A stretch of 64,000 nucleotides of DNA from Tribonema minus (taxonomy: Eukaryota > Sar > Xanthophyceae > Tribonematales > Tribonemataceae): NCBI GenBank assembly GCA_017506865.1, contig JAFCMP010000125.1, forward strand, positions 62,001 to 126,000, read 5' to 3'. A program made the position numbers and the translations under genes. Under the pieces are notes generated by a model, which had not been told where the DNA came from, made no database searches, and was given only the letters and a program-made list of their open reading frames with translations. Shown here piece after piece: positions 1 through 64,000 of the stretch. Within the stretch, counting starts at the first letter, position 1. Each line of letters starts with the position of its first letter.

Positions 1-286
1 GGACGGCATTGCATCATGCGGGCGCAGCGGCGGCCCTGTCAATGACGGTCAGCAGGCCCTCCCACACCGGTTGCACTGCGAGTTCAACGCCGCAGTTCCT
101 CGCTGTCGGCGCTGCGGCGTCAGCGCCCGCCTGGCCGCCAGTTGCAGAACGCGCTGCCGCATTCGGCCCACCGCACCAGACAGACCGGCACACACAGAGC
201 ACAGCCATCACACACCTTGCAAAGCCACCACCATCGATGCAAAACGCCAACCTGCCCCCCCCCCCCCCGCCCCCGCCCGCCTACAG
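1..286 (+). other. Intron 3' part of the first gene with poly-C tract
   Basis: No conserved coding sequence is visible. The stretch ends in a 14-15 nt C run (from 255), mixed pyrimidines, and CTACAG just before the coding exon at 287. This matches a 3' splice site with a homopolymeric polypyrimidine tract. Confidence 0.5.
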
Positions 287-1468
287 ATGTTCATCTCCGA
301 GTTCATCAACACGGCGGTCGTGATACTGCTCGCCGCGGACCGCGACGCGCTGCGCGCGCGCGGCTTCGAGTACAGCGTCTACACGCGCGTCGGACAGGAC
401 ATCCTGTACGCGCTCGTGTACGCGGCTCTGGCGCCGCTCGTGGGCGCCGCCGCGCGCTGCGCGCTGGCGGCGCCGCTGCGGCGACGGCGCGGGCGCGCGC
501 GCGCCGCGACGCAGGCGGAGCTCGACGAGGCCTACCGCGGCGAGCCGTTCACGCTCGCCGAGTCGTACCCGAGCATGCTGCTCACGGTGTTCGTGGCGCT
601 GACGTACAGCGCGGCGATGCCGGCGCTGCTGCCGTGCGCGGCGGCGGGGCTCTGGGCGCTGTACTACGCGGACTGGTACCTGCTGCTGCGCGCGGCGTCG
701 CGCCCGCCCATGTACGACGAGGCGCTCGCGCGCAACTTCTGCCGCTGGCTGCCGCACGCGCTCGCCGCGCACGCCGTCGGCGGCCTCTTCGCGTTCGGCG
801 CGGGGACGGTGCTGCCGTCGCCGCGCCGCGCCCACTGGCTGCCGCTCGCGCGCATGCGCGTACGCGCCGCCGTGCTCGACCCCTCGCGGCACCTCGAGGT
901 CTACATCATCGTCATGATCGGCGTGCTCATCCTGGGGTACGTGCCGTCGGCGTTCAAGTGGCTGCGCCGCACGCGCGGCGGCGGCGCCGCCGCGGCAGCA
1001 ACGAGCGGCGGCGATGCCGTCGCGCCGGCGCTCGACCCCATCTTCACCGGCGAGCGCGTGTACCCTAGCTACACGGGCGTGTACTTCCAGGTGGTGGACC
1101 CGAACCGGCGCCTCACGGACGAGCAGTGGGAGCTCGAGAAGGAGCTCGGCGTCGCGCAGATAGAGAGCGGCATCGTGTACCGCGTGTGGCAGGAGACGGG
1201 GGCGCACCACGGCGGCGTGCCGCACGCGACGGGCCAGAAGCGCAACACGTGGGAGTGCGTGAGCGACTACAGCTACCGCCTCACGGCCGCACCACGCTAC
1301 CGCCGCGCCGCCGCGCAGCTCACCGTGCAGCTCGACGCCGCGCTCGGCGACATGTATGTGCGCCGCGGCAGCGTGTGCGGCGCGCGGCCGCACACCGCCG
1401 CCGCCGCCGCCGCCGCCGCGGAGGAGGGCCGCTCGCGCAGCCTGTCTGGACCGTCGAGCAGCGCTGCA

Positions 1469-1524
<56 letters not shown>

Positions 1525-2371
1525 CGGCTCGCTCACAGCGACCGCCAGCATGACGGGCGGCAGCGCGGCCGGAACCGCCGACCTGACGCTCGGGGGCGCC
1601 AGACGTGGCAGCACGACAGTGGAGCGGCTGAGCCTCGCCGCAGCGCTGCACTCCACGCAGTTGGCGGCGGCGGCGGCGCGGACGGCGGCGGAGGCGGCGA
1701 GTGCGCAGACGCCGCCGTGGACGCCGTCACCGCCGCCCGCCGCCGCCGCCGCCGCGCGCCACGACGACTATGACATCAGCGTAGGCGCCACCAGCGGCGC
1801 GCATCTGGCGGCGCGCAGCACCAGCAGCGATGACGACAGGGCGGGGATTCTGCAGCTTGTGCAGCAGCGCATGTCAGCGCAGGCGCGGCCCAGCGGCTCC
1901 AGCTACGCTGCTGCCGCCGTCGCCGCTGCCGCCGCCGCAGCGCCGCACGCCTCGAGCAGAGGCAGCGCCAGCGCCGCCGCAAGCAGGGGCTCCAGCGCTG
2001 CCGGCCGCTCGACGGCCAGCACCGACGGCGGCGGCAGCAGCGGCGGCGGCGCCGCGCCGGAGACGGGTGCGCAGGCGGCGCGGCGTGTCGTCGCCGCCCA
2101 CCGCGCATCCCTCGAAGCTGCTCAACTAGCGTCCGGATACATAATCGCCGGCAGCAGCGGCGGCGCAGGGGGCGGCAGCGTGTCGCCCTTTCCAGGCGGC
2201 CGCGGTCCGGCGGCGGCGGCGGCGGTGGCGGCGCGGCGCGTGGCGGAGGCGTCTCGCGCACAGGGCGGCGCGCCGGGGGGATCGCCTGGGAGAGGTGGCA
2301 ATGCCGGCGGCGGCGCTGCGCACGCGGGGCCGCACACCAGGCTGCCGCCGCTGCAGCGGCCGCGGGGCTGA
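287..2371 (+). CDS. Multipass membrane protein, C-terminal part (OSCA/TMEM63/anoctamin-like?), 5' end outside window
   Basis: The visible exon encodes about 694 residues and opens right after a poly-C tract and a CTACAG acceptor (281-286), so upstream exons lie outside the window. Residues 1-220 hold several hydrophobic segments. A polar loop (EAYRGEPFTLAESYPSMLL) leads into TM stretches with the signature LTYSAAMPALLP and then RPPMYDEALARN; another TM segment (VYIIVMIGVLILGYVP) follows. From memory, protist transmembrane proteins with YSxxMP and PPxYDE motifs resemble the 7TM core of the OSCA/TMEM63/anoctamin superfamily; I cannot verify this without a profile search. After about residue 280 the protein is a low-complexity tail with a glutamine run (CAG repeat near 1470-1521), poly-Ala and Ser/Gly blocks, probably a disordered cytosolic extension. 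The reading frame is well supported; the family is tentative. Confidence 0.55.
1471..1521 (+). repeat. CAG trinucleotide repeat coding for poly-Q
   Basis: An almost perfect run of CAG codons gives about 17 glutamines in the membrane protein tail. Such purity suggests recent replication slippage and length polymorphism. Confidence 0.9.
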
Positions 2372-3646
2372 AGGGCGCGGCAGCGGCGCGCACGGCGCGC
2401 TGCCGCCCGCGCCGCGCACGCCGATGCACTCGTACAGTAGAGTTTGCCTACTGCGGTGGCCTAAGACACACTGCATACGCTGCGATGTGCACCGTTATTG
2501 CTGTCCACTGTCCACTATACATACCCCCTTCCCCCCACTCCTTCACCCCGCCTTGCCTGTTTCGTGGCACCGCTGCCGATACATAATCCCCGCTGCCATC
2601 ACACTTCAACTTGAATATAGTACTTCGAAGTAACTGTCATGTTCTTGAACTACGTTATTTTCATCTGTCCTGCTGCCGGCACGCTCATGTATGAGGGTGG
2701 TGGTAAAACATACTGCGCTTGTGATGAATATTCGCTCAGGGTCTTGTAAAAGCCCGCACGATTTTTGTCAAGCTTGCTACCAGAATTTACATGTACCCTG
2801 GGCCATGTGCGTCAGTGTGCAGCGACAGTCACCTCAAACGACATCGCCTTCCCCCCCCCGTTAAATCCTTGTCCAAGTGATACGTATGGACATTGGTGAC
2901 AGCGATGCCGCCATCGTGCAGCCCTAATTAGGACCGAACCAGCCTCTGTTGAACCCTGGTTTCAAACCACAGCAAGGATTGCAAGGCTGCGTCGACATCG
3001 CTGCCATTGACAAAACACACATCATCAAATTCGTCATACTTGCTCAGTTCTTTGTCGATTCGCATTGTGTCATTACGACGTTGTCTGAATCAGGCTCTAT
3101 AGTAGGCAGTCTGGATGTAGGAATGGGATATGCCCTGGCCGTTCGCTTGCCCTCCCCGTAGGTGGGCACGAATGGCTCATGATCAAGTCCACGCACCATC
3201 GCTAACACTGTACGCGCCATTGATATCACTGCGACAACACCGTCTTCGAGCAGTCGCCATTGAATCGCCAACGATCCACGACGATGCGCGGAGCACAGGC
3301 TGTGCAAGCGCCCAGCAGATAAAGCAGGCAGCACGGTGGCTTCAAGTACGAGCATTAGTAAAAAGTACACACTGCGCCCCTGTGACGCTCCTGTTGCCGC
3401 GCGACAGCGCGCGCGCAACGGGACGCTCGTCCCCCGCAGACCTGAGGTCATATGCAGCTCAGTGCCGCGGCTCACAAGTGCCCAGCACTGCCTCCGCACC
3501 GCCTCTCGCGGCGTCAGGCATGTCAGGTTGGCATGGTGAAGTTGTCACAGGCGTGGCAGGCTGGAACCGCGAGCGATCAACAGGCAGGCCACGTCAGACA
3601 GAGCACTACAGGAGCCAATGCTCGACAGATACGAGAGCGGCTGTTA
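2372..3646. other. Intergenic region between convergent genes
   Basis: I see no gene. The base composition falls compared with the flanking coding DNA. The stretch 2605-2633 carries the dispersed motif CTTCAACTTGAA next to ACTTCGAAGT. Short open frames here have no recognisable domain. The rightmost part borders the 3' end of the minus-strand TTL gene. Confidence 0.5.
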
Positions 3647-5713
3647 CTATTGTTGCAATGCGGCATGCGCGATGTCCGCGCCCGCGCTGCCTTCGCCCAC
3701 GGCAGCAGCAGCCGCCGCCGCAGTCGCCGCCCCCGCCGCCGCTGCTGCCGCCGCGTCCTCCGCCCTGCACCGCCGCGCGAACGCCGCCAGGTTGAACACG
3801 TTCCGCCAGACCTGCGCCGCGTCGTACACCACGCCCTCATACACGGGCGCCGCGCGCACGAACCCGTGCCTCTGCCCCCGACCATCCTCCCCCTCCCCCT
3901 CCTTTCCCCCCCCCCCCTCTCCCTCCCCCTCCCCCTCCCCCTCCCCTCCCCCCGCCCCTCCGCATGCGACATGTGGCAACGCTCCGCATGCGACATGTGG
4001 CAGCACCGCGAGGTCCAGGAGGTCCCGCGTCAGCGCTCCGTAGAAGGCCTCGTCCTCCGCCCAGTTCTCGCGAGTGCTGGCGAGCCCAGGGACGCGGTTC
4101 GCCTCCAGCAGCCAGACGCCGCCGGCGGCGTCCGCCAGGAAATCGAGCCCAAAGAGCTCTGCGACGCATGGGGTATGTATACTGGTCAGGTATGTAGGTA
4201 AACTGGTATGGTATATACGTATACATTATTGTGGACGCTGCCGCCGGCGTCCGCCAGGAACTCGAGGCCGGAGAGCTCTGCGACACGCGGGGTATGTATA
4301 ACTGGGGTCAGGTATGTAGGTATACTGTATGCTCATATTATTGTAGACGCCACCGCCGCCGGCGTCTGCCAGGAAGTCAAGGCCGAAGAGCGCTGCGACG
4401 CGCGCGGTACGTACGGAGAAGTATGTATGCTGGGGTCAGGTATGTTGGTATACTGGTGTGATTACGGTACCGTAAGCATGCTGGTCAGCAGGCCCTGCTG
4501 GGTGCAGGTTATGTCAGTGTTGTGGGTATAGTGGTAAGGTACGGTGGGCTGGGCGTGCTGGTCAGGGGTACATGTACATGAAGTGGTCGGGTTGAATAGC
4601 AGTGGGCGGGCTGGTCAGTGGGCGCGGCGCGCGCAGAGCTGTTGCCGACACGGCGCTTGAGGGTCTGCTGCGAGTACGCTCTGCAGCTGGCCATTCACGA
4701 CGCCAACTGCGTGCCGCCGGTATCACTTTGGTCCGTGGCATGGCGTGCATTCAGCGAGCGGCAGCCCAGCACACCCTTTCATCATAACCATTCTGCTGGC
4801 ACATTCGACACGGGAAAAACCTCACAAAGACTTCTTTACCAACGGCGGACGGCTCACCGAAGTGCGCCGCGCTCGCCTGGTGGCGCATCAGCGGCGCCGC
4901 CGCCGCCGCCGCCGCGCCCCACGCCGCCAGCATGCGCGGCCACAGCGCGGGGTGCTCGCGCGGCAGGTCACACGCCGTCTGCGGCCGGAAGCGCTGCGCG
5001 GCAGCGCTGCTGCTGCCGTCAGGCGGCGCCGCGCCGTCCGCCCCTGGCGCCACCGCCGCCGCCGCCGCCGCCGCGCCGCCCGGCCGCTTGCTGAACGCCA
5101 GGTTCGTGAGGTGTATGGAAGGATTGCCGGCGTCGCTTAATGCGTAGGGGGCGCGCGCGCGCAGGACGCACGCCCCCGCGTGCAGCCACGCGCTCAGGTC
5201 GCCGCGCAGCACGCCGAAGCAGCGGAAGTGCGACTTGGCGCCGCCGCAGCGCGGCAGCAGCAGCGGCCGCGCGACGTAGCGCTGCAGCACGTACGCGCCG
5301 CCGCCGCCGCCGCCGCAGCGCGAGAGCTGCGCGACGAGGCGCTGCGCATTGCCGGCGTGCAGCACCCACACGTCGCCGCCGCCGTTGCCGCGCGCCGCCT
5401 TGACGCACCACCAGTCCGGCTCGCGCGGAGGCGCGCCGCGGCAGCGCGCTCTTGCGGCGGCGGCGCCGCTGCTGAGGCTGCCGGCAGCACACGCCGCTGC
5501 GCCGTCGGTGCTGCTGTCGCCGACAGGTTCACGGCTGCCGCAGCGATGGCACGCCGCTGCGCCGCTGCTGCTGCTGTCGTTTCCTTCAGCGCCGCTGCCG
5601 CCTTCGTCGCCGCTGCTGCTGCTGTTGAAAAGTGGGCCCCATCGCGCCTTTGCCCACGCCTCCACGCCGCTGCTGCCCTCCACAAGATGCGACTCCAGCG
5701 CCGGCGCGGCCAT
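3647..5713 (-). CDS. Tubulin-tyrosine ligase-like (TTLL) family protein, two exons
   Basis: Proposed exons are 5713-4858 and 4158-3647, total 1368 nt (455 aa); the joined phase is open. TTL-family enzymes are ATP-grasp ligases that add Tyr, Glu or Gly to tubulin tails. Exon 1 carries WWCVKAARGNGGGDVWVL, the poly-Ala-broken core YVLQRYVARPLLL, the FRCFGVLR stretch and NPSIHLTNLAFSKR. The splice joins ASAAHF to ELFGLDFLADAAGGVWLLEANRVPG, the C-terminal ATP-grasp motif with the acidic metal ligand and the E-x-N pair. The C-terminus is Gly/Glu low complexity followed by VYEGVVYDAAQVWRNVFNL. The start ATG at 5713 is the first in frame; an upstream exon is possible because an acceptor-like site (CGCCGCAG) precedes the frame. 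The single intron holds two extra copies of the exon 2 start. The substrate cannot be predicted. Confidence 0.8.
3962..4001. repeat. Short direct repeat CATGCGACATGTGGCA, two copies
   Basis: CGCATGCGACATGTGGCA occurs twice back to back in the C-terminal coding part of the TTL gene, giving a duplicated LPHVACG peptide. It is probably a local slippage event. Confidence 0.8.
4112..4470 (-). repeat. Tandem repeat spanning the TTL exon 2 acceptor, three copies
   Basis: Three units with a period of about 115-119 bp each contain, on the minus strand, GTCGCAG (acceptor), a variant of the sequence encoding ELFGLDFLADAGG, and a shared intron-derived stretch with GGTATGTA and TCAGGTATGT. Acceptor positions are near 4158 (used), 4277 and 4392. 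Only the first copy continues into the conserved VWLLEANR motif. The copies are diverged but aligned without difficulty. Confidence 0.85.
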
Positions 5714-6835
5714 GCGGCGCGACAGCAGCGCGAAGCTCGCCTGCGGCGCAGTTTGAAGGTTGCGTGATGAGTGGTGGAGCGATGGGATGCACATGCGCGG
5801 CTTGCATCAGGAAGCCAGGAAGCATTTGAATAGGAGCACGCAATGCAGCGTGTGGTGCACTTGCAGACATTTCCCCGCAGTGCACGCATTGCGCATCTAC
5901 ACGCGTCCGGACATCGCAGCTGAGCTTGCGTCAGAATCGCTCACACCAAGCCAGTTGCAGTTGTACACGGTGCCAGGCCAGCGTCAGTGGGTGACAGCAC
6001 AACGGGGCGTGCCGCTTCTTCGAAAGCGCCAGCAACAGCAGACCACCTCTCACAGCAGCAGTGTTTCAACTTTACCAGCACGAGCTCGCAACCTTGTAGT
6101 TCTCGCTTAGGGCGCGAAAAAAAAAAAAAAAAAAAAACAGATGGTGGATGCTCAGCTTGCAATCAGAATCTACATGTGTCTTGTGGACGCCTGAAAAAAT
6201 GTCTCAATGCGCACTGTCGATCACTTCTCAGCAGCATCGCCAATGGCATCTCCCCACTATGGACCTAGACTTCAAGATGCGAAGCAGTGGATCGCACGCT
6301 GCAGAGTGTGGGAAATTGTACTGCACTGTTGCTATGCCTGGCGCCATATGAGTTACCTTGTCCTCCAGGACCACACTTCCGCACAGCCTATTCAGCACCA
6401 CAGCTCCCCTGTGAGCAGCCTGCCAATCCTTCGTGACGGTGGTCTCATAAACGAAATCCAATCTTTCCTGCAGAGCAGAGTAAGGGCGATGCGCGAAGCT
6501 GCCATGAGACAACAAACTGCAGCAGATGAGCATGTTATAAAGAGTGTCGTAATACGCCACTACTAAGCGAGTAATGCGGGTGTTGTGCTCACGTCTGGCG
6601 ATGAGGCCTCCTGCCACTCTACAGTGCAGCCCTCCCGGCAGACGCTGTCAGTATCCAGTACAGGCCGGATTCTGCTGACAGCACCCGCACCAGTCACGCG
6701 ATATCTCAAGCGCCTCAGTCTTTCCTCTAGTGCTGCCATCGCTCTTGCTTCTCTCTGAGTTTGAGTTGAAGTTCTGGCAGTTTCAGTAAAACGGCGAAGA
6801 AGCAGTAAGTACTTGAGCTGAGATGTAGCAGAGCC
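5714..6835. other. Divergent intergenic region, TTL (-) and EB1-like gene (+)
   Basis: About 1.1 kb separates the two start codons. It should contain both promoters, but I recognise no clear TATA element. The one outstanding sequence is a run of about 20 A at 6117-6137. No coding sequence is supported, apart from a possible unassigned upstream TTL exon. Confidence 0.5.
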
Positions 6836-7546
6836 ATGGCTGCGACCTACGGCTACCGCCAACACGATCATCATCGCCTTGAGGAGCAGCAGCAGTATGA
6901 TTACCAGCAGCAACCACAGACGAGACGGTCATCGGAGGCGCAGCAGACTAAAATCGTGGGGAATGGCGCCAAGCGCTGGAACACTGGTGAGATCGTGTCT
7001 TTTTTCAATGACCTGCTGCAGCTGGACTCCGCAGATGCTGCCTCCGAGCCTCTGGCCAACATTAAGGAGAGCAGCAGCGGCTGCTATGCACTCCAGGTGC
7101 TCGATGCCATGTACCCGGGGTGCTTCAGGCTAAAGGACTGCGTCTGGGGCAAGCGCGACGAAGTGCTGCCGTACGAGATCGCCAACAACTACAGGATACT
7201 GCTGGGCGGGCTGCAGAAGGCGGGGGTGCCCCACTCCATCGACATGGAGGGCGTCACGGCGGGCCGTGCCAGCTGCGTCCTGGAGTTCAACCAGTGGCTC
7301 ATGAACCTGGCGCTGCAGCCCCGCAACCAGGACCTGTGCCTGCGCTACGACGCCCCCGCGCGGCGCGCCGCGTTCAAGGCCAGCAACATCTCCATGTCCG
7401 CCGTGCGCAGCGTGGGGCGGCAGGTCGGGCACACGGGCCAGGCGCCGCCCGCGCACGGCGGCGCGCGGCGGCGCATGACGGCGGCGCAGACGAGCGGCGC
7501 GCTGGCGCGCGCGGCGCGCGCGGCGGAGCTGCAGCAGTACGCCGCG

Positions 7547-7581
<35 letters not shown>

Positions 7582-10269
7582 ACAGCAGCAGCAGCCGCCA
7601 CCGCCGCAGCAGTACCAGCAGTACCAGCCGCTCATGTTTCCGCTGCTGGTTGCAGATCAGCGCGGCGCCGCTGCAGCCGCAGCCGCACAGGATGCGGAAT
7701 ATCAGTGGACGCCGCGAGGGGGACCCGACCAGCAGCAGCAGCAGCAGCTGCGCGGCCTGCCAAGGCGCAAGCCCGGGAGGGGTGGCGCGGGGGGCGCAGC
7801 GGCGGCGGCGGCGAGGTCAGGAGATCCCGCGCGGCCATGCCTGGACTGGGGATCCTGCATGCGTTACGACGATGCTTGCGCGGACGGCAGCAGCGCGCAG
7901 CAGCACAGCGGGCGCAGGTGGCGCGGCAGCGGCGCCGCAGCTGCGGCACCGACGATGGAGGTAGCGGCGCCGCCAAGCGTCTCACTGCGGCTGGTCCTTG
8001 ACGACGCAGATGGCAGCAGCGGCGGAGGCGGCGGCGCCAACGGCGCTGTTGTAGCGGACATGAGGAAGCGGGAGCGGCGGAAAGAGCGCGCAGCGCTGCC
8101 GGCTCTCTCATGCACGCCCGGAATGGACGTCAATGGCGGTGACGGCGGTGGCAGGCTTCTCCAGCAGCAGCGGCTCAGTCGCTCGCCCGCTGCCGCCGCT
8201 GGCATGCAGGTGCTGGGGGTTGACGTCACCGTTCATGCGGGCATCAGTCCTGTCATGGGCACGGCAGCGGCGGCCGGCAGTGGCGGCAGCGCGCGGCCGC
8301 GGCGCACGTCGCGCATCCCGCGCTTTAACTCGCAGCCGCGCCCCCCGCGCGGCAGCGACGAGTCGTATGGTCCTGCCATCACGCCGCAAGGCCCAGTGTA
8401 CTATTCCACAGACGTTCGCCAAATGCCCAGGTTGCGAGCAGCTGCGGCAGCGCCGGCGGCGCCCGCGGCGGTGCAGCCGCAGCTGGCGAACGCACTGACG
8501 GAGAGCGCGCTGCTGGCAAGCATCGCAGGGCTGAACAAGGCGCTGGCAGACCTGCGCGCGAACGGCGCATCTGGGTGGAGCCCTGGCGCCGCCGGCAGCA
8601 GCAGCGCGCAGCTGGCTGCCATGCCGCCGGACCGCGGCAGGGCGCCGCCGCCGCCGCTGCTGCGCAGAGTCGCACCCGCACTGCACCCCACCGCAGCAGC
8701 AGCAGCAGCGGCAGCAGCGGCGGTGGCGGCGGCACCTGCAGCAGGCAGGCGGCCTCCGTGGGAGCAGCAGCGGGGCGCTGCTGCGGACGCGCGCCACGGT
8801 CCGCCGCCGCCGCGCGTGCTGCGAGACGTCAGGCCGCCCGCGGGCGACGTGACGCCGCGCCCCAGCGCGCCGGAAATGGACCCGCTGCGGCACGCGGCGG
8901 CGGCGGCGGCGGCAGGCATGGGCCGCGTGCACCGCGCGCAGCGGCCGTCGTGGAGCCTCGGCGACGACGGCCTTCCCGAGCAGCTGCCGCAGGTGGTGGT
9001 CGCGCGTGTGCCGGCGGCGTCGGCGGCGTCGGCGGCAGAGCGCGGCGGCGCGCAGGGCAGCCGCGAGCGGTGGAAGGGGCCACACGCGCAGGAGCGCATC
9101 CCGCAGCCGCCCTCACCCGCGGCGTCGACGGGCAGCAGCGCTCAGCGCTCGTACCGGAGCGCCGCCGCGCGCACGGAGGACGGCAGGGCCAGGCCGCGCG
9201 GAATGGCGCAGCGGCAGCAGCAGCAGCAGCCGGCCGGAAGCAGATCCGGCGACACGGGGCCGCGGCCGCAGCTGCCGCAGGTGCAGCGGCGGAGCGAGCG
9301 GGAGTCACAGGAGGACGGAGGGAGTGGCGAGGAGCAGACAGCAGCGCCTGCGACGCGCCCGCGTGCTGCTGCCGCGCGCACAGCAGAAAACCGCGACAGC
9401 GGCATCACTCCCAGGCAGGCGCAGACGCCCGTGAGGGGGGGCGCGGCGGCAGCGGCGCCGCCGGCGCTGTCCATCGAAACGCCTGGCGCAGTCGGTCACG
9501 GCAGCAGCGGCCCTCGCGCGCAACATTCGCGGGAGAGCGACAATCCGTACGCGCACCTGCCGCCGGAGGCGCTGCCGAGCGGCTCGCCCATCACGCTGCG
9601 CGAGTGCGCCGAGTGCGGCCGCAGCTTCCGGCCGCAGGCGCTGCGGCGGCATGCGCGCATCTGCCGCCGCGTTTTTGTGGACAAGGTGAGCGGCCGCGCA
9701 CGACGGTGCCAGCGATATGGACTCTGTGCCTGGTGCTCTCGGCTCTGGAGCGGCGGCTGCACTCGTCTGGTGGAGCAGTGCGTGTGTGCCATGTGGCTGA
9801 TGGACCGCACTGTAGAGCAGTGCTGTATGAAGCTAGCAATGCAGGATGATAAACAGCCCTTCTGCCTAAAACTTCGGCACCGTTTTGACTATAGTGACCG
9901 CACTTCAAGCTGCGCCCTGTCGCCTGCAGGCTGCTGCCCCCTTCGTGCCAAACATACAAGCATTTCTAGATCTGCGGCTGACGATTCTGTGACCCTGCCT
10001 GTCACGCGGCCCCCGCTGCGCAGCGGCCGGAATTCAACGCCGCGGCGATGCGGAAGGCTGGCACGGAAGCGGAGGCATTTGAGGCTCAAGCGCGTCGCGG
10101 CAAGCCAAGGTCAAGGGGCGCCGCTCCACCGCAGCGCCGCGGCTCCGGCAGCGCCGCTGCGGCTGCGCAGGCTGCGGCTGGCAGGGGCTGGCGAGCCGAG
10201 AGCGAGAGCTTTAGAGCCGCCATGCGCGCCGCGCGCGCAGCCGCGCCGCCTCCGGCAAGGGCGAGATGA
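6836..10269 (+). CDS. EB1-type calponin-homology domain fused to a C2HC zinc finger, poly-Q linker
   Basis: Exons are 6836-9685 and 10024-10269, total 3096 nt (1031 aa). Residues about 45-165 form an EB1-like CH domain: EIVSFFNDLLQL, GCYALQVLDAMYPGCF, then EIANNYRILLGGLQKAGV and VLEFNQWLMNL align with the EB family (YCQ..D.LFPG, NFK.LQ..F...GV, F.FVQWF). EB proteins bind growing microtubule ends. A very long Ala/Gln/Ser-rich linker, probably disordered, includes two poly-Q runs. Near residue 922 a C2HC finger reads CAECGRSFRPQALRRHARIC. Exon 2 continues the ZC2HC1 pattern (FNAAAMRKAGTEAEAFEA, then WRAESESFRAAMRAAR) but stops before a second finger. I infer a cytoskeletal or flagellar role. 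The gene has no EB1 C-terminal cargo domain. Confidence 0.75.
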
Positions 10270-10485
10270 TGAGCCCGGCGGCGGCGCGCCGTGTGTAGAT
10301 GATGCCGTGGTGGGGGCGTGTGCAACCAACTGCCGGAAGACACTTTCGGCGACGGCGCACCGCGCCTGTAGATTGCACGCGCTACCTGCCGCAAGACCGG
10401 CACGCCTTTGCTGCGGTCGCACAACTATCAAATAACATGAGTTGAGCTTCATCAGCGTACACAGTACACATCATCATCTGTACAC

Positions 10486-11553
10486 ATGCGTTCATCCCAA
10501 AAGTGCAGCAGAACAGCGTGCGATATGCTTGGAGTTGCCAGCAGGAGCCTCGCGTGCAGGGCAGTCTGGCGCAGTGGAGCCGCGCCAGCAGTGACAGGTG
10601 CGTCGGTAGCAGCGTCCAGCTTGCGGCATCGACAACCCCAGCAGCAGCAGCAGCAGCAGCACCTCTATACACGATGCGCTGTCGGGCCGTCAGCAGCTCT
10701 ACCATTCAGCAAAGCATTTCAAGCTCTGGCAGCGGCAAGGCAGATCGCTAGCCACAAATGCAGCCCCGGTGGCAGTGCTGCTCACTTCAGCAGCAATCCT
10801 CAACGCAGCGCAGCAGAGGATCCATTGGAGCTGCCCCCCAACCTCAAGCTCAGCCTCAAATGCAAGCAGCTGATACGGGACGCGCGGCGAAAACAGCTGC
10901 CGCCAGCCGAGCCTTCCTTCACCGTGCCCGTCATTGACCTCGTCACCGGAGAGGAGGTGGACACAGTTGCTCTGGACCCCTTCATCTTCGGCCACGAGAT
11001 ACGGCGGGACGTCGTGCACGCCGTGGTCCGGTGGCAGCTGGCGTGCCGCAGGCAGGGCGCCGCCAAGACCAAGCTCATATCCGAGGTCAGCGGCAGCGGC
11101 AAGAAGATGCGGCCGCAGAAGGGCTCGGGGCAGGCGCGCTGCGGGCACAAGCGCCCCCCGCACTGGCGCGGCGGCGCCAAGGCGCACGGGCCCAAGGGCA
11201 ACCGCGACTGGTCCTACAAGCTGCACAAGAAGGTGCGCAAGATGGGGCTGCGCGTCGCGCTCTCCGCGAAGCTGCGCGAGCGCAAGCTTGTCGTCGTCGA
11301 CGCGCTGACGACGGACGGCGCCGCCGCGACGGGGCCCACCGCGGAGCGCCTGCGCGCGCTCGGGCTGCTGCGCAGCGCGCTGCTCGTCGACGGCGCCGCG
11401 CCGGAGGACGCCCTTGCGCACGCGACGCGCCACCTGCCGGGCGTCAAGCTGCTGTGGGGCGGCGCCGCCAACTGCTACGACATCCTGCGCAGCGACCGCC
11501 TCGTGGTGTCGCGCGCGGGGCTGCAGTTCCTGACGGAGAAGCTGGCGGCGTAG
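10486..11553 (+). CDS. Mitochondrial ribosomal protein uL4m (L4)
   Basis: A single-exon gene of 355 aa. The first ~100 residues are Arg/Ser/Ala-rich with few acids, as in a mitochondrial presequence. The mature part is a full L4: PVIDLVTGEEVDTVALDP, then HEIRRDVVHAVVRWQLACRRQG, the hallmark GSGKKMRPQKGSGQARCG loop that reaches the peptide exit tunnel, RGGAKAHGPKGNRDWSYKL, and the C-terminal Rossmann-like half ending in LTEKLAA. It helps assemble and stabilise the large mitoribosomal subunit. The start at 10486 is the first ATG in frame and gives a sensible presequence. A plastid location is less likely, because no signal peptide is seen. Confidence 0.9.
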   Translation: MRSSQKCSRTACDMLGVASRSLACRAVWRSGAAPAVTGASVAASSLRHRQPQQQQQQQHLYTRCAVGPSAALPFSKAFQALAAARQIASHKCSPGGSAAHFSSNPQRSAAEDPLELPPNLKLSLKCKQLIRDARRKQLPPAEPSFTVPVIDLVTGEEVDTVALDPFIFGHEIRRDVVHAVVRWQLACRRQGAAKTKLISEVSGSGKKMRPQKGSGQARCGHKRPPHWRGGAKAHGPKGNRDWSYKLHKKVRKMGLRVALSAKLRERKLVVVDALTTDGAAATGPTAERLRALGLLRSALLVDGAAPEDALAHATRHLPGVKLLWGGAANCYDILRSDRLVVSRAGLQFLTEKLAA

Positions 11554-12680
11554 CGCGCGGCGGCGGCGGCGGTGGCGGCGGCGGCGGCGGCGGCAGCGGT
11601 GGCGGTGTCTGCGGCGGCGCGGCGGCGGCGGCGGCGCCTGCGGCGGCCTGGCGGCGGCGGCGGCGGCGACAGCGGCGCCGCGGCGGCAGCTGCGGCTGCG
11701 GCATTGACGGCGCAGACGCGTGGGGGCGGGCGCAGGCGTTGCAGCGTCTCGTAATGGTACTGATAGCACCGATGCTGTACTACTGTGTGTGTGTGTCTGG
11801 ACTGTGCTGTGTGTCTTCCTGCTCCTGGCACGCGCTGTGTAAAATGCCTTGGCAAATGAGAGCTGCACCGATGCCGTTGCTCAGTATTCTTGCAGAGCTG
11901 GTTGGAATTCGCTTCGCCGAGTCCTCTGGACGTGGGTGTAACGCATGGGTTCAGTTCCCATTCATGAGGTGGAGCCAGGTTTGTGCACACGTGTTCTGGC
12001 ACCAGAACCTCAGCGGTAAGGACAGCACGCACAATGTCAATGGCAGCTGATATGCTGGTGTTCCCATGCTGGTCGTGGTTGGGGCAAGGTAAACTTGAGG
12101 TTTGAGGCGAGGCTGTTGCAAATCTAAACAAAAGAAGTCACAAGGCAAGTACAGTATGCAGACCGAGTCATTGGAAAGACGTACTTGGTACCATGTCACA
12201 CCTGACACTTGGCACGTATTGAAAACGTGTGGGTATTGTCTGCCTCGCCCACAGATCTGTTGTACTCAGTACACATTCCAGCTCATTGCAGGCAGCCAAT
12301 ATTTGATACGCTGCAGCGATGCTGCATACATTCAAGCATCTCAAGCACAGGTGTATTTGCAAAATTTGCTGCAGCGATGTCGCTGAAGGGGGGGTCCGCC
12401 CCACAGCAAGCAACAAAAGAATGAGCCTCCAGGGGTGACTCCCCTCAACAGAAGTTGCAACTGACAAATTTGTTGGTGACTTGGGACTGGTTCGGGCACA
12501 GCGGCTAGTAGGGCGAGCAGCTGGCAAGCGAGGCAGCCGAGTTGAGCACGACAGGGCAGTTAAGGTCGCTGCGCAAGGCCGCTGTTGTTGCTGCAACAGC
12601 AGGCAGCAGCAGGAGGGCACGAGGCACAGATGTGCACCAAGCCTCTGGAGGCATTGCTGAAAGGCGCTCCGGCGTCGAAA
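11554..12680 (+). other. 3' region of uL4m and promoter side of the TLC gene
   Basis: The first 150 nt after the uL4m stop are GGC/GCG trinucleotide repeats, followed by a short GT run near 11784. I see no further coding exon. The right part should contain the TLC-gene promoter, without a recognisable core element. Confidence 0.45.
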
Positions 12681-13864
12681 ATGGCAAGGTGAGTCCCTCT
12701 CTCCCAGACTCAGGTTGTGTCGAGTTGGCAGTGGATGGCCAGCAGTGCCAGCGCTGCTCACGCTCACTCCGCTGATGAAGCAAATGCGCAATTGTGAACA
12801 GCTTTGAACGACAGCGCGCCAAACAAGTGCCCCACCGCCATGCGAGCGCAGCAGCATCCGCAATATATCGTGCAGCACTGTTGTGCTTACGCTGTTGCAT
12901 CTGCTCAAGGGCAAATCTGTTGCGGGTGCCACTTGTCGTCGTGCTCAACCTGCAGTTCAGTTCAGTGCGATCGTCAATGAGCAATCAGGGAGACCCCAGT
13001 ATTTGTAGACTCTGGTTACCAAGCTTAATATCCGTTCTGAGTTCTTTCACGCCCTGACTGAGACGTTAAAAAGGTACATTCAGCGAACCGCACTCCTCTC
13101 ATCACCGCAGCACCGTCAACGGCTCCACGGCGGCCACCGCGCCGGTGTCCCCCGCCAAGTCGGCCAGCAGCAGCGCCAGCGGCGCCGCGCCGAGCGGCGG
13201 CAGCAGCGGCGGCAGCTGGACGGCGGGGCGCGGCGCGCAGCTGCACGACGACATGAACCTCGTGGTGCTGCTGGGCATGGCGCTCACCTCCATGGTCGCG
13301 ATGTACACGCGCGACAGGGCGCTGCAGTACGGCCTCACGGTCTTCGCGGTCGCGTACATGGTCACGGACGCGGCGTGGATCCTGTGCAACATGCGCGCCG
13401 TTAAGTCGCCGCGCACGGTCCTCGGCCACCACGCCGCGACGCTCGCGGTCCTCATCGATCCGTACATGCACCCGCAGCACGCGCTCTACACGTGCTGGGC
13501 GCTGCTCGTGGAGGCCAACACGTTCCTCCTCATCGCGCGCCGCCGCTTCCGCTGGGGCGCGAGCGCGCTCGTGGAGGCGCCGTTCGTCGCGTCCTGGGTC
13601 GCGCTGCGCCTGATCTGGTACCCGTTCCTCGCGTTCTTCTGGGGGCTGTGCGCGTTTCCGGGGCTCGCCGACGTGTACCCCGCCGCCATCGTGCGCTGGC
13701 GCCTGCGCATAGAGGTCGACCTCGTGCGCCTGTACCCCGCGAGCTACGCGGCGTGGGTCGGCATCTGCGTCTTCCAGCTGTGGTGGTCCGCGCAGCTGTT
13801 CCGGAACTACGGCGCCAAGCGGCGCGCGTTCGCCGGCAAGAACACGGAGGCCAAGTACCTGTAG
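12681..13864 (+). CDS. TLC-domain (TRAM/LAG1/CLN8-type) membrane protein, 8-nt first coding exon
   Basis: Proposed exons are 12681-12688 and 13111-13864, total 762 nt (253 aa). The first exon is only ATGGCAAG followed by a strong GTGAGT donor. Joined to the CGCAG acceptor it gives MASTVNGSTAATAPV in the frame of the membrane domain. Exon 2 encodes a Ser/Gly leader, then about six hydrophobic segments: NLVVLLGMALTSMVAMY, YGLTVFAVAYMVTDAAWIL, GHHAATLAVL with the family His pair, YTCWALLVEANTFLL, a Trp-rich LRLIWYPFLAFFWGL, and VGICVFQLWW. TLC proteins act in membrane lipid metabolism or trafficking in the ER or plasma membrane; ceramide synthase is unlikely, since the catalytic Lag1 motif is not complete. 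Domain call is firm, the tiny first exon is inference. Confidence 0.7.
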
Positions 13865-14622
13865 ACGCCGCGGCTGCCGCGCCGCCGCTGCCGCTGCTGC
13901 GCTGCCGCAGTGTCGGCGGCGCCGAGCGGCGCTGCGGGCGGTCCAGCGCTGCCGCTGCAACAGCTGCTGTCGCCACTGCTGGGGCCGCAGCGATTGGCGG
14001 CGGCGTGCGGTGTGGCAGGTGCCCTGCTGCAGGCTGCAGCTGCCATCAGCAGCGCTCCGCGCGAGCCCGCAGCGGCCATCGCGCTGGCTGCCGCCACAGG
14101 CGCTGCCTGCACCGCACAACAGCAAGGCAGGCAGCGACCGCTCGTCATTGACCTTGCCGCCCAGCCGCTGCTGCCGCTGCCGCCTCCGCCGCCGCCGCCG
14201 CGGCACGAGGACGCACTGGCGGCGGTGGCGCACACACAAATTAGAGCCACCACATGTAGTCGTTACGTCTTCAGTTTACCCCCCCCCTTCCCCCCCCCCC
14301 CCAGGGCTTGGTGTTCCGCGCTTTCGCCAGAGGCGTGCATCGTACACACACAGACGCACGCGGGGGGCGCCCGCCGCCCAATGGTTCTGCGTGCGGCGGC
14401 AGCGGCGCCTGCGTGCTTTGATGGTTTTTTGGTGTTTGAGCGCTGCTGTGCCAAGTTGAAGTTGGCGCAGCGGCGGGCCGCGGCGCGCGGCTCCAGCGAG
14501 CCGTGCCCGCTGGATGCGTGATGGCGTGGGTGGTTTGTGGGGAGCACTGCTGGCCGGTAGATGACCGCATACACTCACATGGCGATACATTGTGTTTTCC
14601 CCGACGTATGGGCGCACAGCGA

Positions 14623-14655
<33 letters not shown>

Positions 14656-15201
14656 CAGGTGTTGGCTGACGGGATGCTGTTCCCACTGCTGCTGCATGAC
14701 TCAGACAGCCCCATTGCTGTCATGTGCATTACACCTGATGAGCGTGTTCATGTACTGAACAATTTCACATGTTGAACATTCATGTAGCATGTACTGACCG
14801 TACTGTTGTGCTGAGCATGATCATATACTTGCATGCATCATCACCACATGCCATGCTTGAAATGCCCCCTTGCGCAGTGAATGCACTTGATGGCCGCACC
14901 TGTGCGGTGACCGCGTGCTGCATGGGCCATTTGATGTGAATCTACGCATTACAATGGCCTTGCGTCATGGAACACACGCTTCAACACTTTTGAACAACGC
15001 ATGTGTCGCCTGGGTAGGATGTCGCGACCCACTTTGAGTATGCTGTGTACGCTTTGCCAATGACTGAGCATCCACACGCCAAAAAGCAGCAACAGCGAGC
15101 CGAGCCGTACAGGCAGCAGCACAGCATACGCCGCGCGCTTGTGATTGTGATAGGCTCTGTGATGCCGCGTGTACCATCCCTATTCCCACGACCACTCCCC
15201 T
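13865..15201. other. Intergenic region between convergent TLC and UBA1 genes
   Basis: No supported gene. The left part is GC-rich with alanine-coding open frames on both strands that look like composition artefacts. It has a C tract at 14280-14303 and a GT microsatellite at 14622-14650. Right of 14700 the DNA is AT-richer and unique. Confidence 0.5.
14622..14650. repeat. GT dinucleotide microsatellite
   Basis: About 14 consecutive GT units with one interruption (GTATGTGTG), in non-coding DNA. Confidence 0.9.
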
Positions 15202-18200
15202 TCATCGCCCCCCCCCCCCTCTTTCCCCCTCCGCGTCTCGTTCATCCTCGCTAGAGGATGACTCCCCCTCGCCGTCCGACAGCTGCTCAGCGGCGCGCTG
15301 TTGCAGCGATCGCAACGCCTCCGCGGCGCGCTGCCACGCGGACTTGGCGCGCGCGAGCCACCCCTGCCCCGCCGCCGCCGCCGCCGCCGCGGCGGCGTTC
15401 CCCCCCTCCCCCTCCCCCGACCCCCGCCAGTTGTCCCTGATGTCTAATCTCACTATCGGCAGAGGCACGTCATCCCCTTCGCTGTCCTCCGCCACGACGT
15501 CGAGGTCCAGGAAGAACTGCCGCGGCTGCCGCCGCCTCGCGCGCGCCGCCGCCGCCCCCAATTCTGAGGACGGTTCTTCCCCACTTGACAGTTCCCCGTC
15601 CGCGTCGCCGCCGCCGCCGCCACCGCTGTCGCCGCCGCCGCCGTCATCGCCCTCCGCGGCGAGGTCCACGACGCGCGCCGACAGCTTGGCCTCGTCCTCG
15701 CCGCCGGGGTCGAGGAACGATGCGTACAGCAGCGCGTCGCCCGCGTGCACGCTCGTGCGCGCCGCGCCGTGCTCGCGGCGCAGCAGCGCCAGGAGGCCGC
15801 GCAGCGTCAGGTCGCGCGCGCCGCGCACGGCGGCGCGGTCCCAGACGGTGAACGTTCCGCGCGCCCACGGCGCGCGCTCCGCCTCCGCGGGCTCCGAGAA
15901 CGCCACGAAGGGCTCCGCGAGGTTCACAAAGGCGTTCTTGAAGGGCGCGGCGCTGGGCACGCGCGCGCCGCGCCGCGGTGTAAGCGCCGCGAGCTTGGCG
16001 AGCTCGACGCACGCGAGGCCCGCGACGACGGCCGTCGTGGTCGCGATCGCGGGCACGATGCGCCCGGCGACGCGCTTCGTGCGCAGGCGGTCCGCGGGCG
16101 GTATGCCGTACGCCGCCGCGCGCAGGTTCGACGCCGCGGCGATGAAGTCCACGTGCCCGTTCGCGTCGTCGTCCTTCTCGAACTTGAGCGGCGACAGCGC
16201 GGGGAGGCCGCGCGCGCGCCACTCGAGCGCCGCCGCGCGCGCCGCCGCCAGCGCCGCCTCCAGGCCCTCCCCCCCCTCCTCCCCCGCGTCGTTGCCGCCC
16301 CCCCCAGGGGGCTGCTCGTACTGACCGCCGCCGCCGCCGCTGCTGCTGTAGTCGCCGCCGCGCCATTCGCCGCCGCCGCCGCTGCTGCCGCCGCCTGCTG
16401 CTGCGGCGGGATGGGGGCTGCGCGGCTGGCTGTGCAGCTCCGAGAGGGAGCGGGGTATGGGTATGCCGTACACGCGCGCGCGCAGCACCGCAGCCCACCA
16501 CACAAACTCCCTGGGGCGCGCGCGTGGGGCAGCAGCGCGGGCGGTGAGGGTGGCGGAGTGCGACAGCGGCGGCGGCGGCGCCGACGCAGAAGACGCATCA
16601 GCCGTCAGCCATTTGCGCAATCGCTCAACGTGATTTGAACTGGCAGTGGTGTGGGCGGTGAGGTTGGCGGAGCACGACGGAAGGCGCATCAGCCGTTAGC
16701 CACAAGCACAGCCTCTCTACGGCATGTGTTGGGTGGGTAGCAGTTGCCTGAACTTGAGCACAAGCAATGGATCAAGAGACATCCGTTTGCCTGCAGTTGG
16801 GGCGGTGGTGAACCCCTGCTTCGCGCACAAGCGGCCGCATCTCTTTCGGCGCATGTGACAGTGCAAAAGGCTTCACAGCGGGGATCGCAGCCAGATCCTG
16901 AAATGAAATGAAGCTTGACAGGATTCTTAGCTACAAGTCAGGGAATGAGCTTCAACTTCAACATGAGCAAACTGTTACACTTACCCCACTGCAATGCTGG
17001 GGCGTGTCATACTGTCTGACTCGCTGACTTGTTGTATGCATCAATGCACGCGGTGCAGCTGACTGCCGCACATAAGCACGCATGGAACGGACATAAATGC
17101 CACTGAGGTGCGTGGCCGTCGCGCCAGCGACATGTCAGCACTGAGCCTGGTGCGGGCGCATTGCCTGCGCCATTGCTGCCGACAGGTCCAGCATAGGTGA
17201 CAACTACTCACTGAAAGGCTTCAGTTTCAGCTAGTTCCCGCCGCAGAAGACAACCTCGGTTGAACTTGCGGATTGCTGAGCAGAGAGGCATGCGACAGAG
17301 CGCTGAGCGCAGCGCAGCGCACAAGTGCTGCCGCTCCCGCGCACCATGACACTGCGCGGCAACGACAGCCCCCTCCTGAGCAATGCCACGTGGGCCGACA
17401 ACGCCTGCCACCCCCCCACCCCCCTAGACTTCAATACCTAACCACACCGCCAGCGGAAAAAACGACAATGAGCCACGATACCAGGCCCCTCCCCGACTGC
17501 ACCTACCCGTACCCATACCCATACCGCCAGAACGATGATGAGCCGCGATGCCAGGCCTCCTCCAGGCCCCTCCCTGATTGCGCGAGCGTGCGGCGCCCTC
17601 ACCAATTTTTTTACAACAGTTCATCATGAAGTCGAAGTTGTAAAGAGGGAGAAGTCAAAGTTGCATACGGCCCGCCCCCAGCTGAAGTATGCCGGATGAA
17701 ACTGCACTTCCCGTACGAATACATAGAAGTAGAAGTTTTTCTTAATTTTCATTTTTTTCACCTGTGCGAGGGCTGGCGCGAGTCCAGCGCCGGCGCGCGC
17801 GGCGGCCGCCGCGCGCCCGTCCAGAAGGGGTCCCCCTCCTCGTCCACGCTGTCCAGCGGGTGCTGCGCCATGAGCTCCTCCACCTCCCTCACGAACAGCG
17901 CGCGGAACTGCGCCTTGGCCCACTGCAGGCAGTCGGCAAACTCTACGACGCCGCTGCCGCCGCCGCCGCCGCCGCCATCGCCGCCGCTTGGTGCGCCGCC
18001 GGTGTAGTCATCGCCGCCCGTATAGCCGTCGGCGCCGTGACCGCTGCTGCCGTACCCGCTGCCGCCTGCATTGGGCGCTGTAAACCCGCCACCGTCGCCG
18101 TTGTAAGCGGCGCCGCTGTCGTAGCCGCTGCTGCCGTCATAGCCGCTGTCGCCGCCATATCCGCTGTAATCGTACTGGCCGCTGCCGCCACCGTACTCCC

Positions 18201-21200
18201 CAGCATACCCATCGCCATAGCTGCCGCCGTATTCACCGGTATACCCATCAGTGAACGCTCCGCTGGTGCCAGCGACGTAGTCGCCGCCGCCGTACCCACT
18301 GCCGCCGCCAGCGCCGCCGCCGCTGCCGCCAGTGCCTCCGCTGCCGCTGCCGCCGCTGCTGCCGCCGCCGCCGCCGCTGTGGACCGTTAGATCTGCGGCC
18401 GCGTCCAGCAGCGCGGCACACGCCGCCGCCGCGCCCTGCGCCGCCAGCTCGCTCAGCAGCGCGCGCTCCGCGGCGGCGTCGCCGGCAGCGGCGAGCACGC
18501 GGTTGGCGGCGCCGGGGCGCAGCGCGAAGAAGCCGTCGAAGACGTCGCGCGCCCAGTGTATCGTGTGCGCAATGTCGCTGGGGAAGTGCTTGAGGGTGCA
18601 CAGGGGGACGCTCGCGTCCTCCGGGTCCGCGCTCGCGCCGTAGCTCTCGCTGAGCCCCGGCAGCACGACCTGCGGGTAAGGGGAAGGGGGGAGGGTGTCG
18701 AAACAGATGCGAGTTGAAGTGAGTACACGGCTTGAGTACGCTGCATGAACAATGAAGTCCATGGGTCGGCAGTGATAATGCACACATTTGGACGAACACA
18801 TAAAGGCATTGCATCGCCACAGCCTCTCAGCTGCTCCAAACAGCGGCCCGTGGGACACCCTCGGAGCCGCACGCCGCCTGCGCGCTCCACAGCTTCTGCA
18901 CTCGCGCTCTACTCAGAGGCGCACAGAGCGCTGCGTCCCCCACGACCGCCCTGCAGCGCAAGGGCAGCTGTTCCCCTGCAGCTGCTGCGCCTGCGCCGCC
19001 CCCCGCCCACTTCCAGCTGCGCCTGCGCCCCCCCCCCCCCCCCCCCCCCCCTGCACGCGCGCCACCACAACCGCAGAATTATAGGGTGGCGGTGGAGGGC
19101 AAGCGCATTTTCAGCTCTGCACTTGCATAGTAAAGATGCCACGTTTTCAACGCTGCGCCACATTCCGCCGCAGCGCCGCGCCGCGCCGCGCCGCGCCGCC
19201 GCACCTGCGTGTTGCCGCGCGCACCGAGGGTGCCACTCTCAAGCAGCGGGCGCGCCGCGCGCACGGCGCGCGCGTCCACGTAGAGGCGCGCCTCCACGTT
19301 GTCGAGCGCGTTGATGGCGACGTCCAGGCGCTCCCAGAACGCGTCGCCAAAGTAGTCCTCGCTCTCGCGCCCGACGCGCTTCAGCAGCGGCGCGACGCGC
19401 AGCGCGGGGTTCATGGCGCGCGCCGCCGCCGCGGCGGCCTCACTCTTGGCGCGGCCGACGTCGCGCGCGCGGAAGAGGAACTGCCGGTTGAGGTTGCTCT
19501 TCTCTATCGTGTCCATGTCGGTGACGATGACGCCCCTGTCGTCGCCCCCCTCCCCCCCGTCCCCCTCCTCCTCGTCCTCCTCCTCGCTGTCGGCGGCAGC
19601 GCCGCTCAGCGCATCGCCGCCGCCGCCGCTGCCGCCGCCGTCCGCGTCGTCGCCCGCGGACCTGCACCCCACGCCCATGAGCGCAAAGTTCTTGAGCAGC
19701 TCGCAGCCGATGGCGCCGGCGCCGACCAGCAGCACGCGCTGGCGCATGAGCGCGCGCAGCGCGCGCTCGCCGAGCACCGCGCGCACGCCGTCGTAGCGGT
19801 CCCCGCGCGGCGCGCACGCGCGCGCGCGCGCGCGGCGGCGCCGGCAGCGCCTCCGCGCAGTCGTAGTACATGAACTGGCGCAGCGGCACGAAGAGGCCCG
19901 ACGCCGCCTTGAGCACCTCCTGCGCGACGAGGCCGCCGTAGAACGCGGAGACGGGGCCGAAGTTGCCCGCCGCCGTGCGCGCAAAGGCGCGCGCGACGTC
20001 AGCGTCGGGCCCCCACGCGCGCCCCGCGAAGAGCGGGTGCGCCTGGACGAGCGCGAGGAACGCGGCGGCGTCGCGCGCGCTGCCCGCGCGCGGCAGGCGG
20101 CCGCCGTGGCCGCGGCGGAAGCGGTCGAGCGTGAGGAAGCACGCGTGCACGGTGAGCGCGCGCCGCGGCGCGCACTTGGCAAAGTCGGACGGCACGAGGA
20201 GCGCGTCAACGTGCGGCGGCGCGAGCGCCGCGCGCAGCGGGCGGAAGGCCACGCGGCGCGGCGCCTTGACCTGCACGGCGCGACCGTGGACCGCCTCCGC
20301 GCCCTCCGCCAGGCCCCCCGGCGCGACGGCAACGTGCAGCGCAAATGGCCCGTCCACGCTCACCACCTCCAGTTCACGTCCCTCCAGTGCTGCTGCGCCG
20401 CCGCTGCCGCCGCCGCTGCCGCCGCCCGCTGCGCCCCGCGCCTCTAGCCCCTCCAGCCGCAGCCTGTCGCCGACGTCGAAGCCGTGGCGCTCGTCGCGCA
20501 CGAACTCCACGCACCCGTCGGCGGTCACGCGCGACACCAGGACGGCGCGCGGCTCCTGGCCGTCGGCGTCGTGGACGGTGAACGCGTCGCCGAAGTCGCA
20601 GAAGGCGGAGGCGAAGGCGCCGCGCGCGGAGGCGCTCACGAAGCGCGCGCCGCCCGCGCGCGCGGCGTCGTTGAGCGCGAGCTGTGCGCCGAGCGTCTCG
20701 TCGACGGCGCAGACGACGCCGTACGCGCCCGCCGCGACGGCGCCCAGGGGCAGGGGGCCGCGCAGCAGCCTCACCTCGACGTAGGGGTTGAGCTCGCGCA
20801 GGAAGGCGAGGCTCTCCTCCGCACGCGGCTTGCCCACGCTGTCCGGCGAGAGGCAGAAGTGCGACGCGAGGTCGTTCCACGTGGCGGGGCGCTCGTCGTG
20901 GAGTGTCACGCTCTTGACCCCCGCCAGGATGACGTTCTTGGCTATCTCCGCCCCCAGACCGCTGAGGCCGGTGATGAGGACATCCGACTTGCCCATGCGC
21001 AGCATTGCATCCTTCCCCATCACGTAGAGCTGTCTGGAGTACAGCGCTTCGTCGAGCGCAGGCGCGTCCTCCTCGGCTTCCTTGTGTTGTTGAGGTTCGT
21101 GAGGATCATGTTGGTTGCGCTGTGGCTGATAACCATCTTGGTAAGCAGGGATGCTGCCACCACTGAAGTATTCGTCCTGACTGCCAGCGCTGCCACCGCG

Positions 21201-21326
21201 CACCGCATATGGCGCCTTCAGGGCCCTGTGCCCACTGTTGCCGCCGCCGCTGCTGCTGCTGGCTGCCAACCAACAGCATGGCAAGAGCAGCAGCAGCAGG
21301 CGGGCAGCCTGCGCCGCGGAGTGCAT
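15202..21326 (-). CDS. UBA1: Ubiquitin-activating enzyme E1 with N-terminal signal peptide (probable periplastid/SELMA E1)
   Basis: Exons are 21326-19205, 18669-17762 and 16510-15202 (about 1,446 aa; typical E1 about 1,050). The start [20 protein letters not shown] is a strong signal peptide, followed by a Ser/Gly/Arg stretch like a transit peptide. The inactive adenylation half starts at [11 protein letters not shown] with [12 protein letters not shown]. The active half has [18 protein letters not shown], an acidic insertion, [18 protein letters not shown] and [10 protein letters not shown]. The exon 1-2 join gives [20 protein letters not shown]. The catalytic cysteine lies in PLCTLKHFP. Exon 2-3 gives [10 protein letters not shown]. 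The ubiquitin-fold domain (FTVWDR ... LLYASF ... VRLDIRD) has an acidic tail. Exon 1 changes frame within a GC-dinucleotide run near 19815-19835. I infer a role in ubiquitin-dependent protein import across the second outermost plastid membrane. Enzyme identity is certain; location is inferred from the leader. Confidence 0.88.
16536..16702 (-). repeat. Tandem duplication in UBA1 intron 2 beside exon 3
   Basis: Two units about 110 bp apart share GGGCGGTGAGG.TGGCGGAG and GCATCAGCCGT.AGCCA. They lie just upstream of the exon 3 acceptor at 16510. Unlike other introns here, I could not convincingly align the exon edge itself in the second copy. Confidence 0.65.
17461..17585. repeat. Two-copy tandem repeat in UBA1 intron 2
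   Basis: AACGA..ATGAGCC.CGAT.CCAGGCC occurs at about 17461 and again at 17532 (offset about 70 bp), followed in both by CCCTCCC.GA.TGC. A CCCATACC microrepeat lies between them. Confidence 0.7.
19815..19840 (-). other. GC-dinucleotide run with apparent frameshift in UBA1 exon 1
   Basis: The reading frame before the run ([13 protein letters not shown]) and the one after it ([14 protein letters not shown]) are both required by the family but lie in different frames. Exon lengths sum to 3n+1; one missing GC unit in the run would restore the frame. It may be a sequencing error, a slippage allele, or a real lesion. Confidence 0.7.
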
Positions 21327-22085
21327 TGCGGCGCCCTAGCAGCGCTTGCTATGGCTCCGTCATTGCATATTTTGCCGCTCACAGCACTTTTGAAAAAACA
21401 CATGCAATCCGACACAGTTGGGGACGAGTAAACGAGTAGAGATCACGAGTAAACCGGGGGTCTGCAAGGCCAGGCGCGTTGATTGTGGGGTTACTCGTAT
21501 TGTATGAGCATGGCCTTTGCAAGCATGAACGACTACTCATGCTGTACAAATCCAGCCTCCAATATGATGCACTGTACGAGCATTTTGTGCTAGAGTCTGA
21601 GCGTTCATGAGTCTGAGTTAATGAGTGACTCATCTCGTCTCTACACTGCTCAGGCCTCAGGGTAAACGCATGCATGTAGCCTGAAAACCAGATCTCATGA
21701 TCGGCGTACACTAGTCAGTCATAGCGCAACGCACCTGGGCAGCCACCGTGAGCTTGAAAGTCCTCACGGGCTTCCGAAGCGAATTAACATCATGAGCCCT
21801 GGTGCCTAAACTTGCGGGACCATTGCCTGTTGCCCGCAAGGCAATGCCCCACCACACATTCTGCGAACGAAGTGCATGGCACGACACAATCCACTGCGCC
21901 ACCACCACAGTCACAAGAACACGGCAACAGGGCACACCACGCACACGGCAAGCAGATTCATCCCGCTTCCGCTCGTGACCCAGTATACAAGTTGTGTGAT
22001 TTGATAGATGCAGCAGCTGCGCGGCCGCAGCTGCTGCATCGGTGGCGGCGCAGCGCGGCGGCGCGGCGCAGCGGCGGCACGGCGC
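21327..22085. other. Intergenic region, UBA1 promoter side and STT3 3' side
   Basis: Both flanking genes are on the minus strand, so this holds the UBA1 promoter and the STT3 3' untranslated region. The stretch 21430-21640 has repeated ACTCAT/ATGAGT and GAGTAA words. No coding feature is supported. Confidence 0.45.
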
Positions 22086-25000
22086 TCACTTGGCCTTGCG
22101 CTTCGGCGGCATCACCTCGTACACGGCCCAGCGCCGGTTGTGCTCCTCCGCGGCGGGCTTCGGCGCGCTGCACGCGGCGTCCATGCAGCCGCACGCGGCG
22201 GCGGCGTCGTCGGCGCACGCGCGCTCGCAGCCGCCGCCCGCCGTCGCCGCGGCCTCGCTCGTGACGGCGTCGAAGACGAAGGCGTGGCCGTCGGCGTCGT
22301 TGCGCGCGGTCGCAAAGTAGCGGCGCCCGAAGGCGCGCGCGTGCTCGTGGATGAGGCCGAGGTTCGCGCCGTACGCGCCGCCGACGTACTCGCGCCCCTC
22401 GAAGTCCGCCTCCGAGTAGTAGCAGCCGACGTAGCGCGCCTCGTACACGGCTTTCTGCGGGGGCGCAGCGGGGGGGGGGGGGGGGGAGGAGGGGTGAGCG
22501 CTTGAGACACGTGCAATGGAATCAAGCTCGAGGCTCACATGTGCACATGCGCACTTGTACATAGGTTTTGAGTCCATGCCAGCACACCTCGACTCCTGCA
22601 CCATTCGCATGATCACGGGTTTGGTGCGCGCAGTGAGAAGCGCTGCGGGGGATACGCTCAGCCGCACAGCGGGAGCTGGCAGGGCGTCTCCCATGGACGG
22701 TTGCTCGCGCGGGGCGAGCGGAGACCTCAGCGTGCATGTGCATGGGCACATAGCCAGGGTGCCAGGCGGCAAGTCCTCAGACGCCAGCATCTGTGGCTGC
22801 GGAAGTTGTGCCAGGGTGGCGCCCTCAAATCACCACCATCCAGCAAGCACCGCAGTCAGTGGTCACACTCATGTATGCCTTCAAAAAAAAAAAGTATGAG
22901 GCGTATCCGCCCGAGAGCGGCGTGGGGGATGGTGCAGGTCAGCGACAAGCCTGCTGCACGTGCGGGGTGGTACAGCTCGGTGTGCGCGATGCCATGCACA
23001 TTGCAAAGAAACATGCGTGCGTGTGTGCACGAGGTTCTCAGCTGGGCGAGTTGCTCAGGTCCCATGGCGCGGCCGCGGAGCGGCGCGGCAGCAGCTGCCT
23101 GAGCGAAGCGTGCCGCTCAAAATCACTGCAGCTTCGGGCAGCAATGACAGGAATCCACAGACAAATCGAATTCACGGACAGCGCGCACGCTGCGCGCCTC
23201 CTGTGCCACGACGGCGGCGCGCCTGGAGCGGCCCGACAGCGAGAAAACAACAGCAGCATTTCGGCAACAGAAGCAGCGACAGAGCTGACGCGCGGCGCGC
23301 CACGCACGGCGCGCAGCAGCGGCACGCACCTTCTACGGCGCGGCGTTGGCGCGCCCGGTGCGGCTTGGCAGCAGCTGCCTGAGCGAAGAACGCTACAGAA
23401 AAACACTGTAGCTTCAGGCAGAAATGTGTGGCCGGGCGGCGAGGAAAACCGCAGCATCGCGGCGGGAAAACAGGACAGGCAAGCAGACTTGATGCACGAC
23501 TTGCGCGCGCACCTTCTGCGGCGCGGCGTTGGCGCGCCCGGTGCGGCTCGGCAGCGGCGGCGCGTCCGCGGCGGGCTCGAGGTTCGCCTGCGGCAGCACG
23601 CGGTAGATGCGCACGAGCCAGTGCTCGCTGGTGAAGGCCTCCTCGAGCGTCGTCAGCTCAAAGAACTTGTTGCCGATGTACTTGTTGCGCACGAGGTCGA
23701 AGCCGCGCCCGCGCCCGGGCCCCATGTCGAGCTCCGCGAACCTGCGCGGCGAAGCAGGGGGGAGGGGGGGGGGGGATTTGTAACCGAACGTCCATACTTT
23801 GAAGTACTTTGAAGTAGAATGTCTTGGGCCGCTGGCGCCTATTTGTAACTGAAAAACTATACTCTGAAGTGCTTCGAAGTACAATGTCTTGGGCCGCCAG
23901 CGGCCCCGCTGAGCCGGGGGGGAGAGGGGGGGAGGGGGGTGTTTGTAATTGAGGAGCTATGCATTGTCTTGGGGCGCCGGTTCTGTCATTTGTGGGTTTT
24001 ATGATAAAGCGAGACAGTCGTAGAACAGTTGATTGACGGTGACTCTGACCAATTATTGTCGCTGTAATGATAAAGTCCTGCAGTACGTTAGCTTGTACGC
24101 GACGCAGTTGTGCAGGGCACATTGGGGTGGTAGTGGGGGCTAGCCAGGTATGAGCATTGAGGTCCGTGCCATAAATGAAATATATGGTGGCACTGTTTGA
24201 CTCCTGGCCGATTGCTGCAGCAGCGGCAACCACAATTATTGGTGGAAGGAATTCAATGTGACGGCGAACCACACCTTGTCACTTAGAGCTCTAAAAACTT
24301 TTGATTCATTTCCACATATACACCCACTGTGCGTATGCACCTGAAGTGCGAGAGCTTGTACGCCAGGCAGTTGTAAATGGCGCATTGATCATGCGTGGAC
24401 GGTAGCTAGGACAACGAATGAAGCTATGCATACATACATAGAAGTATGTGCGTATGCACACGCGCACCGTTAGTACGAGAGCTTGTACGCGAAGCAGTTG
24501 TGCAGGGCACATTGCTTTTGCGAGGCAGGGTAGCTAGGTACACGCATCGAGGTACGCACCTGTAGTACGAGAGCTTGTACGCGAGGCAGTTGTGCAGGAC
24601 CTTGGAGCCCGCCTCGCCGACGTCGTACTGCCCGGTCGCCGACATGAAGTCGTTCTCGCCCGGCATGTCGCCGCCGAACACGCCCGTCGCGATGCGCACG
24701 GGCCACAGGAACTTGTTGATGTCGTCGCTCGGGAACTGCGCGACACCCCCAAAGATGACGAGGACGTAGTCGACGTCGAGCGACTGGAGGATGGGGTACG
24801 CTTCCTCCTCGGTCGACGCGAGCGCGCGCCCGACCGTCGCGATGTGCGTGTTGTTCCACGTGTTGTTGTCGACAATGACGGTGCGGTTCGACATGGCGCT
24901 CATCTGGTACCCGTAGTCCCACCTGGGGGGCGGGGGAAGGGGGGGGGGGGGGCGCGCAGCGGCGGGTGACGTACAGTTAATCAGCTCACATAAAGACTAT

Positions 25001-28000
25001 GGCAGGTGTTTGCACACGCACAGCTCACGGCATGTCTAACAGAACGGCTACGGTACATGCACACTGGCGGCATGTGAATATACAAGGTTTCATCCAGAGT
25101 CGGCCGCACAGTCACGAGCCACGCTGTCACGCGCTGCACATGGGCAGTTGTGGAGCGCATGCTGAGCATGTATCGCTGCGCAAGTCCCGCATCCGCACAC
25201 TACATGCCAGTCAGTGTCTGTCGTCGACCATCAGCGCGAGCCTTGGAACGCTTCGCAGGTACAGCAGGCCTCTGCGGGAGTGCGCAATGCGTTCCACACC
25301 GCTGATTTGCCACCCCTTGTGAGGAGTTGAAGATGCACGTGGCGTTGAGCTTGCATGTAGAGTTGAAGTTCTGCGCGCTACGTCGACGACAAAATGCGCC
25401 CCGTCGCAGCAGCAGCAGAAGAGTCCTGCGCTCACCAGCCCAGTATCCCGGCGTGCGGCGCCGCCTCGCCGTGCAGCCAGAAGGCAAACAGGCACTACGC
25501 AGTAGACTGTGCGTTTTCAGCTAACCCTGACCCTAAGACTCAGAGTAGACAGAGCGGCGAACGAGGTAGGCCAGCCAAGCCCCCCCAGCGCGCGCGCTCA
25601 CCAGCTGAGGATCTTGACGTCCGGCGCTGTGTTGGATTGCAGCCAGTAGGGGTAGACTATGGGCACTACGCAATAGAAGGACGTGAAGTTTTTGCGGAGA
25701 GACTTCGGGCAAGCAGCAGCGGATTGCACCGCTTGTTAACCTGCACAGGCCAAGAACAACTGATCAGGCGCGCAGCTGCAGCAGCGCTCAAGCCGATACG
25801 CAAGCCAAGACCCCCGACGCGCATGCGTGCGCGCGCTTCTCACCAGCTGAGGATCTTGGCGTCCGGCGCCGTGTTGTGGCGCAGCCAGTAGTACGCCTCG
25901 CGGTAGTCGTCGTAGATGAGGCGCCCGCCGTCGCGCAGGCGCTGCTCGATGACGATGCTTGGGTTCGAGTACGCGATGCTGCTCGCGTACGTCGAGTGGA
26001 ACGCGTACAGGCACATGGTCGCCAGCGCGCCCGCCACCACGACGAAGCTCAGCGGCTGGTTCAACAGCCCCGGGGGGCCCCCCTCGCGCGCCCCGCCCCC
26101 CGCGGCGGCGGCGCGCTGCTGCTGCTGCTGCTGCTGCGGCGGCGGCGGCGGCGCGTCGCCGTACGCGATCGCGCCGCAGTAGCGGTGCAGCAGCTCCGAC
26201 ATGGCGACGGCGGCGAGGATGCACGCGATGGGCGCGAGCGTGAGCATGAGGCGCACCATGACGCCCGCAAAGTACCACGAGAGCGTGCCGTAGATGAGGA
26301 CGAAGAGCGCGCCGTCGGTGACGCGGCGGAACAGCAGCAGCAGCCCCACGGGCGCGAGCGGCACGAGCACGTGCAGGTCGAAGAAGAAGGACGTCCACGT
26401 CGTCGGCTGGTGCTCGCTCACGCTCGCGATGATGGGTATGTATTTCGACGCGTACGTCGGGTCCAGCAGCGTCAGCGAGCGCCCCGTCCACTGCACGCGC
26501 CCCGCGAGCTGCAGCGCGACGAGCGCTGCGGCGACGGCGCCCACGAGCGCCGCCGCGGCGCCGACGAGGAGGCGCCGCAGCGCGCGCGCGTCGACCGCCG
26601 CGACCAGGTAGCGCCCCAGCGCGTACGTCTGCAGCGCGACGAAGACGCCGTGCGACGCCGCGCACTCCGCCTGGCGCACGACGTTGAAGCCGACGAAGGG
26701 GACCTGCAGCGGGGGCGGCGGCAGCGGCGGCGCGGGGGGGGGGGGCGGTCGCGTTGGAGAGGGGCGGCATGAGTGACGGGCGATGTGCATGCTTACGTGC
26801 GCGTCGTGAGGGCAGCGCTTGAGACGCAGCGTGAGGCGCGCGACCGCGCACCGCGCGCTGGTGCCGGCGGCAGCGGCAGCCGTGAAGCGCGTGGCGGCGT
26901 GAGGTCGGCAGCTTGACATTCTGCGGCGACGAAGATGTCATGTGAAGCGCGGGTGGCGCGGCGCACACACGGCTATGAGCGTTATGTGAGGGCATCGAGG
27001 ACCTCGGAGTGGGCAGCGCGTGCGAAACACAGCACATGGCGTTGTCACCGACCTCAACGCTTGACGTCATCAGTATGGTCAGCACCGCAATGTGATACCA
27101 AGTGCGTCAGTAGCGCTCTACAAGGCTTCACAAATGGTAAGAAGCGGCCTTCGAGGCCAGAGCTGGCAGCATCGCCTGCTCACGTAATCTCCGAGGAACG
27201 GCGCTTGCTGCCGTGAAGCGCGGCGGCATTGCACGTCAAGCAGCATGCGTCGCAGCAGCGCCCCTCACCTGCATGGCGAGCAGCGAGCCGAGCGCGTAGA
27301 ACGTCGAGTACGCGACGTACAGGCGCGCCGAGTAGCGCCCGCCGACGATCATCGCGATCGTGTAGATGGGCACGATGTTGATGATGAACACGTAGCCGCC
27401 CCACGCGGCGACCATGTAGAAGTAGCCGAGCGCCGCGGCGGCGGCCCACAGCATCGAGCCCGTGTTGACGGCGCGCACCCACAGCCAGAACGTCGCGATG
27501 AGCGCGAAGATCGCGACGCCCTCGTTGTCGTACGAGCCGCCCACGGAGCGCGAGATGTAGCTCGGTACGATCGCGGTGAACGCCGCCGCGAGCAGGCCCG
27601 CGCCGCTGCGCCCCGTCACCTCCGCGGTGAGCAGGTACGACGCGACGGCCGTGTTCGCCGCGAAGAGCGGCGCGAGGAAGACGCACACGTTGCGGATGTT
27701 CACCGTGAAGTTGAGCGCCTGGAGGAGCCAGTACAGGACCGCCGCCGTGAGCATGAGACCGGGGTAGATGGTCCCGCCGATCGTGCGCCCGAGGGGGTAC
27801 CAGCCGCGGTCGTCGAACCAGTCCAGGAAGTCCAGGAAACCCTCCGCCGTCTGCATTTGGGGGGGGGGGGGGGGCGTGCAGAGGGGATTGGACGGAGGCC
27901 GAGGCCGACGTCGCAAGACGGGGTGACTTTGCGCCTGCACTTCAACGGCACCCCAGCAGCTGAGGATTGTCAAAGGAGAAGTTCATCGTGCGCACACGTT

Positions 28001-29189
28001 CGTCTCGTGGTTGTGACTACGACAATCATCGCGGTCATTGTGTGTGTGTGTGGGGGGGGGGGGGGTTGAGCTTCGGTCGCCCAGGGTGATCGCTGCTGCT
28101 GCTTGGGCTGTCGCAGCCGCATACGTGAAAGCGCCATTCACCCGCAAAGCACCAACAACTCTGTTTGAATGATGCACCACACGGCCATCGTGGTAGGCAT
28201 GCATGACAGCAGTCTAAGGATGGGGTATGCAGGAGTGTCATCAAGACTGCAGGGTGTCTGGGTAGGTGCCTTGACGGTGCTGAAGCCGGTCCCTGTCACA
28301 GCAATTCTTGCTTCCATTACCCACAGCAGCACCAGCCTCAGGACATGAACTGACACATACACAGCTTTTTGTGGCCAGACCGGCGAACACGACGTTGCGA
28401 CCCCGTTGCGTAGCCTGCCTGCCTCTCTGAATGCCGTTGCAGCATCTGGTGTGCTGCAGCATGGCTGATGCCTGCCTTGCACACACTGCTGTAGGTGCCT
28501 CACTGCATGATGTGCTTGCATGAACTTGATGAAAATGACAATTGCATAGACCTGTGGCAAGGACCTGGTGATATGCCAGTGCAGCAATACGCGCAACCAA
28601 GCCTACTGCTCCATGTGCTTGCCTCTTGTAGTCAAGGCAACAGGGCCATGACTTACCAGGTACTTGGTGGTCCGGAAGTTGAAGTACGGATCAAACTCGT
28701 GGATGACGGACTCGTACCGCACCACCGCAAACAGGCGTATCAGGAACGCCATGGCGCAGATCATGAGCAGTATCGCATACTTGAGCAGCACCGGCAGCCC
28801 CGTCAGCTGCTCCACTTCGTCCTCCTTCGCCTTCGCCTGCGGCTGCTGCAGCTGCTTGCGCTCTGAGAGGGAGGCAGCGTCGAAAGTGGCGGGCATCCCA
28901 CAATGGATGTTTATTGGCCTGGTGCACACGCGGCCACGCATCGGATCCGGTCGACGACAGCACGCTTCGAAGCCCTAGGCCTGCGACAAACATGGATTGC
29001 TGCGAGACCAAAGCCAAACCTTGTCATGAAATGCATGAAGAGTAAGAGTTTGACTTGTGCATGAATTCGCCTACCTTGTTTGGAGGGGGTTGGCGAGGGC
29101 GTTGGAGGCGGCGCCTGCCGCACTGTCGCTGGTGCTGCAGGGGTAGAAGCAGCGACTGGCGTCCCAGCTGCCGTCCTTTTCTTAGCCAT
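22086..29189 (-). CDS. STT3: Oligosaccharyltransferase catalytic subunit STT3, seven exons
   Basis: Exons: 29189-29075, 28862-28657, 27850-27269, 26703-25844, 24922-24560, 23741-23513, 22454-22086; sum 2724 nt (907 aa), every junction in phase. STT3 transfers the lipid-linked oligosaccharide to Asn-X-Ser/Thr in the ER lumen. Exon 2 has the first TM helix and [10 protein letters not shown], with the metal-binding acidic pair. Exon 3 has [18 protein letters not shown], and the [16 protein letters not shown] loop. Exon 4 has many TM helices and the SVSEHQP motif. The exon 4-5 join splits a Trp codon and builds KILSWWDYGYQM, the WWDYG acceptor-peptide motif. Then [16 protein letters not shown], and [16 protein letters not shown] follow. 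Exon 7 adds about 120 residues beyond a normal STT3, with a Cys-rich part. It is divergent from the METTL gene with only 171 bp between starts. Confidence 0.93.
23062..23565 (-). repeat. Tandem copies of STT3 exon 6 donor edge
   Basis: The true exon end at 23513 (AACGCCGCGCCGCAGAAG then GTGCGC on the minus strand) has a close copy with boundary near 23330, a weaker one near 23197, and remnants at 23062-23170. The copies at about 23340-23440 and 23080-23170 also share GGCAGCAGCTGCCTGAGCG and CACTG.AGCTTC.GGCAG.AATG. Units are about 130-185 bp. Confidence 0.8.
23775..23990 (-). repeat. Short tandem repeat in STT3 intron 5
   Basis: Three degenerate units share TTTGTAA.TGA, CTTTGAAGTACTT-like and AATGTCTTGGG.CGCC words, at about 23776, 23850 and 23941. 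They lie between the exon 5 donor-edge copies and the C-tract of the exon 6 acceptor. Confidence 0.7.
24070..24600 (-). repeat. Tandem copies of STT3 exon 5 donor edge, four copies
   Basis: The coding end CTGCACAACTGCCTCGCGTA ([12 protein letters not shown], donor at 24560) recurs with boundaries near 24469, 24341 and about 24083. Each shows the core AGCTTGTACGC..GGCAGTTGT on the plus strand, and each is followed by related TAGCTAGG/CATTG words. Similarity decays with distance from the used exon. Confidence 0.88.
25430..25905 (-). repeat. Tandem copies of STT3 exon 4 donor edge, three copies
   Basis: The used end at 25844 has plus-strand text CTCACCAGCTGAGGATCTTG, the complement of KILSW plus donor. 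Copies have boundaries near 25602 (CTCACCAGCTGAGGATCTTG, identical over 20 nt) and 25436 (CTCACCAGCC, more decayed). All continue into GCAGCCAGTAG-like sequence. The intron copies carry stop codons. Confidence 0.85.
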
Positions 29190-29360
29190 ATCGGCTGCTT
29201 GTATTGGAAACCCTGGCTACCCTACTGCAGCAGTCATGCACCACAACACCGCTGCGCTTCCTCTCGTCGTGGTCTGCACGAGATCTTTCACAGGTGAAGT
29301 TGGGCCGCAACTTCAAATCCATTGCTGGAACTCCAAAGTGCAGTGAGAGACGCAGAAGCG
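29190..29360. promoter_or_regulatory. Short divergent promoter region, STT3 (-) and METTL21-like gene (+)
   Basis: Only 171 bp separate the two start codons, so this must hold both 5' untranslated regions and both promoters unless the second ATG is spliced to an upstream exon. I see no TATA box. A TTGAAGTTG-like word (the dispersed CTTCAACTT motif) lies near 29296-29315. Confidence 0.55.
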
Positions 29361-30591
29361 ATGGGGATGGCGACGCGCACAGCGATACAGCAAGCAGAAG
29401 CCGGTGCTGACAGCGACGATGAGCTGGGCGTCTTAGAACAGTTCTTTCTGAGCGCAGAGACCGAAGTCGAGCCATGCAATGCCGACGACGACAAGTGCGC
29501 TAGCGGGGTCAACGCAGCAGATGACGCAGATGAACTGTTAGAATTAGCATCCACCTTGTTTCACTCTCCTGTGCGGGTACGGCAAAGGCGTAAGCAAGGT
29601 ATTGCACACCAACTGTGGCCAGCGGCGACATTCCTCTGCCGCTACTTGGAATCCAACCCCGATGTCATCACAAGAGCAGCTGGTGGCAAGGCCCTGACTG
29701 ATATCAGGGCTCTGGAGCTGGGCGCTGGGCTAGGCCTGACAGGCCTGTTTGCGGCAGCCATGGGTATTGGCCACGTCGTGCTCACGGACCTGCCGGAGGT
29801 CTGCGATCAGCTGCGTGCGAACATTAGGCTCAATGAGATTGGAAATTCGCACGTACGGGCGGCGCCGCTTGCTTGGGGCACTGATGACGTGGATGGGGAT
29901 GCCGTGGCCGGCGGCTGCGACCTGGTGCTGGCGGCAGACTGCGTGTGAGTGTTGTCATTGTATTGCTCTGTATGCCAGGGCTCAATTGCCCACCACAAGG
30001 CGTCTGGTCGGTCATACACAATTGACGCGCATGGATGGCGTGCCATGCGTCTTCTGCTTACATAGATCTGTTTCTTGTTGTTGGGAGGCGACACGCAATC
30101 AGACTGCTTCTCATGTTCCACTGGACTGCTGCAATCACTGTAGCCCCTGGGAGGAGGTGTTGGACAACCTCAGCCTCGGGAATGGTCCTTTCGGGGAGCA
30201 GCATCAGGCACGTTGCAGCACTGCTGCTGCATTGGTTTTTTTCGCGGTTACGTACTGAAGGGGCACTGGTTGGCAACTTCTGACTGTCACCGGCTGCCTT
30301 CCCTGCCCTGCATGTAGATACTGGGAGGCGTTGTTTGCGCCCCTCGAAGACACGCTCGCGTGGCTCACCCGCCGCGGCGCAGTCGTCCTGATGGCGCACG
30401 TGCGGCGGTGGAAGCGCGACGCGCGCTTCTTCAAGCAGTGCCGGCGGCGCATGCACGTGGAGGTTCTGCACGAGTCAGTGGAGCACTCAACAGGCACGCC
30501 AGGTCCTTGCGATGATGGTGCCGAGGAGATGGCAGGCGAAGGCGCGTCACGATGCGTCATGCGCATCTATCGCATGTCCGCCATCCAATAG
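29361..30591 (+). CDS. METTL21-like protein lysine methyltransferase (Methyltransf_16), two exons
   Basis: Exons are 29361-29944 and 30318-30591, total 858 nt (285 aa). This family uses S-adenosylmethionine to methylate lysines on chaperones and translation factors. After an acidic N-terminus come QLWPAATFLCRYLE, the SAM-binding motif I (ALELGAGLGLTGLFAA), the acidic motif TDLPEVCDQLRANI, and the family signature LVLAADCVYWEALFAPL, which forms exactly across the splice (GT plus A gives Val, then TAC). The second half has LAWLTRRGAVVLMAHVRRWKRDARFF. The start is the first ATG in the frame; a second ATG is two codons later. Target protein cannot be told. Divergently transcribed from STT3. Confidence 0.88.
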
Positions 30592-30871
30592 GAATTCTTC
30601 TGAGTGCACTTTCGCTTTTGAGTGTCTGTGCCATGCTGCTGCACACCATCGACTGTCATCTTGAGGATCATTGCATGCCATGCTGCTGCACACCATTGAT
30701 TGTCAATTTGAACACTCACTGCAAACAAGGTACATTGTGGGCCTTCAAGAATGATGCCACGTGCTCTGCAGCTTTTGTTTTGGCAGCACTTTGGATTGTT
30801 TTACCTTTACCTTCAAAAGTTGCTTTGAAAGTTATGCTGTGAGCGCAGGCTGGGCGTTCGGCTGTCCCTGC

Positions 30872-31342
30872 TTCTGCATATGAATCAACAGCACTTGTGC
30901 AGTGGCAAATCTACTCGAGCAGGAGAGCCACAAGCCACAGCGAGCCGCACAACAACTCAACGTGCATGGCAGTCGCTCCGTTCGCTGCCACTGAGGGCGC
31001 TGTAGCAATGCCTTCATCATCAACATTCACTGCGCAGTGCTGTGGGAGCGAGCCATGTGCTCGTGTGTCCGGTTTTGGCTCGCATGTGCCACCTGCAGAC
31101 AAGTTGTTGATACTCACAGTCGCTTGTCCCTCTGCCGCGTGTGTCGCTGTTCACTGCGCTGTTCTTCCGTGTGCAGGCTTGGCAGGAGGCGATGGAAAGA
31201 GGAGAAGGTGAGCGGGGGTATTGTAATTTGCCTCTAGGTAGCTCTACAAAAAAACGGGTGCTGCAGGAGTCTGGTTTACCGCTGCGAATTCAGTTCAGGA
31301 CAACATTCAAGTGTTGTGGCGATTTCAAGGCAGCGCTCTCTT
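30872..31342 (+). repeat. Segmental duplication copy A (carries an orphan exon of the plastid gene)
   Basis: About 471 bp are nearly identical to 36890-37363, with only scattered substitutions and a 3-nt indel near the right end. The copy contains the 31-nt exon encoding AWQEAMERGEG at about 31177-31207 with its GTGTGCAG acceptor and GTGAGC donor. Here it lies upstream of, not downstream from, a first exon of the same family, so it is probably not used. Confidence 0.95.
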
Positions 31343-31466
31343 TTAGGTCACGTTTGAAGTTGGCGCGTCACCGTCCTGCCGCGCTGACAACAATGTCGAT
31401 GTCACTACGCCCGCGCGATCAAGAGCAGCTAACTTTTCAGCCGCCACGCCAGAGCAAGCGAGCACC

Positions 31467-31671
31467 ATGCAGCGCATCGTGATGGTAGCAGTGCTGGTGG
31501 TGGCGGCTTTGAGCTGCTGTGTGCATGGGTTGATATCTGGCATGAGCTTAGGTGTCCGAGTCAGGGCATCGAACGCCTTGTCCATGGTCTATGTGCCGGA
31601 CGGCTTGACGGCAGAGCAGTACAAGGCTCTGAAGGAGAAAGAGGCAGCAAAGCTCAAGAACCTTGGCAAGG
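31467..31671 (+). pseudogene. Truncated paralogue of the plastid-targeted protein (first exon only)
   Basis: The exon starts with ATG at 31467 and encodes a signal peptide (QRIVMVAVLVVAALSCCVHG), a short basic linker and SMVYVPDGLTAEQYKALKEKEAAKLKNLGK, ending at a GTAACG donor. The second part matches exon 2 of the seven-exon gene at 36.2 kb (PDGLTPEQWKVIKEKE), but here exons 1 and 2 are fused with no intron. I find no counterpart of the later exons before the HNH gene at 32.4 kb. It is either a gene fragment or a paralogue whose remaining exons were lost. A short expressed secreted peptide cannot be excluded. Confidence 0.6.
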
Positions 31672-32368
31672 TAACGTGCTGGCAAGCCTATGATTGTTCG
31701 CGGGCCCGCGCTATGTGCCAGTCGGTGCGGGAACATGTTTGTTTAATCATGCACGCGCGTTAGCCCAGCTTGCTGGCGTGAGAGCGCACACGCCACAGCA
31801 GTAAGTAGGTGTTGACTACGCGTTTGCCTTGATCGCGGCGTTGTGAAGCTTGTGCAGGCGACGCGCGACGTAGTGCACTATCCGTGAGCATCGGTCGTGC
31901 GCCAGCAAGGTTGCTGCAGTTGCTGTAGCTTGTATGCAAAGACAGCTATCAGGTGGCTTTCTCCACCATAGAATGCATCACCATAGAATGAAACTGCACG
32001 CTTGTGCAGGCCTGTCATGCTGGTGCTATGTTTCAGTTCGGCTTGAATCGCTTTTTGACTCGCTGCTGTACATGACGCGCCAGCTGGAATTCACCCCCTG
32101 TTTGACTTGCTTGCTATCGGCCATACGCTCTGCAGGTAGGCACTACAATTTTGTAGTGACTCGATCAAAATATCCATCTACCCTTGCAGCAGAAACTAAT
32201 GTGCCACAAACCGCAATAGGGACCGACCCTGAAGGTCCCTTGTTTAAGCTTTCCAGCTGGGTAGGTAGGTATGTTTTAACTCTCGCAAACAACGTGAAAG
32301 TGGAAGACAAAATTTTGAAATCGTTCCCGCCTCCTTCAAATTCACGTTGGCACTGCACTAGCTGAGAG
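31672..32368. other. Non-coding DNA between the truncated paralogue and the HNH gene
   Basis: No recognisable exon. Composition is AT-richer than the neighbours. I searched for the plastid-gene continuation (ATSFKSRSF, HLFPVDP) and do not see it. Confidence 0.5.
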
Positions 32369-34880
32369 ATGGCTCGCGCTGGCGGCGGCGGTGTAGACTC
32401 AGACAGTAGTGAGAGCGACTGCTGGGAGACTCCAGCCGCAAAGAGGAAACGGCCCAGTTCGGGGGGCTCTGCCTTAGCCTATGGCAGCAGTGATTTGGGG
32501 AACACGACCACCAGCGCCAGCAGCGCATCGCAGCGGTTGCCGATAGCCAGGAAACGCGCTGCTGCTTTGACCTTGTCCACGCTGATGAGGCCACTGCAGC
32601 TGCGTCGGACTGCTCCTCTGTCGACCCCGACGACTACGACTTCGAGTCCCCCCCCGCAAAGAAGTACACCACTAGCAAGGGCAAGGGCAGGGCCGGGCCG
32701 GCTGCCGGCGGCAGCGCCAAGGCATCGCCTGTTGCAGTGGATGTCCCTGGAGGCGCTGCCGCCGGCGCGAGCGACCCACGCAGCCCTCATTTCGAAGCTC
32801 CGTGGCTGAGAAAGATGGCCGCACTGATCGATGGGAGAGAGGCGGCCCAAGTCAAGATGAGCCAGGACCAACCGGACCTGCTGCCTGGCGAGGAGTTCCG
32901 CTGCGTGTTCGCCCACAAGCAGAACTGCCTGCATACCAACATCCTCCCCCACGACTGCCCGGCCGACGTGTACTTCGGATCGAACTTCAACCGGTTTTAC
33001 CGCATGGCCGAGGGCAAGAAGCGGTGGATCTCAAGCCTCACTCTACCCTATGGCGGGGTGTACCCGGAGGTTGGCTTCAGCTGGAAGAGGAGCCAGATCA
33101 CCCCTCAGACGCACCTCGTCATGGCCGCCATGTTCATTGGGCCAGCCCCCGAGGTCAGTGAATTCATGTAAGCGATCTGCTGGTTATGCTGTTGGAAGTT
33201 TAACATGCCAGTTGCAACAGCCACTTCGACAGGCGGCCGCTCACTTTGATTCTCACATCCACCGCCTCATCGCAGGTTCATGATGTGGACCATATCAACA
33301 GCACCAGCGGTCAGGATGCTCCAGACACGTACACGCGCCTCCTCCAGCCGTGGCAATACAACTTCGCGACAAACCAGCGGTACCTGACCGAGAAACAGAA
33401 CCGCACCAGGCCGAAGGCCATCCCGCAGGAGCAACGCGCGCAGCCCCGGCACCCTGCATACCGCAAGCCGGAGCCCGACGACCCCTGCATCGTCGGCTCG
33501 CAGTCGTTTGGAAGGACGTGCCAGTGCCGCCGGATGGACCTTGGCGCATCGAGCTCAGCAACACGGGGCACGCCCGCTACAAGGACTCCAAGAAGCTGAT
33601 CAACCAAAACCCCTACAACGAAGGCCACTACCAGGTAGTCTTCGCCGAACGGCGGGAGGACGGGACGGGGAAGCGGCAACTCACACGATCCTTCAGTGTG
33701 CACGTCATGGTGTACCAGCTTTTCCGCAGCGACCGCCCGGAGGATGGCCAGCCGCCCATGCAGTTCAAGCCTGGCACCACACGGCCGGTGTCGTCGCATG
33801 TGGTCCACCACCGCGACGGTGTGCCCAGCAACAACGACATCAGCAACCTGACCTACATCACGAGAAAGGTGCGTCCACTGGGAGGTCCATGAGGAAATGC
33901 ATAAATGGTGTTGGACAGATGTGATGTATGCACTTCTATTTGAAAATCTGAGATCAGTCTGGATGCACTTTCAAGCATTGAGAGATCATGCAAGTACATT
34001 TGTGGTAGAAACGAATCAATTGTGCGCCAGAGAACATGTGAAGTACAAAATGCATCATAAGTGTGAGGTACAAAATTGCGAAGCGAAATTAATAAGAGTA
34101 CAAAATGCATCAGTGATGCACAATGCATGTACTTTCCTGTTGCCAGATTGCAATGCAAAGAATCATGGGACCAACGTGCTCAGATCCATTTGCAGCCCGT
34201 CGATTCACATTACATAAGCACAGCTTTGCTGTGCATTCAGTTGCCGTGGTATGTGTAGCTGTTATTGATGACTTCGGACAGTGTTGCAGTTTTCACGACA
34301 TGGTGCGCTCACATAGCTCTGCAATTGTTGCTCATTGCCCCAGAAAAACGCACGCGCCGGCAACGGGGGAAGGCCACGCAGGAACGCGTCGGCGCTTGGC
34401 GAAGGCATCTACGAACGGCAGGACAGGTGCAGCGCACGCTTCAGAGCCAAGATCAACATAGACGACACGAATGAAGACGGCACTACAAGGACAATCCCCC
34501 ATACCAGGTGTTTCCAGACCCTGAAGGAGGCGCAGGCATGGCGGAGGGAGATGCAGATCACCCATGGCTATGGTCTTGAAGCTCACACGCACGGCGGCGG
34601 CGGCGGCGCCATGAGCTCTAGCGGCGGGGGAGCCAGTGGGGGGGGGAGCGCTGAGGGCGGCGGCGGCGGCGGCGGCAGCAGCGGTGCCGCCAGCAGCAGC
34701 CCCGGAGACGCTGGCGGCAGCGGCGGCGGAGCAGGTGGTGTAGCCCGCGGGGGCCCTGGAGAGGCCGGCCGCGGCGGCGGCGGCGGTGGCAGCAGCGGCG
34801 CAGCTGCTGCTGGCGCCGCAGCGCCCGCGAGCAACGGGCGGCGCTGTTGGATGGTGGAGCGGGGGTGGCGGCGCAGGTGA
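32369..34880 (+). CDS. HNH / NUMOD4-HNH / AP2-like DNA-binding protein, frames disturbed
   Basis: Starts at ATG 32369 with an acidic Ser-rich leader. The conserved part reads in a different frame from about 32600 (DDYDFESPPAKK), so an unplaced intron or lesion lies between. Segment 1 ends GPAPE at 33153, spliced to 33276 as EVHDVDHINST, then YNFATNQRYLTEKQNRTR: an HNH-like D-H-x-N...N pattern. Near 33500 the frame shifts by one base. Segment 2 has WKDVPVPPDGPWRIELSNTG (NUMOD4-like), then HHRDGVPSNNDISNLTYIT, a clear HNH motif, with a donor at about 33868. After a GCCCCAG acceptor (about 34343) comes KNARAGNGGRPRR and an AP2-like GIYERQDRCSARFRAKI ... FQTLKEAQAWRREM. The tail is Gly-rich. This layout is typical of homing-endonuclease-derived genes; it may be a decaying selfish gene or a domesticated regulator. 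Confidence 0.6.
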
Positions 34881-35140
34881 TGTAGCGCGCGGGGGCCCTG
34901 GAGAGGCCGGCCGCGGCGGCGGCGGAGGCGGCGGCAGCGGCGCCGCAGCGCCTGCGAGCCCCGGCGGCGCGCTGTTGGATGGTGGAGCGGCGGCAGCCCG
35001 GCGTGACGCAGCGGCGGCGGCGCGGCGTGACGCAGCAGCGGGCAGGGCGGCGTGGCGTCGCGGCGGGTAGCGCAGCGTGGCGTGACGCAGCAGCGGGCAG
35101 CGGCGTGGCGCGTGCGGCGTGATGCAGCAGCGGCGGCGCA
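34738..35140. repeat. GC-rich tandem repeats at the 3' end of the HNH gene
   Basis: A block of about 145 bp containing CGCGGGGGCCCTGGAGAGGC occurs at about 34746 and 34887. It duplicates the Gly-rich tail, and the two copies are in different frames. Right of it, 34998-35140 holds short repeats built from GGCGTGACGCAGCAGCGGG. Confidence 0.8.
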
Positions 35141-36223
35141 GCGCAGCGTTACGCGGCAGCACCACGGCAACTATGGCGCAATGGATCTGCAGCAGTGCCG
35201 CTACTGCAGCAGTCGCGCGTTGTTGTGGTGGAAGCAGCAAAGCATGCGGCCGCAGCAAGTACTGCATCGGCCCCGCTGCAACTTCTGCCTGCCAGCGCTG
35301 GACAATTGGGGTGAACCCACAGTGAGATTTTGGGCACTGGAGCTTTTGGGGGTGACAATGTGTGCACATTTGAATTGTTGAGCAGTCAGTGTTTGGCAGC
35401 CGAGCACTACGGTGTTTTGGCAGCAGCTGTAGCACTGTCATCTTGCTGACAAGATAGCGCTGGTGCCGCCTTGGGTGTTTAGCTTGAGAATTGGTTGACC
35501 GACCTGGAGCCACATGCTGGCACAGTGCAGGTACACTTGAAAGACTTGTGGGATTGCGTAGACGTGTGTGTATCTGCACTCACGGGCATTCATGCCATGG
35601 CAGCAGGGATTGAGCAAAGAGTAGATTTGAGATGGCATCACACATGATCCAGGGTGCGCATGTGCAAATGCAACTTCAAGTCAAGACCAAAATGGTGTTC
35701 TGTGCCAATGTATCTGCACATGCATGCAATTCATGAAGTTAGCATGCCCGCTCAACAGCATTGATGTCAGAATTGATGCACTTGCACTGATGACTGTGGC
35801 GTGGAGTGGTTCTGTCGCACACAGTTTGACAACATCTGCAAGTTTGCGGACATGCATGCTTTGATTTATAATGCTGTTGTGGTCAGCTGACCATTCGACG
35901 CCATGTTCGCATATATATAACCTTGTCATTGACTCAGAGGTGCATTCACAGCAGTGCTCTCCTGCATTTATTTATAATAAATGAATGTGAAAGCAGCAGG
36001 CTCTATCATGTGACGGTCGTTTGGACAAGCATGTATTTCATAAACATTAGACAGCTGTGGTCAGAATACATTCATGCACTCATACTCATTGGCATGAACT
36101 CATACTCATGGCTTTGCAGCGAAGTTCTGGTACACCACCCAAGAGTTGAACTTGAATTCATTATTAGCGTGGCATTGCTGACTAAGCGCGGGACGCAGCC
36201 GTCTTACCCAACAGCTCACCAGC
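34881..36223. other. Intergenic region before the plastid-protein gene
   Basis: After the GC repeats, 35200-36200 is AT-richer and shows no supported exon. It should include the promoter of the gene at 36224. A TATATATAA stretch at 35911-35920 is the only TATA-like word, about 300 bp from the start codon, so its role is uncertain. Confidence 0.4.
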
Positions 36224-39200
36224 ATGGCGCCCACCAACATCCTCGCCACGGTAGTGCTCGTGGCTTGCGGAGCACATGGCTTCGCCCCAAGTGCCGCACT
36301 ACCCGCGGCTCTGGCGCGCCCCGCGACTAGTTCCCTCAGCATGGCCTACATGTGAGTACGATCATACGTGGCCGGCAATCGCGCTGTGGCAACTGGACTC
36401 TCCTCTGCTCTGACTTGGTAGCATCTCCTTTTTGCTTTCGGCCTCACCATGGTGCACCCTGTTCTGCAGCCCCGATGGCCTCACCCCAGAGCAGTGGAAA
36501 GTCATCAAGGAGAAGGAGCAGGAAAAGGCTAGCAAGAACCTGGGCAGAGTGGGTGCGACGAGCTTTAAATCCCGCTCGTTCCAGGTACGTGCTGCTGCTC
36601 TTCTGACCCTGCTGCGATGGCTTGCTTCTGAAACGGTGGCCTCCTGTATGGTTATGCGATTGCATGTAACAAGCGACACTTGCGTGCATTTTGCGTGCAG
36701 TATTGCGTGCGCTTAGGAGCTGTAGGTATGTCATTACGCATTGCTATGCAAACCATCACGATTAAAGTGAGTTGGGTGTATCGAGCTCACGCTGCCTAAG
36801 AAGCTCTGCTGAAATTAGCGAGACAGCAAGGGAGCTGTGCATGTTTGCAATGCTTCCCTTCACCCACGCCAAACGGCCACGGCATCTCATTCTGCATATG
36901 AATCAACAGCACTTGTGCAGTGGCAAATCTACTCGAGCAGGAGAGCCACAAGCCACAGCGAGCCGCACAACAACTCAACGTGCATGGCAGTCGCTCCGTT
37001 CGCTGCCACTGAGGGCGCTGTAGCAATGCCTTCATCATCAACATTCTCTGCGCAGTGCTGTGGGAGCGAGCCATGTGCTCGTGTGTCCGGTTTTGGCTCG
37101 CATGTGCCACCTGCAGACAAGTTGTTGATACTCACAGTCGCTTGTCCCTCTGCCGCGTGTGTCGCTGTTCACTGCGCTGTTCTTCCGTGTGCAGGCTTGG
37201 CAGGAGGCGATGGAAAGAGGAGAAGGTGAGCGGGGGTATTGTAATTTGCCTCTAGGTATCTCTACAAAAAAACGGGTGCTGCAGGAGTCTGGTTTACTGC
37301 TGCAAATTCAGTTCAGGACAACATTGCTTAAGTGTTGTGGCGATTTCTAGGCAGCGCTCTCTTAAAGCCCGTCGCACAGGCCCTCCTGACGCTTCGCACA
37401 GTGTCCAGCGTCGCCCCTGCTTCAGCACCCCTTTAAGCGCTTCACCTTGGAGAAATTTGGCTCAGCACTGCGGTTACGGTTCATGTTCACATCAGTCAAT
37501 AAGTGCTGCAACCTCACACGTAGTGCTCTCTCAAAACCTATTGCACACCTCACACGGTGTTCAGCGTCGCCCCTGCTTCAGCACCCCTTTGGTACTTTGG
37601 TGCTTAACTCAGGATAGGCATGTACCCCGCGAGCTTACCTCAGTACATCCGACAGTGAATCTGTATCCATATGAAAACGAATCAAAAGATCGTAGAGCTC
37701 TAGGTGACAACACATATATTTTTTGTGCCTTGCATCGGGCTACATGTTTGAGTGTCAGTAGGAGTGGTCTGCGAGCTGTGCCAGCCATGTGGACGCTGCC
37801 GCTTCGCTGCTGCCAGCGAGCAGCGCTGCGAGCGCTCCAGTGCTGCCCCCCTCAACACGATGCAGCGCTGGCACATGCAGGTGCGGTCGGCAGCAGCTGC
37901 CGCTGGGTATGCACCGCGAGCAGCTTCTGATGCAGTGACTGTGAAGCACAACACGCACGGCATGCCCGGCAGCGATTGTACCGCGAACGATTCCTAAAGT
38001 ATTTACCCGTTTACGCGCACAGAACACACATGGCATGCTCTGAATTGAGTGTATCACCACCAACGGACCTTTTTCAATCTAGTCACCCATGTATGCGCAC
38101 CGCCGGTGGTGTGTTATGTATACGCGCAGGCGGTCACCTGTTCCCCGTGGACCCCGTTAAGGTCAAGCGCGGCGAGATCCCCCTGAGCAAGGTGCCCTAC
38201 ATGCAGCGCGGCGGGTCGTGGGACGACGAGGACCTCGTCAAGAAGGTACAAATGTGGCCGTGATGGGTCCTGCTACAACTGTTGGTCAGAGCACCTTGGA
38301 CCTGAGTTTGTGTCAGAGTGAGGGTTAGGGTTAGGGTCAGGGTCAGGGTTAGGGTTGCGCGCTGTTTCAAGTGCGCGGCGCGTATGGCTGCAATGAGTCC
38401 TGCTATGACTGGTGCTTAGAGTGCCTTGGCCTCCGGGTTTGTGTCAGAGTGCGGGATAAGGTTAGGGTTAGGTTTAGCGCGCTCTTTCAAGGCAGCGCGC
38501 GCTGGCTCGGAGTGGTGCGCGGCGCCTACGGCTGTCATGAGTCATGCTATGACTGTTGGTTGGACTGCGTTCGCCTATGTTGACTCGGCCAAGGCGTCGA
38601 CGTAATTTCCGCTAGCGTCGAAGCGCGACTCCATCGTGGGCGGCGCCGGCGTCCGTCAGCTTTTGACGCGAAGACCCAATTGCGGTGCCGAGCTGTTGCA
38701 TTGGCGCGTCAGCGCGAGCGACATACGCCCTACGCTTTGTGTCAGGGTTAGGGTTAGGGTCAGGGTCAGGGTTAGGGTTAGGTTAGCGCTGTTTAGAAGG
38801 CGGCGAGCGCTGAGTGTGATTGCGAGTGAGTGCTGCGGAGCTGCTGCGATAAGCAAGACTAGGGTAAGGGTTGGCTGAGGTCTGGTCAGGGTAGGGTTTG
38901 GGTTCGGTGACGATTAGGGCGGAATCAGCCCCAGGCTGACATCAGTTGCCCACCGAGTGCTCAGTGAGGCGCACGCCCGAATGCACTTCACGATAGCAGT
39001 GGTGCTGCTTTGAATGAAGCCAATGCAAGGCGGTGCGGTGAGCAGTGGGCGCATGTGCAGGGTTTTCGCAGCAGCTGAACGCGTTTGTTTTAAAGTTTCA
39101 AGCTTTACCCCCCCCGCATCTGCGTTAATGCTTTATGAGCATCGCTCATCTCCTAACGCACCGACCTGATCGGGACTGTGCCCTGGCAATCTGCACACGT

Positions 39201-40949
39201 GCCACAGGAGAAGGGCATCAAGAAGAAGGAGTGGAGCCCTCTGGACAAGGCATACGCTACCGGCGGGGAGCGCGCGAACCAGGTGCATACATGTGGCGCG
39301 TTTGCTGCATACAGAAATAGCGCATGTTCGCTGCATACATGCATATATTCACTCAGGCTTATGGGCTCATGTACAGGGGGAAACGCTAGTCTATGAGCTT
39401 GCGGCATGTGCAATCTCTACGCCGCTGCCCACCATCACGTGCAACGGCCACAGAATGCACTGGCTCCTGCAATGCTGCCGTGCGCAAGTTGTAGGTCATG
39501 TTGTTTAACAAAACGTTTGAATAATGACGCTGAGATTGTACCCCAGTGGAGTGCGAAGCCATGTACGGGTCTACACACACTGGTTTCAGGAGAATGGCCC
39601 TCCCTGGCTAGTGAAGTCCACAGTCTGTCGAACTGCAATCACAGCGAGCAGCTGTACAATGGGAAACTCGTAATGTGCGGTATTCAGGCCTCTAGCGTGT
39701 GTGATGTCAAGCAATCATACAAGCCGAGCGCGGGTGCTACCGTTCGTGGCGGTGACGCCCTTAGGCAGCGTCACATCACGAGCGCGGCCTGCACATCATA
39801 CAAGTCTACACAGCGCAGGTGCTGCTGGTTGTGGCGGTGACGCTCCCAGGCGGCGTGACGTGGCAGCACGAGCGCGGCCTACGTTTCTTACGCTCTCCGA
39901 CCTCGCCTGCGCTACTTCAACTGAGACTTCAACTGAGACTTCAACTGAGATTTCAGTTGTGGAGAGTTGCCTGGCACGCCAGCGTAATCCGGAACGTGCC
40001 GTCAGCAAAGCTGTTGGGCACAGCGCTAGCCCGCAGAGCAGCCACTGCTGGCACTTTGACGCGCACACCAAAGCTGCATGCGCGGAACAATCAATCCGCC
40101 CATGTTAGTTATCGAAGCGTTGACAGCACTGCTTGTTTTGATGATTGCCATGCCCCCCTTACTTAAACTGCAGTATTACTGTCAAACATCTCGCGCTGCA
40201 GCAGCAACTTGCCCTGATGTTGCTGATTTCATGTGTTGCTGGTTCCATGTCCACGTACAAAGAAAGCTGCCATGTAACCGTCATAAGCTGATCTCATGCA
40301 ACCGCCGCGTCTCTCTGCAGTCAATCAACATCAAGGTGTTCATCTTGTTCAGCTGCGCGGTATTAACCTGCCCCAACGTCGCTGACCTCATGTCACCACA
40401 TACCAAGAAAGCTGCCATGTAACCCTCATGAACTGATTTCATGTAACCGCCGCATCTCGCGTCCACAGTCGATCAACATCTTTGGGCGCGGCGCCAACCT
40501 GCCCTGGAATGGCCGGGCCGCATTCAAGGACCCCAAGGCCATTGACCCCCTTAAGGAGCAGGCCAAGTGGAAGCGCGCCACCTCTGTGAGTGCGCGCTCT
40601 TGTCCTCTACACGTACTGTAAAGTGCAGCGACCGATCGCTGGTGATGAACCGTAATGTATTGCCATTGTCCCCCTGCGTTTTGATGGCTGCAGAAGCAGG
40701 AGATGCAGCTATGGGCCTGTCAACCACATGTACATGTGTCTCATACGCAAGGTAGCTATAGCTGATTGCCGCTGCTGCCCCCTTGCCCCCCCCCCCCCCC
40801 CCCCCCCCCCTTGCCCAGCCGCTCCCCCCAACAAGATGGCCCTCGCACGCGTCGAGAAAGAGAAGGCCAAGCTGGAGGCGGAGCGCCTCAAGAAGGAGCA
40901 GGCCCTCAGCCCGACGCTCAAGGAGAACAAGCGCTTCTTCCTCTTCTGA
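36224..40949 (+). CDS. Plastid-targeted protein of unknown function, seven exons
   Basis: Exons: 36224-36351, 36470-36584, 37195-37225, 38130-38245, 39208-39282, 40469-40585, 40836-40949; sum 696 nt (231 aa), all in phase. The N-terminus (APTNILATVVLVACGAHGFA) is a signal peptide with a GFAP cleavage region as in secondary-plastid proteins. The mature part reads YIPDGLTPEQWKVIKEKE, VGATSFKSRSFQAWQEAMERGEG, HLFPVDPVKVKRGEIPLSKV, PYMQRGGSWDDEDLVKK, LDKAYATGGERANQ, INIFGRGANLPWNGRAAFKD and a charged helix ending KENKRFFLF. I recall similar proteins in diatoms and haptophytes but cannot name a function. The exon 7 start is chosen for phase; the better-looking CCCAG site at 40818 would break it. 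Introns are large and full of repeats. Confidence 0.75.
36890..37363 (+). repeat. Segmental duplication copy B (native position, contains exon 3)
   Basis: Near-identical to 30872-31342. Here the 31-nt exon (37195-37225) lies in the right place between exons 2 and 4, so this is the probable source copy. Confidence 0.95.
37353..37610 (+). repeat. Tandem repeat in intron 3 of the plastid gene
   Basis: GT.CAGCGTCGCCCCTGCTTCAGCACCCCTTT occurs at about 37401 and 37559, preceded in both by GCTCTCT.AAA and a CGCACA.TC-like stretch. The offset is about 160 bp. Confidence 0.8.
38230..38560 (+). repeat. Repeats of the exon 4 donor region with telomere-like inserts
   Basis: The used donor (CAAGAAG then GTACAAATGTGGCCGTGATGGG) is followed by two diverged copies near 38371 (CAAGTGCGCGGCGCG...ATGAGTCCTGC) and 38513 (GGAGTGGTGCGCGGCGCC...ATGAGTCATGC). 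The first two units carry GTTTGTGTCAGAGTG followed by AGGGTTAGGG-type repeats. Period is about 126-142 bp. Confidence 0.7.
38316..38910 (+). repeat. Interstitial TTAGGG-like repeats
   Basis: AGGGTTAGGGTTAGGGTCAGGG-type arrays, cut here into shorter words, occur at about 38316-38356, 38455-38475, 38742-38788 and 38864-38905. TTAGGG and TCAGGG units are mixed. They match a TTAGGG-type telomere repeat, but lie inside an intron. Confidence 0.9.
39895..39960. repeat. 12-bp minisatellite ACTTCAACTGAG
   Basis: Three units of ACTTCAACTGAG plus a diverged fourth (ATTTCAGTTG) lie in intron 5 of the plastid gene. Confidence 0.9.
40160..40520 (+). repeat. Tandem copies of exon 6 acceptor edge of the plastid gene, three copies
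   Basis: The used acceptor at 40468 (CCACAG then TCGATCAACATC) has upstream copies at 40320 (CTGCAG then TCAATCAACATCAAG) and 40173 (CTGCAG then TATTACTGTCAAACATC). Each is followed by CC.AAC.TGCCC-like exon sequence, and GAAAGCTGCCATGTAACC lies at 40262 and 40407. The period is about 147 bp. Confidence 0.9.
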
Positions 40950-43005
40950 GCCTCATCGACGTGGATTGTGGCGTTGAGCCGTGTCACCACGGTGGTGACA
41001 CCCACGGGGGCACGCACCCCCCCCCGCCTGGCCCCTTCGCGCGCCCCCCTCCCCCACCCCTTTTTGTAGGGACTGTTGCGAGGGGGCGCCGAAGCGACGC
41101 CAAAGCTGGAATTTTGACAACTTGAAGTTGAGCAGAGCCCCCGCAGCGGGTATCTGCGCTGCACAAAACGCACCGCGCACTGCACGTTGGTTGCAACCGA
41201 GGTTTCGGCGGCGCGCCGGCACGGCGCTGTGTCGATGGGCACACACGCGCACGCACATGTTATCTTATTATGATGGAATTTTTTACGCCGGCACTGGGCG
41301 CTCCCCCCCACCTTGTTTTGACACAAACCTTCATAGGCTAGCGGACACGTTGTTTGACTGGTCCAATGAATTTTGTTTCATGCTCAAGCTACGCGCCATT
41401 TTATGCTGCTGCGCTGTCTGCTGCTGTTTGTGAGCTTGCATGCATGCATGCTTGGTGTGGTGCATGTGATCATTGGCAGTTCAACTGTACTGTCGGGCGC
41501 TGCGTAGCCGCTGTCGTCTGTGCGCAGTGCGCATCCATGGCATCGAATTGGATCACGATGATGGTGATGTGTATAGCCCTTCCTGTGCGACACACATGAA
41601 CATGGCCCTGATATGCCGTGCTGCCCCACTGGCCATAATACCGCAATGCTCAGCAGAGCAAACGCAAATTTATGCAACGCCCCTCTGAATGTATGACACA
41701 CGCTGACCCGCACGGGGCCAGGCAACACTTTTGCATGCGTCTGTGATCCAGGGTAGTGCAGGTGTGCCTGTTGGTAGCATAGCGTCACATTGCTAGCCTG
41801 TGCATGTCAACGCGTGAATGATCACCTGTGCATTGTGTGAAGGCCAATCCATTGTATGACAATGGCGACATTAGTATGTCAGGTGCACCACCAAACTCCT
41901 GCCAATAGTGTTCTGTCGAGCGGCTGACATTGTGACGCACAGACTTTGCTGGTCGACTAACATCAAGAAATTGGATATCCCCCCTGTGCTAGCCAGATGC
42001 CCTTGTGCTTGACTCTGGTAGTCAGGTCATTATAGCGGCTGGAAGCAAAAGTGCTGCGCAAATGGGTGCTGTGTGCGGAAACGCGAGCAATGGCAGGCAC
42101 ATGTGTCCCCGCATACCATTCGCATACACATAAATCAAGCTTCATACTTCGAACTTCATCATGTATATGCAGGTAACTCAACAGTGGCGCTCAGCAAAGC
42201 GGCGCGGTTTCCCGTACGCATTGCACGCCGAGAAGTGCCTCAGTGATCTGCACATCCAGCACGGCTTGCCATCATTCATAGATCCAGTCCTCGTTCAACT
42301 CATAATGATTCAATCCCATACATGCAGCGCAATGACAGAAAACAAAGGACTGAACAACAACCGTCACGGCCGCCCTGACGCAGGCCTTTGTCAGCCAGCA
42401 CACACAGTTGTCGGCGGCCCAGGTGGTGCCATACTTGAGGCACTGGCTGATCAGGTCTTCTGCAGCCAGCACGAAAAGCGAGAGTCACAAGGAGGCACTG
42501 CAGTGGAGTTGAAGCAGCCCGTGCGTGCATTCCAGTCGCCACAATCATCGCCATTCACACACGTCTCACGCGCCGCGCGCTGCCGACAGGACCTGTGAGG
42601 ACTGAGATGCCCTCACATCACGTCATCGTGCTGTGCCGGCTCAAATGCACTCAGCACACCACTTCTCTAAGCGTGTGCGTGCGCGGCGTTAAGGCGACCG
42701 TTGCGCCGCTGCCGCCAGGGAGCGTCACGCAGGCGCCGCCGCAGCTGTCGATTCTGCTGGGCGTCGCGGCGCTGCCTCCGCCGCCGCGAGATTATCTACA
42801 CGCGCACGTACGCACGCTTCCGCGGCCGATTGCCTTGCCCGTGGTTGAACTCGTAGCAGACGCGACCGCGTGTTCGCGCCGCTCCCCTACCCCGCGCTTT
42901 GAAACGCTCGCGCATGACACCAGTACGTGAGCCGATCGCGCGCTGCACGCCAGCTGTTAGCAGCGCTCTGCAGCGTGTCGGAGGCCGTCTGACGGCATTA
43001 CAAGA
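40950..43005. other. Intergenic region between convergent plastid gene and GANP
   Basis: About 2 kb without a supported gene. A CAACTTGAAGTTGAGC motif lies at 41119-41135, shortly after the plastid-gene stop. The rest is mid-GC unique DNA. Frames at 42595-42930 and 41122-41433 lack recognisable domains. Confidence 0.5.
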
Positions 43006-46000
43006 CTACCTCAGGAACCACAGGTCCTCGCCGTCCTGCGCCCCCGAGCTTGTGTAGCTCGGCGCAGCGCCGGCGCCGCTGACATCGCCCAGCGCGCCGC
43101 CGGTGCCGCTGCTGCCGAAGCCGCCGCCGCTGCTGAAGCCGCCGCCGCCACTGCTGCTGCTGACATTGCCCAGTGCGCCGCCGTAGCCGCCGGCGCCGCT
43201 GCTGCCGAAGCTGCCGCCGCCGCCGCCGAAGGCACCCGCCTGCTGTGGCGTCTCCACGGGCCGGCCGATCAGCTTTGTATACATGGGCCAGCGGCCTGTC
43301 GCCTTGTGGTCAAGTGTTGCCATCTTGTAGAGACGCAAGTCCTCCCTCAGCGCCGCCTTCTCTGCCGCCAGCGGGTCCGGCAGCAGCGACGACGGCGCCG
43401 GCTGCTGCAGCGCCGCCGCCTCCGCAGCCTCTGCCGCCGCTGCCGCCGCCGTCGCCGCCGCGGCGGCTTCCTGCACGCGCCGCTGCGCGGCAGCGGCGGC
43501 GGCAGCAGCGGCGGCGGCGCGCGCCGTCTGCGGCGGCCCTGCGGCCGCCATCCTCGCCAGCTCCGCCAGGTCATGAGGGACGGTAGGGTCGTACGCCTCG
43601 CCGCGCAGGCGCTCCGCGACGCGGCGCGTCAGCACGAACGTGAGCGCCGTCGCCGCGCACGCGTCCGCCGCGACGTCCGCGTCGCGCGCGCGGTCCGCCG
43701 CCGCGGCGATGCGCGCCGCCAGCGCCGCCGCGATGACGCGCGCCCACGGCACCGCGCTGCCCCCCACGCACGCCGCCAGCTCCGCCCGCAGCTCCGCGAC
43801 AGTGGCGGCGGCGCCCACGCCCGCCGCGCGCTGCAGGTAGCGCTCGATCGCGCGCAGGTCGCCGCCGCCGCCCGGCTCCAGCGCCCAGTCCGGCAGCCGC
43901 AGCGCGGCGAGCGCGGCGCGCGCGCGCGCTGCGGCGTCCGGCGACGCCCAGCCGGCCGGCAGCGCGCCGCCGCCGCAGCCGTCCACGGCGAGCGCGTTGG
44001 GGAACGCGCCGCGCTGCGCGAACTCCGCGGGGGGGTACCCCGGCAGCGGCTGCGTGTCCGCGTCGCCGAGCGCGCTGTACGCGAGGTCGTCAAGGGCGGC
44101 GTTGACGGCGGCGATGGCGTCGCCGGGGCCGAGCGCCGGCTCCGCGAAGAGGCGGGCGCGCAGCGCGACGGCGCACCACCTGGAGAAGGGTCGCGCGCCG
44201 TTTGCGTTGCAGCGCGTGTTGGCGTTTGCTCAGAGGAGGGGCGCGCTGCGGCGCTGTAGTTGTCGATGGCACGCCGCGGTCTCTCGTGCAAGCTTTGGCG
44301 CAGGGCATTTTTAAGAATTGCCACGGTTCATGACAAATAGTATGCTGTAATAGCCATAGGAGTGAGTTATAATGACAAATAAGGTCCAGCCACTGTCTTC
44401 TCTGTCTGCTACTGCTGCTGCTGCTGCTGCAGCTCCATGGACACACACTCGGACGAGGGCTACTTGGCAATCACTCGTGCCTCAAGGTCCCACTGCATGG
44501 GCACTTTGCGCAGTCGAACTACATCATCCGTTGGTTGCTATTGCAGTGCTCTCCACAACGAAGTTGGACGCCGAACCCAACCCACCTCTCGGCCACGTCA
44601 TGAAGGGACACGCGCACCACTGTCGGCACCGGCAGCATGTGTTCTGTGAGCGCCTCCAGCTTCTCCCGCAGCGCCGCCGCCGCCGCCGCCGCGTCGCACG
44701 TGTCCAGCAGCACGCCCTCGAACGCGATTGCACCCCCATATTTCTCCACGAGCTTCGCCATGCGCAGCCCCTCCTTGACCCCCTCCTCCGTGAACGGCGG
44801 GTAACCGCCGTCCTCCAGCCGCGGCAGCACGACGAGCACGGGCAGCTGCCGCAGCGGCAGCGGCGCCGCCACCACGCCCGCGAGGACGCGCTCCAGCGCC
44901 GCGTGCGCGCCGTCCCACACCCAGTGGCGGCGCTGCGCGTCGACGAGCGGCGTCGCGGCGAAGACCAGCGCGCTCGCGCCCGCGGCGGCGTCCGCGACCG
45001 CCTGCGGCGCGGCGTCCCTGTCGCACGGCAGCGCGGCGACGCACGCGCGCGCCGCGCCGCGCCGCGACAGCGCGTAGCACCCGCCGCCCTCGTAGTACGA
45101 CAGGCGCGCCGCGTCGTCGCCGCCGAGCAGCGCCACGAGCATGCGGCCCGCCTCCGACTCCTCCGCCGCCTCCGTGAACGCGAGCGCCAGCTTCCAGAAC
45201 GCTGCCGGCGCCGCGCGCGCGTTCAGCCGCAGCGCCTCCGCCGCCTGCTCCGCGTCGCCGGTGCGCACGGCCTGCGGCGGCGCGGCGCGCGCCATCAGCG
45301 CCGGCACGTCGAGCGCGTGCGCCGCGCGCGCCGCCAGCTGCGCCGCCGTGGGCTGCGGCTCCGCGGGCGGCCGCGGCGGCAGCTCGCCGAAGCCGAAGCG
45401 CGGCGCCGCGCGCTCCAGGCGCTGCAGATGCGCCGGCGGCGGCTCCAGCTGGCGCTTGCGCCGTTTCGCGGCCGACAGGTCGGCGGCGGCGAGGGCGGCG
45501 CGGCTCTTCTCAGACCTCTCCTGCGCCTCGCGCTGCGAGCGCTGCGCGCTCTCGCGCTGCGCCGCGGCGCGCCACTCCCGCAGGTGCAGCGACGCGAAGG
45601 CGCGCAGCCGCAGCACAAAGCGCCGTTCCGCCTCCGGGTACGCCGCTGCCAGCTGCGCCCGTCGCGCCGCTGCTGCCGCCTGCTGCTGGTACGCCACTGC
45701 CGCCGCCGCCGCCGCTGCTGTGTTTGCTGCAGCTTCCGCAGCCCGCTGCGTCTGCTGTTGCTCCTGCCGCTGACGCTGCGCCTCCGCTGCGCCGCGCTGC
45801 TGCTGCCGATCAGCGGCCGCGCGCACTTCCGCAGCACGCGCGGCCTGCGCGCGCTTCGCTTCGGCCTCCTCACGTGCGCGCTTCGCTTCGATGTCCTTCG
45901 CTCTCTGCCTGTCGGCTGCCTCCCGCTGCTGCCTGTCGCGCTTCGCGGCGGCAGCGGCAGCGGCCTCGGCCTGCCTGCGATCCTCCGCCTCTTTGTCGCG

Positions 46001-49000
46001 CCGCGCCTGCACCGCCTGCTCGGCTTCGCGCATTGCATCTGCATCCGCCTTCGCCTTGCGCTCTGCCTCCAGCTGCGCCTGCCGCTTGGCGTCCTCGTCC
46101 GCTCGCCGCTGCGCAGCCGCCGCTGCCGCCGCCGCCGCCTCATCCTTCTTCCTCTGCTCCGCCGCAGCCAGACGCGCTCTGGCAGCCTCCCTCGCGCGGT
46201 CTATCGCCGCGCGCTGCCGCCCGTCCTCGCCCCCTGTGTCGTCCGCTGGCTGCGCACCGTTCGCCGCGCCGCCGGCCGCGCGCCGCTGCTGCTGCGCCGC
46301 GCCCGCCGCGCCGTCGGCCGGCAGCGTATTGTTCAGCGCGGCGCGCATTATCGCCACGTAGTCGCGCTTCGCGGGCGCGCCCTGCTGGCGGCGCGGCGGC
46401 GCCTGCTGCCCTGCAGCGGCGCTCCCCGCGGGCGGCGCTCCCGGCCCGGGCGCGAGCGCTGCGGCGCCCGCGGCCGCAGCAGCAGCGGGCTGCGCGGGCG
46501 AGGCAGGCGCTACGTCGCGCCATGACTCCATTCGAGCGCGCAGCCACGCCTCGGCCTCCAGGGTGAACGTGGCGCGTCCGAGAGCGACCTCGACCGCGGA
46601 CAGCGTGCCCTTGGCCTGCTCGACAAAGGTGGCGTCGGGAACCGGCTGCTTGCCGAGCGCGCGCTCCTCGATGGGGGTCTTCTTGCCGGTCGCCAGCCCA
46701 TTGTCCTGCAGCGAGAGTGCGTATGTATGTACAGGGTGGAACTTTTGTCGGGCGCTGTGCTGTGCTGATGGTTGAGACGGGCATGAGCTCAGTTTTGAGC
46801 GCGGCCGCATGGTGGTATCCGTTTTGCGCTGCCTTTCGGCAAGGCAGGAGCAGACATGCGTACGACGGGCATGTATGCTCAAGCGTCACCGTGCTCATGA
46901 CAATCTTTAGGGTTCTCATGACGCTGTCGCTGTGACGCTTGATTGCTTGCGTGCATGGTGAGCTGGACACAGGCTGATGTGAACACTTGTTACTGATATA
47001 ATACGTTGCTGGTGAGGCACAAAACTGCACGATGTAAGCACTTGATTGAACGTATCTTCAACTTGAGCTTCACCAGCCGTTGCAGTAACCAAGGTAAACT
47101 ACAAGTAGGCCATAACAGCTCATGATCAGGCGGACGGCCCTGCCCTGCTGACGTCTGCAACGGCGACGCACTCAAGTACCTAGACACCGAGCACTGCCCC
47201 CCCCCCCCCCCTTTTGTTGGTGACAGACTGGTGCCACTGACAGGCTGGTGCTGCCCTGCAGCTTCAAGGCCCCTGCCACATCAGTTACTGTGAGATATGT
47301 ACATATGTCACTCAGGGTCTCCAGATCACAAACATGCTAACACATGACATCTCGTATGCGCGCGCTGCTCACCGTGAACACGACCATTCCGTCGTCGGCG
47401 ACCTCCAGCCCGTACTCCACGCACAGCGCGCGCGCCTCGCCCTCGTCGCGGCAGCACAGCTCGCGCGCGAGCGCGCCCAGCTCGTACCTGGTCGTCCCCC
47501 CCCTGCTGATGCGCAGCAGCGCGAGCTCGCGCATCTCGGGCACGACCTGGAACAGCAGGCAGCGCGCGAGGTACGGCGCTGCGCGCACGGCCGCGAAGAA
47601 CTGCGCCCAGCGCCGCTCGCGGTACGCGACAATGACGAAGCGCGCCAGCAGCACCCACGGCGACTCGCGCGCGCCGGGCCTGCGCGGCGGCAGCGCCAGC
47701 AGCAGGTCCGTGCCGTTCTGCTCGTTGCCTGCGGCGGCGGCGGCAGCGGCGGCGGCGGGAAGCGTCAGCGCACGACCAGGCGCTCAGTGGCTCATGCGGC
47801 GGCGCGGCTTTTGTCGGGCGGCGCGCCCGGTGACCTTGCTGCCGGCGATGGCGCTTTTGGTGGACCAAAGCCCTCAAACACTGCACGCAAATGCATGGGA
47901 GAGCGAAGGACTGTCCCTTGTCACTTCCCGGTTGCAGTGCAGCTGTTCTGCTCATAGCCAGTCAGGCGGACGCGATCGATCACACAAGGAGAGGCAGCCA
48001 GCAGAGTTGCGATGGACAGTGCATAGCACGTCTAACTGTATGCATGTCTACAAATCATACATAGATATTACTGCCACAAGGTCCAAAGCATGCATGGCGC
48101 ATGACCATGGCCACATCAAGTACTCAACATCGATCCATTCCGTTCCATGTCTTGTGTGCACTCATTGACTATGGACATGTGGGAATGCATACTTCGAAAG
48201 TACAAGCTGCCATGTCCCCCGCCGTAGCCTGCTGTAACTGCCGGCAGGTCGCGCAGCACAAGGAACGTCACGCCTTGAAAGCAGAGACGTATATACAAAC
48301 ATACCGATGCCAAATGTGCTCAGCGGCACATCGCGCAGCACACAGTCACGCCACGACTCGCACCCAGAGAAGCACGCTTCTTCTTCGAGTACACTTCGAG
48401 TGCACGACCGTACCTGTGTCGTGCAGGCTCGAGGGCAGGTCGCGCAGCACAAAGTACGCCGCCATCTCGTCCTCGTACGGCGACGTGATCGCGACGTGCC
48501 TGTCGGCGCCGACGCGGCGCGCGATGCCCACCAGGTACAGCTCGCGCAGCGTCTTCATCATGCCCGTGAGCGAGTCGCGGATCTGCTTGCCCTGCAGCTT
48601 CTCGTAGTTCTCGCTGCGGCGGTGCGCGCATGCGATGACAGCGCCGGGGGGGGGGGAGGGGAGCGGGGGGGGGGTTCAGGGGCGTAGAGCGTCGTCAGGC
48701 TTGGAAGCGCGGAGGGATGGCGTAACAGGCATCGAGAAGCGGCGCGCGCTGCGTCGCAACTGCTGTGAGTCGCAAGCGGTCGGCAGATGGTGAGCGCGCA
48801 CGCTCCGGCCCTGCACGGCACGTGCTTATACAGCGACGGCACTGGCTGCATCGAAGTGCGCGCATGAGCGCGGCGCAGGGCATAGCCCCCCACCCTGAAG
48901 CTGACCCTGAGCTATCTAGGAGAAAGTGAAGTCCGTGGAAGACACGCGGACCGCGGCGCGAGCAAGCGCCGAAGGCGCGCACCACGACGCGCCGCAAGAT

Positions 49001-50915
49001 CAGGCCGCATGTCAATCTCCTGCAGCGGCGCGGCGCGCGCGTGTTGCGCAGCGGCGAGGGGCAAGCGCTCGCAAGCGTCGCGCAAGAGTCACGAGCGCAC
49101 CTACTGAGCTGCGCGTCGATCCGCTGCAGCGCGGCGGCGTCGCTGCGCGCGCGAGGGGCGAGGGTGCGCGGGCGTCGCGCAAGGGTCACGAGCAGCGCAC
49201 CTGTCGCGCATGCGGAAGTCCACGTCGATGTGCCAGCGCGCCATGTGCTCCAGGATGTGCAGGTCCTGCACGCTGTCGAGGCGCCCGACCTCCGCGTTAA
49301 ACCCCTGCATCCGGTACTCCTGAAAGATCTGGCGCAGGCGGTTCTGCAGGAACGAGACGAGCAGCGCGTTGGGCTCCTCCTTGGCGGCGGCGGCGTTCTC
49401 CATGCGCGGGTCGTTGTCGCGCGCGCCGGGCACGTAGCGGCGGATGGACATGACGTTCGCGAGCAGGTAGTCGTGCGTCCGGCGCAGCCACGCGACCGTG
49501 CGCACGTCCTTCGGCACGTCGAGCTTCTTGCCCGCGGCGAGGCGGCGGTACTCGCGCACGCACATCTCCTCGAGCGCCCACGGCGTCCCGTCGGGCTTGA
49601 CGTGGCCGGGCGCGGGCTTCTCCAGCGCCGACACGCGGTTCGTGTTCACGCGGTCCGCGATCTCGTCAGCCGCGCACATGGCCTCCAGGAGCCCGTTGAA
49701 AACGGTCGCGTCCTGCAGCGCGAGCTGCTCCTGCTTCTCGTCGCCTCCGCCGCTGCCCCTGCCGTTGCTGTTGCCGGCGCTCTGGGCGGCGTTTGCCGCC
49801 GGCGCGATCGCCCTGACCACCTGCCGCTGTTGCTGCTGACGCGCCGCCACCATCTGCTGGCCGGCGCCGCCGCTGCCGGCGGCGGCGGCAGCAGCAGCAG
49901 TGGCGCCCAACGTGGCGGCAGGCAGGCTTTGTGGCGAGGCCCTGCGCGGCGGCAGCGGCGGTGGGGATGCCTGCTGGTTCTGTATGCCGCCACCTCCGCT
50001 GCCCACAAACGCTGGCGCCTGCTGCAGCGCCGCTTGCATGGCTGCCTGGGCACCCGGGTCCATGCCGACAATACGCGACGCCCCGCCGGGCGCGCGCACG
50101 GCGTTGGCCGCAGCGCCGCCGCCGCCACCCTGGGCCTGGACGCCTGCGCTGCCGAATGCTGCGGCTGCCGCCGGCGGGCTCGCTGCTGGCTGCCGCTGTC
50201 CGAACACGCTCCCCCCTGCGCTCCCCCCCGCCGCAGGTGCCGCCGGCGCTGCGAAGGGGGCCGTTGCCTGGTCCTGCCGAGCGAACACGCCGCCTCTGCC
50301 AAACTTGGCAGGACCGCCACCAAATCCCACCGCGCTGGACCCAGCGCCAGGCGCAGCTGGCTGCCCAAAAGCGCCGCGCGCTGCGCCGAACGGCGGAGGC
50401 GCACCCTGCCCTGGCGGCGCAGCGAGACTGCTGCCGAAGGCACCGGCGCCGAAGATGCCGGCAGCAAGCTGTTGCTGCGGCGGCGGAAAGGAAGCGGACG
50501 GCGCGCCAAAGCCTGTAGGCGCGAGCGATCCTTGCGACGTCGTAGGGCGTCCAGAGAAGGCAGATGCGCCGCCCCCGCCGCTGACGCCTCCAGCTCCAAG
50601 CGGCTGACTCGCACCGAAGCCGCCGAACGCATTGCTGGCGCCAGGAGCGGCTGGGAGGCCGAAGGCGCTGTTGGGCCGAGCAGGGCTGGATTGTCGTTGC
50701 TGCTGCGTGCCAAACGGCGGAACTGGCGGCTGCCTGCTAAAGGCATTCGGCTGAAATCCGGTGCCACCTTGCGGAGCCGCTTGTCCGCTGCCACCGCCGA
50801 AAGCAGGAGGCTGTGCCGCTTGACCGAATCCGCCAAACGCGAAAGGACCTTGTGATCCGAGGCCTTGTTGTCCGAAGCCTGCTGGCGGCTGCTGCTGCTG
50901 CTGCTGCTGCTGCAT
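43006..50915 (-). CDS. GANP/SAC3-type mRNA export factor with FG repeats, five exons
   Basis: Exons: 50915-49201, 48613-48414, 47728-47373, 46705-44586, 44179-43006; sum 5565 nt (1854 aa), in phase. SAC3/GANP is the scaffold of the TREX-2 complex that couples transcription to mRNA export at nuclear pores. The N-terminus is poly-Q, then about 300 residues of FG/GF-rich nucleoporin-like sequence (AFGGFG, GFGQQG). The SAC3 domain runs from KPDGTPWALEEMCVREYRR through VPKDVRTVAWLRRTHDYLL, ALLVSFLQNRLRQIFQEYR, HILEHMARWHID to the second helical half in exons 2-3 (MMKTLRELYLVG, YFVLRDLP, FVIVAYRERRWAQFF). Exon 4 encodes a long charged coiled coil (QRRADEDAKRQAQLEAERKA) and a GANP-like C-terminal part. 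The protein ends in Gly/Ser/FG-rich sequence. The FG domain plus C-terminal extension resembles animal GANP more than yeast Sac3. Confidence 0.85.
46706..47372 (-). other. GANP intron 3
   Basis: A 667-bp intron. It contains a C tract at 47198-47212 (a G tract in the sense strand) and no exon. CTTCAACTTGAG lies near 47058. Confidence 0.6.
48239..48470 (-). repeat. Tandem copies of GANP exon 2 donor edge, three copies
   Basis: The coding end of exon 2 (plus-strand GGCAGGTCGCGCAGCACAAA at about 48432) is copied at about 48324 (GGCACATCGCGCAGCACACA) and 48242 (GGCAGGTCGCGCAGCACAAG). Offsets are about 108 and 82 bp. The copies lie in the intron downstream of the exon in transcription. Confidence 0.85.
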
Positions 50916-52394
50916 GTTGCAGTCTTTGAGCAAACGGAAGACGGATGGGCTGGCCTGGAGGTTATCGATCTACGAATAAAATATGGACATGCTGTCTGGG
51001 ATGCTTCTTTTACTTGATTCAAGCACTCCTGTTGTCGTTGTGGGTGTCGTGTCGCTGCACTTCCTGAATTTTCACTTCAGGGAGTTCAAGTCGAACTTGA
51101 AGTTGTTTTGGTGACAACTGAACTTGGCTTGGGTTCTCTCTTCACCAGATGAAGCATTAGTACGTATGAAAGCTTGCAGGCCGCAAAGGACGCGCTAGAC
51201 ATGACGTTGCCAGGCTCCAATGCGCGCAGTGTGCATACGGTGTGCAACATGAGCCCAATGGTACCTACATGGGTGTGCTTGAATGCCCTTGCTTCTGTGC
51301 AAAGAAAAATACCTACAGTAAAAAAAGTGGCGGTACAGGCCAATCGGGGGCAAGGTACGCATCACAAAGATGTGGTGGCTGGGTGCGTTGAGATATATGG
51401 CCGAGCCAGCCTCTGCATATACCTGGCCGAGCCAGCCTCTGCATATACCTGACACCAACGACGACGATGCTTCCAGGTGTGCGTGTACAGGCGACAAGGG
51501 GGTATCAAAGTTACGATGTGTGCCCACAGCTTGCCAAGCGACCGCCGACCACAACATCAGCAGCGTCAGTGGCCCCTGCGAAGCTCTGCGTGCATGCTGC
51601 ACCGCAGTGCGCCCCTGCTGGCCTCTCAGGTAGCTGTGGTACCTACAGCGGTGCAGGACGCTCTCACTGGCCTGTGAGATAGCTCTGGTGATTGCTGCTG
51701 CAGGTGGGGCATTCGAGCACCCCCCACCCATGCACAGTAGCCACGGCGGATCTGAGCACGAAGAGCGGTGCCCTCTTGCAGGCTTAGGGCCAGGGTGGTG
51801 CAGATTTGTGTAAACAACGAGTTGCAGCCATTCTCATCGCACCCCTCGTGCGCGTTGCACACTACAGTGCACCGTGATATTCTGTGTATTGCGTTAGACT
51901 GGCTCTTGTGGCATGAAGTCCAGTTCACCATCACCTCATTGTAGCCATGTCCAAGTGCAGCATCAACAAGACGCTGTCTGCTGCCAAGCAAGTGGATTTT
52001 GATGACAACAAGGCACAAACCACTTTCACGTCCTGTGTGAAATCTACAGATTGCAATGTGACGAAGACTCCAGGGGCTCGAATTGACTCAAGGGCGACAG
52101 GGCCCCCGGGGCTAGGTTGCACTTTGAGATGACTACCTAGATCTCGGCAGGTTTTCCCATTTGGTCAACACCGGTACCTTGCGGATTATGTAGCCTCACC
52201 ATTATGCTCACACAATGGGGGCCGCGCATGCACTGTTGCAATGGTGCTGCCCCTGTTGCTGGGTTGTGTGGGGGATTCATATCTCCAGTGACTATTTTCA
52301 CAGGCATGGACAGCTGCGTCCACACGTTTGATATCTGAAAGCCAACAGAACACTATTCTACAGATTGATCAAAAGAGCAGTCCAATGCAGTCCA
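50916..52394. other. Divergent intergenic region, GANP (-) and DGK (+)
   Basis: About 1.5 kb that should hold both promoters. A cluster of AACTTGAAGTTG/TTCAAGTCG words is at 51075-51125. The duplicate GCCGAGCCAGCCTCTGCATA occurs at 51400 and 51427. No coding feature is supported. Confidence 0.5.
51399..51452. repeat. Two-copy direct repeat, 27 bp
   Basis: GGCCGAGCCAGCCTCTGCAT plus ATACCT occurs twice in direct succession. Confidence 0.9.
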
Positions 52395-55300
52395 ATGCCA
52401 GACACATTGCAGTCCAACTGGCAATGGCCTTTCACAGCTCCGAGAACCCATTTGTCGGAAGATGAATTTTGGACGCGAGCCAAAACTTCAGTTCCCGCGT
52501 TCGACATGAAACTTCGGGGCCTGGCCCGCTCGACGCTGAGCGCGAGCGCGCCGCTGCTGGCCACCGCCATGCCACACGCCGTTCCGCCATTCCTGCGACC
52601 ATCCCTGCGCCCCACTCTGGAGGGATGGCGCAAGGCACAGAGCGCTTTCCAAGGCGTCGTGCAGAGGCTGGACGATGTCGTGCTATGGACTCTTCCGTCC
52701 TCTTGGGCGAACCCCCTGGTCGTGATGCTCGTGAGGCTGGTCATCTTCTACCTCCTCGTCAGGGCCAGTGCCTTCTTCATCTCGGCAGCCCGCTTCAAGC
52801 CGCTGCGCAGCGACAAGGTGGGGGGCAAGTTCGTGCCAGGCAGGCACTCCTGGGTGCAGATCAAGGAGACGGGCCTCCTCAGGACGCTGGACCCTAGGTA
52901 CTGCGGCATCTGCAAGGAGGTGGCCCACGGCATCTCCGATGGCGCCATGCAGTGCAGCATCTGCAGCTGCAGGGCCCACAACAGGTGCCTGAGGAAGAGC
53001 GGCGCCTCCCTGCCCTGCAAGGCGGTGCACAGGGGGCAGCTGCTGGCCCCCTTCCCCGCGCGCGCGCAGAAGGAGCTGCTGGCGCCCTCCGGCCAGCGAG
53101 GCGCCCTGGCGATCGCCACCAGGACGCCGCACCAGCTCGTCGGCTGCAGCGTCGCCGCCGGCAAGCCCTGCGCCTGCTGCGGCGAGCTCTTCCGCGATGA
53201 GCGCACCGGGCAGAGGTGCACCTGGTGCGGCGGCAATTTGCACAACCGCTGCGCGCGGAGCTTCGGCGACCGCTGCTGCAGCCTGGGCCGCCACCGCAGG
53301 CTCATCCTGCCGCCTGCGGCCGTCGTCGCGGAGCCACTGCCGCCGCGCCGCGGCGGCGGCGGCGGCCCCGCCTCAGGCAACAACCGCTTGCAGAGGGCGG
53401 TCCACAGCGTCATTGAGCGCGGCCCGCCGAAAGAGGCAGTCAACAAGGAGCGCGAGGACCCCACCAGCGCCGCGCCCGAGGGCGAGCCCACCGCCGCGGG
53501 CATCGCCGGCGACACGTCCCCGCGGAAGGAGGCGCCGCCGCCGAAGCCGCAGAGCAAGACGGCGTGGACGGCGCGCGTCACCGAGGTCGAGGTGATCGAG
53601 CGGCGCCGCAGGGGGCGCGGCGGTGCGCGGCCGGCGGCGGCGCCGCGCGTGCGCCCGCGGCGCGGCGACGCGCGCCTCGACATCGACCCCGCCGCCATCG
53701 CGCGCGGCGCGGCGCCGCTCGCGGTGCTCGTCAACACGCGCAGTGGCGCGGGCGCGCGACAGGGGCGCGAGCTGCTCGCGGCGCTGCGCGGCGCGCTGAA
53801 CCCGCTGCAGGTCGCGGACCTCGGCGCGGAGGACCCCGCGGACTTCCTGCGGCGCTTTGCGCGCGTGCGCGACCTGCGCGTGCTGTGCTGCGGCGGCGAC
53901 GGCACCGTCGGCTGGGTGCTGCACGCGATCGACGCGGTGGCGTGGGACCGCGGCCCGCCACCGCTCGCGGTGCTGCCGATGGGGACCGGCAACGACCTCG
54001 CGCGGACGCTGGGGTGCGTGGTGTTGGGGGGGTGCATGTCGAAGTTGAAGTTGTGCTCTAGGTCTGCGCTGTGTGTGTGGAGTGCTGAGCGCGCTGCGAC
54101 GCCCGTATGCAGCGGCCATCCGGACCCAGCCTTTGCAGTAGCTTTTGTCGGGGGTATGGACACAAGCCGCGTCTGGTGGCGCCCACGCCTGTCCCTGCAG
54201 TGCGCCGCAGCTGCCCCTTCAGCTGCCTGCAGAGCGGTGACCACGCCCGGCTGTCTGCGCGCAAGCGCCACCCAACCACTCGCTCTGCGCGCATCGCACC
54301 ATACACACACACGCACAGTGCCGCGTCGCCGCAGCCGGCGCCGCATCATCGCTCAAGTCCGCTGAGCACTGCTGCGCGCTGCTTCACTCTGTGCGACCCG
54401 CCTCCCGCAGGTGGGGCCCCGGCTACGACGGCACGGAGGACCTGAACCAGCTGCTGGAGACGGTGGGTGCGTCGCACAAGGTCAAGCTGGACCGCTGGAG
54501 CGTGGAGATTGAGCCGCTCAAGGCGAAGCGGCGCGGCGGCGGCGACTCCAAGTCGGTGCCCATGGGCAACTACATGGGGATAGGCGTGGACGGGCAGGTG
54601 TGTACGTGCGTGGAGGTGGACTTCTGGCGCAGCCACGGCTGTGTGTGCGGCCCGCCCTCTGTCCGTCTGACCGACAATCGAGCGCGCTTCGCAGTTTGAG
54701 GTGCTGCGGTGGACATAGGACAGCGTCCATCTGCAGCATCAGAGGCTGGCTCCCAGCGCCCATGTACTGCATTCCAGGAAGCATATAGAGTAGCATCGCT
54801 TCGTCTGCAATATGCCCCCATGAGTAGGGTTGCAAGAAACGTATTTGGCCACACAAATACGGCGTATTTGGGGCGTATTTGGCATCTAGGAATACGCCGT
54901 GAGCAAACTTCAACATGATAGTATGCTGCGTGAAGGGCGTATTTGTGGGGTATGCGGTGAGTCTGCTCAATTCTGAGCGCATAGTCTGCCACGAAAGGGG
55001 CACTTGAACTCCAAAGTAAACCTCATAATACGCTTTTTTGCAACCCTACCCATGAGTGATGCTGTGGGGAGCTCCGCAGCTGCTCCCGTGCATGCTATAA
55101 ATCGGCCATCAAGGGGCTCGAGGGTTATGCCATGACTTGCATCACGCACCTGGGCGATGTGGCGGGCCAGGGTTGAGGCTAGGGTTAGCGTTTAGAGTTA
55201 GGGTTGGGGGGTTTGGCCATGAGTTCGCGTCCACGCACCAACAACTGGGCCACTTCAGCAGGACATGGCGTGCGTCTGTGCGTCACACATGACGCTGAGC

Positions 55301-58300
55301 ACAGCGCTCGCTGCTGGCGTGCATGACGCATGCACGCTGTTTGCCGTGCTGCCTGCTCAGCCGCTTATGCTCGACGCGCATGCTGACGCGCCAGTCTTCG
55401 CTGCTGCCGTTTCGTGACTTCGTAACCGCCGGCGGCAGGTGGCGCTGGAGTTCCACAACATGCGCGAGGCGCACAGCGGCCTGTTCTTCAGCCGTGTCGT
55501 CAACAAGGTCGTCTACGCCGGGTCGGGTGAGTCAACGCGCCAAGCCAGTGCTCAGCAGCGCAGCTCAGTAATGCGCGCGCCCGCTGCAGTGAACAAGCCG
55601 CGAACGCGACAGCGATGCGGTCGATCCGCTTGCGCAGCACATTGCTCGTTGTGATCCGCCCTGAGATACCGACCTAGGGTTTTCGTTCTCAGTGCGCTTC
55701 GCATCGCGCCCGCGTCCCGCACCCACCGTGTCGTCTGACACACCTGTCTAGTGAACAACGCACTGCCTGCAGCGCTCAACCCCCCCGCCCCCCCCCCCTC
55801 TGCCCGCTCCGCCCCAGGCCTCCGCAACATCCTCTTCCCCTCCTGCCAGGAGCTCGCGAGCCACGTGGAGATCTATGTCGACGGCGAGCGCGTCGAGCTG
55901 CCGCCCGACACGGAGTCCGTCATCATCCTCAACATCAACTCGTACGCGGGCGGCTCGCGCCTCTGGACCCCCGAGGGGGCTGAGGGGGGGGCAGGGGGCA
56001 GCCCCGGAGGGGGGGGCGGGGGGGGCGCGTCCCCCGTCGCCTCCGCGCCGTCCGCGCCGCGCCTCCTGTTCCGCGACGACGCGCTGCTGAGCGGCGGGTC
56101 GGACAGCAGCGGCGGCGGCAGCGGCGCGCGCGCGGACGACGACCGCTCGGACGACAGCGGCGCCGAGTCGGCGGCGTCGTGGGGCAGCGGCGGCAGCGCG
56201 GAGGCGCGGCGCATCGCGGCGTTCGGCCCGAGCCGCATCGACGACGGCCTGCTGGAGGTGGTCGCCGTGACGGGCGTGCTGCACCTCGGGCGCATCCAGG
56301 TGAGCGCTGCGCGGGGGCGGCAGCGGTGGCAATGGCGGCGGCGGCGGCAGCGGCGGCGGCGGCGGGAGTTTTGGCGGCTCATCGTTGTGCCCTGTAGTCA
56401 TTGTTGCGGTTGAAGCACGGTGGTGGGCGCGCTCCACTGCGCGTGTGGAGCGGTGTGGCAGCAGCGCTGGACGTCCGCCTGCAAGCGCGCTCGTGCGCGG
56501 ACGCTCTGCTCCCGTCGCTCTGCTCTGGTGGCCTCATGACGCGCTGGTGGTGGCGGAGGGCGTCGGCCCCTGCGGTTGGTGTGCCGCAATCGGGCCTGCA
56601 CTTCCTCAGGTCACGGTTGCGTTCGGTCGTCGCTCAGCATCTTTGTAGGGCTACTGGCGTCCCATTGCTGACGGTTCCCATTGCTGACGGTTCTGTTGCA
56701 TCGCTCCGCTTTTGCGCACCAGGTCGGGATCGGGTCCGGGTACCCTGTGGCGCAGGGGAAGGAGCTGCGTATTCGCACCACCAGAACGCTGCCTATGCAG
56801 GTGCGCCACCCTTTCCGCCCCCTCATGTTCCGCTTGTCATGATGTGAATCACTCACCTGTATGTAGCAATTGTCTGCGAGCTTTTTGCAGCTAGCTATTG
56901 GTGCAGGCCCTGTGGCCGCGGCTGCTGCCAAAGTGACTTTGTAATGAGTGCGCGGTTGCTCCAACCGCTCACGCGTGTCGAGGGCTTGCTCTGCAGCGTG
57001 GTCACCCCTCGCAGCCCCCTCCCCCCCCCCCCCCCCACCCCCACCCCCAATGATGGGCCCTATGATGGGCACGTGGCAGAAAGTTGTTCCGTACTATGCA
57101 CTGCTGCCAACCCCAAGCCTATCATCGGAATGCCGCACACATGGAGCTTATACCTAGGCACACTCACAATCTGTCAACAACAGTCGCTCATCAGCGTGAA
57201 GTTCAAAAAAGTGCTATTGCATGGCGATACTGTACTTTCTTGAAGTACCAAGGCACTTGAAGTGGGCGTCAAACATGTCGCTTTACTGGCATGATACGCG
57301 TGCCGCGCGCCTGCGCGCCGTCATCGTCATCAGGTGGACGGCAATAGGGACCTTGATCTGGTGACATTTGTTGAAGTTCAATAAAACATTCCTACGGTAG
57401 CTGAGCGCGCATCTGTTGTGCCAACTCCAACTCCCACAGGTTGATGGCGAGCCCTGGCGGCAGGCGGCCAGCGACATGGTGGTGCGGGCGCATCCGCAGG
57501 CATCCATGCTGCGGCCGTCGACGCCAGAGGAGGGACGCCTTCGCGACAAGATAACCTTCCACGTAAGCAGAAAAAGTGTTGTATGTTACAGGGGGCATGA
57601 GCGCACGACCCCTCCCCCCTCATGTTTCATGTGTAGGCTGCGGCAGCAACACATCAAGTGTTCAGTAGACAAGTTTGACTCCATCCGCGGCCGTCGACGC
57701 CAGAGGAGGGGCGTCTGCGCGACCAGATAGCCTTCCACGCAAGACAACATGACATTATGCTACTGTATGCATGATACGTTACATGCATACTTGCATAATA
57801 CGTTGCATGCATACTTAGCAGTTTGTAACAGAACAAGCACACCTTCCATGTAAGCCAGAGAGACGCTGTCCCCGGCAGGGGGCACGAGCGCAGGCCCTTC
57901 CCCCACATGACGCATGTGTATGTCGCGGCTGCAGCAAAACTTGACGTGTTCCGTAAACAAGTTCAACTTCATCCCGACCGTTCACCTCACTCTGTCAAAC
58001 AACCAACAGTATCAAAGTTCACGGCAGCCTGAAAGGCCCGCGTGCTGCTGGCCGCGGTCATCTGCGGCACACGGCGGCAGCTCGCCGCAGTCCTGCATGC
58101 CCCGCAACTCTCTTGTGCGACAGCCACAGCATAGCATGTCAAACAGATGCTCAACTGGTCTGGTGGAGACCTCCTGCATCGTCATTATACCTAACAATAT
58201 GACATGCACCATGCACCAAACAGAATGAGAAAAACAGGGTTCTAGTTCAGGAGTTGATGCGATTTTGGGTCTTGTGCACGATGCGCAAACGGAGACCCAG

Positions 58301-58655
58301 TGACTTCGTCCCTGGGAACAGCTGCTGGTCTCGGAACATAGTCTCAGCTGCTGGTCATGCGCATTCTCCTGCGACACTGGCAGCCCGCTGCAACCTAGCG
58401 TGTCGGCAAGCCTAGCGACTGTCCCCCATGCGCGTTTCGCGCCGCCGCTGTCCCCCCCCGCCTGACGCCCTCTCTCTCTCTCTGCCGCATCCGCCTGACT
58501 GACCGCTGCAGGAGCAAGTCGTCAAGTCCGCCAAGGAGAAGGGCCTCGTCGACGACGAGCTCGCGCGCAAGCTGGTGTCGGAGGCTGCGTACATGTCCGT
58601 CAACGCACCGCGCAGCGGCGGCGGCGGCCGCCCCAGCAAGATGTTTTTGGACTAG
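52395..58655 (+). CDS. Diacylglycerol kinase, epsilon-like (TM helix, two C1 domains), seven exons
   Basis: Exons: 52395-54013, 54411-54597, 55439-55526, 55818-56299, 56723-56800, 57440-57562, 58512-58655; sum 2721 nt (906 aa), all in phase. The enzyme phosphorylates diacylglycerol to phosphatidic acid. The N-terminal helix LVVMLVRLVIFYLLVRASAF anchors it to membrane, as in DGK-epsilon. Two C1 zinc domains follow: HSWVQIKETG ... CGICKEV ... CSICSCRAHNRC, and CACCGELF ... CTWCGGNLHNRC. The catalytic domain has LAVLVNTRSGAGARQG, the nucleotide loop VLCCGGDGTVGWVLHAID and LPMGTGNDLARTLGWGPGY. The accessory domain has MGIGVDGQVALEFHNMRE, NKVVYAGSG, ILNINSYAGGSRLW, VTGVLHLGRIQVGIGSGYPV and QVDGEPWRQAASD. 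The Ser/Gly-rich insertion in exon 4 is unusual. The start could also be ATG 52506. Confidence 0.93.
54824..55049. mobile_element. MITE-like non-autonomous DNA transposon in DGK intron 2
   Basis: A 226-bp element has terminal inverted repeats: GTAGGGTTGCAAGAAACGTA at the left and, as reverse complement, GTAGGGTTGCAAAAAAGCGT at the right. It is flanked on both sides by CCATGA (54818-54823 and 55050-55055), a likely 6-bp target-site duplication. The interior has subterminal CGTATTTGG/AATACGCC repeats and no coding capacity. The superfamily is not clear. Confidence 0.8.
55165..55212 (+). repeat. Short interstitial TTAGGG-like stretch
   Basis: AGGGTTGAGGCTAGGGTTAG is followed by TTTAGAGTTAGGGTTGGGG in DGK intron 2, right of the MITE. 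Units are degenerate. Confidence 0.75.
57500..57975 (+). repeat. Tandem copies of DGK exon 6 donor edge
   Basis: The used junction at 57562 (ATAACCTTCCAC then GTAAGC) is copied at 57738 (ATAGCCTTCCAC then GCAAGA), with GCGGCCGTCGACGCCAGAGG identical in both. A third, exon-poor remnant is at 57841-57855 (ACCTTCCATGTAAGCC). Flanking intron words GGGGGCA.GAGCGCA and TGT.C.GTA.ACAAGTT occur twice. In copy 2 the GT donor is GC. Confidence 0.9.
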
Positions 58656-60032
58656 GCGTAACATTGGATTTTGTTATGGCTCGCACACACACGCGCGCGC
58701 GCGAGAGGGCGCACACAAAACTTGTGTGCCGCATCGGCCGGCGCCTATGCGCGTCTGCGCCAACGGTTGCCACAGCGACGCGGGCCGGCGAGAGGGGCAG
58801 TGGCTGGCACCGGGGAGCACTGTCACAGCGACGGTGTTGAGTCACCGCACACAGCAATCACCGGAGTGCGCATCTGGCCGCGCCGCTTGCGCGCAACACT
58901 GCAGCAGTGCTCGCCAGGGCCGGCTCCAACGTCCTTTGCATGGAATCAAGTCGGCGGTGTGTGCTTGCGCTGCGGCGCTGTGAGTTGTTACATGTCACAC
59001 ACGGGCGCGCAGAGCGCCGAGACGGGGGCTCTGCTGTTGTGTTGGGCAGCAGGCCGCGTGCGCTGCGACCGCAGCGCGCCCGCCTCAAGAGGTGCATTTT
59101 GCTGGCCTACAGGTCATGGGCCGAGTGCACTTGCACATGCGCCATGCGCATCATGTAACATAGAGAGCTCTACTAGACACGGCTACAGAGCACGCCGTGC
59201 ACAGCCTGCAGCTGCGGGGAACGTGAGGGGTACATTTGCGCTTGCATATAGGTGTGTGAACGCTCCCGCCCATGTGCTTGTGCGTCGTGCTGTCTCCTCT
59301 TGCTGCTCGCGCGTTATGCAATTGGAGTACATGTGCGCTTACATGTAGTTGTGTGAATGCTTCTGCCCATGTGCTTGCGCATTGCACCGTCTCCTCTCAC
59401 TGCTCTCGAGTGGTGCTGAATGGACTGATGTTGTCGGCACTAATTGGCATTATGCTGACCTTCACCTTCTATTTGTGCGTTTGTGGACATCATGCTCGCG
59501 TGTCTGCTGGGGCAGCGAGAGCCAATGCTGCAGAGTACAATACAATGTGGATGCACTACGTTGACACATTCAAGCAATGAGCACGTTATTTGTTCATAAA
59601 CCATTGCATCGCAGTGTATGGCACTGCATGAAGTGCTGCTGCAGCGACGACTGGCACGTAATGTGTTGTGCCATGTAAGGATTAGTGATAGACGCGAGGC
59701 ACGTGGGCGGAGGCCGCCATCGCTAATAGAGTAAGCTACCACCTAGTGCTGTTGTTGTTTTCGCCTTTGACAGTGGCAACATCTCTCAAGGCATATGGCT
59801 GTTGCGCTGCAAAGGCATGCCAAAACCTGCTCTCATATGACCACTGCCAAGCTGCAAATAAAGCATCTTGCAGCAGCGCAACAAGTCAGGTGAGGGGTGA
59901 TTGTTGTCTTTTTTGGATGAAAAAAACATGGAATGCTGCTAAAGTCTGTGTGTTGCGAAACTCTCTGATGAAACACCATACAACCAACGCGCTGCGGCTT
60001 GAACTCAAACCACTTCAACCGCCACCCATCAA
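58656..60032. other. Intergenic region between convergent DGK and unknown gene
   Basis: No supported gene. It holds a tandem duplication of about 98 bp (59225-59410) and otherwise unique sequence. Confidence 0.5.
59225..59412. repeat. Two-copy tandem repeat, about 98 bp
   Basis: Units share TGCGCTT.CAT.TAG.TGTG, GAA.GCT.C.GCCCATGTGC and GTCTCCTCT..CTGCTC, at about 59233 and 59334. Confidence 0.85.
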
Positions 60033-62535
60033 TCAATACAGCGAGTTGGCCTTCGCCCACGCGGCCACCTCCTCTGGCGCCACCGTAAACACCGTCGCCC
60101 CCCCCCCCACGCCGCGCTCAAACGCCACCCCCAGGTCCTCCCGCAGCAGCAGCTCCAGCACGCCCGGCGGCGGCACGTACGGCGCCGGCGCGACGGACGG
60201 CACGCTCACGCGCAGCCCGAACTCGCGCCGCCGCACCGCCGCGGGGCTGTCCGCGGACCACTCCTCCTGCAGCATTGCGAGGCGCAGCGCGACCTGCGAT
60301 GCGCACGCGACCATGTCCGCGCACTGTGGCCAAAGGCGGGGGGGGGGGGGGGGGGGGGGGGGGGGGTCAGACTCAAATGCACATGTGGCACGTGATGAAA
60401 CGTGGCACGAGGTAGGTTGGGGCTGAGGGGGGGAGGGGGATGGAGTCCCTCGGACTCCTCCGATGTTGTGACGATGCACTGTCAGGCAGCCCGAGCGATA
60501 CCGGGAGACCACGTGCACGGGTGATGCCATTCGTCAATGATCAAGCAGCAGGGGCAGGTACTTTTGCACGCGGCACTGCGCCCCTTGCAGGGAGATTGTG
60601 CACAGCCTCGTCTCATTAAGGCCTTGGCTAATACCCCCCCGTTGCGATTCTAAACCAGACGCTCCATCCTCGACGTATATGCAAGCATAGTGGGCGCAGC
60701 TTGACAGACAAGCAGGGATCGTCAATGGTGCGCAATTCCATTTGCTGATAGCCTAGTAACAGGGTGCGCTGCACCGCATTTGTGAGCCAGACGGGTCAGT
60801 TGACCTCCACAACCCATGCAGAGGCTGGGTGGGGTGCGTTTGAGAGGAGAGGTGATTGATTGCTCCAGACATTGTTGGTCCAAACATCGCTTATACTAGT
60901 AAAAAGTGTGAATGCCAAGCCCACATCTTAAAGCCTTCAGTCTTGCTTGCATATACAGTGATGTACATCAGTGGTGACACGCACTCAGCTATGTGCAACA
61001 ACTGGTTGATGTTCGGGGGCACGTCTTGCAAATACGACATTGGCAGGCACAACACGCAGACTTTGCGCTATCATGAGGCTGCAGAAGTCAGCAAATAATG
61101 CAGAGCAATGCCATGAACCTCAGGCTCCTGAACGCTATATCAAAACAGATCAAGGAATTGCAAGCAATGAACACATGGCAAGGGCAGTCACAGCCTGCGC
61201 AAGTCCAAAAGATAGAGGGGGATACACTGGCGATACTCTAACCTGTGCTGCGCTGCACGGAGGCACGGCGCTCCAGTCGAGCGCCGCCTTGCCAAAGTCC
61301 AGCAGGCGCGCGTCGCAGAGCGCGGCGAGCGCGCCGACGTCCAGCGCCTTGGCCGGCGCCGCCGCCGCCGCTGCTGCCGCTGCTGCTGCATCAGTGCTCA
61401 GCGGCACGAAGGCCTCGAGGTCGAGGCCCGCGTACTGCAGGCCGCTCACGGCGGCCGTCCACGCCGCGGCGCCCGTGCGCGTGCATGTGTTGATGAGGTC
61501 AATGTAGCGTACTGCGAAGGCGCCGGGGTCGACTGTCGCGCCGACGCCGTCGGACCTGTCTGCAGCAGCGGCGGCGGCGGCGGCAGCAGCGGGCGCGGGT
61601 AGGTTGGCATGCAGGCTCGTGCATGGGTCAAGTGGAGATGGACCAGTTCAAGCGCTGTGCGCAACTGGACGCGTAGCCGTTGTACGGATTGTGAGCATGT
61701 TTTAACGTGCCGCAGGTGCATGTAGGTCAGCTGTTGCCTTTTGCTTATGGAACAGAGCTGCACAGCCAGATGCGGGACCAATGATGTGCTGCATTCCAAG
61801 CACTCTCTCCAGCGTCATGGCATCCCAATGATCACTTTTGCGTGGCACGTCCTGTGACGTACACCCTGAGCAAGTCACAACTGCGTCAGTCAGATGCCAT
61901 GCAGACAGCAGCATCCTGTTTGGTGCGCAGCATCCGATGTATCGCTGGTGATGAAGCCATGGGGCATCTATGTAGTGTGCCGGCCAACGGCCACTGATCA
62001 AAATTTACAAGCAGGCGCCGCAACCCACTCATCGAGCAGGCTGGAACATGCTGAGCGCGAGCGCTGCTGGGGGGGTACCCCCCCCCCCCCCTTCAATCCA
62101 CCTGCGGCGCCCAGCGCACGCGCTGCGTCAGGCCACGTCCTGTCCAACACATCCTCGTCCATCAGCCGTCGCTTACAGAGTTGCACGACAGAGCCGCACG
62201 AGCGAGCGCTGGAGCCTGCTGAGCACTGATCGAACTCCGTCACTGTCATCCTACAGTCTCCGCCTCCAGCGCACAGAGCGCACGCGCCGCCAGATCGCGT
62301 CCTGCCATGTGTGCCATGTGCACAGAGCCAATATTAACAACCCCTCACCAAGCTGCATGACCATGCGCTGAAATCTGCTGAGCGCTGCCTGCACGGCGGG
62401 CCGCCCCCTGTTCTGCGCCTTCCCGCACAGCTCCGTCTCCAGCGCCCAGCGCGTGTAATCAGACTCCGGGTCCGCCGCGTCAAGGTCCACCTGCTGCAGC
62501 AGTGCTCCGGACGCGGCGTCCTCTGCCAAGACGCT
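60033..62535 (-). CDS. Unrecognised protein, at least three exons, 5' end uncertain
   Basis: Exons I can support are about 62535-62349, 61559-61243 and 60323-60033; the last two join in phase and end at a TGA. Exon A encodes LLQQVDLDAADPESDYTRW and AALSRFQRMVMQL. Exon B encodes DGVGATVDPGAFAVRYIDLI, GLQYAGLDLEAFVPL, a poly-Ala run, and ALCDARLLDFGKAALDW. Exon C encodes CADMVACASQVALRLAMLQ, FGLRVSVPSV, GVLELLLREDLGVAFERG and EEVAAWAKANSLY. It looks alpha-helical and lacks TM segments. A homopolymer of about 27 C (sense strand) precedes exon C. I do not recognise the family. Upstream exons probably exist, since exon A begins at an acceptor-like CTGCAG. Confidence 0.45.
60340..60366 (-). promoter_or_regulatory. 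Homopolymer G/C run serving as polypyrimidine tract
   Basis: About 27 consecutive G on the plus strand are C on the sense strand of the unknown minus-strand gene. They end just upstream of its exon C acceptor at 60323. Confidence 0.6.
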
Positions 62536-64000
62536 GCAGCTGCGGCGCGAGGGGCGCGTGCGGGGGAAGGTGAGGGTGGCGAGCGTCAGGCTGCGTGTGC
62601 GAGCGTGCAAGGGGTGTAGCACGTGTCAAAGACATCATGTGGTGGCAGCACATGCCTGCACCTGCAGTACCACTTTGACCATGAATACCTTTGTGCACTC
62701 GATGAGCGCAGCAGCACACAAAGCAGCAGGTACTGAAAGAGGCGCAGTTCTCACCGTCGCGCTAGACTTTCCCATTCGCACGACAGCAGTTGCCTGTTCT
62801 CCGCCTGTGCCTGCGCCACCGCAGCCTGTGCAAGAGGGCTCCTGATAGCCGAAACTTGCTTCAGGCCATTTGCACTTGCTGCTAGAGACAGGCAGACCAG
62901 CCAACTGATCTGTCAGCAGGATCACGCAAGCGAGCACATGTGGAGGTCAGTCAGCCACGAAGACAGCTTGCTGCAGTGCGTGAATGGATCTTGGGTCTGC
63001 TGCGTATTTGCGCGCAGTAGCGTCACTTGAGGACAACCACGCTGGCAAGCAATCGTCATCGCTTGGGAAGAAACATGACATGATCCATCTACGTAGTCTA
63101 GACATGCGCAACTACCCAGCAGCAACGAGAATGAATGCACCAAAGGTCCAACCCGCTCAGGCAGCACGCGCCTTTGACATGACGACGCGCAGTTGTCGGC
63201 ACAGCGCTGGCCAAGTGAGGGAGACTTCAACTTGAGCTTTGGGTTGAAGTTCCCAATCCGTGTAAAACGAGTTTGAGCACACGCTGCGATGGGGGTTCGC
63301 AGTGGAATCGTCTTCCTGGTGCAGGCGGTGGTATGTCTGTTCTGCTTGACCGACGGCGTGTGCCGGCTTACACCTCAGGTAGGCAAGATCTGCAAGCACA
63401 CGATTCAGAACAGTTGCGGAACACCTTGCCGTGGACTTTACATGAGTATTGGATGCGCCCGCTCACAATGCGTCCTCTGAGCGCCATCGCTGATTCACCA
63501 GCTGCTCTCTGCTGGTCTGCTTCCCGTGCTTCATGCCCACCGCAGTGGTCAGAACCACTGTACAGCTCGCAGGATACCACCTTCCGGCAGCTGGTGGCAC
63601 CTGTTTGGCAGCGGGATATCCTGGATGGCATAGGGGTGCACAATGTTGACGCGGGGATCATGAAGCTCGTTGTCGGGTGGTACGCGAAACATCTGTAACC
63701 TGCCCCCATCACGTGTACTTCAACTTCAATTTCGTTGGGGTCTGCGAAGGCTGTGTGTGCGTGGGGCCAGCAGTCAGACACATCGTTCGTTGCAGAACCG
63801 CACATGCGCCATGTGCGACACAGCCACTGATCATACTTGTCTCTAGGCAACATGACAACTTCATGCCGACAGCTGTGGTATGCACAACCAATCTCCTGCC
63901 TGCAGCAACATGGTGCAACCTCGTGCTGGCACTATTGATGGACCTGCTCTTGTGTAGCTCAGTCGGCGTGCAACAGATGCAAATGCCGCCAGGTGTTATT
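62536..64000. other. Right end of the window, mostly non-coding
   Basis: Apart from the possible signal-peptide exon I see no supported gene. The stretch 63222-63260 contains CTTCAACTTGAGC and GGTTGAAGTTCC, the dispersed motif, and a further ACTTCAACTTCAATTTC is at about 63717. Confidence 0.4.
63289..63379 (+). CDS. Possible first exon with signal peptide, gene continues outside the window
   Basis: ATG at 63289 begins MGVRSGIVFLVQAVVCLFCL followed by TDGVCRLTPQ, then a CAG/GTAGGC donor at about 63378. The peptide is a good secretory signal with a cysteine-containing region. No matching second exon is evident to 64000. Support is limited to the signal peptide and donor. Confidence 0.3.

Follow-up and report, generated by a model that had tools for sequence, protein, structure and literature searches.

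Where intron sequence comes from and what causes intron length to vary is an open question. It is raised here by 64,000 nt of Tribonema minus DNA (assembly GCA_017506865.1, contig JAFCMP010000125.1, 62,001 to 126,000, forward strand; in the following, the window), in which introns contain decayed copies of the exon edges that they adjoin.

Repeats at eight junctions of the window

Repeats in the window were located by self-BLAST and by reading of the sequence. The identities of TTL, STT3, GANP and DGK are supported by Pfam, while "plastid gene" is the label given to the fifth gene in the original prediction, according to which tandem copies of the exon edge, splice site included, lie in the intron at eight junctions. 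Local self-similarity was borne out at all eight: when the neighbouring intron was dinucleotide-shuffled 300 times, the 80-bp junction window scored above every shuffle, with the narrowest margins at GANP (42 vs. 37) and the plastid-gene donor (30 vs. 28). The terminal 40 bp of the exon alone exceeded all shuffles at five junctions (TTL acceptor, STT3 exon 4, 5 and 6 donors, DGK donor), and in the same five the exon edge and the splice site are clearly copied. The used site named for each array is the presumed one, judged from the sequence.

The TTL acceptor array (4115..4460, minus strand; used acceptor 4158|4159) was recognised by self-BLAST, reading and the shuffle test. The start of the exon together with the end of the intron is present in two further copies, at about 4234-4352 and 4353-4460, with spacings of about 115-119 and 234-250 bp, and the frames of both flanking exons match Pfam TTL. 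In STT3, likewise on the minus strand, the exon 4 end with its used donor (25829..25891, exon edge 25844) is accompanied by an intronic copy with 87% identity (25588..25649) and a second, further decayed one (25428..25506). Three copies (24472..24514, 24333..24387 and 24077..24124, the third without GT) belong to the exon 5 end and its used donor (24559..24598, exon edge 24560). At the exon 6 end (used donor 23505..23561, exon edge 23513), one copy (23322..23378), in which CAG is changed to TAG by reading, and an additional remnant (23065..23146, paired in self-BLAST with 23347-23426) were found. The DGK donor (57503..57567, plus strand; exon edge 57562, placed by reading) was overlooked by the gene finder and added by hand as one of the 185 junctions in the junction scan. 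Its copy (57680..57743, 88%) has GC instead of GT, and the intronic part of a third copy (57876..57981) pairs with 57589-57694.

At the plastid-gene exon 6 acceptor (used block 40389..40480, plus strand; exon start 40469), the copy (40246..40332) includes CAG and only a short exon piece of about 12 bp, and the exon 40 bp stood out weakly against the shuffles (p = 0.023). At two donors, those of GANP (p = 0.36) and of plastid-gene exon 4 (p = 0.44), the exon 40 bp showed no excess over 300 shuffles, and the repeats are essentially intron. The former has a period of 104 beside the used donor (49011..49202, minus strand; exon edge 49201) with a hardly recognisable exon part. The latter has a period of 130 (38255..38576, plus strand), starts 10 bp into the intron and includes no recognisable copy of the exon edge. 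The claim that some exon sequence is included in every unit therefore holds for at most six of the eight junctions, whereas at these two donors the intron part alone is repeated.

Frequency, orientation and placement of the copies

Exon-border copies are real and reach beyond the window. In 20 stretches of 10 kb taken at fixed coordinates outside it (the random stretches), the neighbouring intron contained a decayed copy at 30 of 112 predicted junctions. Under stricter exon calls, the exon-edge rate was 18/112 for all loci used in the control analysis of stop and start codons. Pfam matches were obtained for eight of ten predicted proteins from the random stretches (ten submitted of 15), two of them under the curated cut-off. 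A GC-rich repeat at 34.7-35.1 kb of the window with a doubtful gene model was removed from the family statistics (2 of 42 families, 40 kept). The nearest spacing between copies is 92-242 bp in the 40 families, and the copies sit inside an intron in all families read. Since their exonic identity is no more than 0.98-0.73, a divergence of 2-27% from the exon, and the spacers differ between copies, duplication in the assembly is an unlikely source, as far as sequence can tell.

Direct copies of exon-edge 40-mers were detected in the expected 1.2-kb flank of 20/78 donor and 12/80 acceptor edges (32/158). Inverted copies were found at 0/158 edges in either flank and direct copies in the wrong flank at 0/158. 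A survey of local repeats covering 264 kb (threshold 50 bits) yielded 163 direct repeats and one inverted. The restriction to direct copies in the expected flank points to head-to-tail tandem duplication across the junction rather than transposition or captured repair DNA. Tandem duplications of about 90-250 bp crossing exon-intron borders, the spare copies of which decay in the intron and lengthen it, are probably the source of the arrays. The original prediction had proposed tandem duplication across the boundary with one copy kept coding by selection. This part of it is strongly supported by orientation and side, by full-length units (exon plus intron part) repeated in some families, by an asymmetry between codon positions and by the presence of arrays in some paralogs and their absence from others. 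In the genome at large, such head-to-tail duplications would arise frequently. Where a unit spans a border, splicing would have to stay at the site attached to the exon for the protein to remain intact. The spare exon edge and splice site would come to lie inside the intron and decay neutrally, each duplication would add one unit to the intron, and repeated events at one border would produce arrays of two to six versions. At the DNA level, the cause may be slippage during replication or the fill-in repair of staggered nicks or breaks. Among the points against border-crossing duplication, the exon borders are predictions of a self-trained gene finder run on the DNA sequence, and the rate in the window is lower than in the random stretches (7/65 junctions, two of the seven being a doubtful coding repeat).

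The same orientation and flank test disfavours proximal capture by break repair, in which broken ends copy nearby DNA that is then inserted a short distance away, tandem or otherwise. At the L022 donor and at one L030 donor, young copies with an exonic identity of 93-94% lack visible homology of the intron part, as capture would allow, and the accessible part of a primate study describes proximal duplications with a mean of 162 bp, few of them with partial exon/intron pieces (PMC2671141). That set includes an inverted case (ACSBG2), while the 32 direct copies found here stand against no inverted and no wrong-flank copy, and local repeats overall are direct in 163 cases against one; capture is therefore very unlikely. 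Insertion of introner-like elements or transposons is even less probable. An insert in the second DGK copy is, by reading, flanked by a short near-repeat at the splice site, as such an insertion might leave, but the copies match their own exon in a single orientation and a single flank. When 3 kb of one array-bearing gene outside the window was compared with the genome, the 43 matches listed comprised the gene itself, one neighbouring array copy, exon-overlapping pieces of 70-74% and short tracts. Orientation and location, together with this search of one gene scored on its best candidates, uphold the view that the families are not dispersed introners and may be private to their junctions.

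Among paralogous LHC genes, states with and without arrays are both present. Three junction arrays were found in L042, whereas its paralog L041 is free of local repeats; arrays were also found in L011, L017 and L019, and none at 50 bits in their paralogs L010, L016 and L009. No local repeat was detected at 8 of the 12 LHC loci examined, which counts against tandem duplication at borders. Antenna proteins of this genome match PDB entries that point to the red plastid lineage.

Arrays in the tested introns touch an exon edge in 20 of 26 cases, compared to 8.9 ± 2.4 by random placement (83 arrays found in all). The DGK array was scored as intron-internal in this test because the gene finder missed its donor. 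A bias of duplication toward junctions is suggested, not proven. It is doubtful, though conceivable, that borders are hotspots at which a border-tied process (chromatin, transcription or splicing) recopies a unit ending 30-90 bp into the exon and about 100 bp into the intron; most intron growth in this lineage would then start from the intron ends. Somewhat better odds, still short of even, are given to a variant compatible with border-crossing tandem duplication in general, namely that duplications are uniform and the excess at junctions reflects visibility, since the exon preserves a reference copy. In the random stretches, intron tiles form an even background (80/1322 matching at distances of 46-606 bp; low-complexity tiles are excluded from all tile counts), reasoning alone would allow edges to be detected up to about twice as readily, and the edge excess is not significant at ≥90% identity (6/10, p = 0.08). 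However, exon-edge tiles match there in 25/95 cases, 4.3 times the intron rate, and the exonic breakpoints are confined to about 90 bp from the edge. The exonic part of the copies is nearly always shorter than 90 bp, where uniform breakpoints predict otherwise (KS p = 2e-6), and exon tiles 80-200 bp inside the edge have copies in 1/294 cases; both also count against the preferred reading itself. At control edges, copies were found at 0/10 stop codons and 0/5 start codons, a sample too small to decide.

Decay of the copies and intron length

Mismatches between exon and copy amount to 8.6, 8.9 and 18.3% at the three codon positions. This pattern fits a constrained exon, changing mainly at third positions, and a freely changing copy, and would agree with neutral decay of the intron copy. 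Selection on the copies as decoy, recursive or alternative splice sites appears improbable from the sequence, even though GT is retained in 39/45 donor and AG in 32/34 acceptor copies (71/79 together) and the splice score reaches or exceeds that of the used site in 26/45 donor and 12/34 acceptor copies. Mean scores fall short of those at used sites, with 3.2 vs. 5.3 for donors and 4.2 vs. 6.7 for acceptors, indels occur in the exonic part of 23/78, and spacing modulo 3 is evenly spread (14, 15, 11). Changes in the copies are commoner at third positions (12.1 vs. 7.5 and 6.8%), and stops are present in 4/55 indel-free copies, compared to 8.3 ± 2.4 under position-blind change, but the equal mismatch at positions 1 and 2 and the third-position excess fit change in the exon lineage. 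The excess of synonymous changes in the copies (90 vs. 61 expected, of 234) was rejected as a sign of constraint, since it would also result if the exon kept changing while the copies were made one after another. A reading of the copies as cassette exons was likewise discarded: the partner splice site at their exonic end is not enriched and, if anything, rarer than background.

The exonic part is conserved better than the intronic part, which could speak for function. The greater divergence of intronic parts also led to the idea that exonic parts are kept similar by gene conversion or by selection; codon positions and retained units fit neutral decay with indels, though conversion may have contributed. 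Homology of the intron part is detectable in 47/79 copies. Copy-copy identity is 0.62 for intronic and 0.78-0.82 for exonic parts (null 0.55), and among the 31 copies whose exonic identity is ≥0.90, significant homology of the intron part is absent from 13. Both values count against tandem duplication across the border, which on account of this weak intronic likeness needs frequent large intron indels and ascertainment via the exonic part. That divergence rises with distance, as predicted, is no more than a weak tendency: 15 families follow it and 7 run counter to it (sign test, p = 0.13), while the slope within families gives p = 0.02.

The 22 introns with arrays are longer than the 40 others (medians of 1134 and 798 bp; p = 0.02), with the caveat that longer introns give copies more room. 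The proposed intron lengthening through border duplication is consistent with this difference and thereby supported, its causal part not being proven, and duplication at borders may make introns grow measurably. The sliding and the creation of introns, which the original prediction also derived from its model, would be a further step that the arrays do not show: in the families read, the copies lie within an intron. Since the exon preserves a reference copy, the duplication process can be dated and counted, and the successive duplications at a border can be followed through time in its array.

Comparison with known systems

If genome-wide, the arrays would be a natural experiment on how introns grow when no transposable elements are involved and on spliceosome choice among several consecutive splice sites that are almost the same. 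Human introns have reportedly been traced to tandem arrays by Zhuo et al. in 2007, a work compared here by its title alone and alike in the association of tandem arrays with introns. In the titles and abstract beginnings of the open-literature matches listed, the border-array pattern is not described. Introner elements, as far as the accessible text goes (PMC9860276), are dispersed copies creating new introns; they resemble the arrays in adding intron sequence with splice sites, whereas the copies in T. minus are local and match their own exon, with no dispersal seen for the one gene searched. Primate proximal duplications (Pace et al. 2009, PMC2671141, in the part available) are also short and local and sometimes include partial exon/intron pieces (4/824 donors), but need not be tandem and include one inverted case, in contrast to none inverted or in the wrong flank at 158 edges here. 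In intron gain by tandem genomic duplication (Gao and Lynch 2009; Hellsten 2011; sections of the review PMC3443670), to which class Lehmann 2010 (PMC2891723, in excerpt) also belongs, duplication of an exonic AGGT segment yields a new intron. Common to both systems are direct, adjacent duplication and a local tandem copy with splice signals that alters gene structure and leaves the protein unchanged. Rather than an AGGT supplying both donor and acceptor, each family in T. minus duplicates a donor or an acceptor, and while a new intron is born there, according to the sections of the review available, here existing borders, many of them and repeatedly, appear to be duplicated, and the intron would lengthen.

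Exon-edge copies in the window and in the genome

Self-BLAST of the window yielded 25 local direct pairs, and those named for a junction sit at exon ends of TTL (an identity backed by Pfam), STT3, GANP, DGK and the putative 'plastid gene'. For the eight junctions of the original prediction (TTL acceptor; donors of STT3 exons 4, 5 and 6, GANP and DGK; plastid-gene donor and acceptor), an 80-bp window over the junction scored higher in every case than any of 300 dinucleotide shuffles of the neighbouring intron, and an exon-only 40-mer did so in five. At the end of STT3 exon 5, four versions can be read directly in the sequence, three of them followed by GT. The copy at the plastid-gene acceptor includes a short piece of exon. 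The predicted period, copy number, presence on donor and acceptor sides and duplication of splice sites hold for most named cases. At the GANP and plastid-gene donors, the repeated part is intron sequence only. The proposed rise of divergence with distance from the exon is weak, intron creation or sliding stays hypothetical, and the claim that each family is private to its junction was followed genome-wide for one gene. At the DGK donor copy, about 105 bp of extra sequence (57744-57850) has a short near-repeat on its flanks (CACCTTCCA) and is perhaps an inserted element. A GC-rich repeat with a period of about 142 lies inside a predicted coding region with doubtful predicted splice sites (34722-35143), and a 97-bp tandem repeat in two copies is located between predicted genes (59227-59411).

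The assembly around the window comprises 554 contigs (158 Mb), and six of the large contigs supplied a random sample of twenty stretches, each 10 kb long and taken at fixed coordinates. Genes were predicted with a simple exon-intron HMM, restricted to GT-AG introns and trained on the window, the twenty stretches and the LHC (antenna-protein) loci, which learned a CAG/GTGAG-like donor and a C-rich GCAG acceptor. Ten of the 15 proteins predicted from ten of the random stretches were compared with Pfam; eight matched, two of these below the curated cut-off. Over all loci, 42 of 185 junctions had the exon edge and splice site copied at least once on the intron side: 30/112 in the random stretches, 7/65 in the window (two doubtful, at 34.9 kb, and one, DGK, added by hand) and 5/8 in L019 and L042, two loci picked for having copies. 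The window is thus poorer in copies than the random sample, the rate of which may be inflated by weak exon calls. More stringent exon calls gave exon-edge rates of 18/112 and 13/75 (donor plus acceptor, all loci tested). In another, stricter test of the 112 random junctions, a partner copy was present on the intron side at 27 and on the exon side at one.

Antenna-protein genes are represented in the genome by 92 domain matches, which mark the source as a photosynthetic eukaryote; their solved relatives are presumably mostly from red-plastid algae, judging by molecule names. Among the best-ranked 12 of the 92 matches (11 distinct loci, as L013 and L014 are the same), local repeats at 50 bits were found in four, with L018 counting as a local pair only, and none in eight. 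The L013/L014 locus on contig C296 (23.7 kb) matches a part of contig C490 without a difference over 3411 bp, C296 being either a redundant contig or a recent duplication. Telomere-like TTAGGG tracts form two imperfect arrays in the window (38321-38356 and 38744-38786), and four perfect tracts of at least three units occur in the random stretches (L023:4519, L024:8752, L027:7381, L039:1805). TTTAGGG tracts of at least three units were absent from the same 264 kb.

Orientation and placement of the copies

Within 1.2 kb, donor edges were copied into the downstream flank only (20/78) and acceptor edges into the upstream flank only (12/80), all in direct orientation; neither inverted nor wrong-flank copies were detected at any of the 158 edges. 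Over the 264 kb, 163 local pairs were direct and one inverted. The complete unit of exon part and intron part is repeated in several families (L024, L019, L028, L030). A contiguous head-to-tail duplication across the border would give direct copies in the expected flank only, and the pattern, being predicted by this process, separates the classes of mechanism: repair capture, transposition and retro-copying do not predict direct copies on one flank. Tandem duplication of exon-intron borders is probably a real form of intron growth at many sampled loci.

In a profile of 40-bp tiles against the adjoining 1.2 kb of intron (window and random stretches), the last 40 bp of the exon were copied in 29/140 tiles, the next 40 bp inward in 8/117 and tiles 80-200 bp inside the exon in 1/294. 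Exon middles were not copied (0/42), nor were exon-edge tiles when compared with the intron of a randomly drawn junction (0/140). The first intron tile was copied in 4/107 cases and deeper intron tiles in about 3-7% each. A placement test covered 26 of 83 arrays, those lying between confident exons in introns no longer than 2.5 kb, and 20 of them touched an exon edge (8.9 +/- 2.4 expected). Among arrays of at least 90% identity, 6/10 touched an exon edge, an excess that is not significant (p=0.08). Since one copy is conserved as exon, duplications at exon edges should by reasoning be recognisable for up to about double the time. In the random stretches, exon-edge tiles were copied 4.3-fold more often than intron tiles (25/95 vs 80/1322), and in all but one of 40 families the exonic part of the unit measures 15-89 bp; it is not evenly spread over the unit (KS p=2e-6). 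This ratio and the short, uneven exonic parts are hints of either a process linked to the border or selection acting against longer pseudo-exons. Stop-codon edges, taken as control, were not copied (0/10), a sample too small to decide.

Decay of the copies

Mismatches between exon and copy amount to 8.6, 8.9 and 18.3% at codon positions 1, 2 and 3. If one copy is kept coding and the rest decay in the intron, the mismatches at positions 1 and 2 come from changes in the intron copy, and the surplus at position 3 comes from synonymous changes in the exon. For lineages that could be told apart, changes setting all copies apart from the exon amounted to 0.6, 1.7 and 6.3% at the three positions, and those assigned to single copies to 7.5, 6.8 and 12.1%, the third position being somewhat richer. 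Stops were found in 4/55 copies, below the 8.3 +/- 2.4 expected from position-blind change. This third-position richness and stop shortage are read as the exon changing between successive duplications; both would also fit weak constraint on the copies, which may play a part. GT is kept in 39/45 and AG in 32/34 copies, and spacing modulo 3 is even.

Two observations run against simple head-to-tail duplication followed by decay: within pairs the intronic parts are less alike than the exonic parts, and the intronic part was undetectable in 13 of 31 copies with an exonic identity of at least 0.90. Both are attributed to indels being frequent in introns and to the copies being found through their exonic part, although gene conversion from the exon may cause the difference.

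Paralogs, intron length and known processes

Three junction arrays (two acceptor, one donor) are present in segment L042, whereas its paralog L041, with exons about 90% alike, has no local repeat; a comparison of search loci L011 and L017 with L010 and L016 concerns these same segments. At a looser threshold, one weak pair each appeared in L010 (68%, 113 bp, spacing 447 bp) and L016 (87%, 30 bp, spacing 938 bp), neither resembling a junction array. A second pair with and without arrays is L019 and L009 (exons 86-88% alike). The introns of L041 and L042 have little common sequence past the exon edges, which keeps single duplication events from being reconstructed at base resolution, and arrays may have been lost in L041 rather than gained in L042. 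Both segments hold two LHC genes in divergent arrangement, a pair that was duplicated together as one segment, and in one exon the donor is shifted by about 10 bases from one paralog to the other.

Array-bearing introns are longer than others (median 1134 bp, n=22, vs 798 bp, n=40; Mann-Whitney p=0.02). The reverse reading, that longer introns offer more room for copies, would yield the same difference, which is therefore no proof of cause. Among the open-literature matches listed, no title or abstract opening described arrays that span junctions and recur at such frequency; intron growth via border duplication would be a variant on an already known kind of process.
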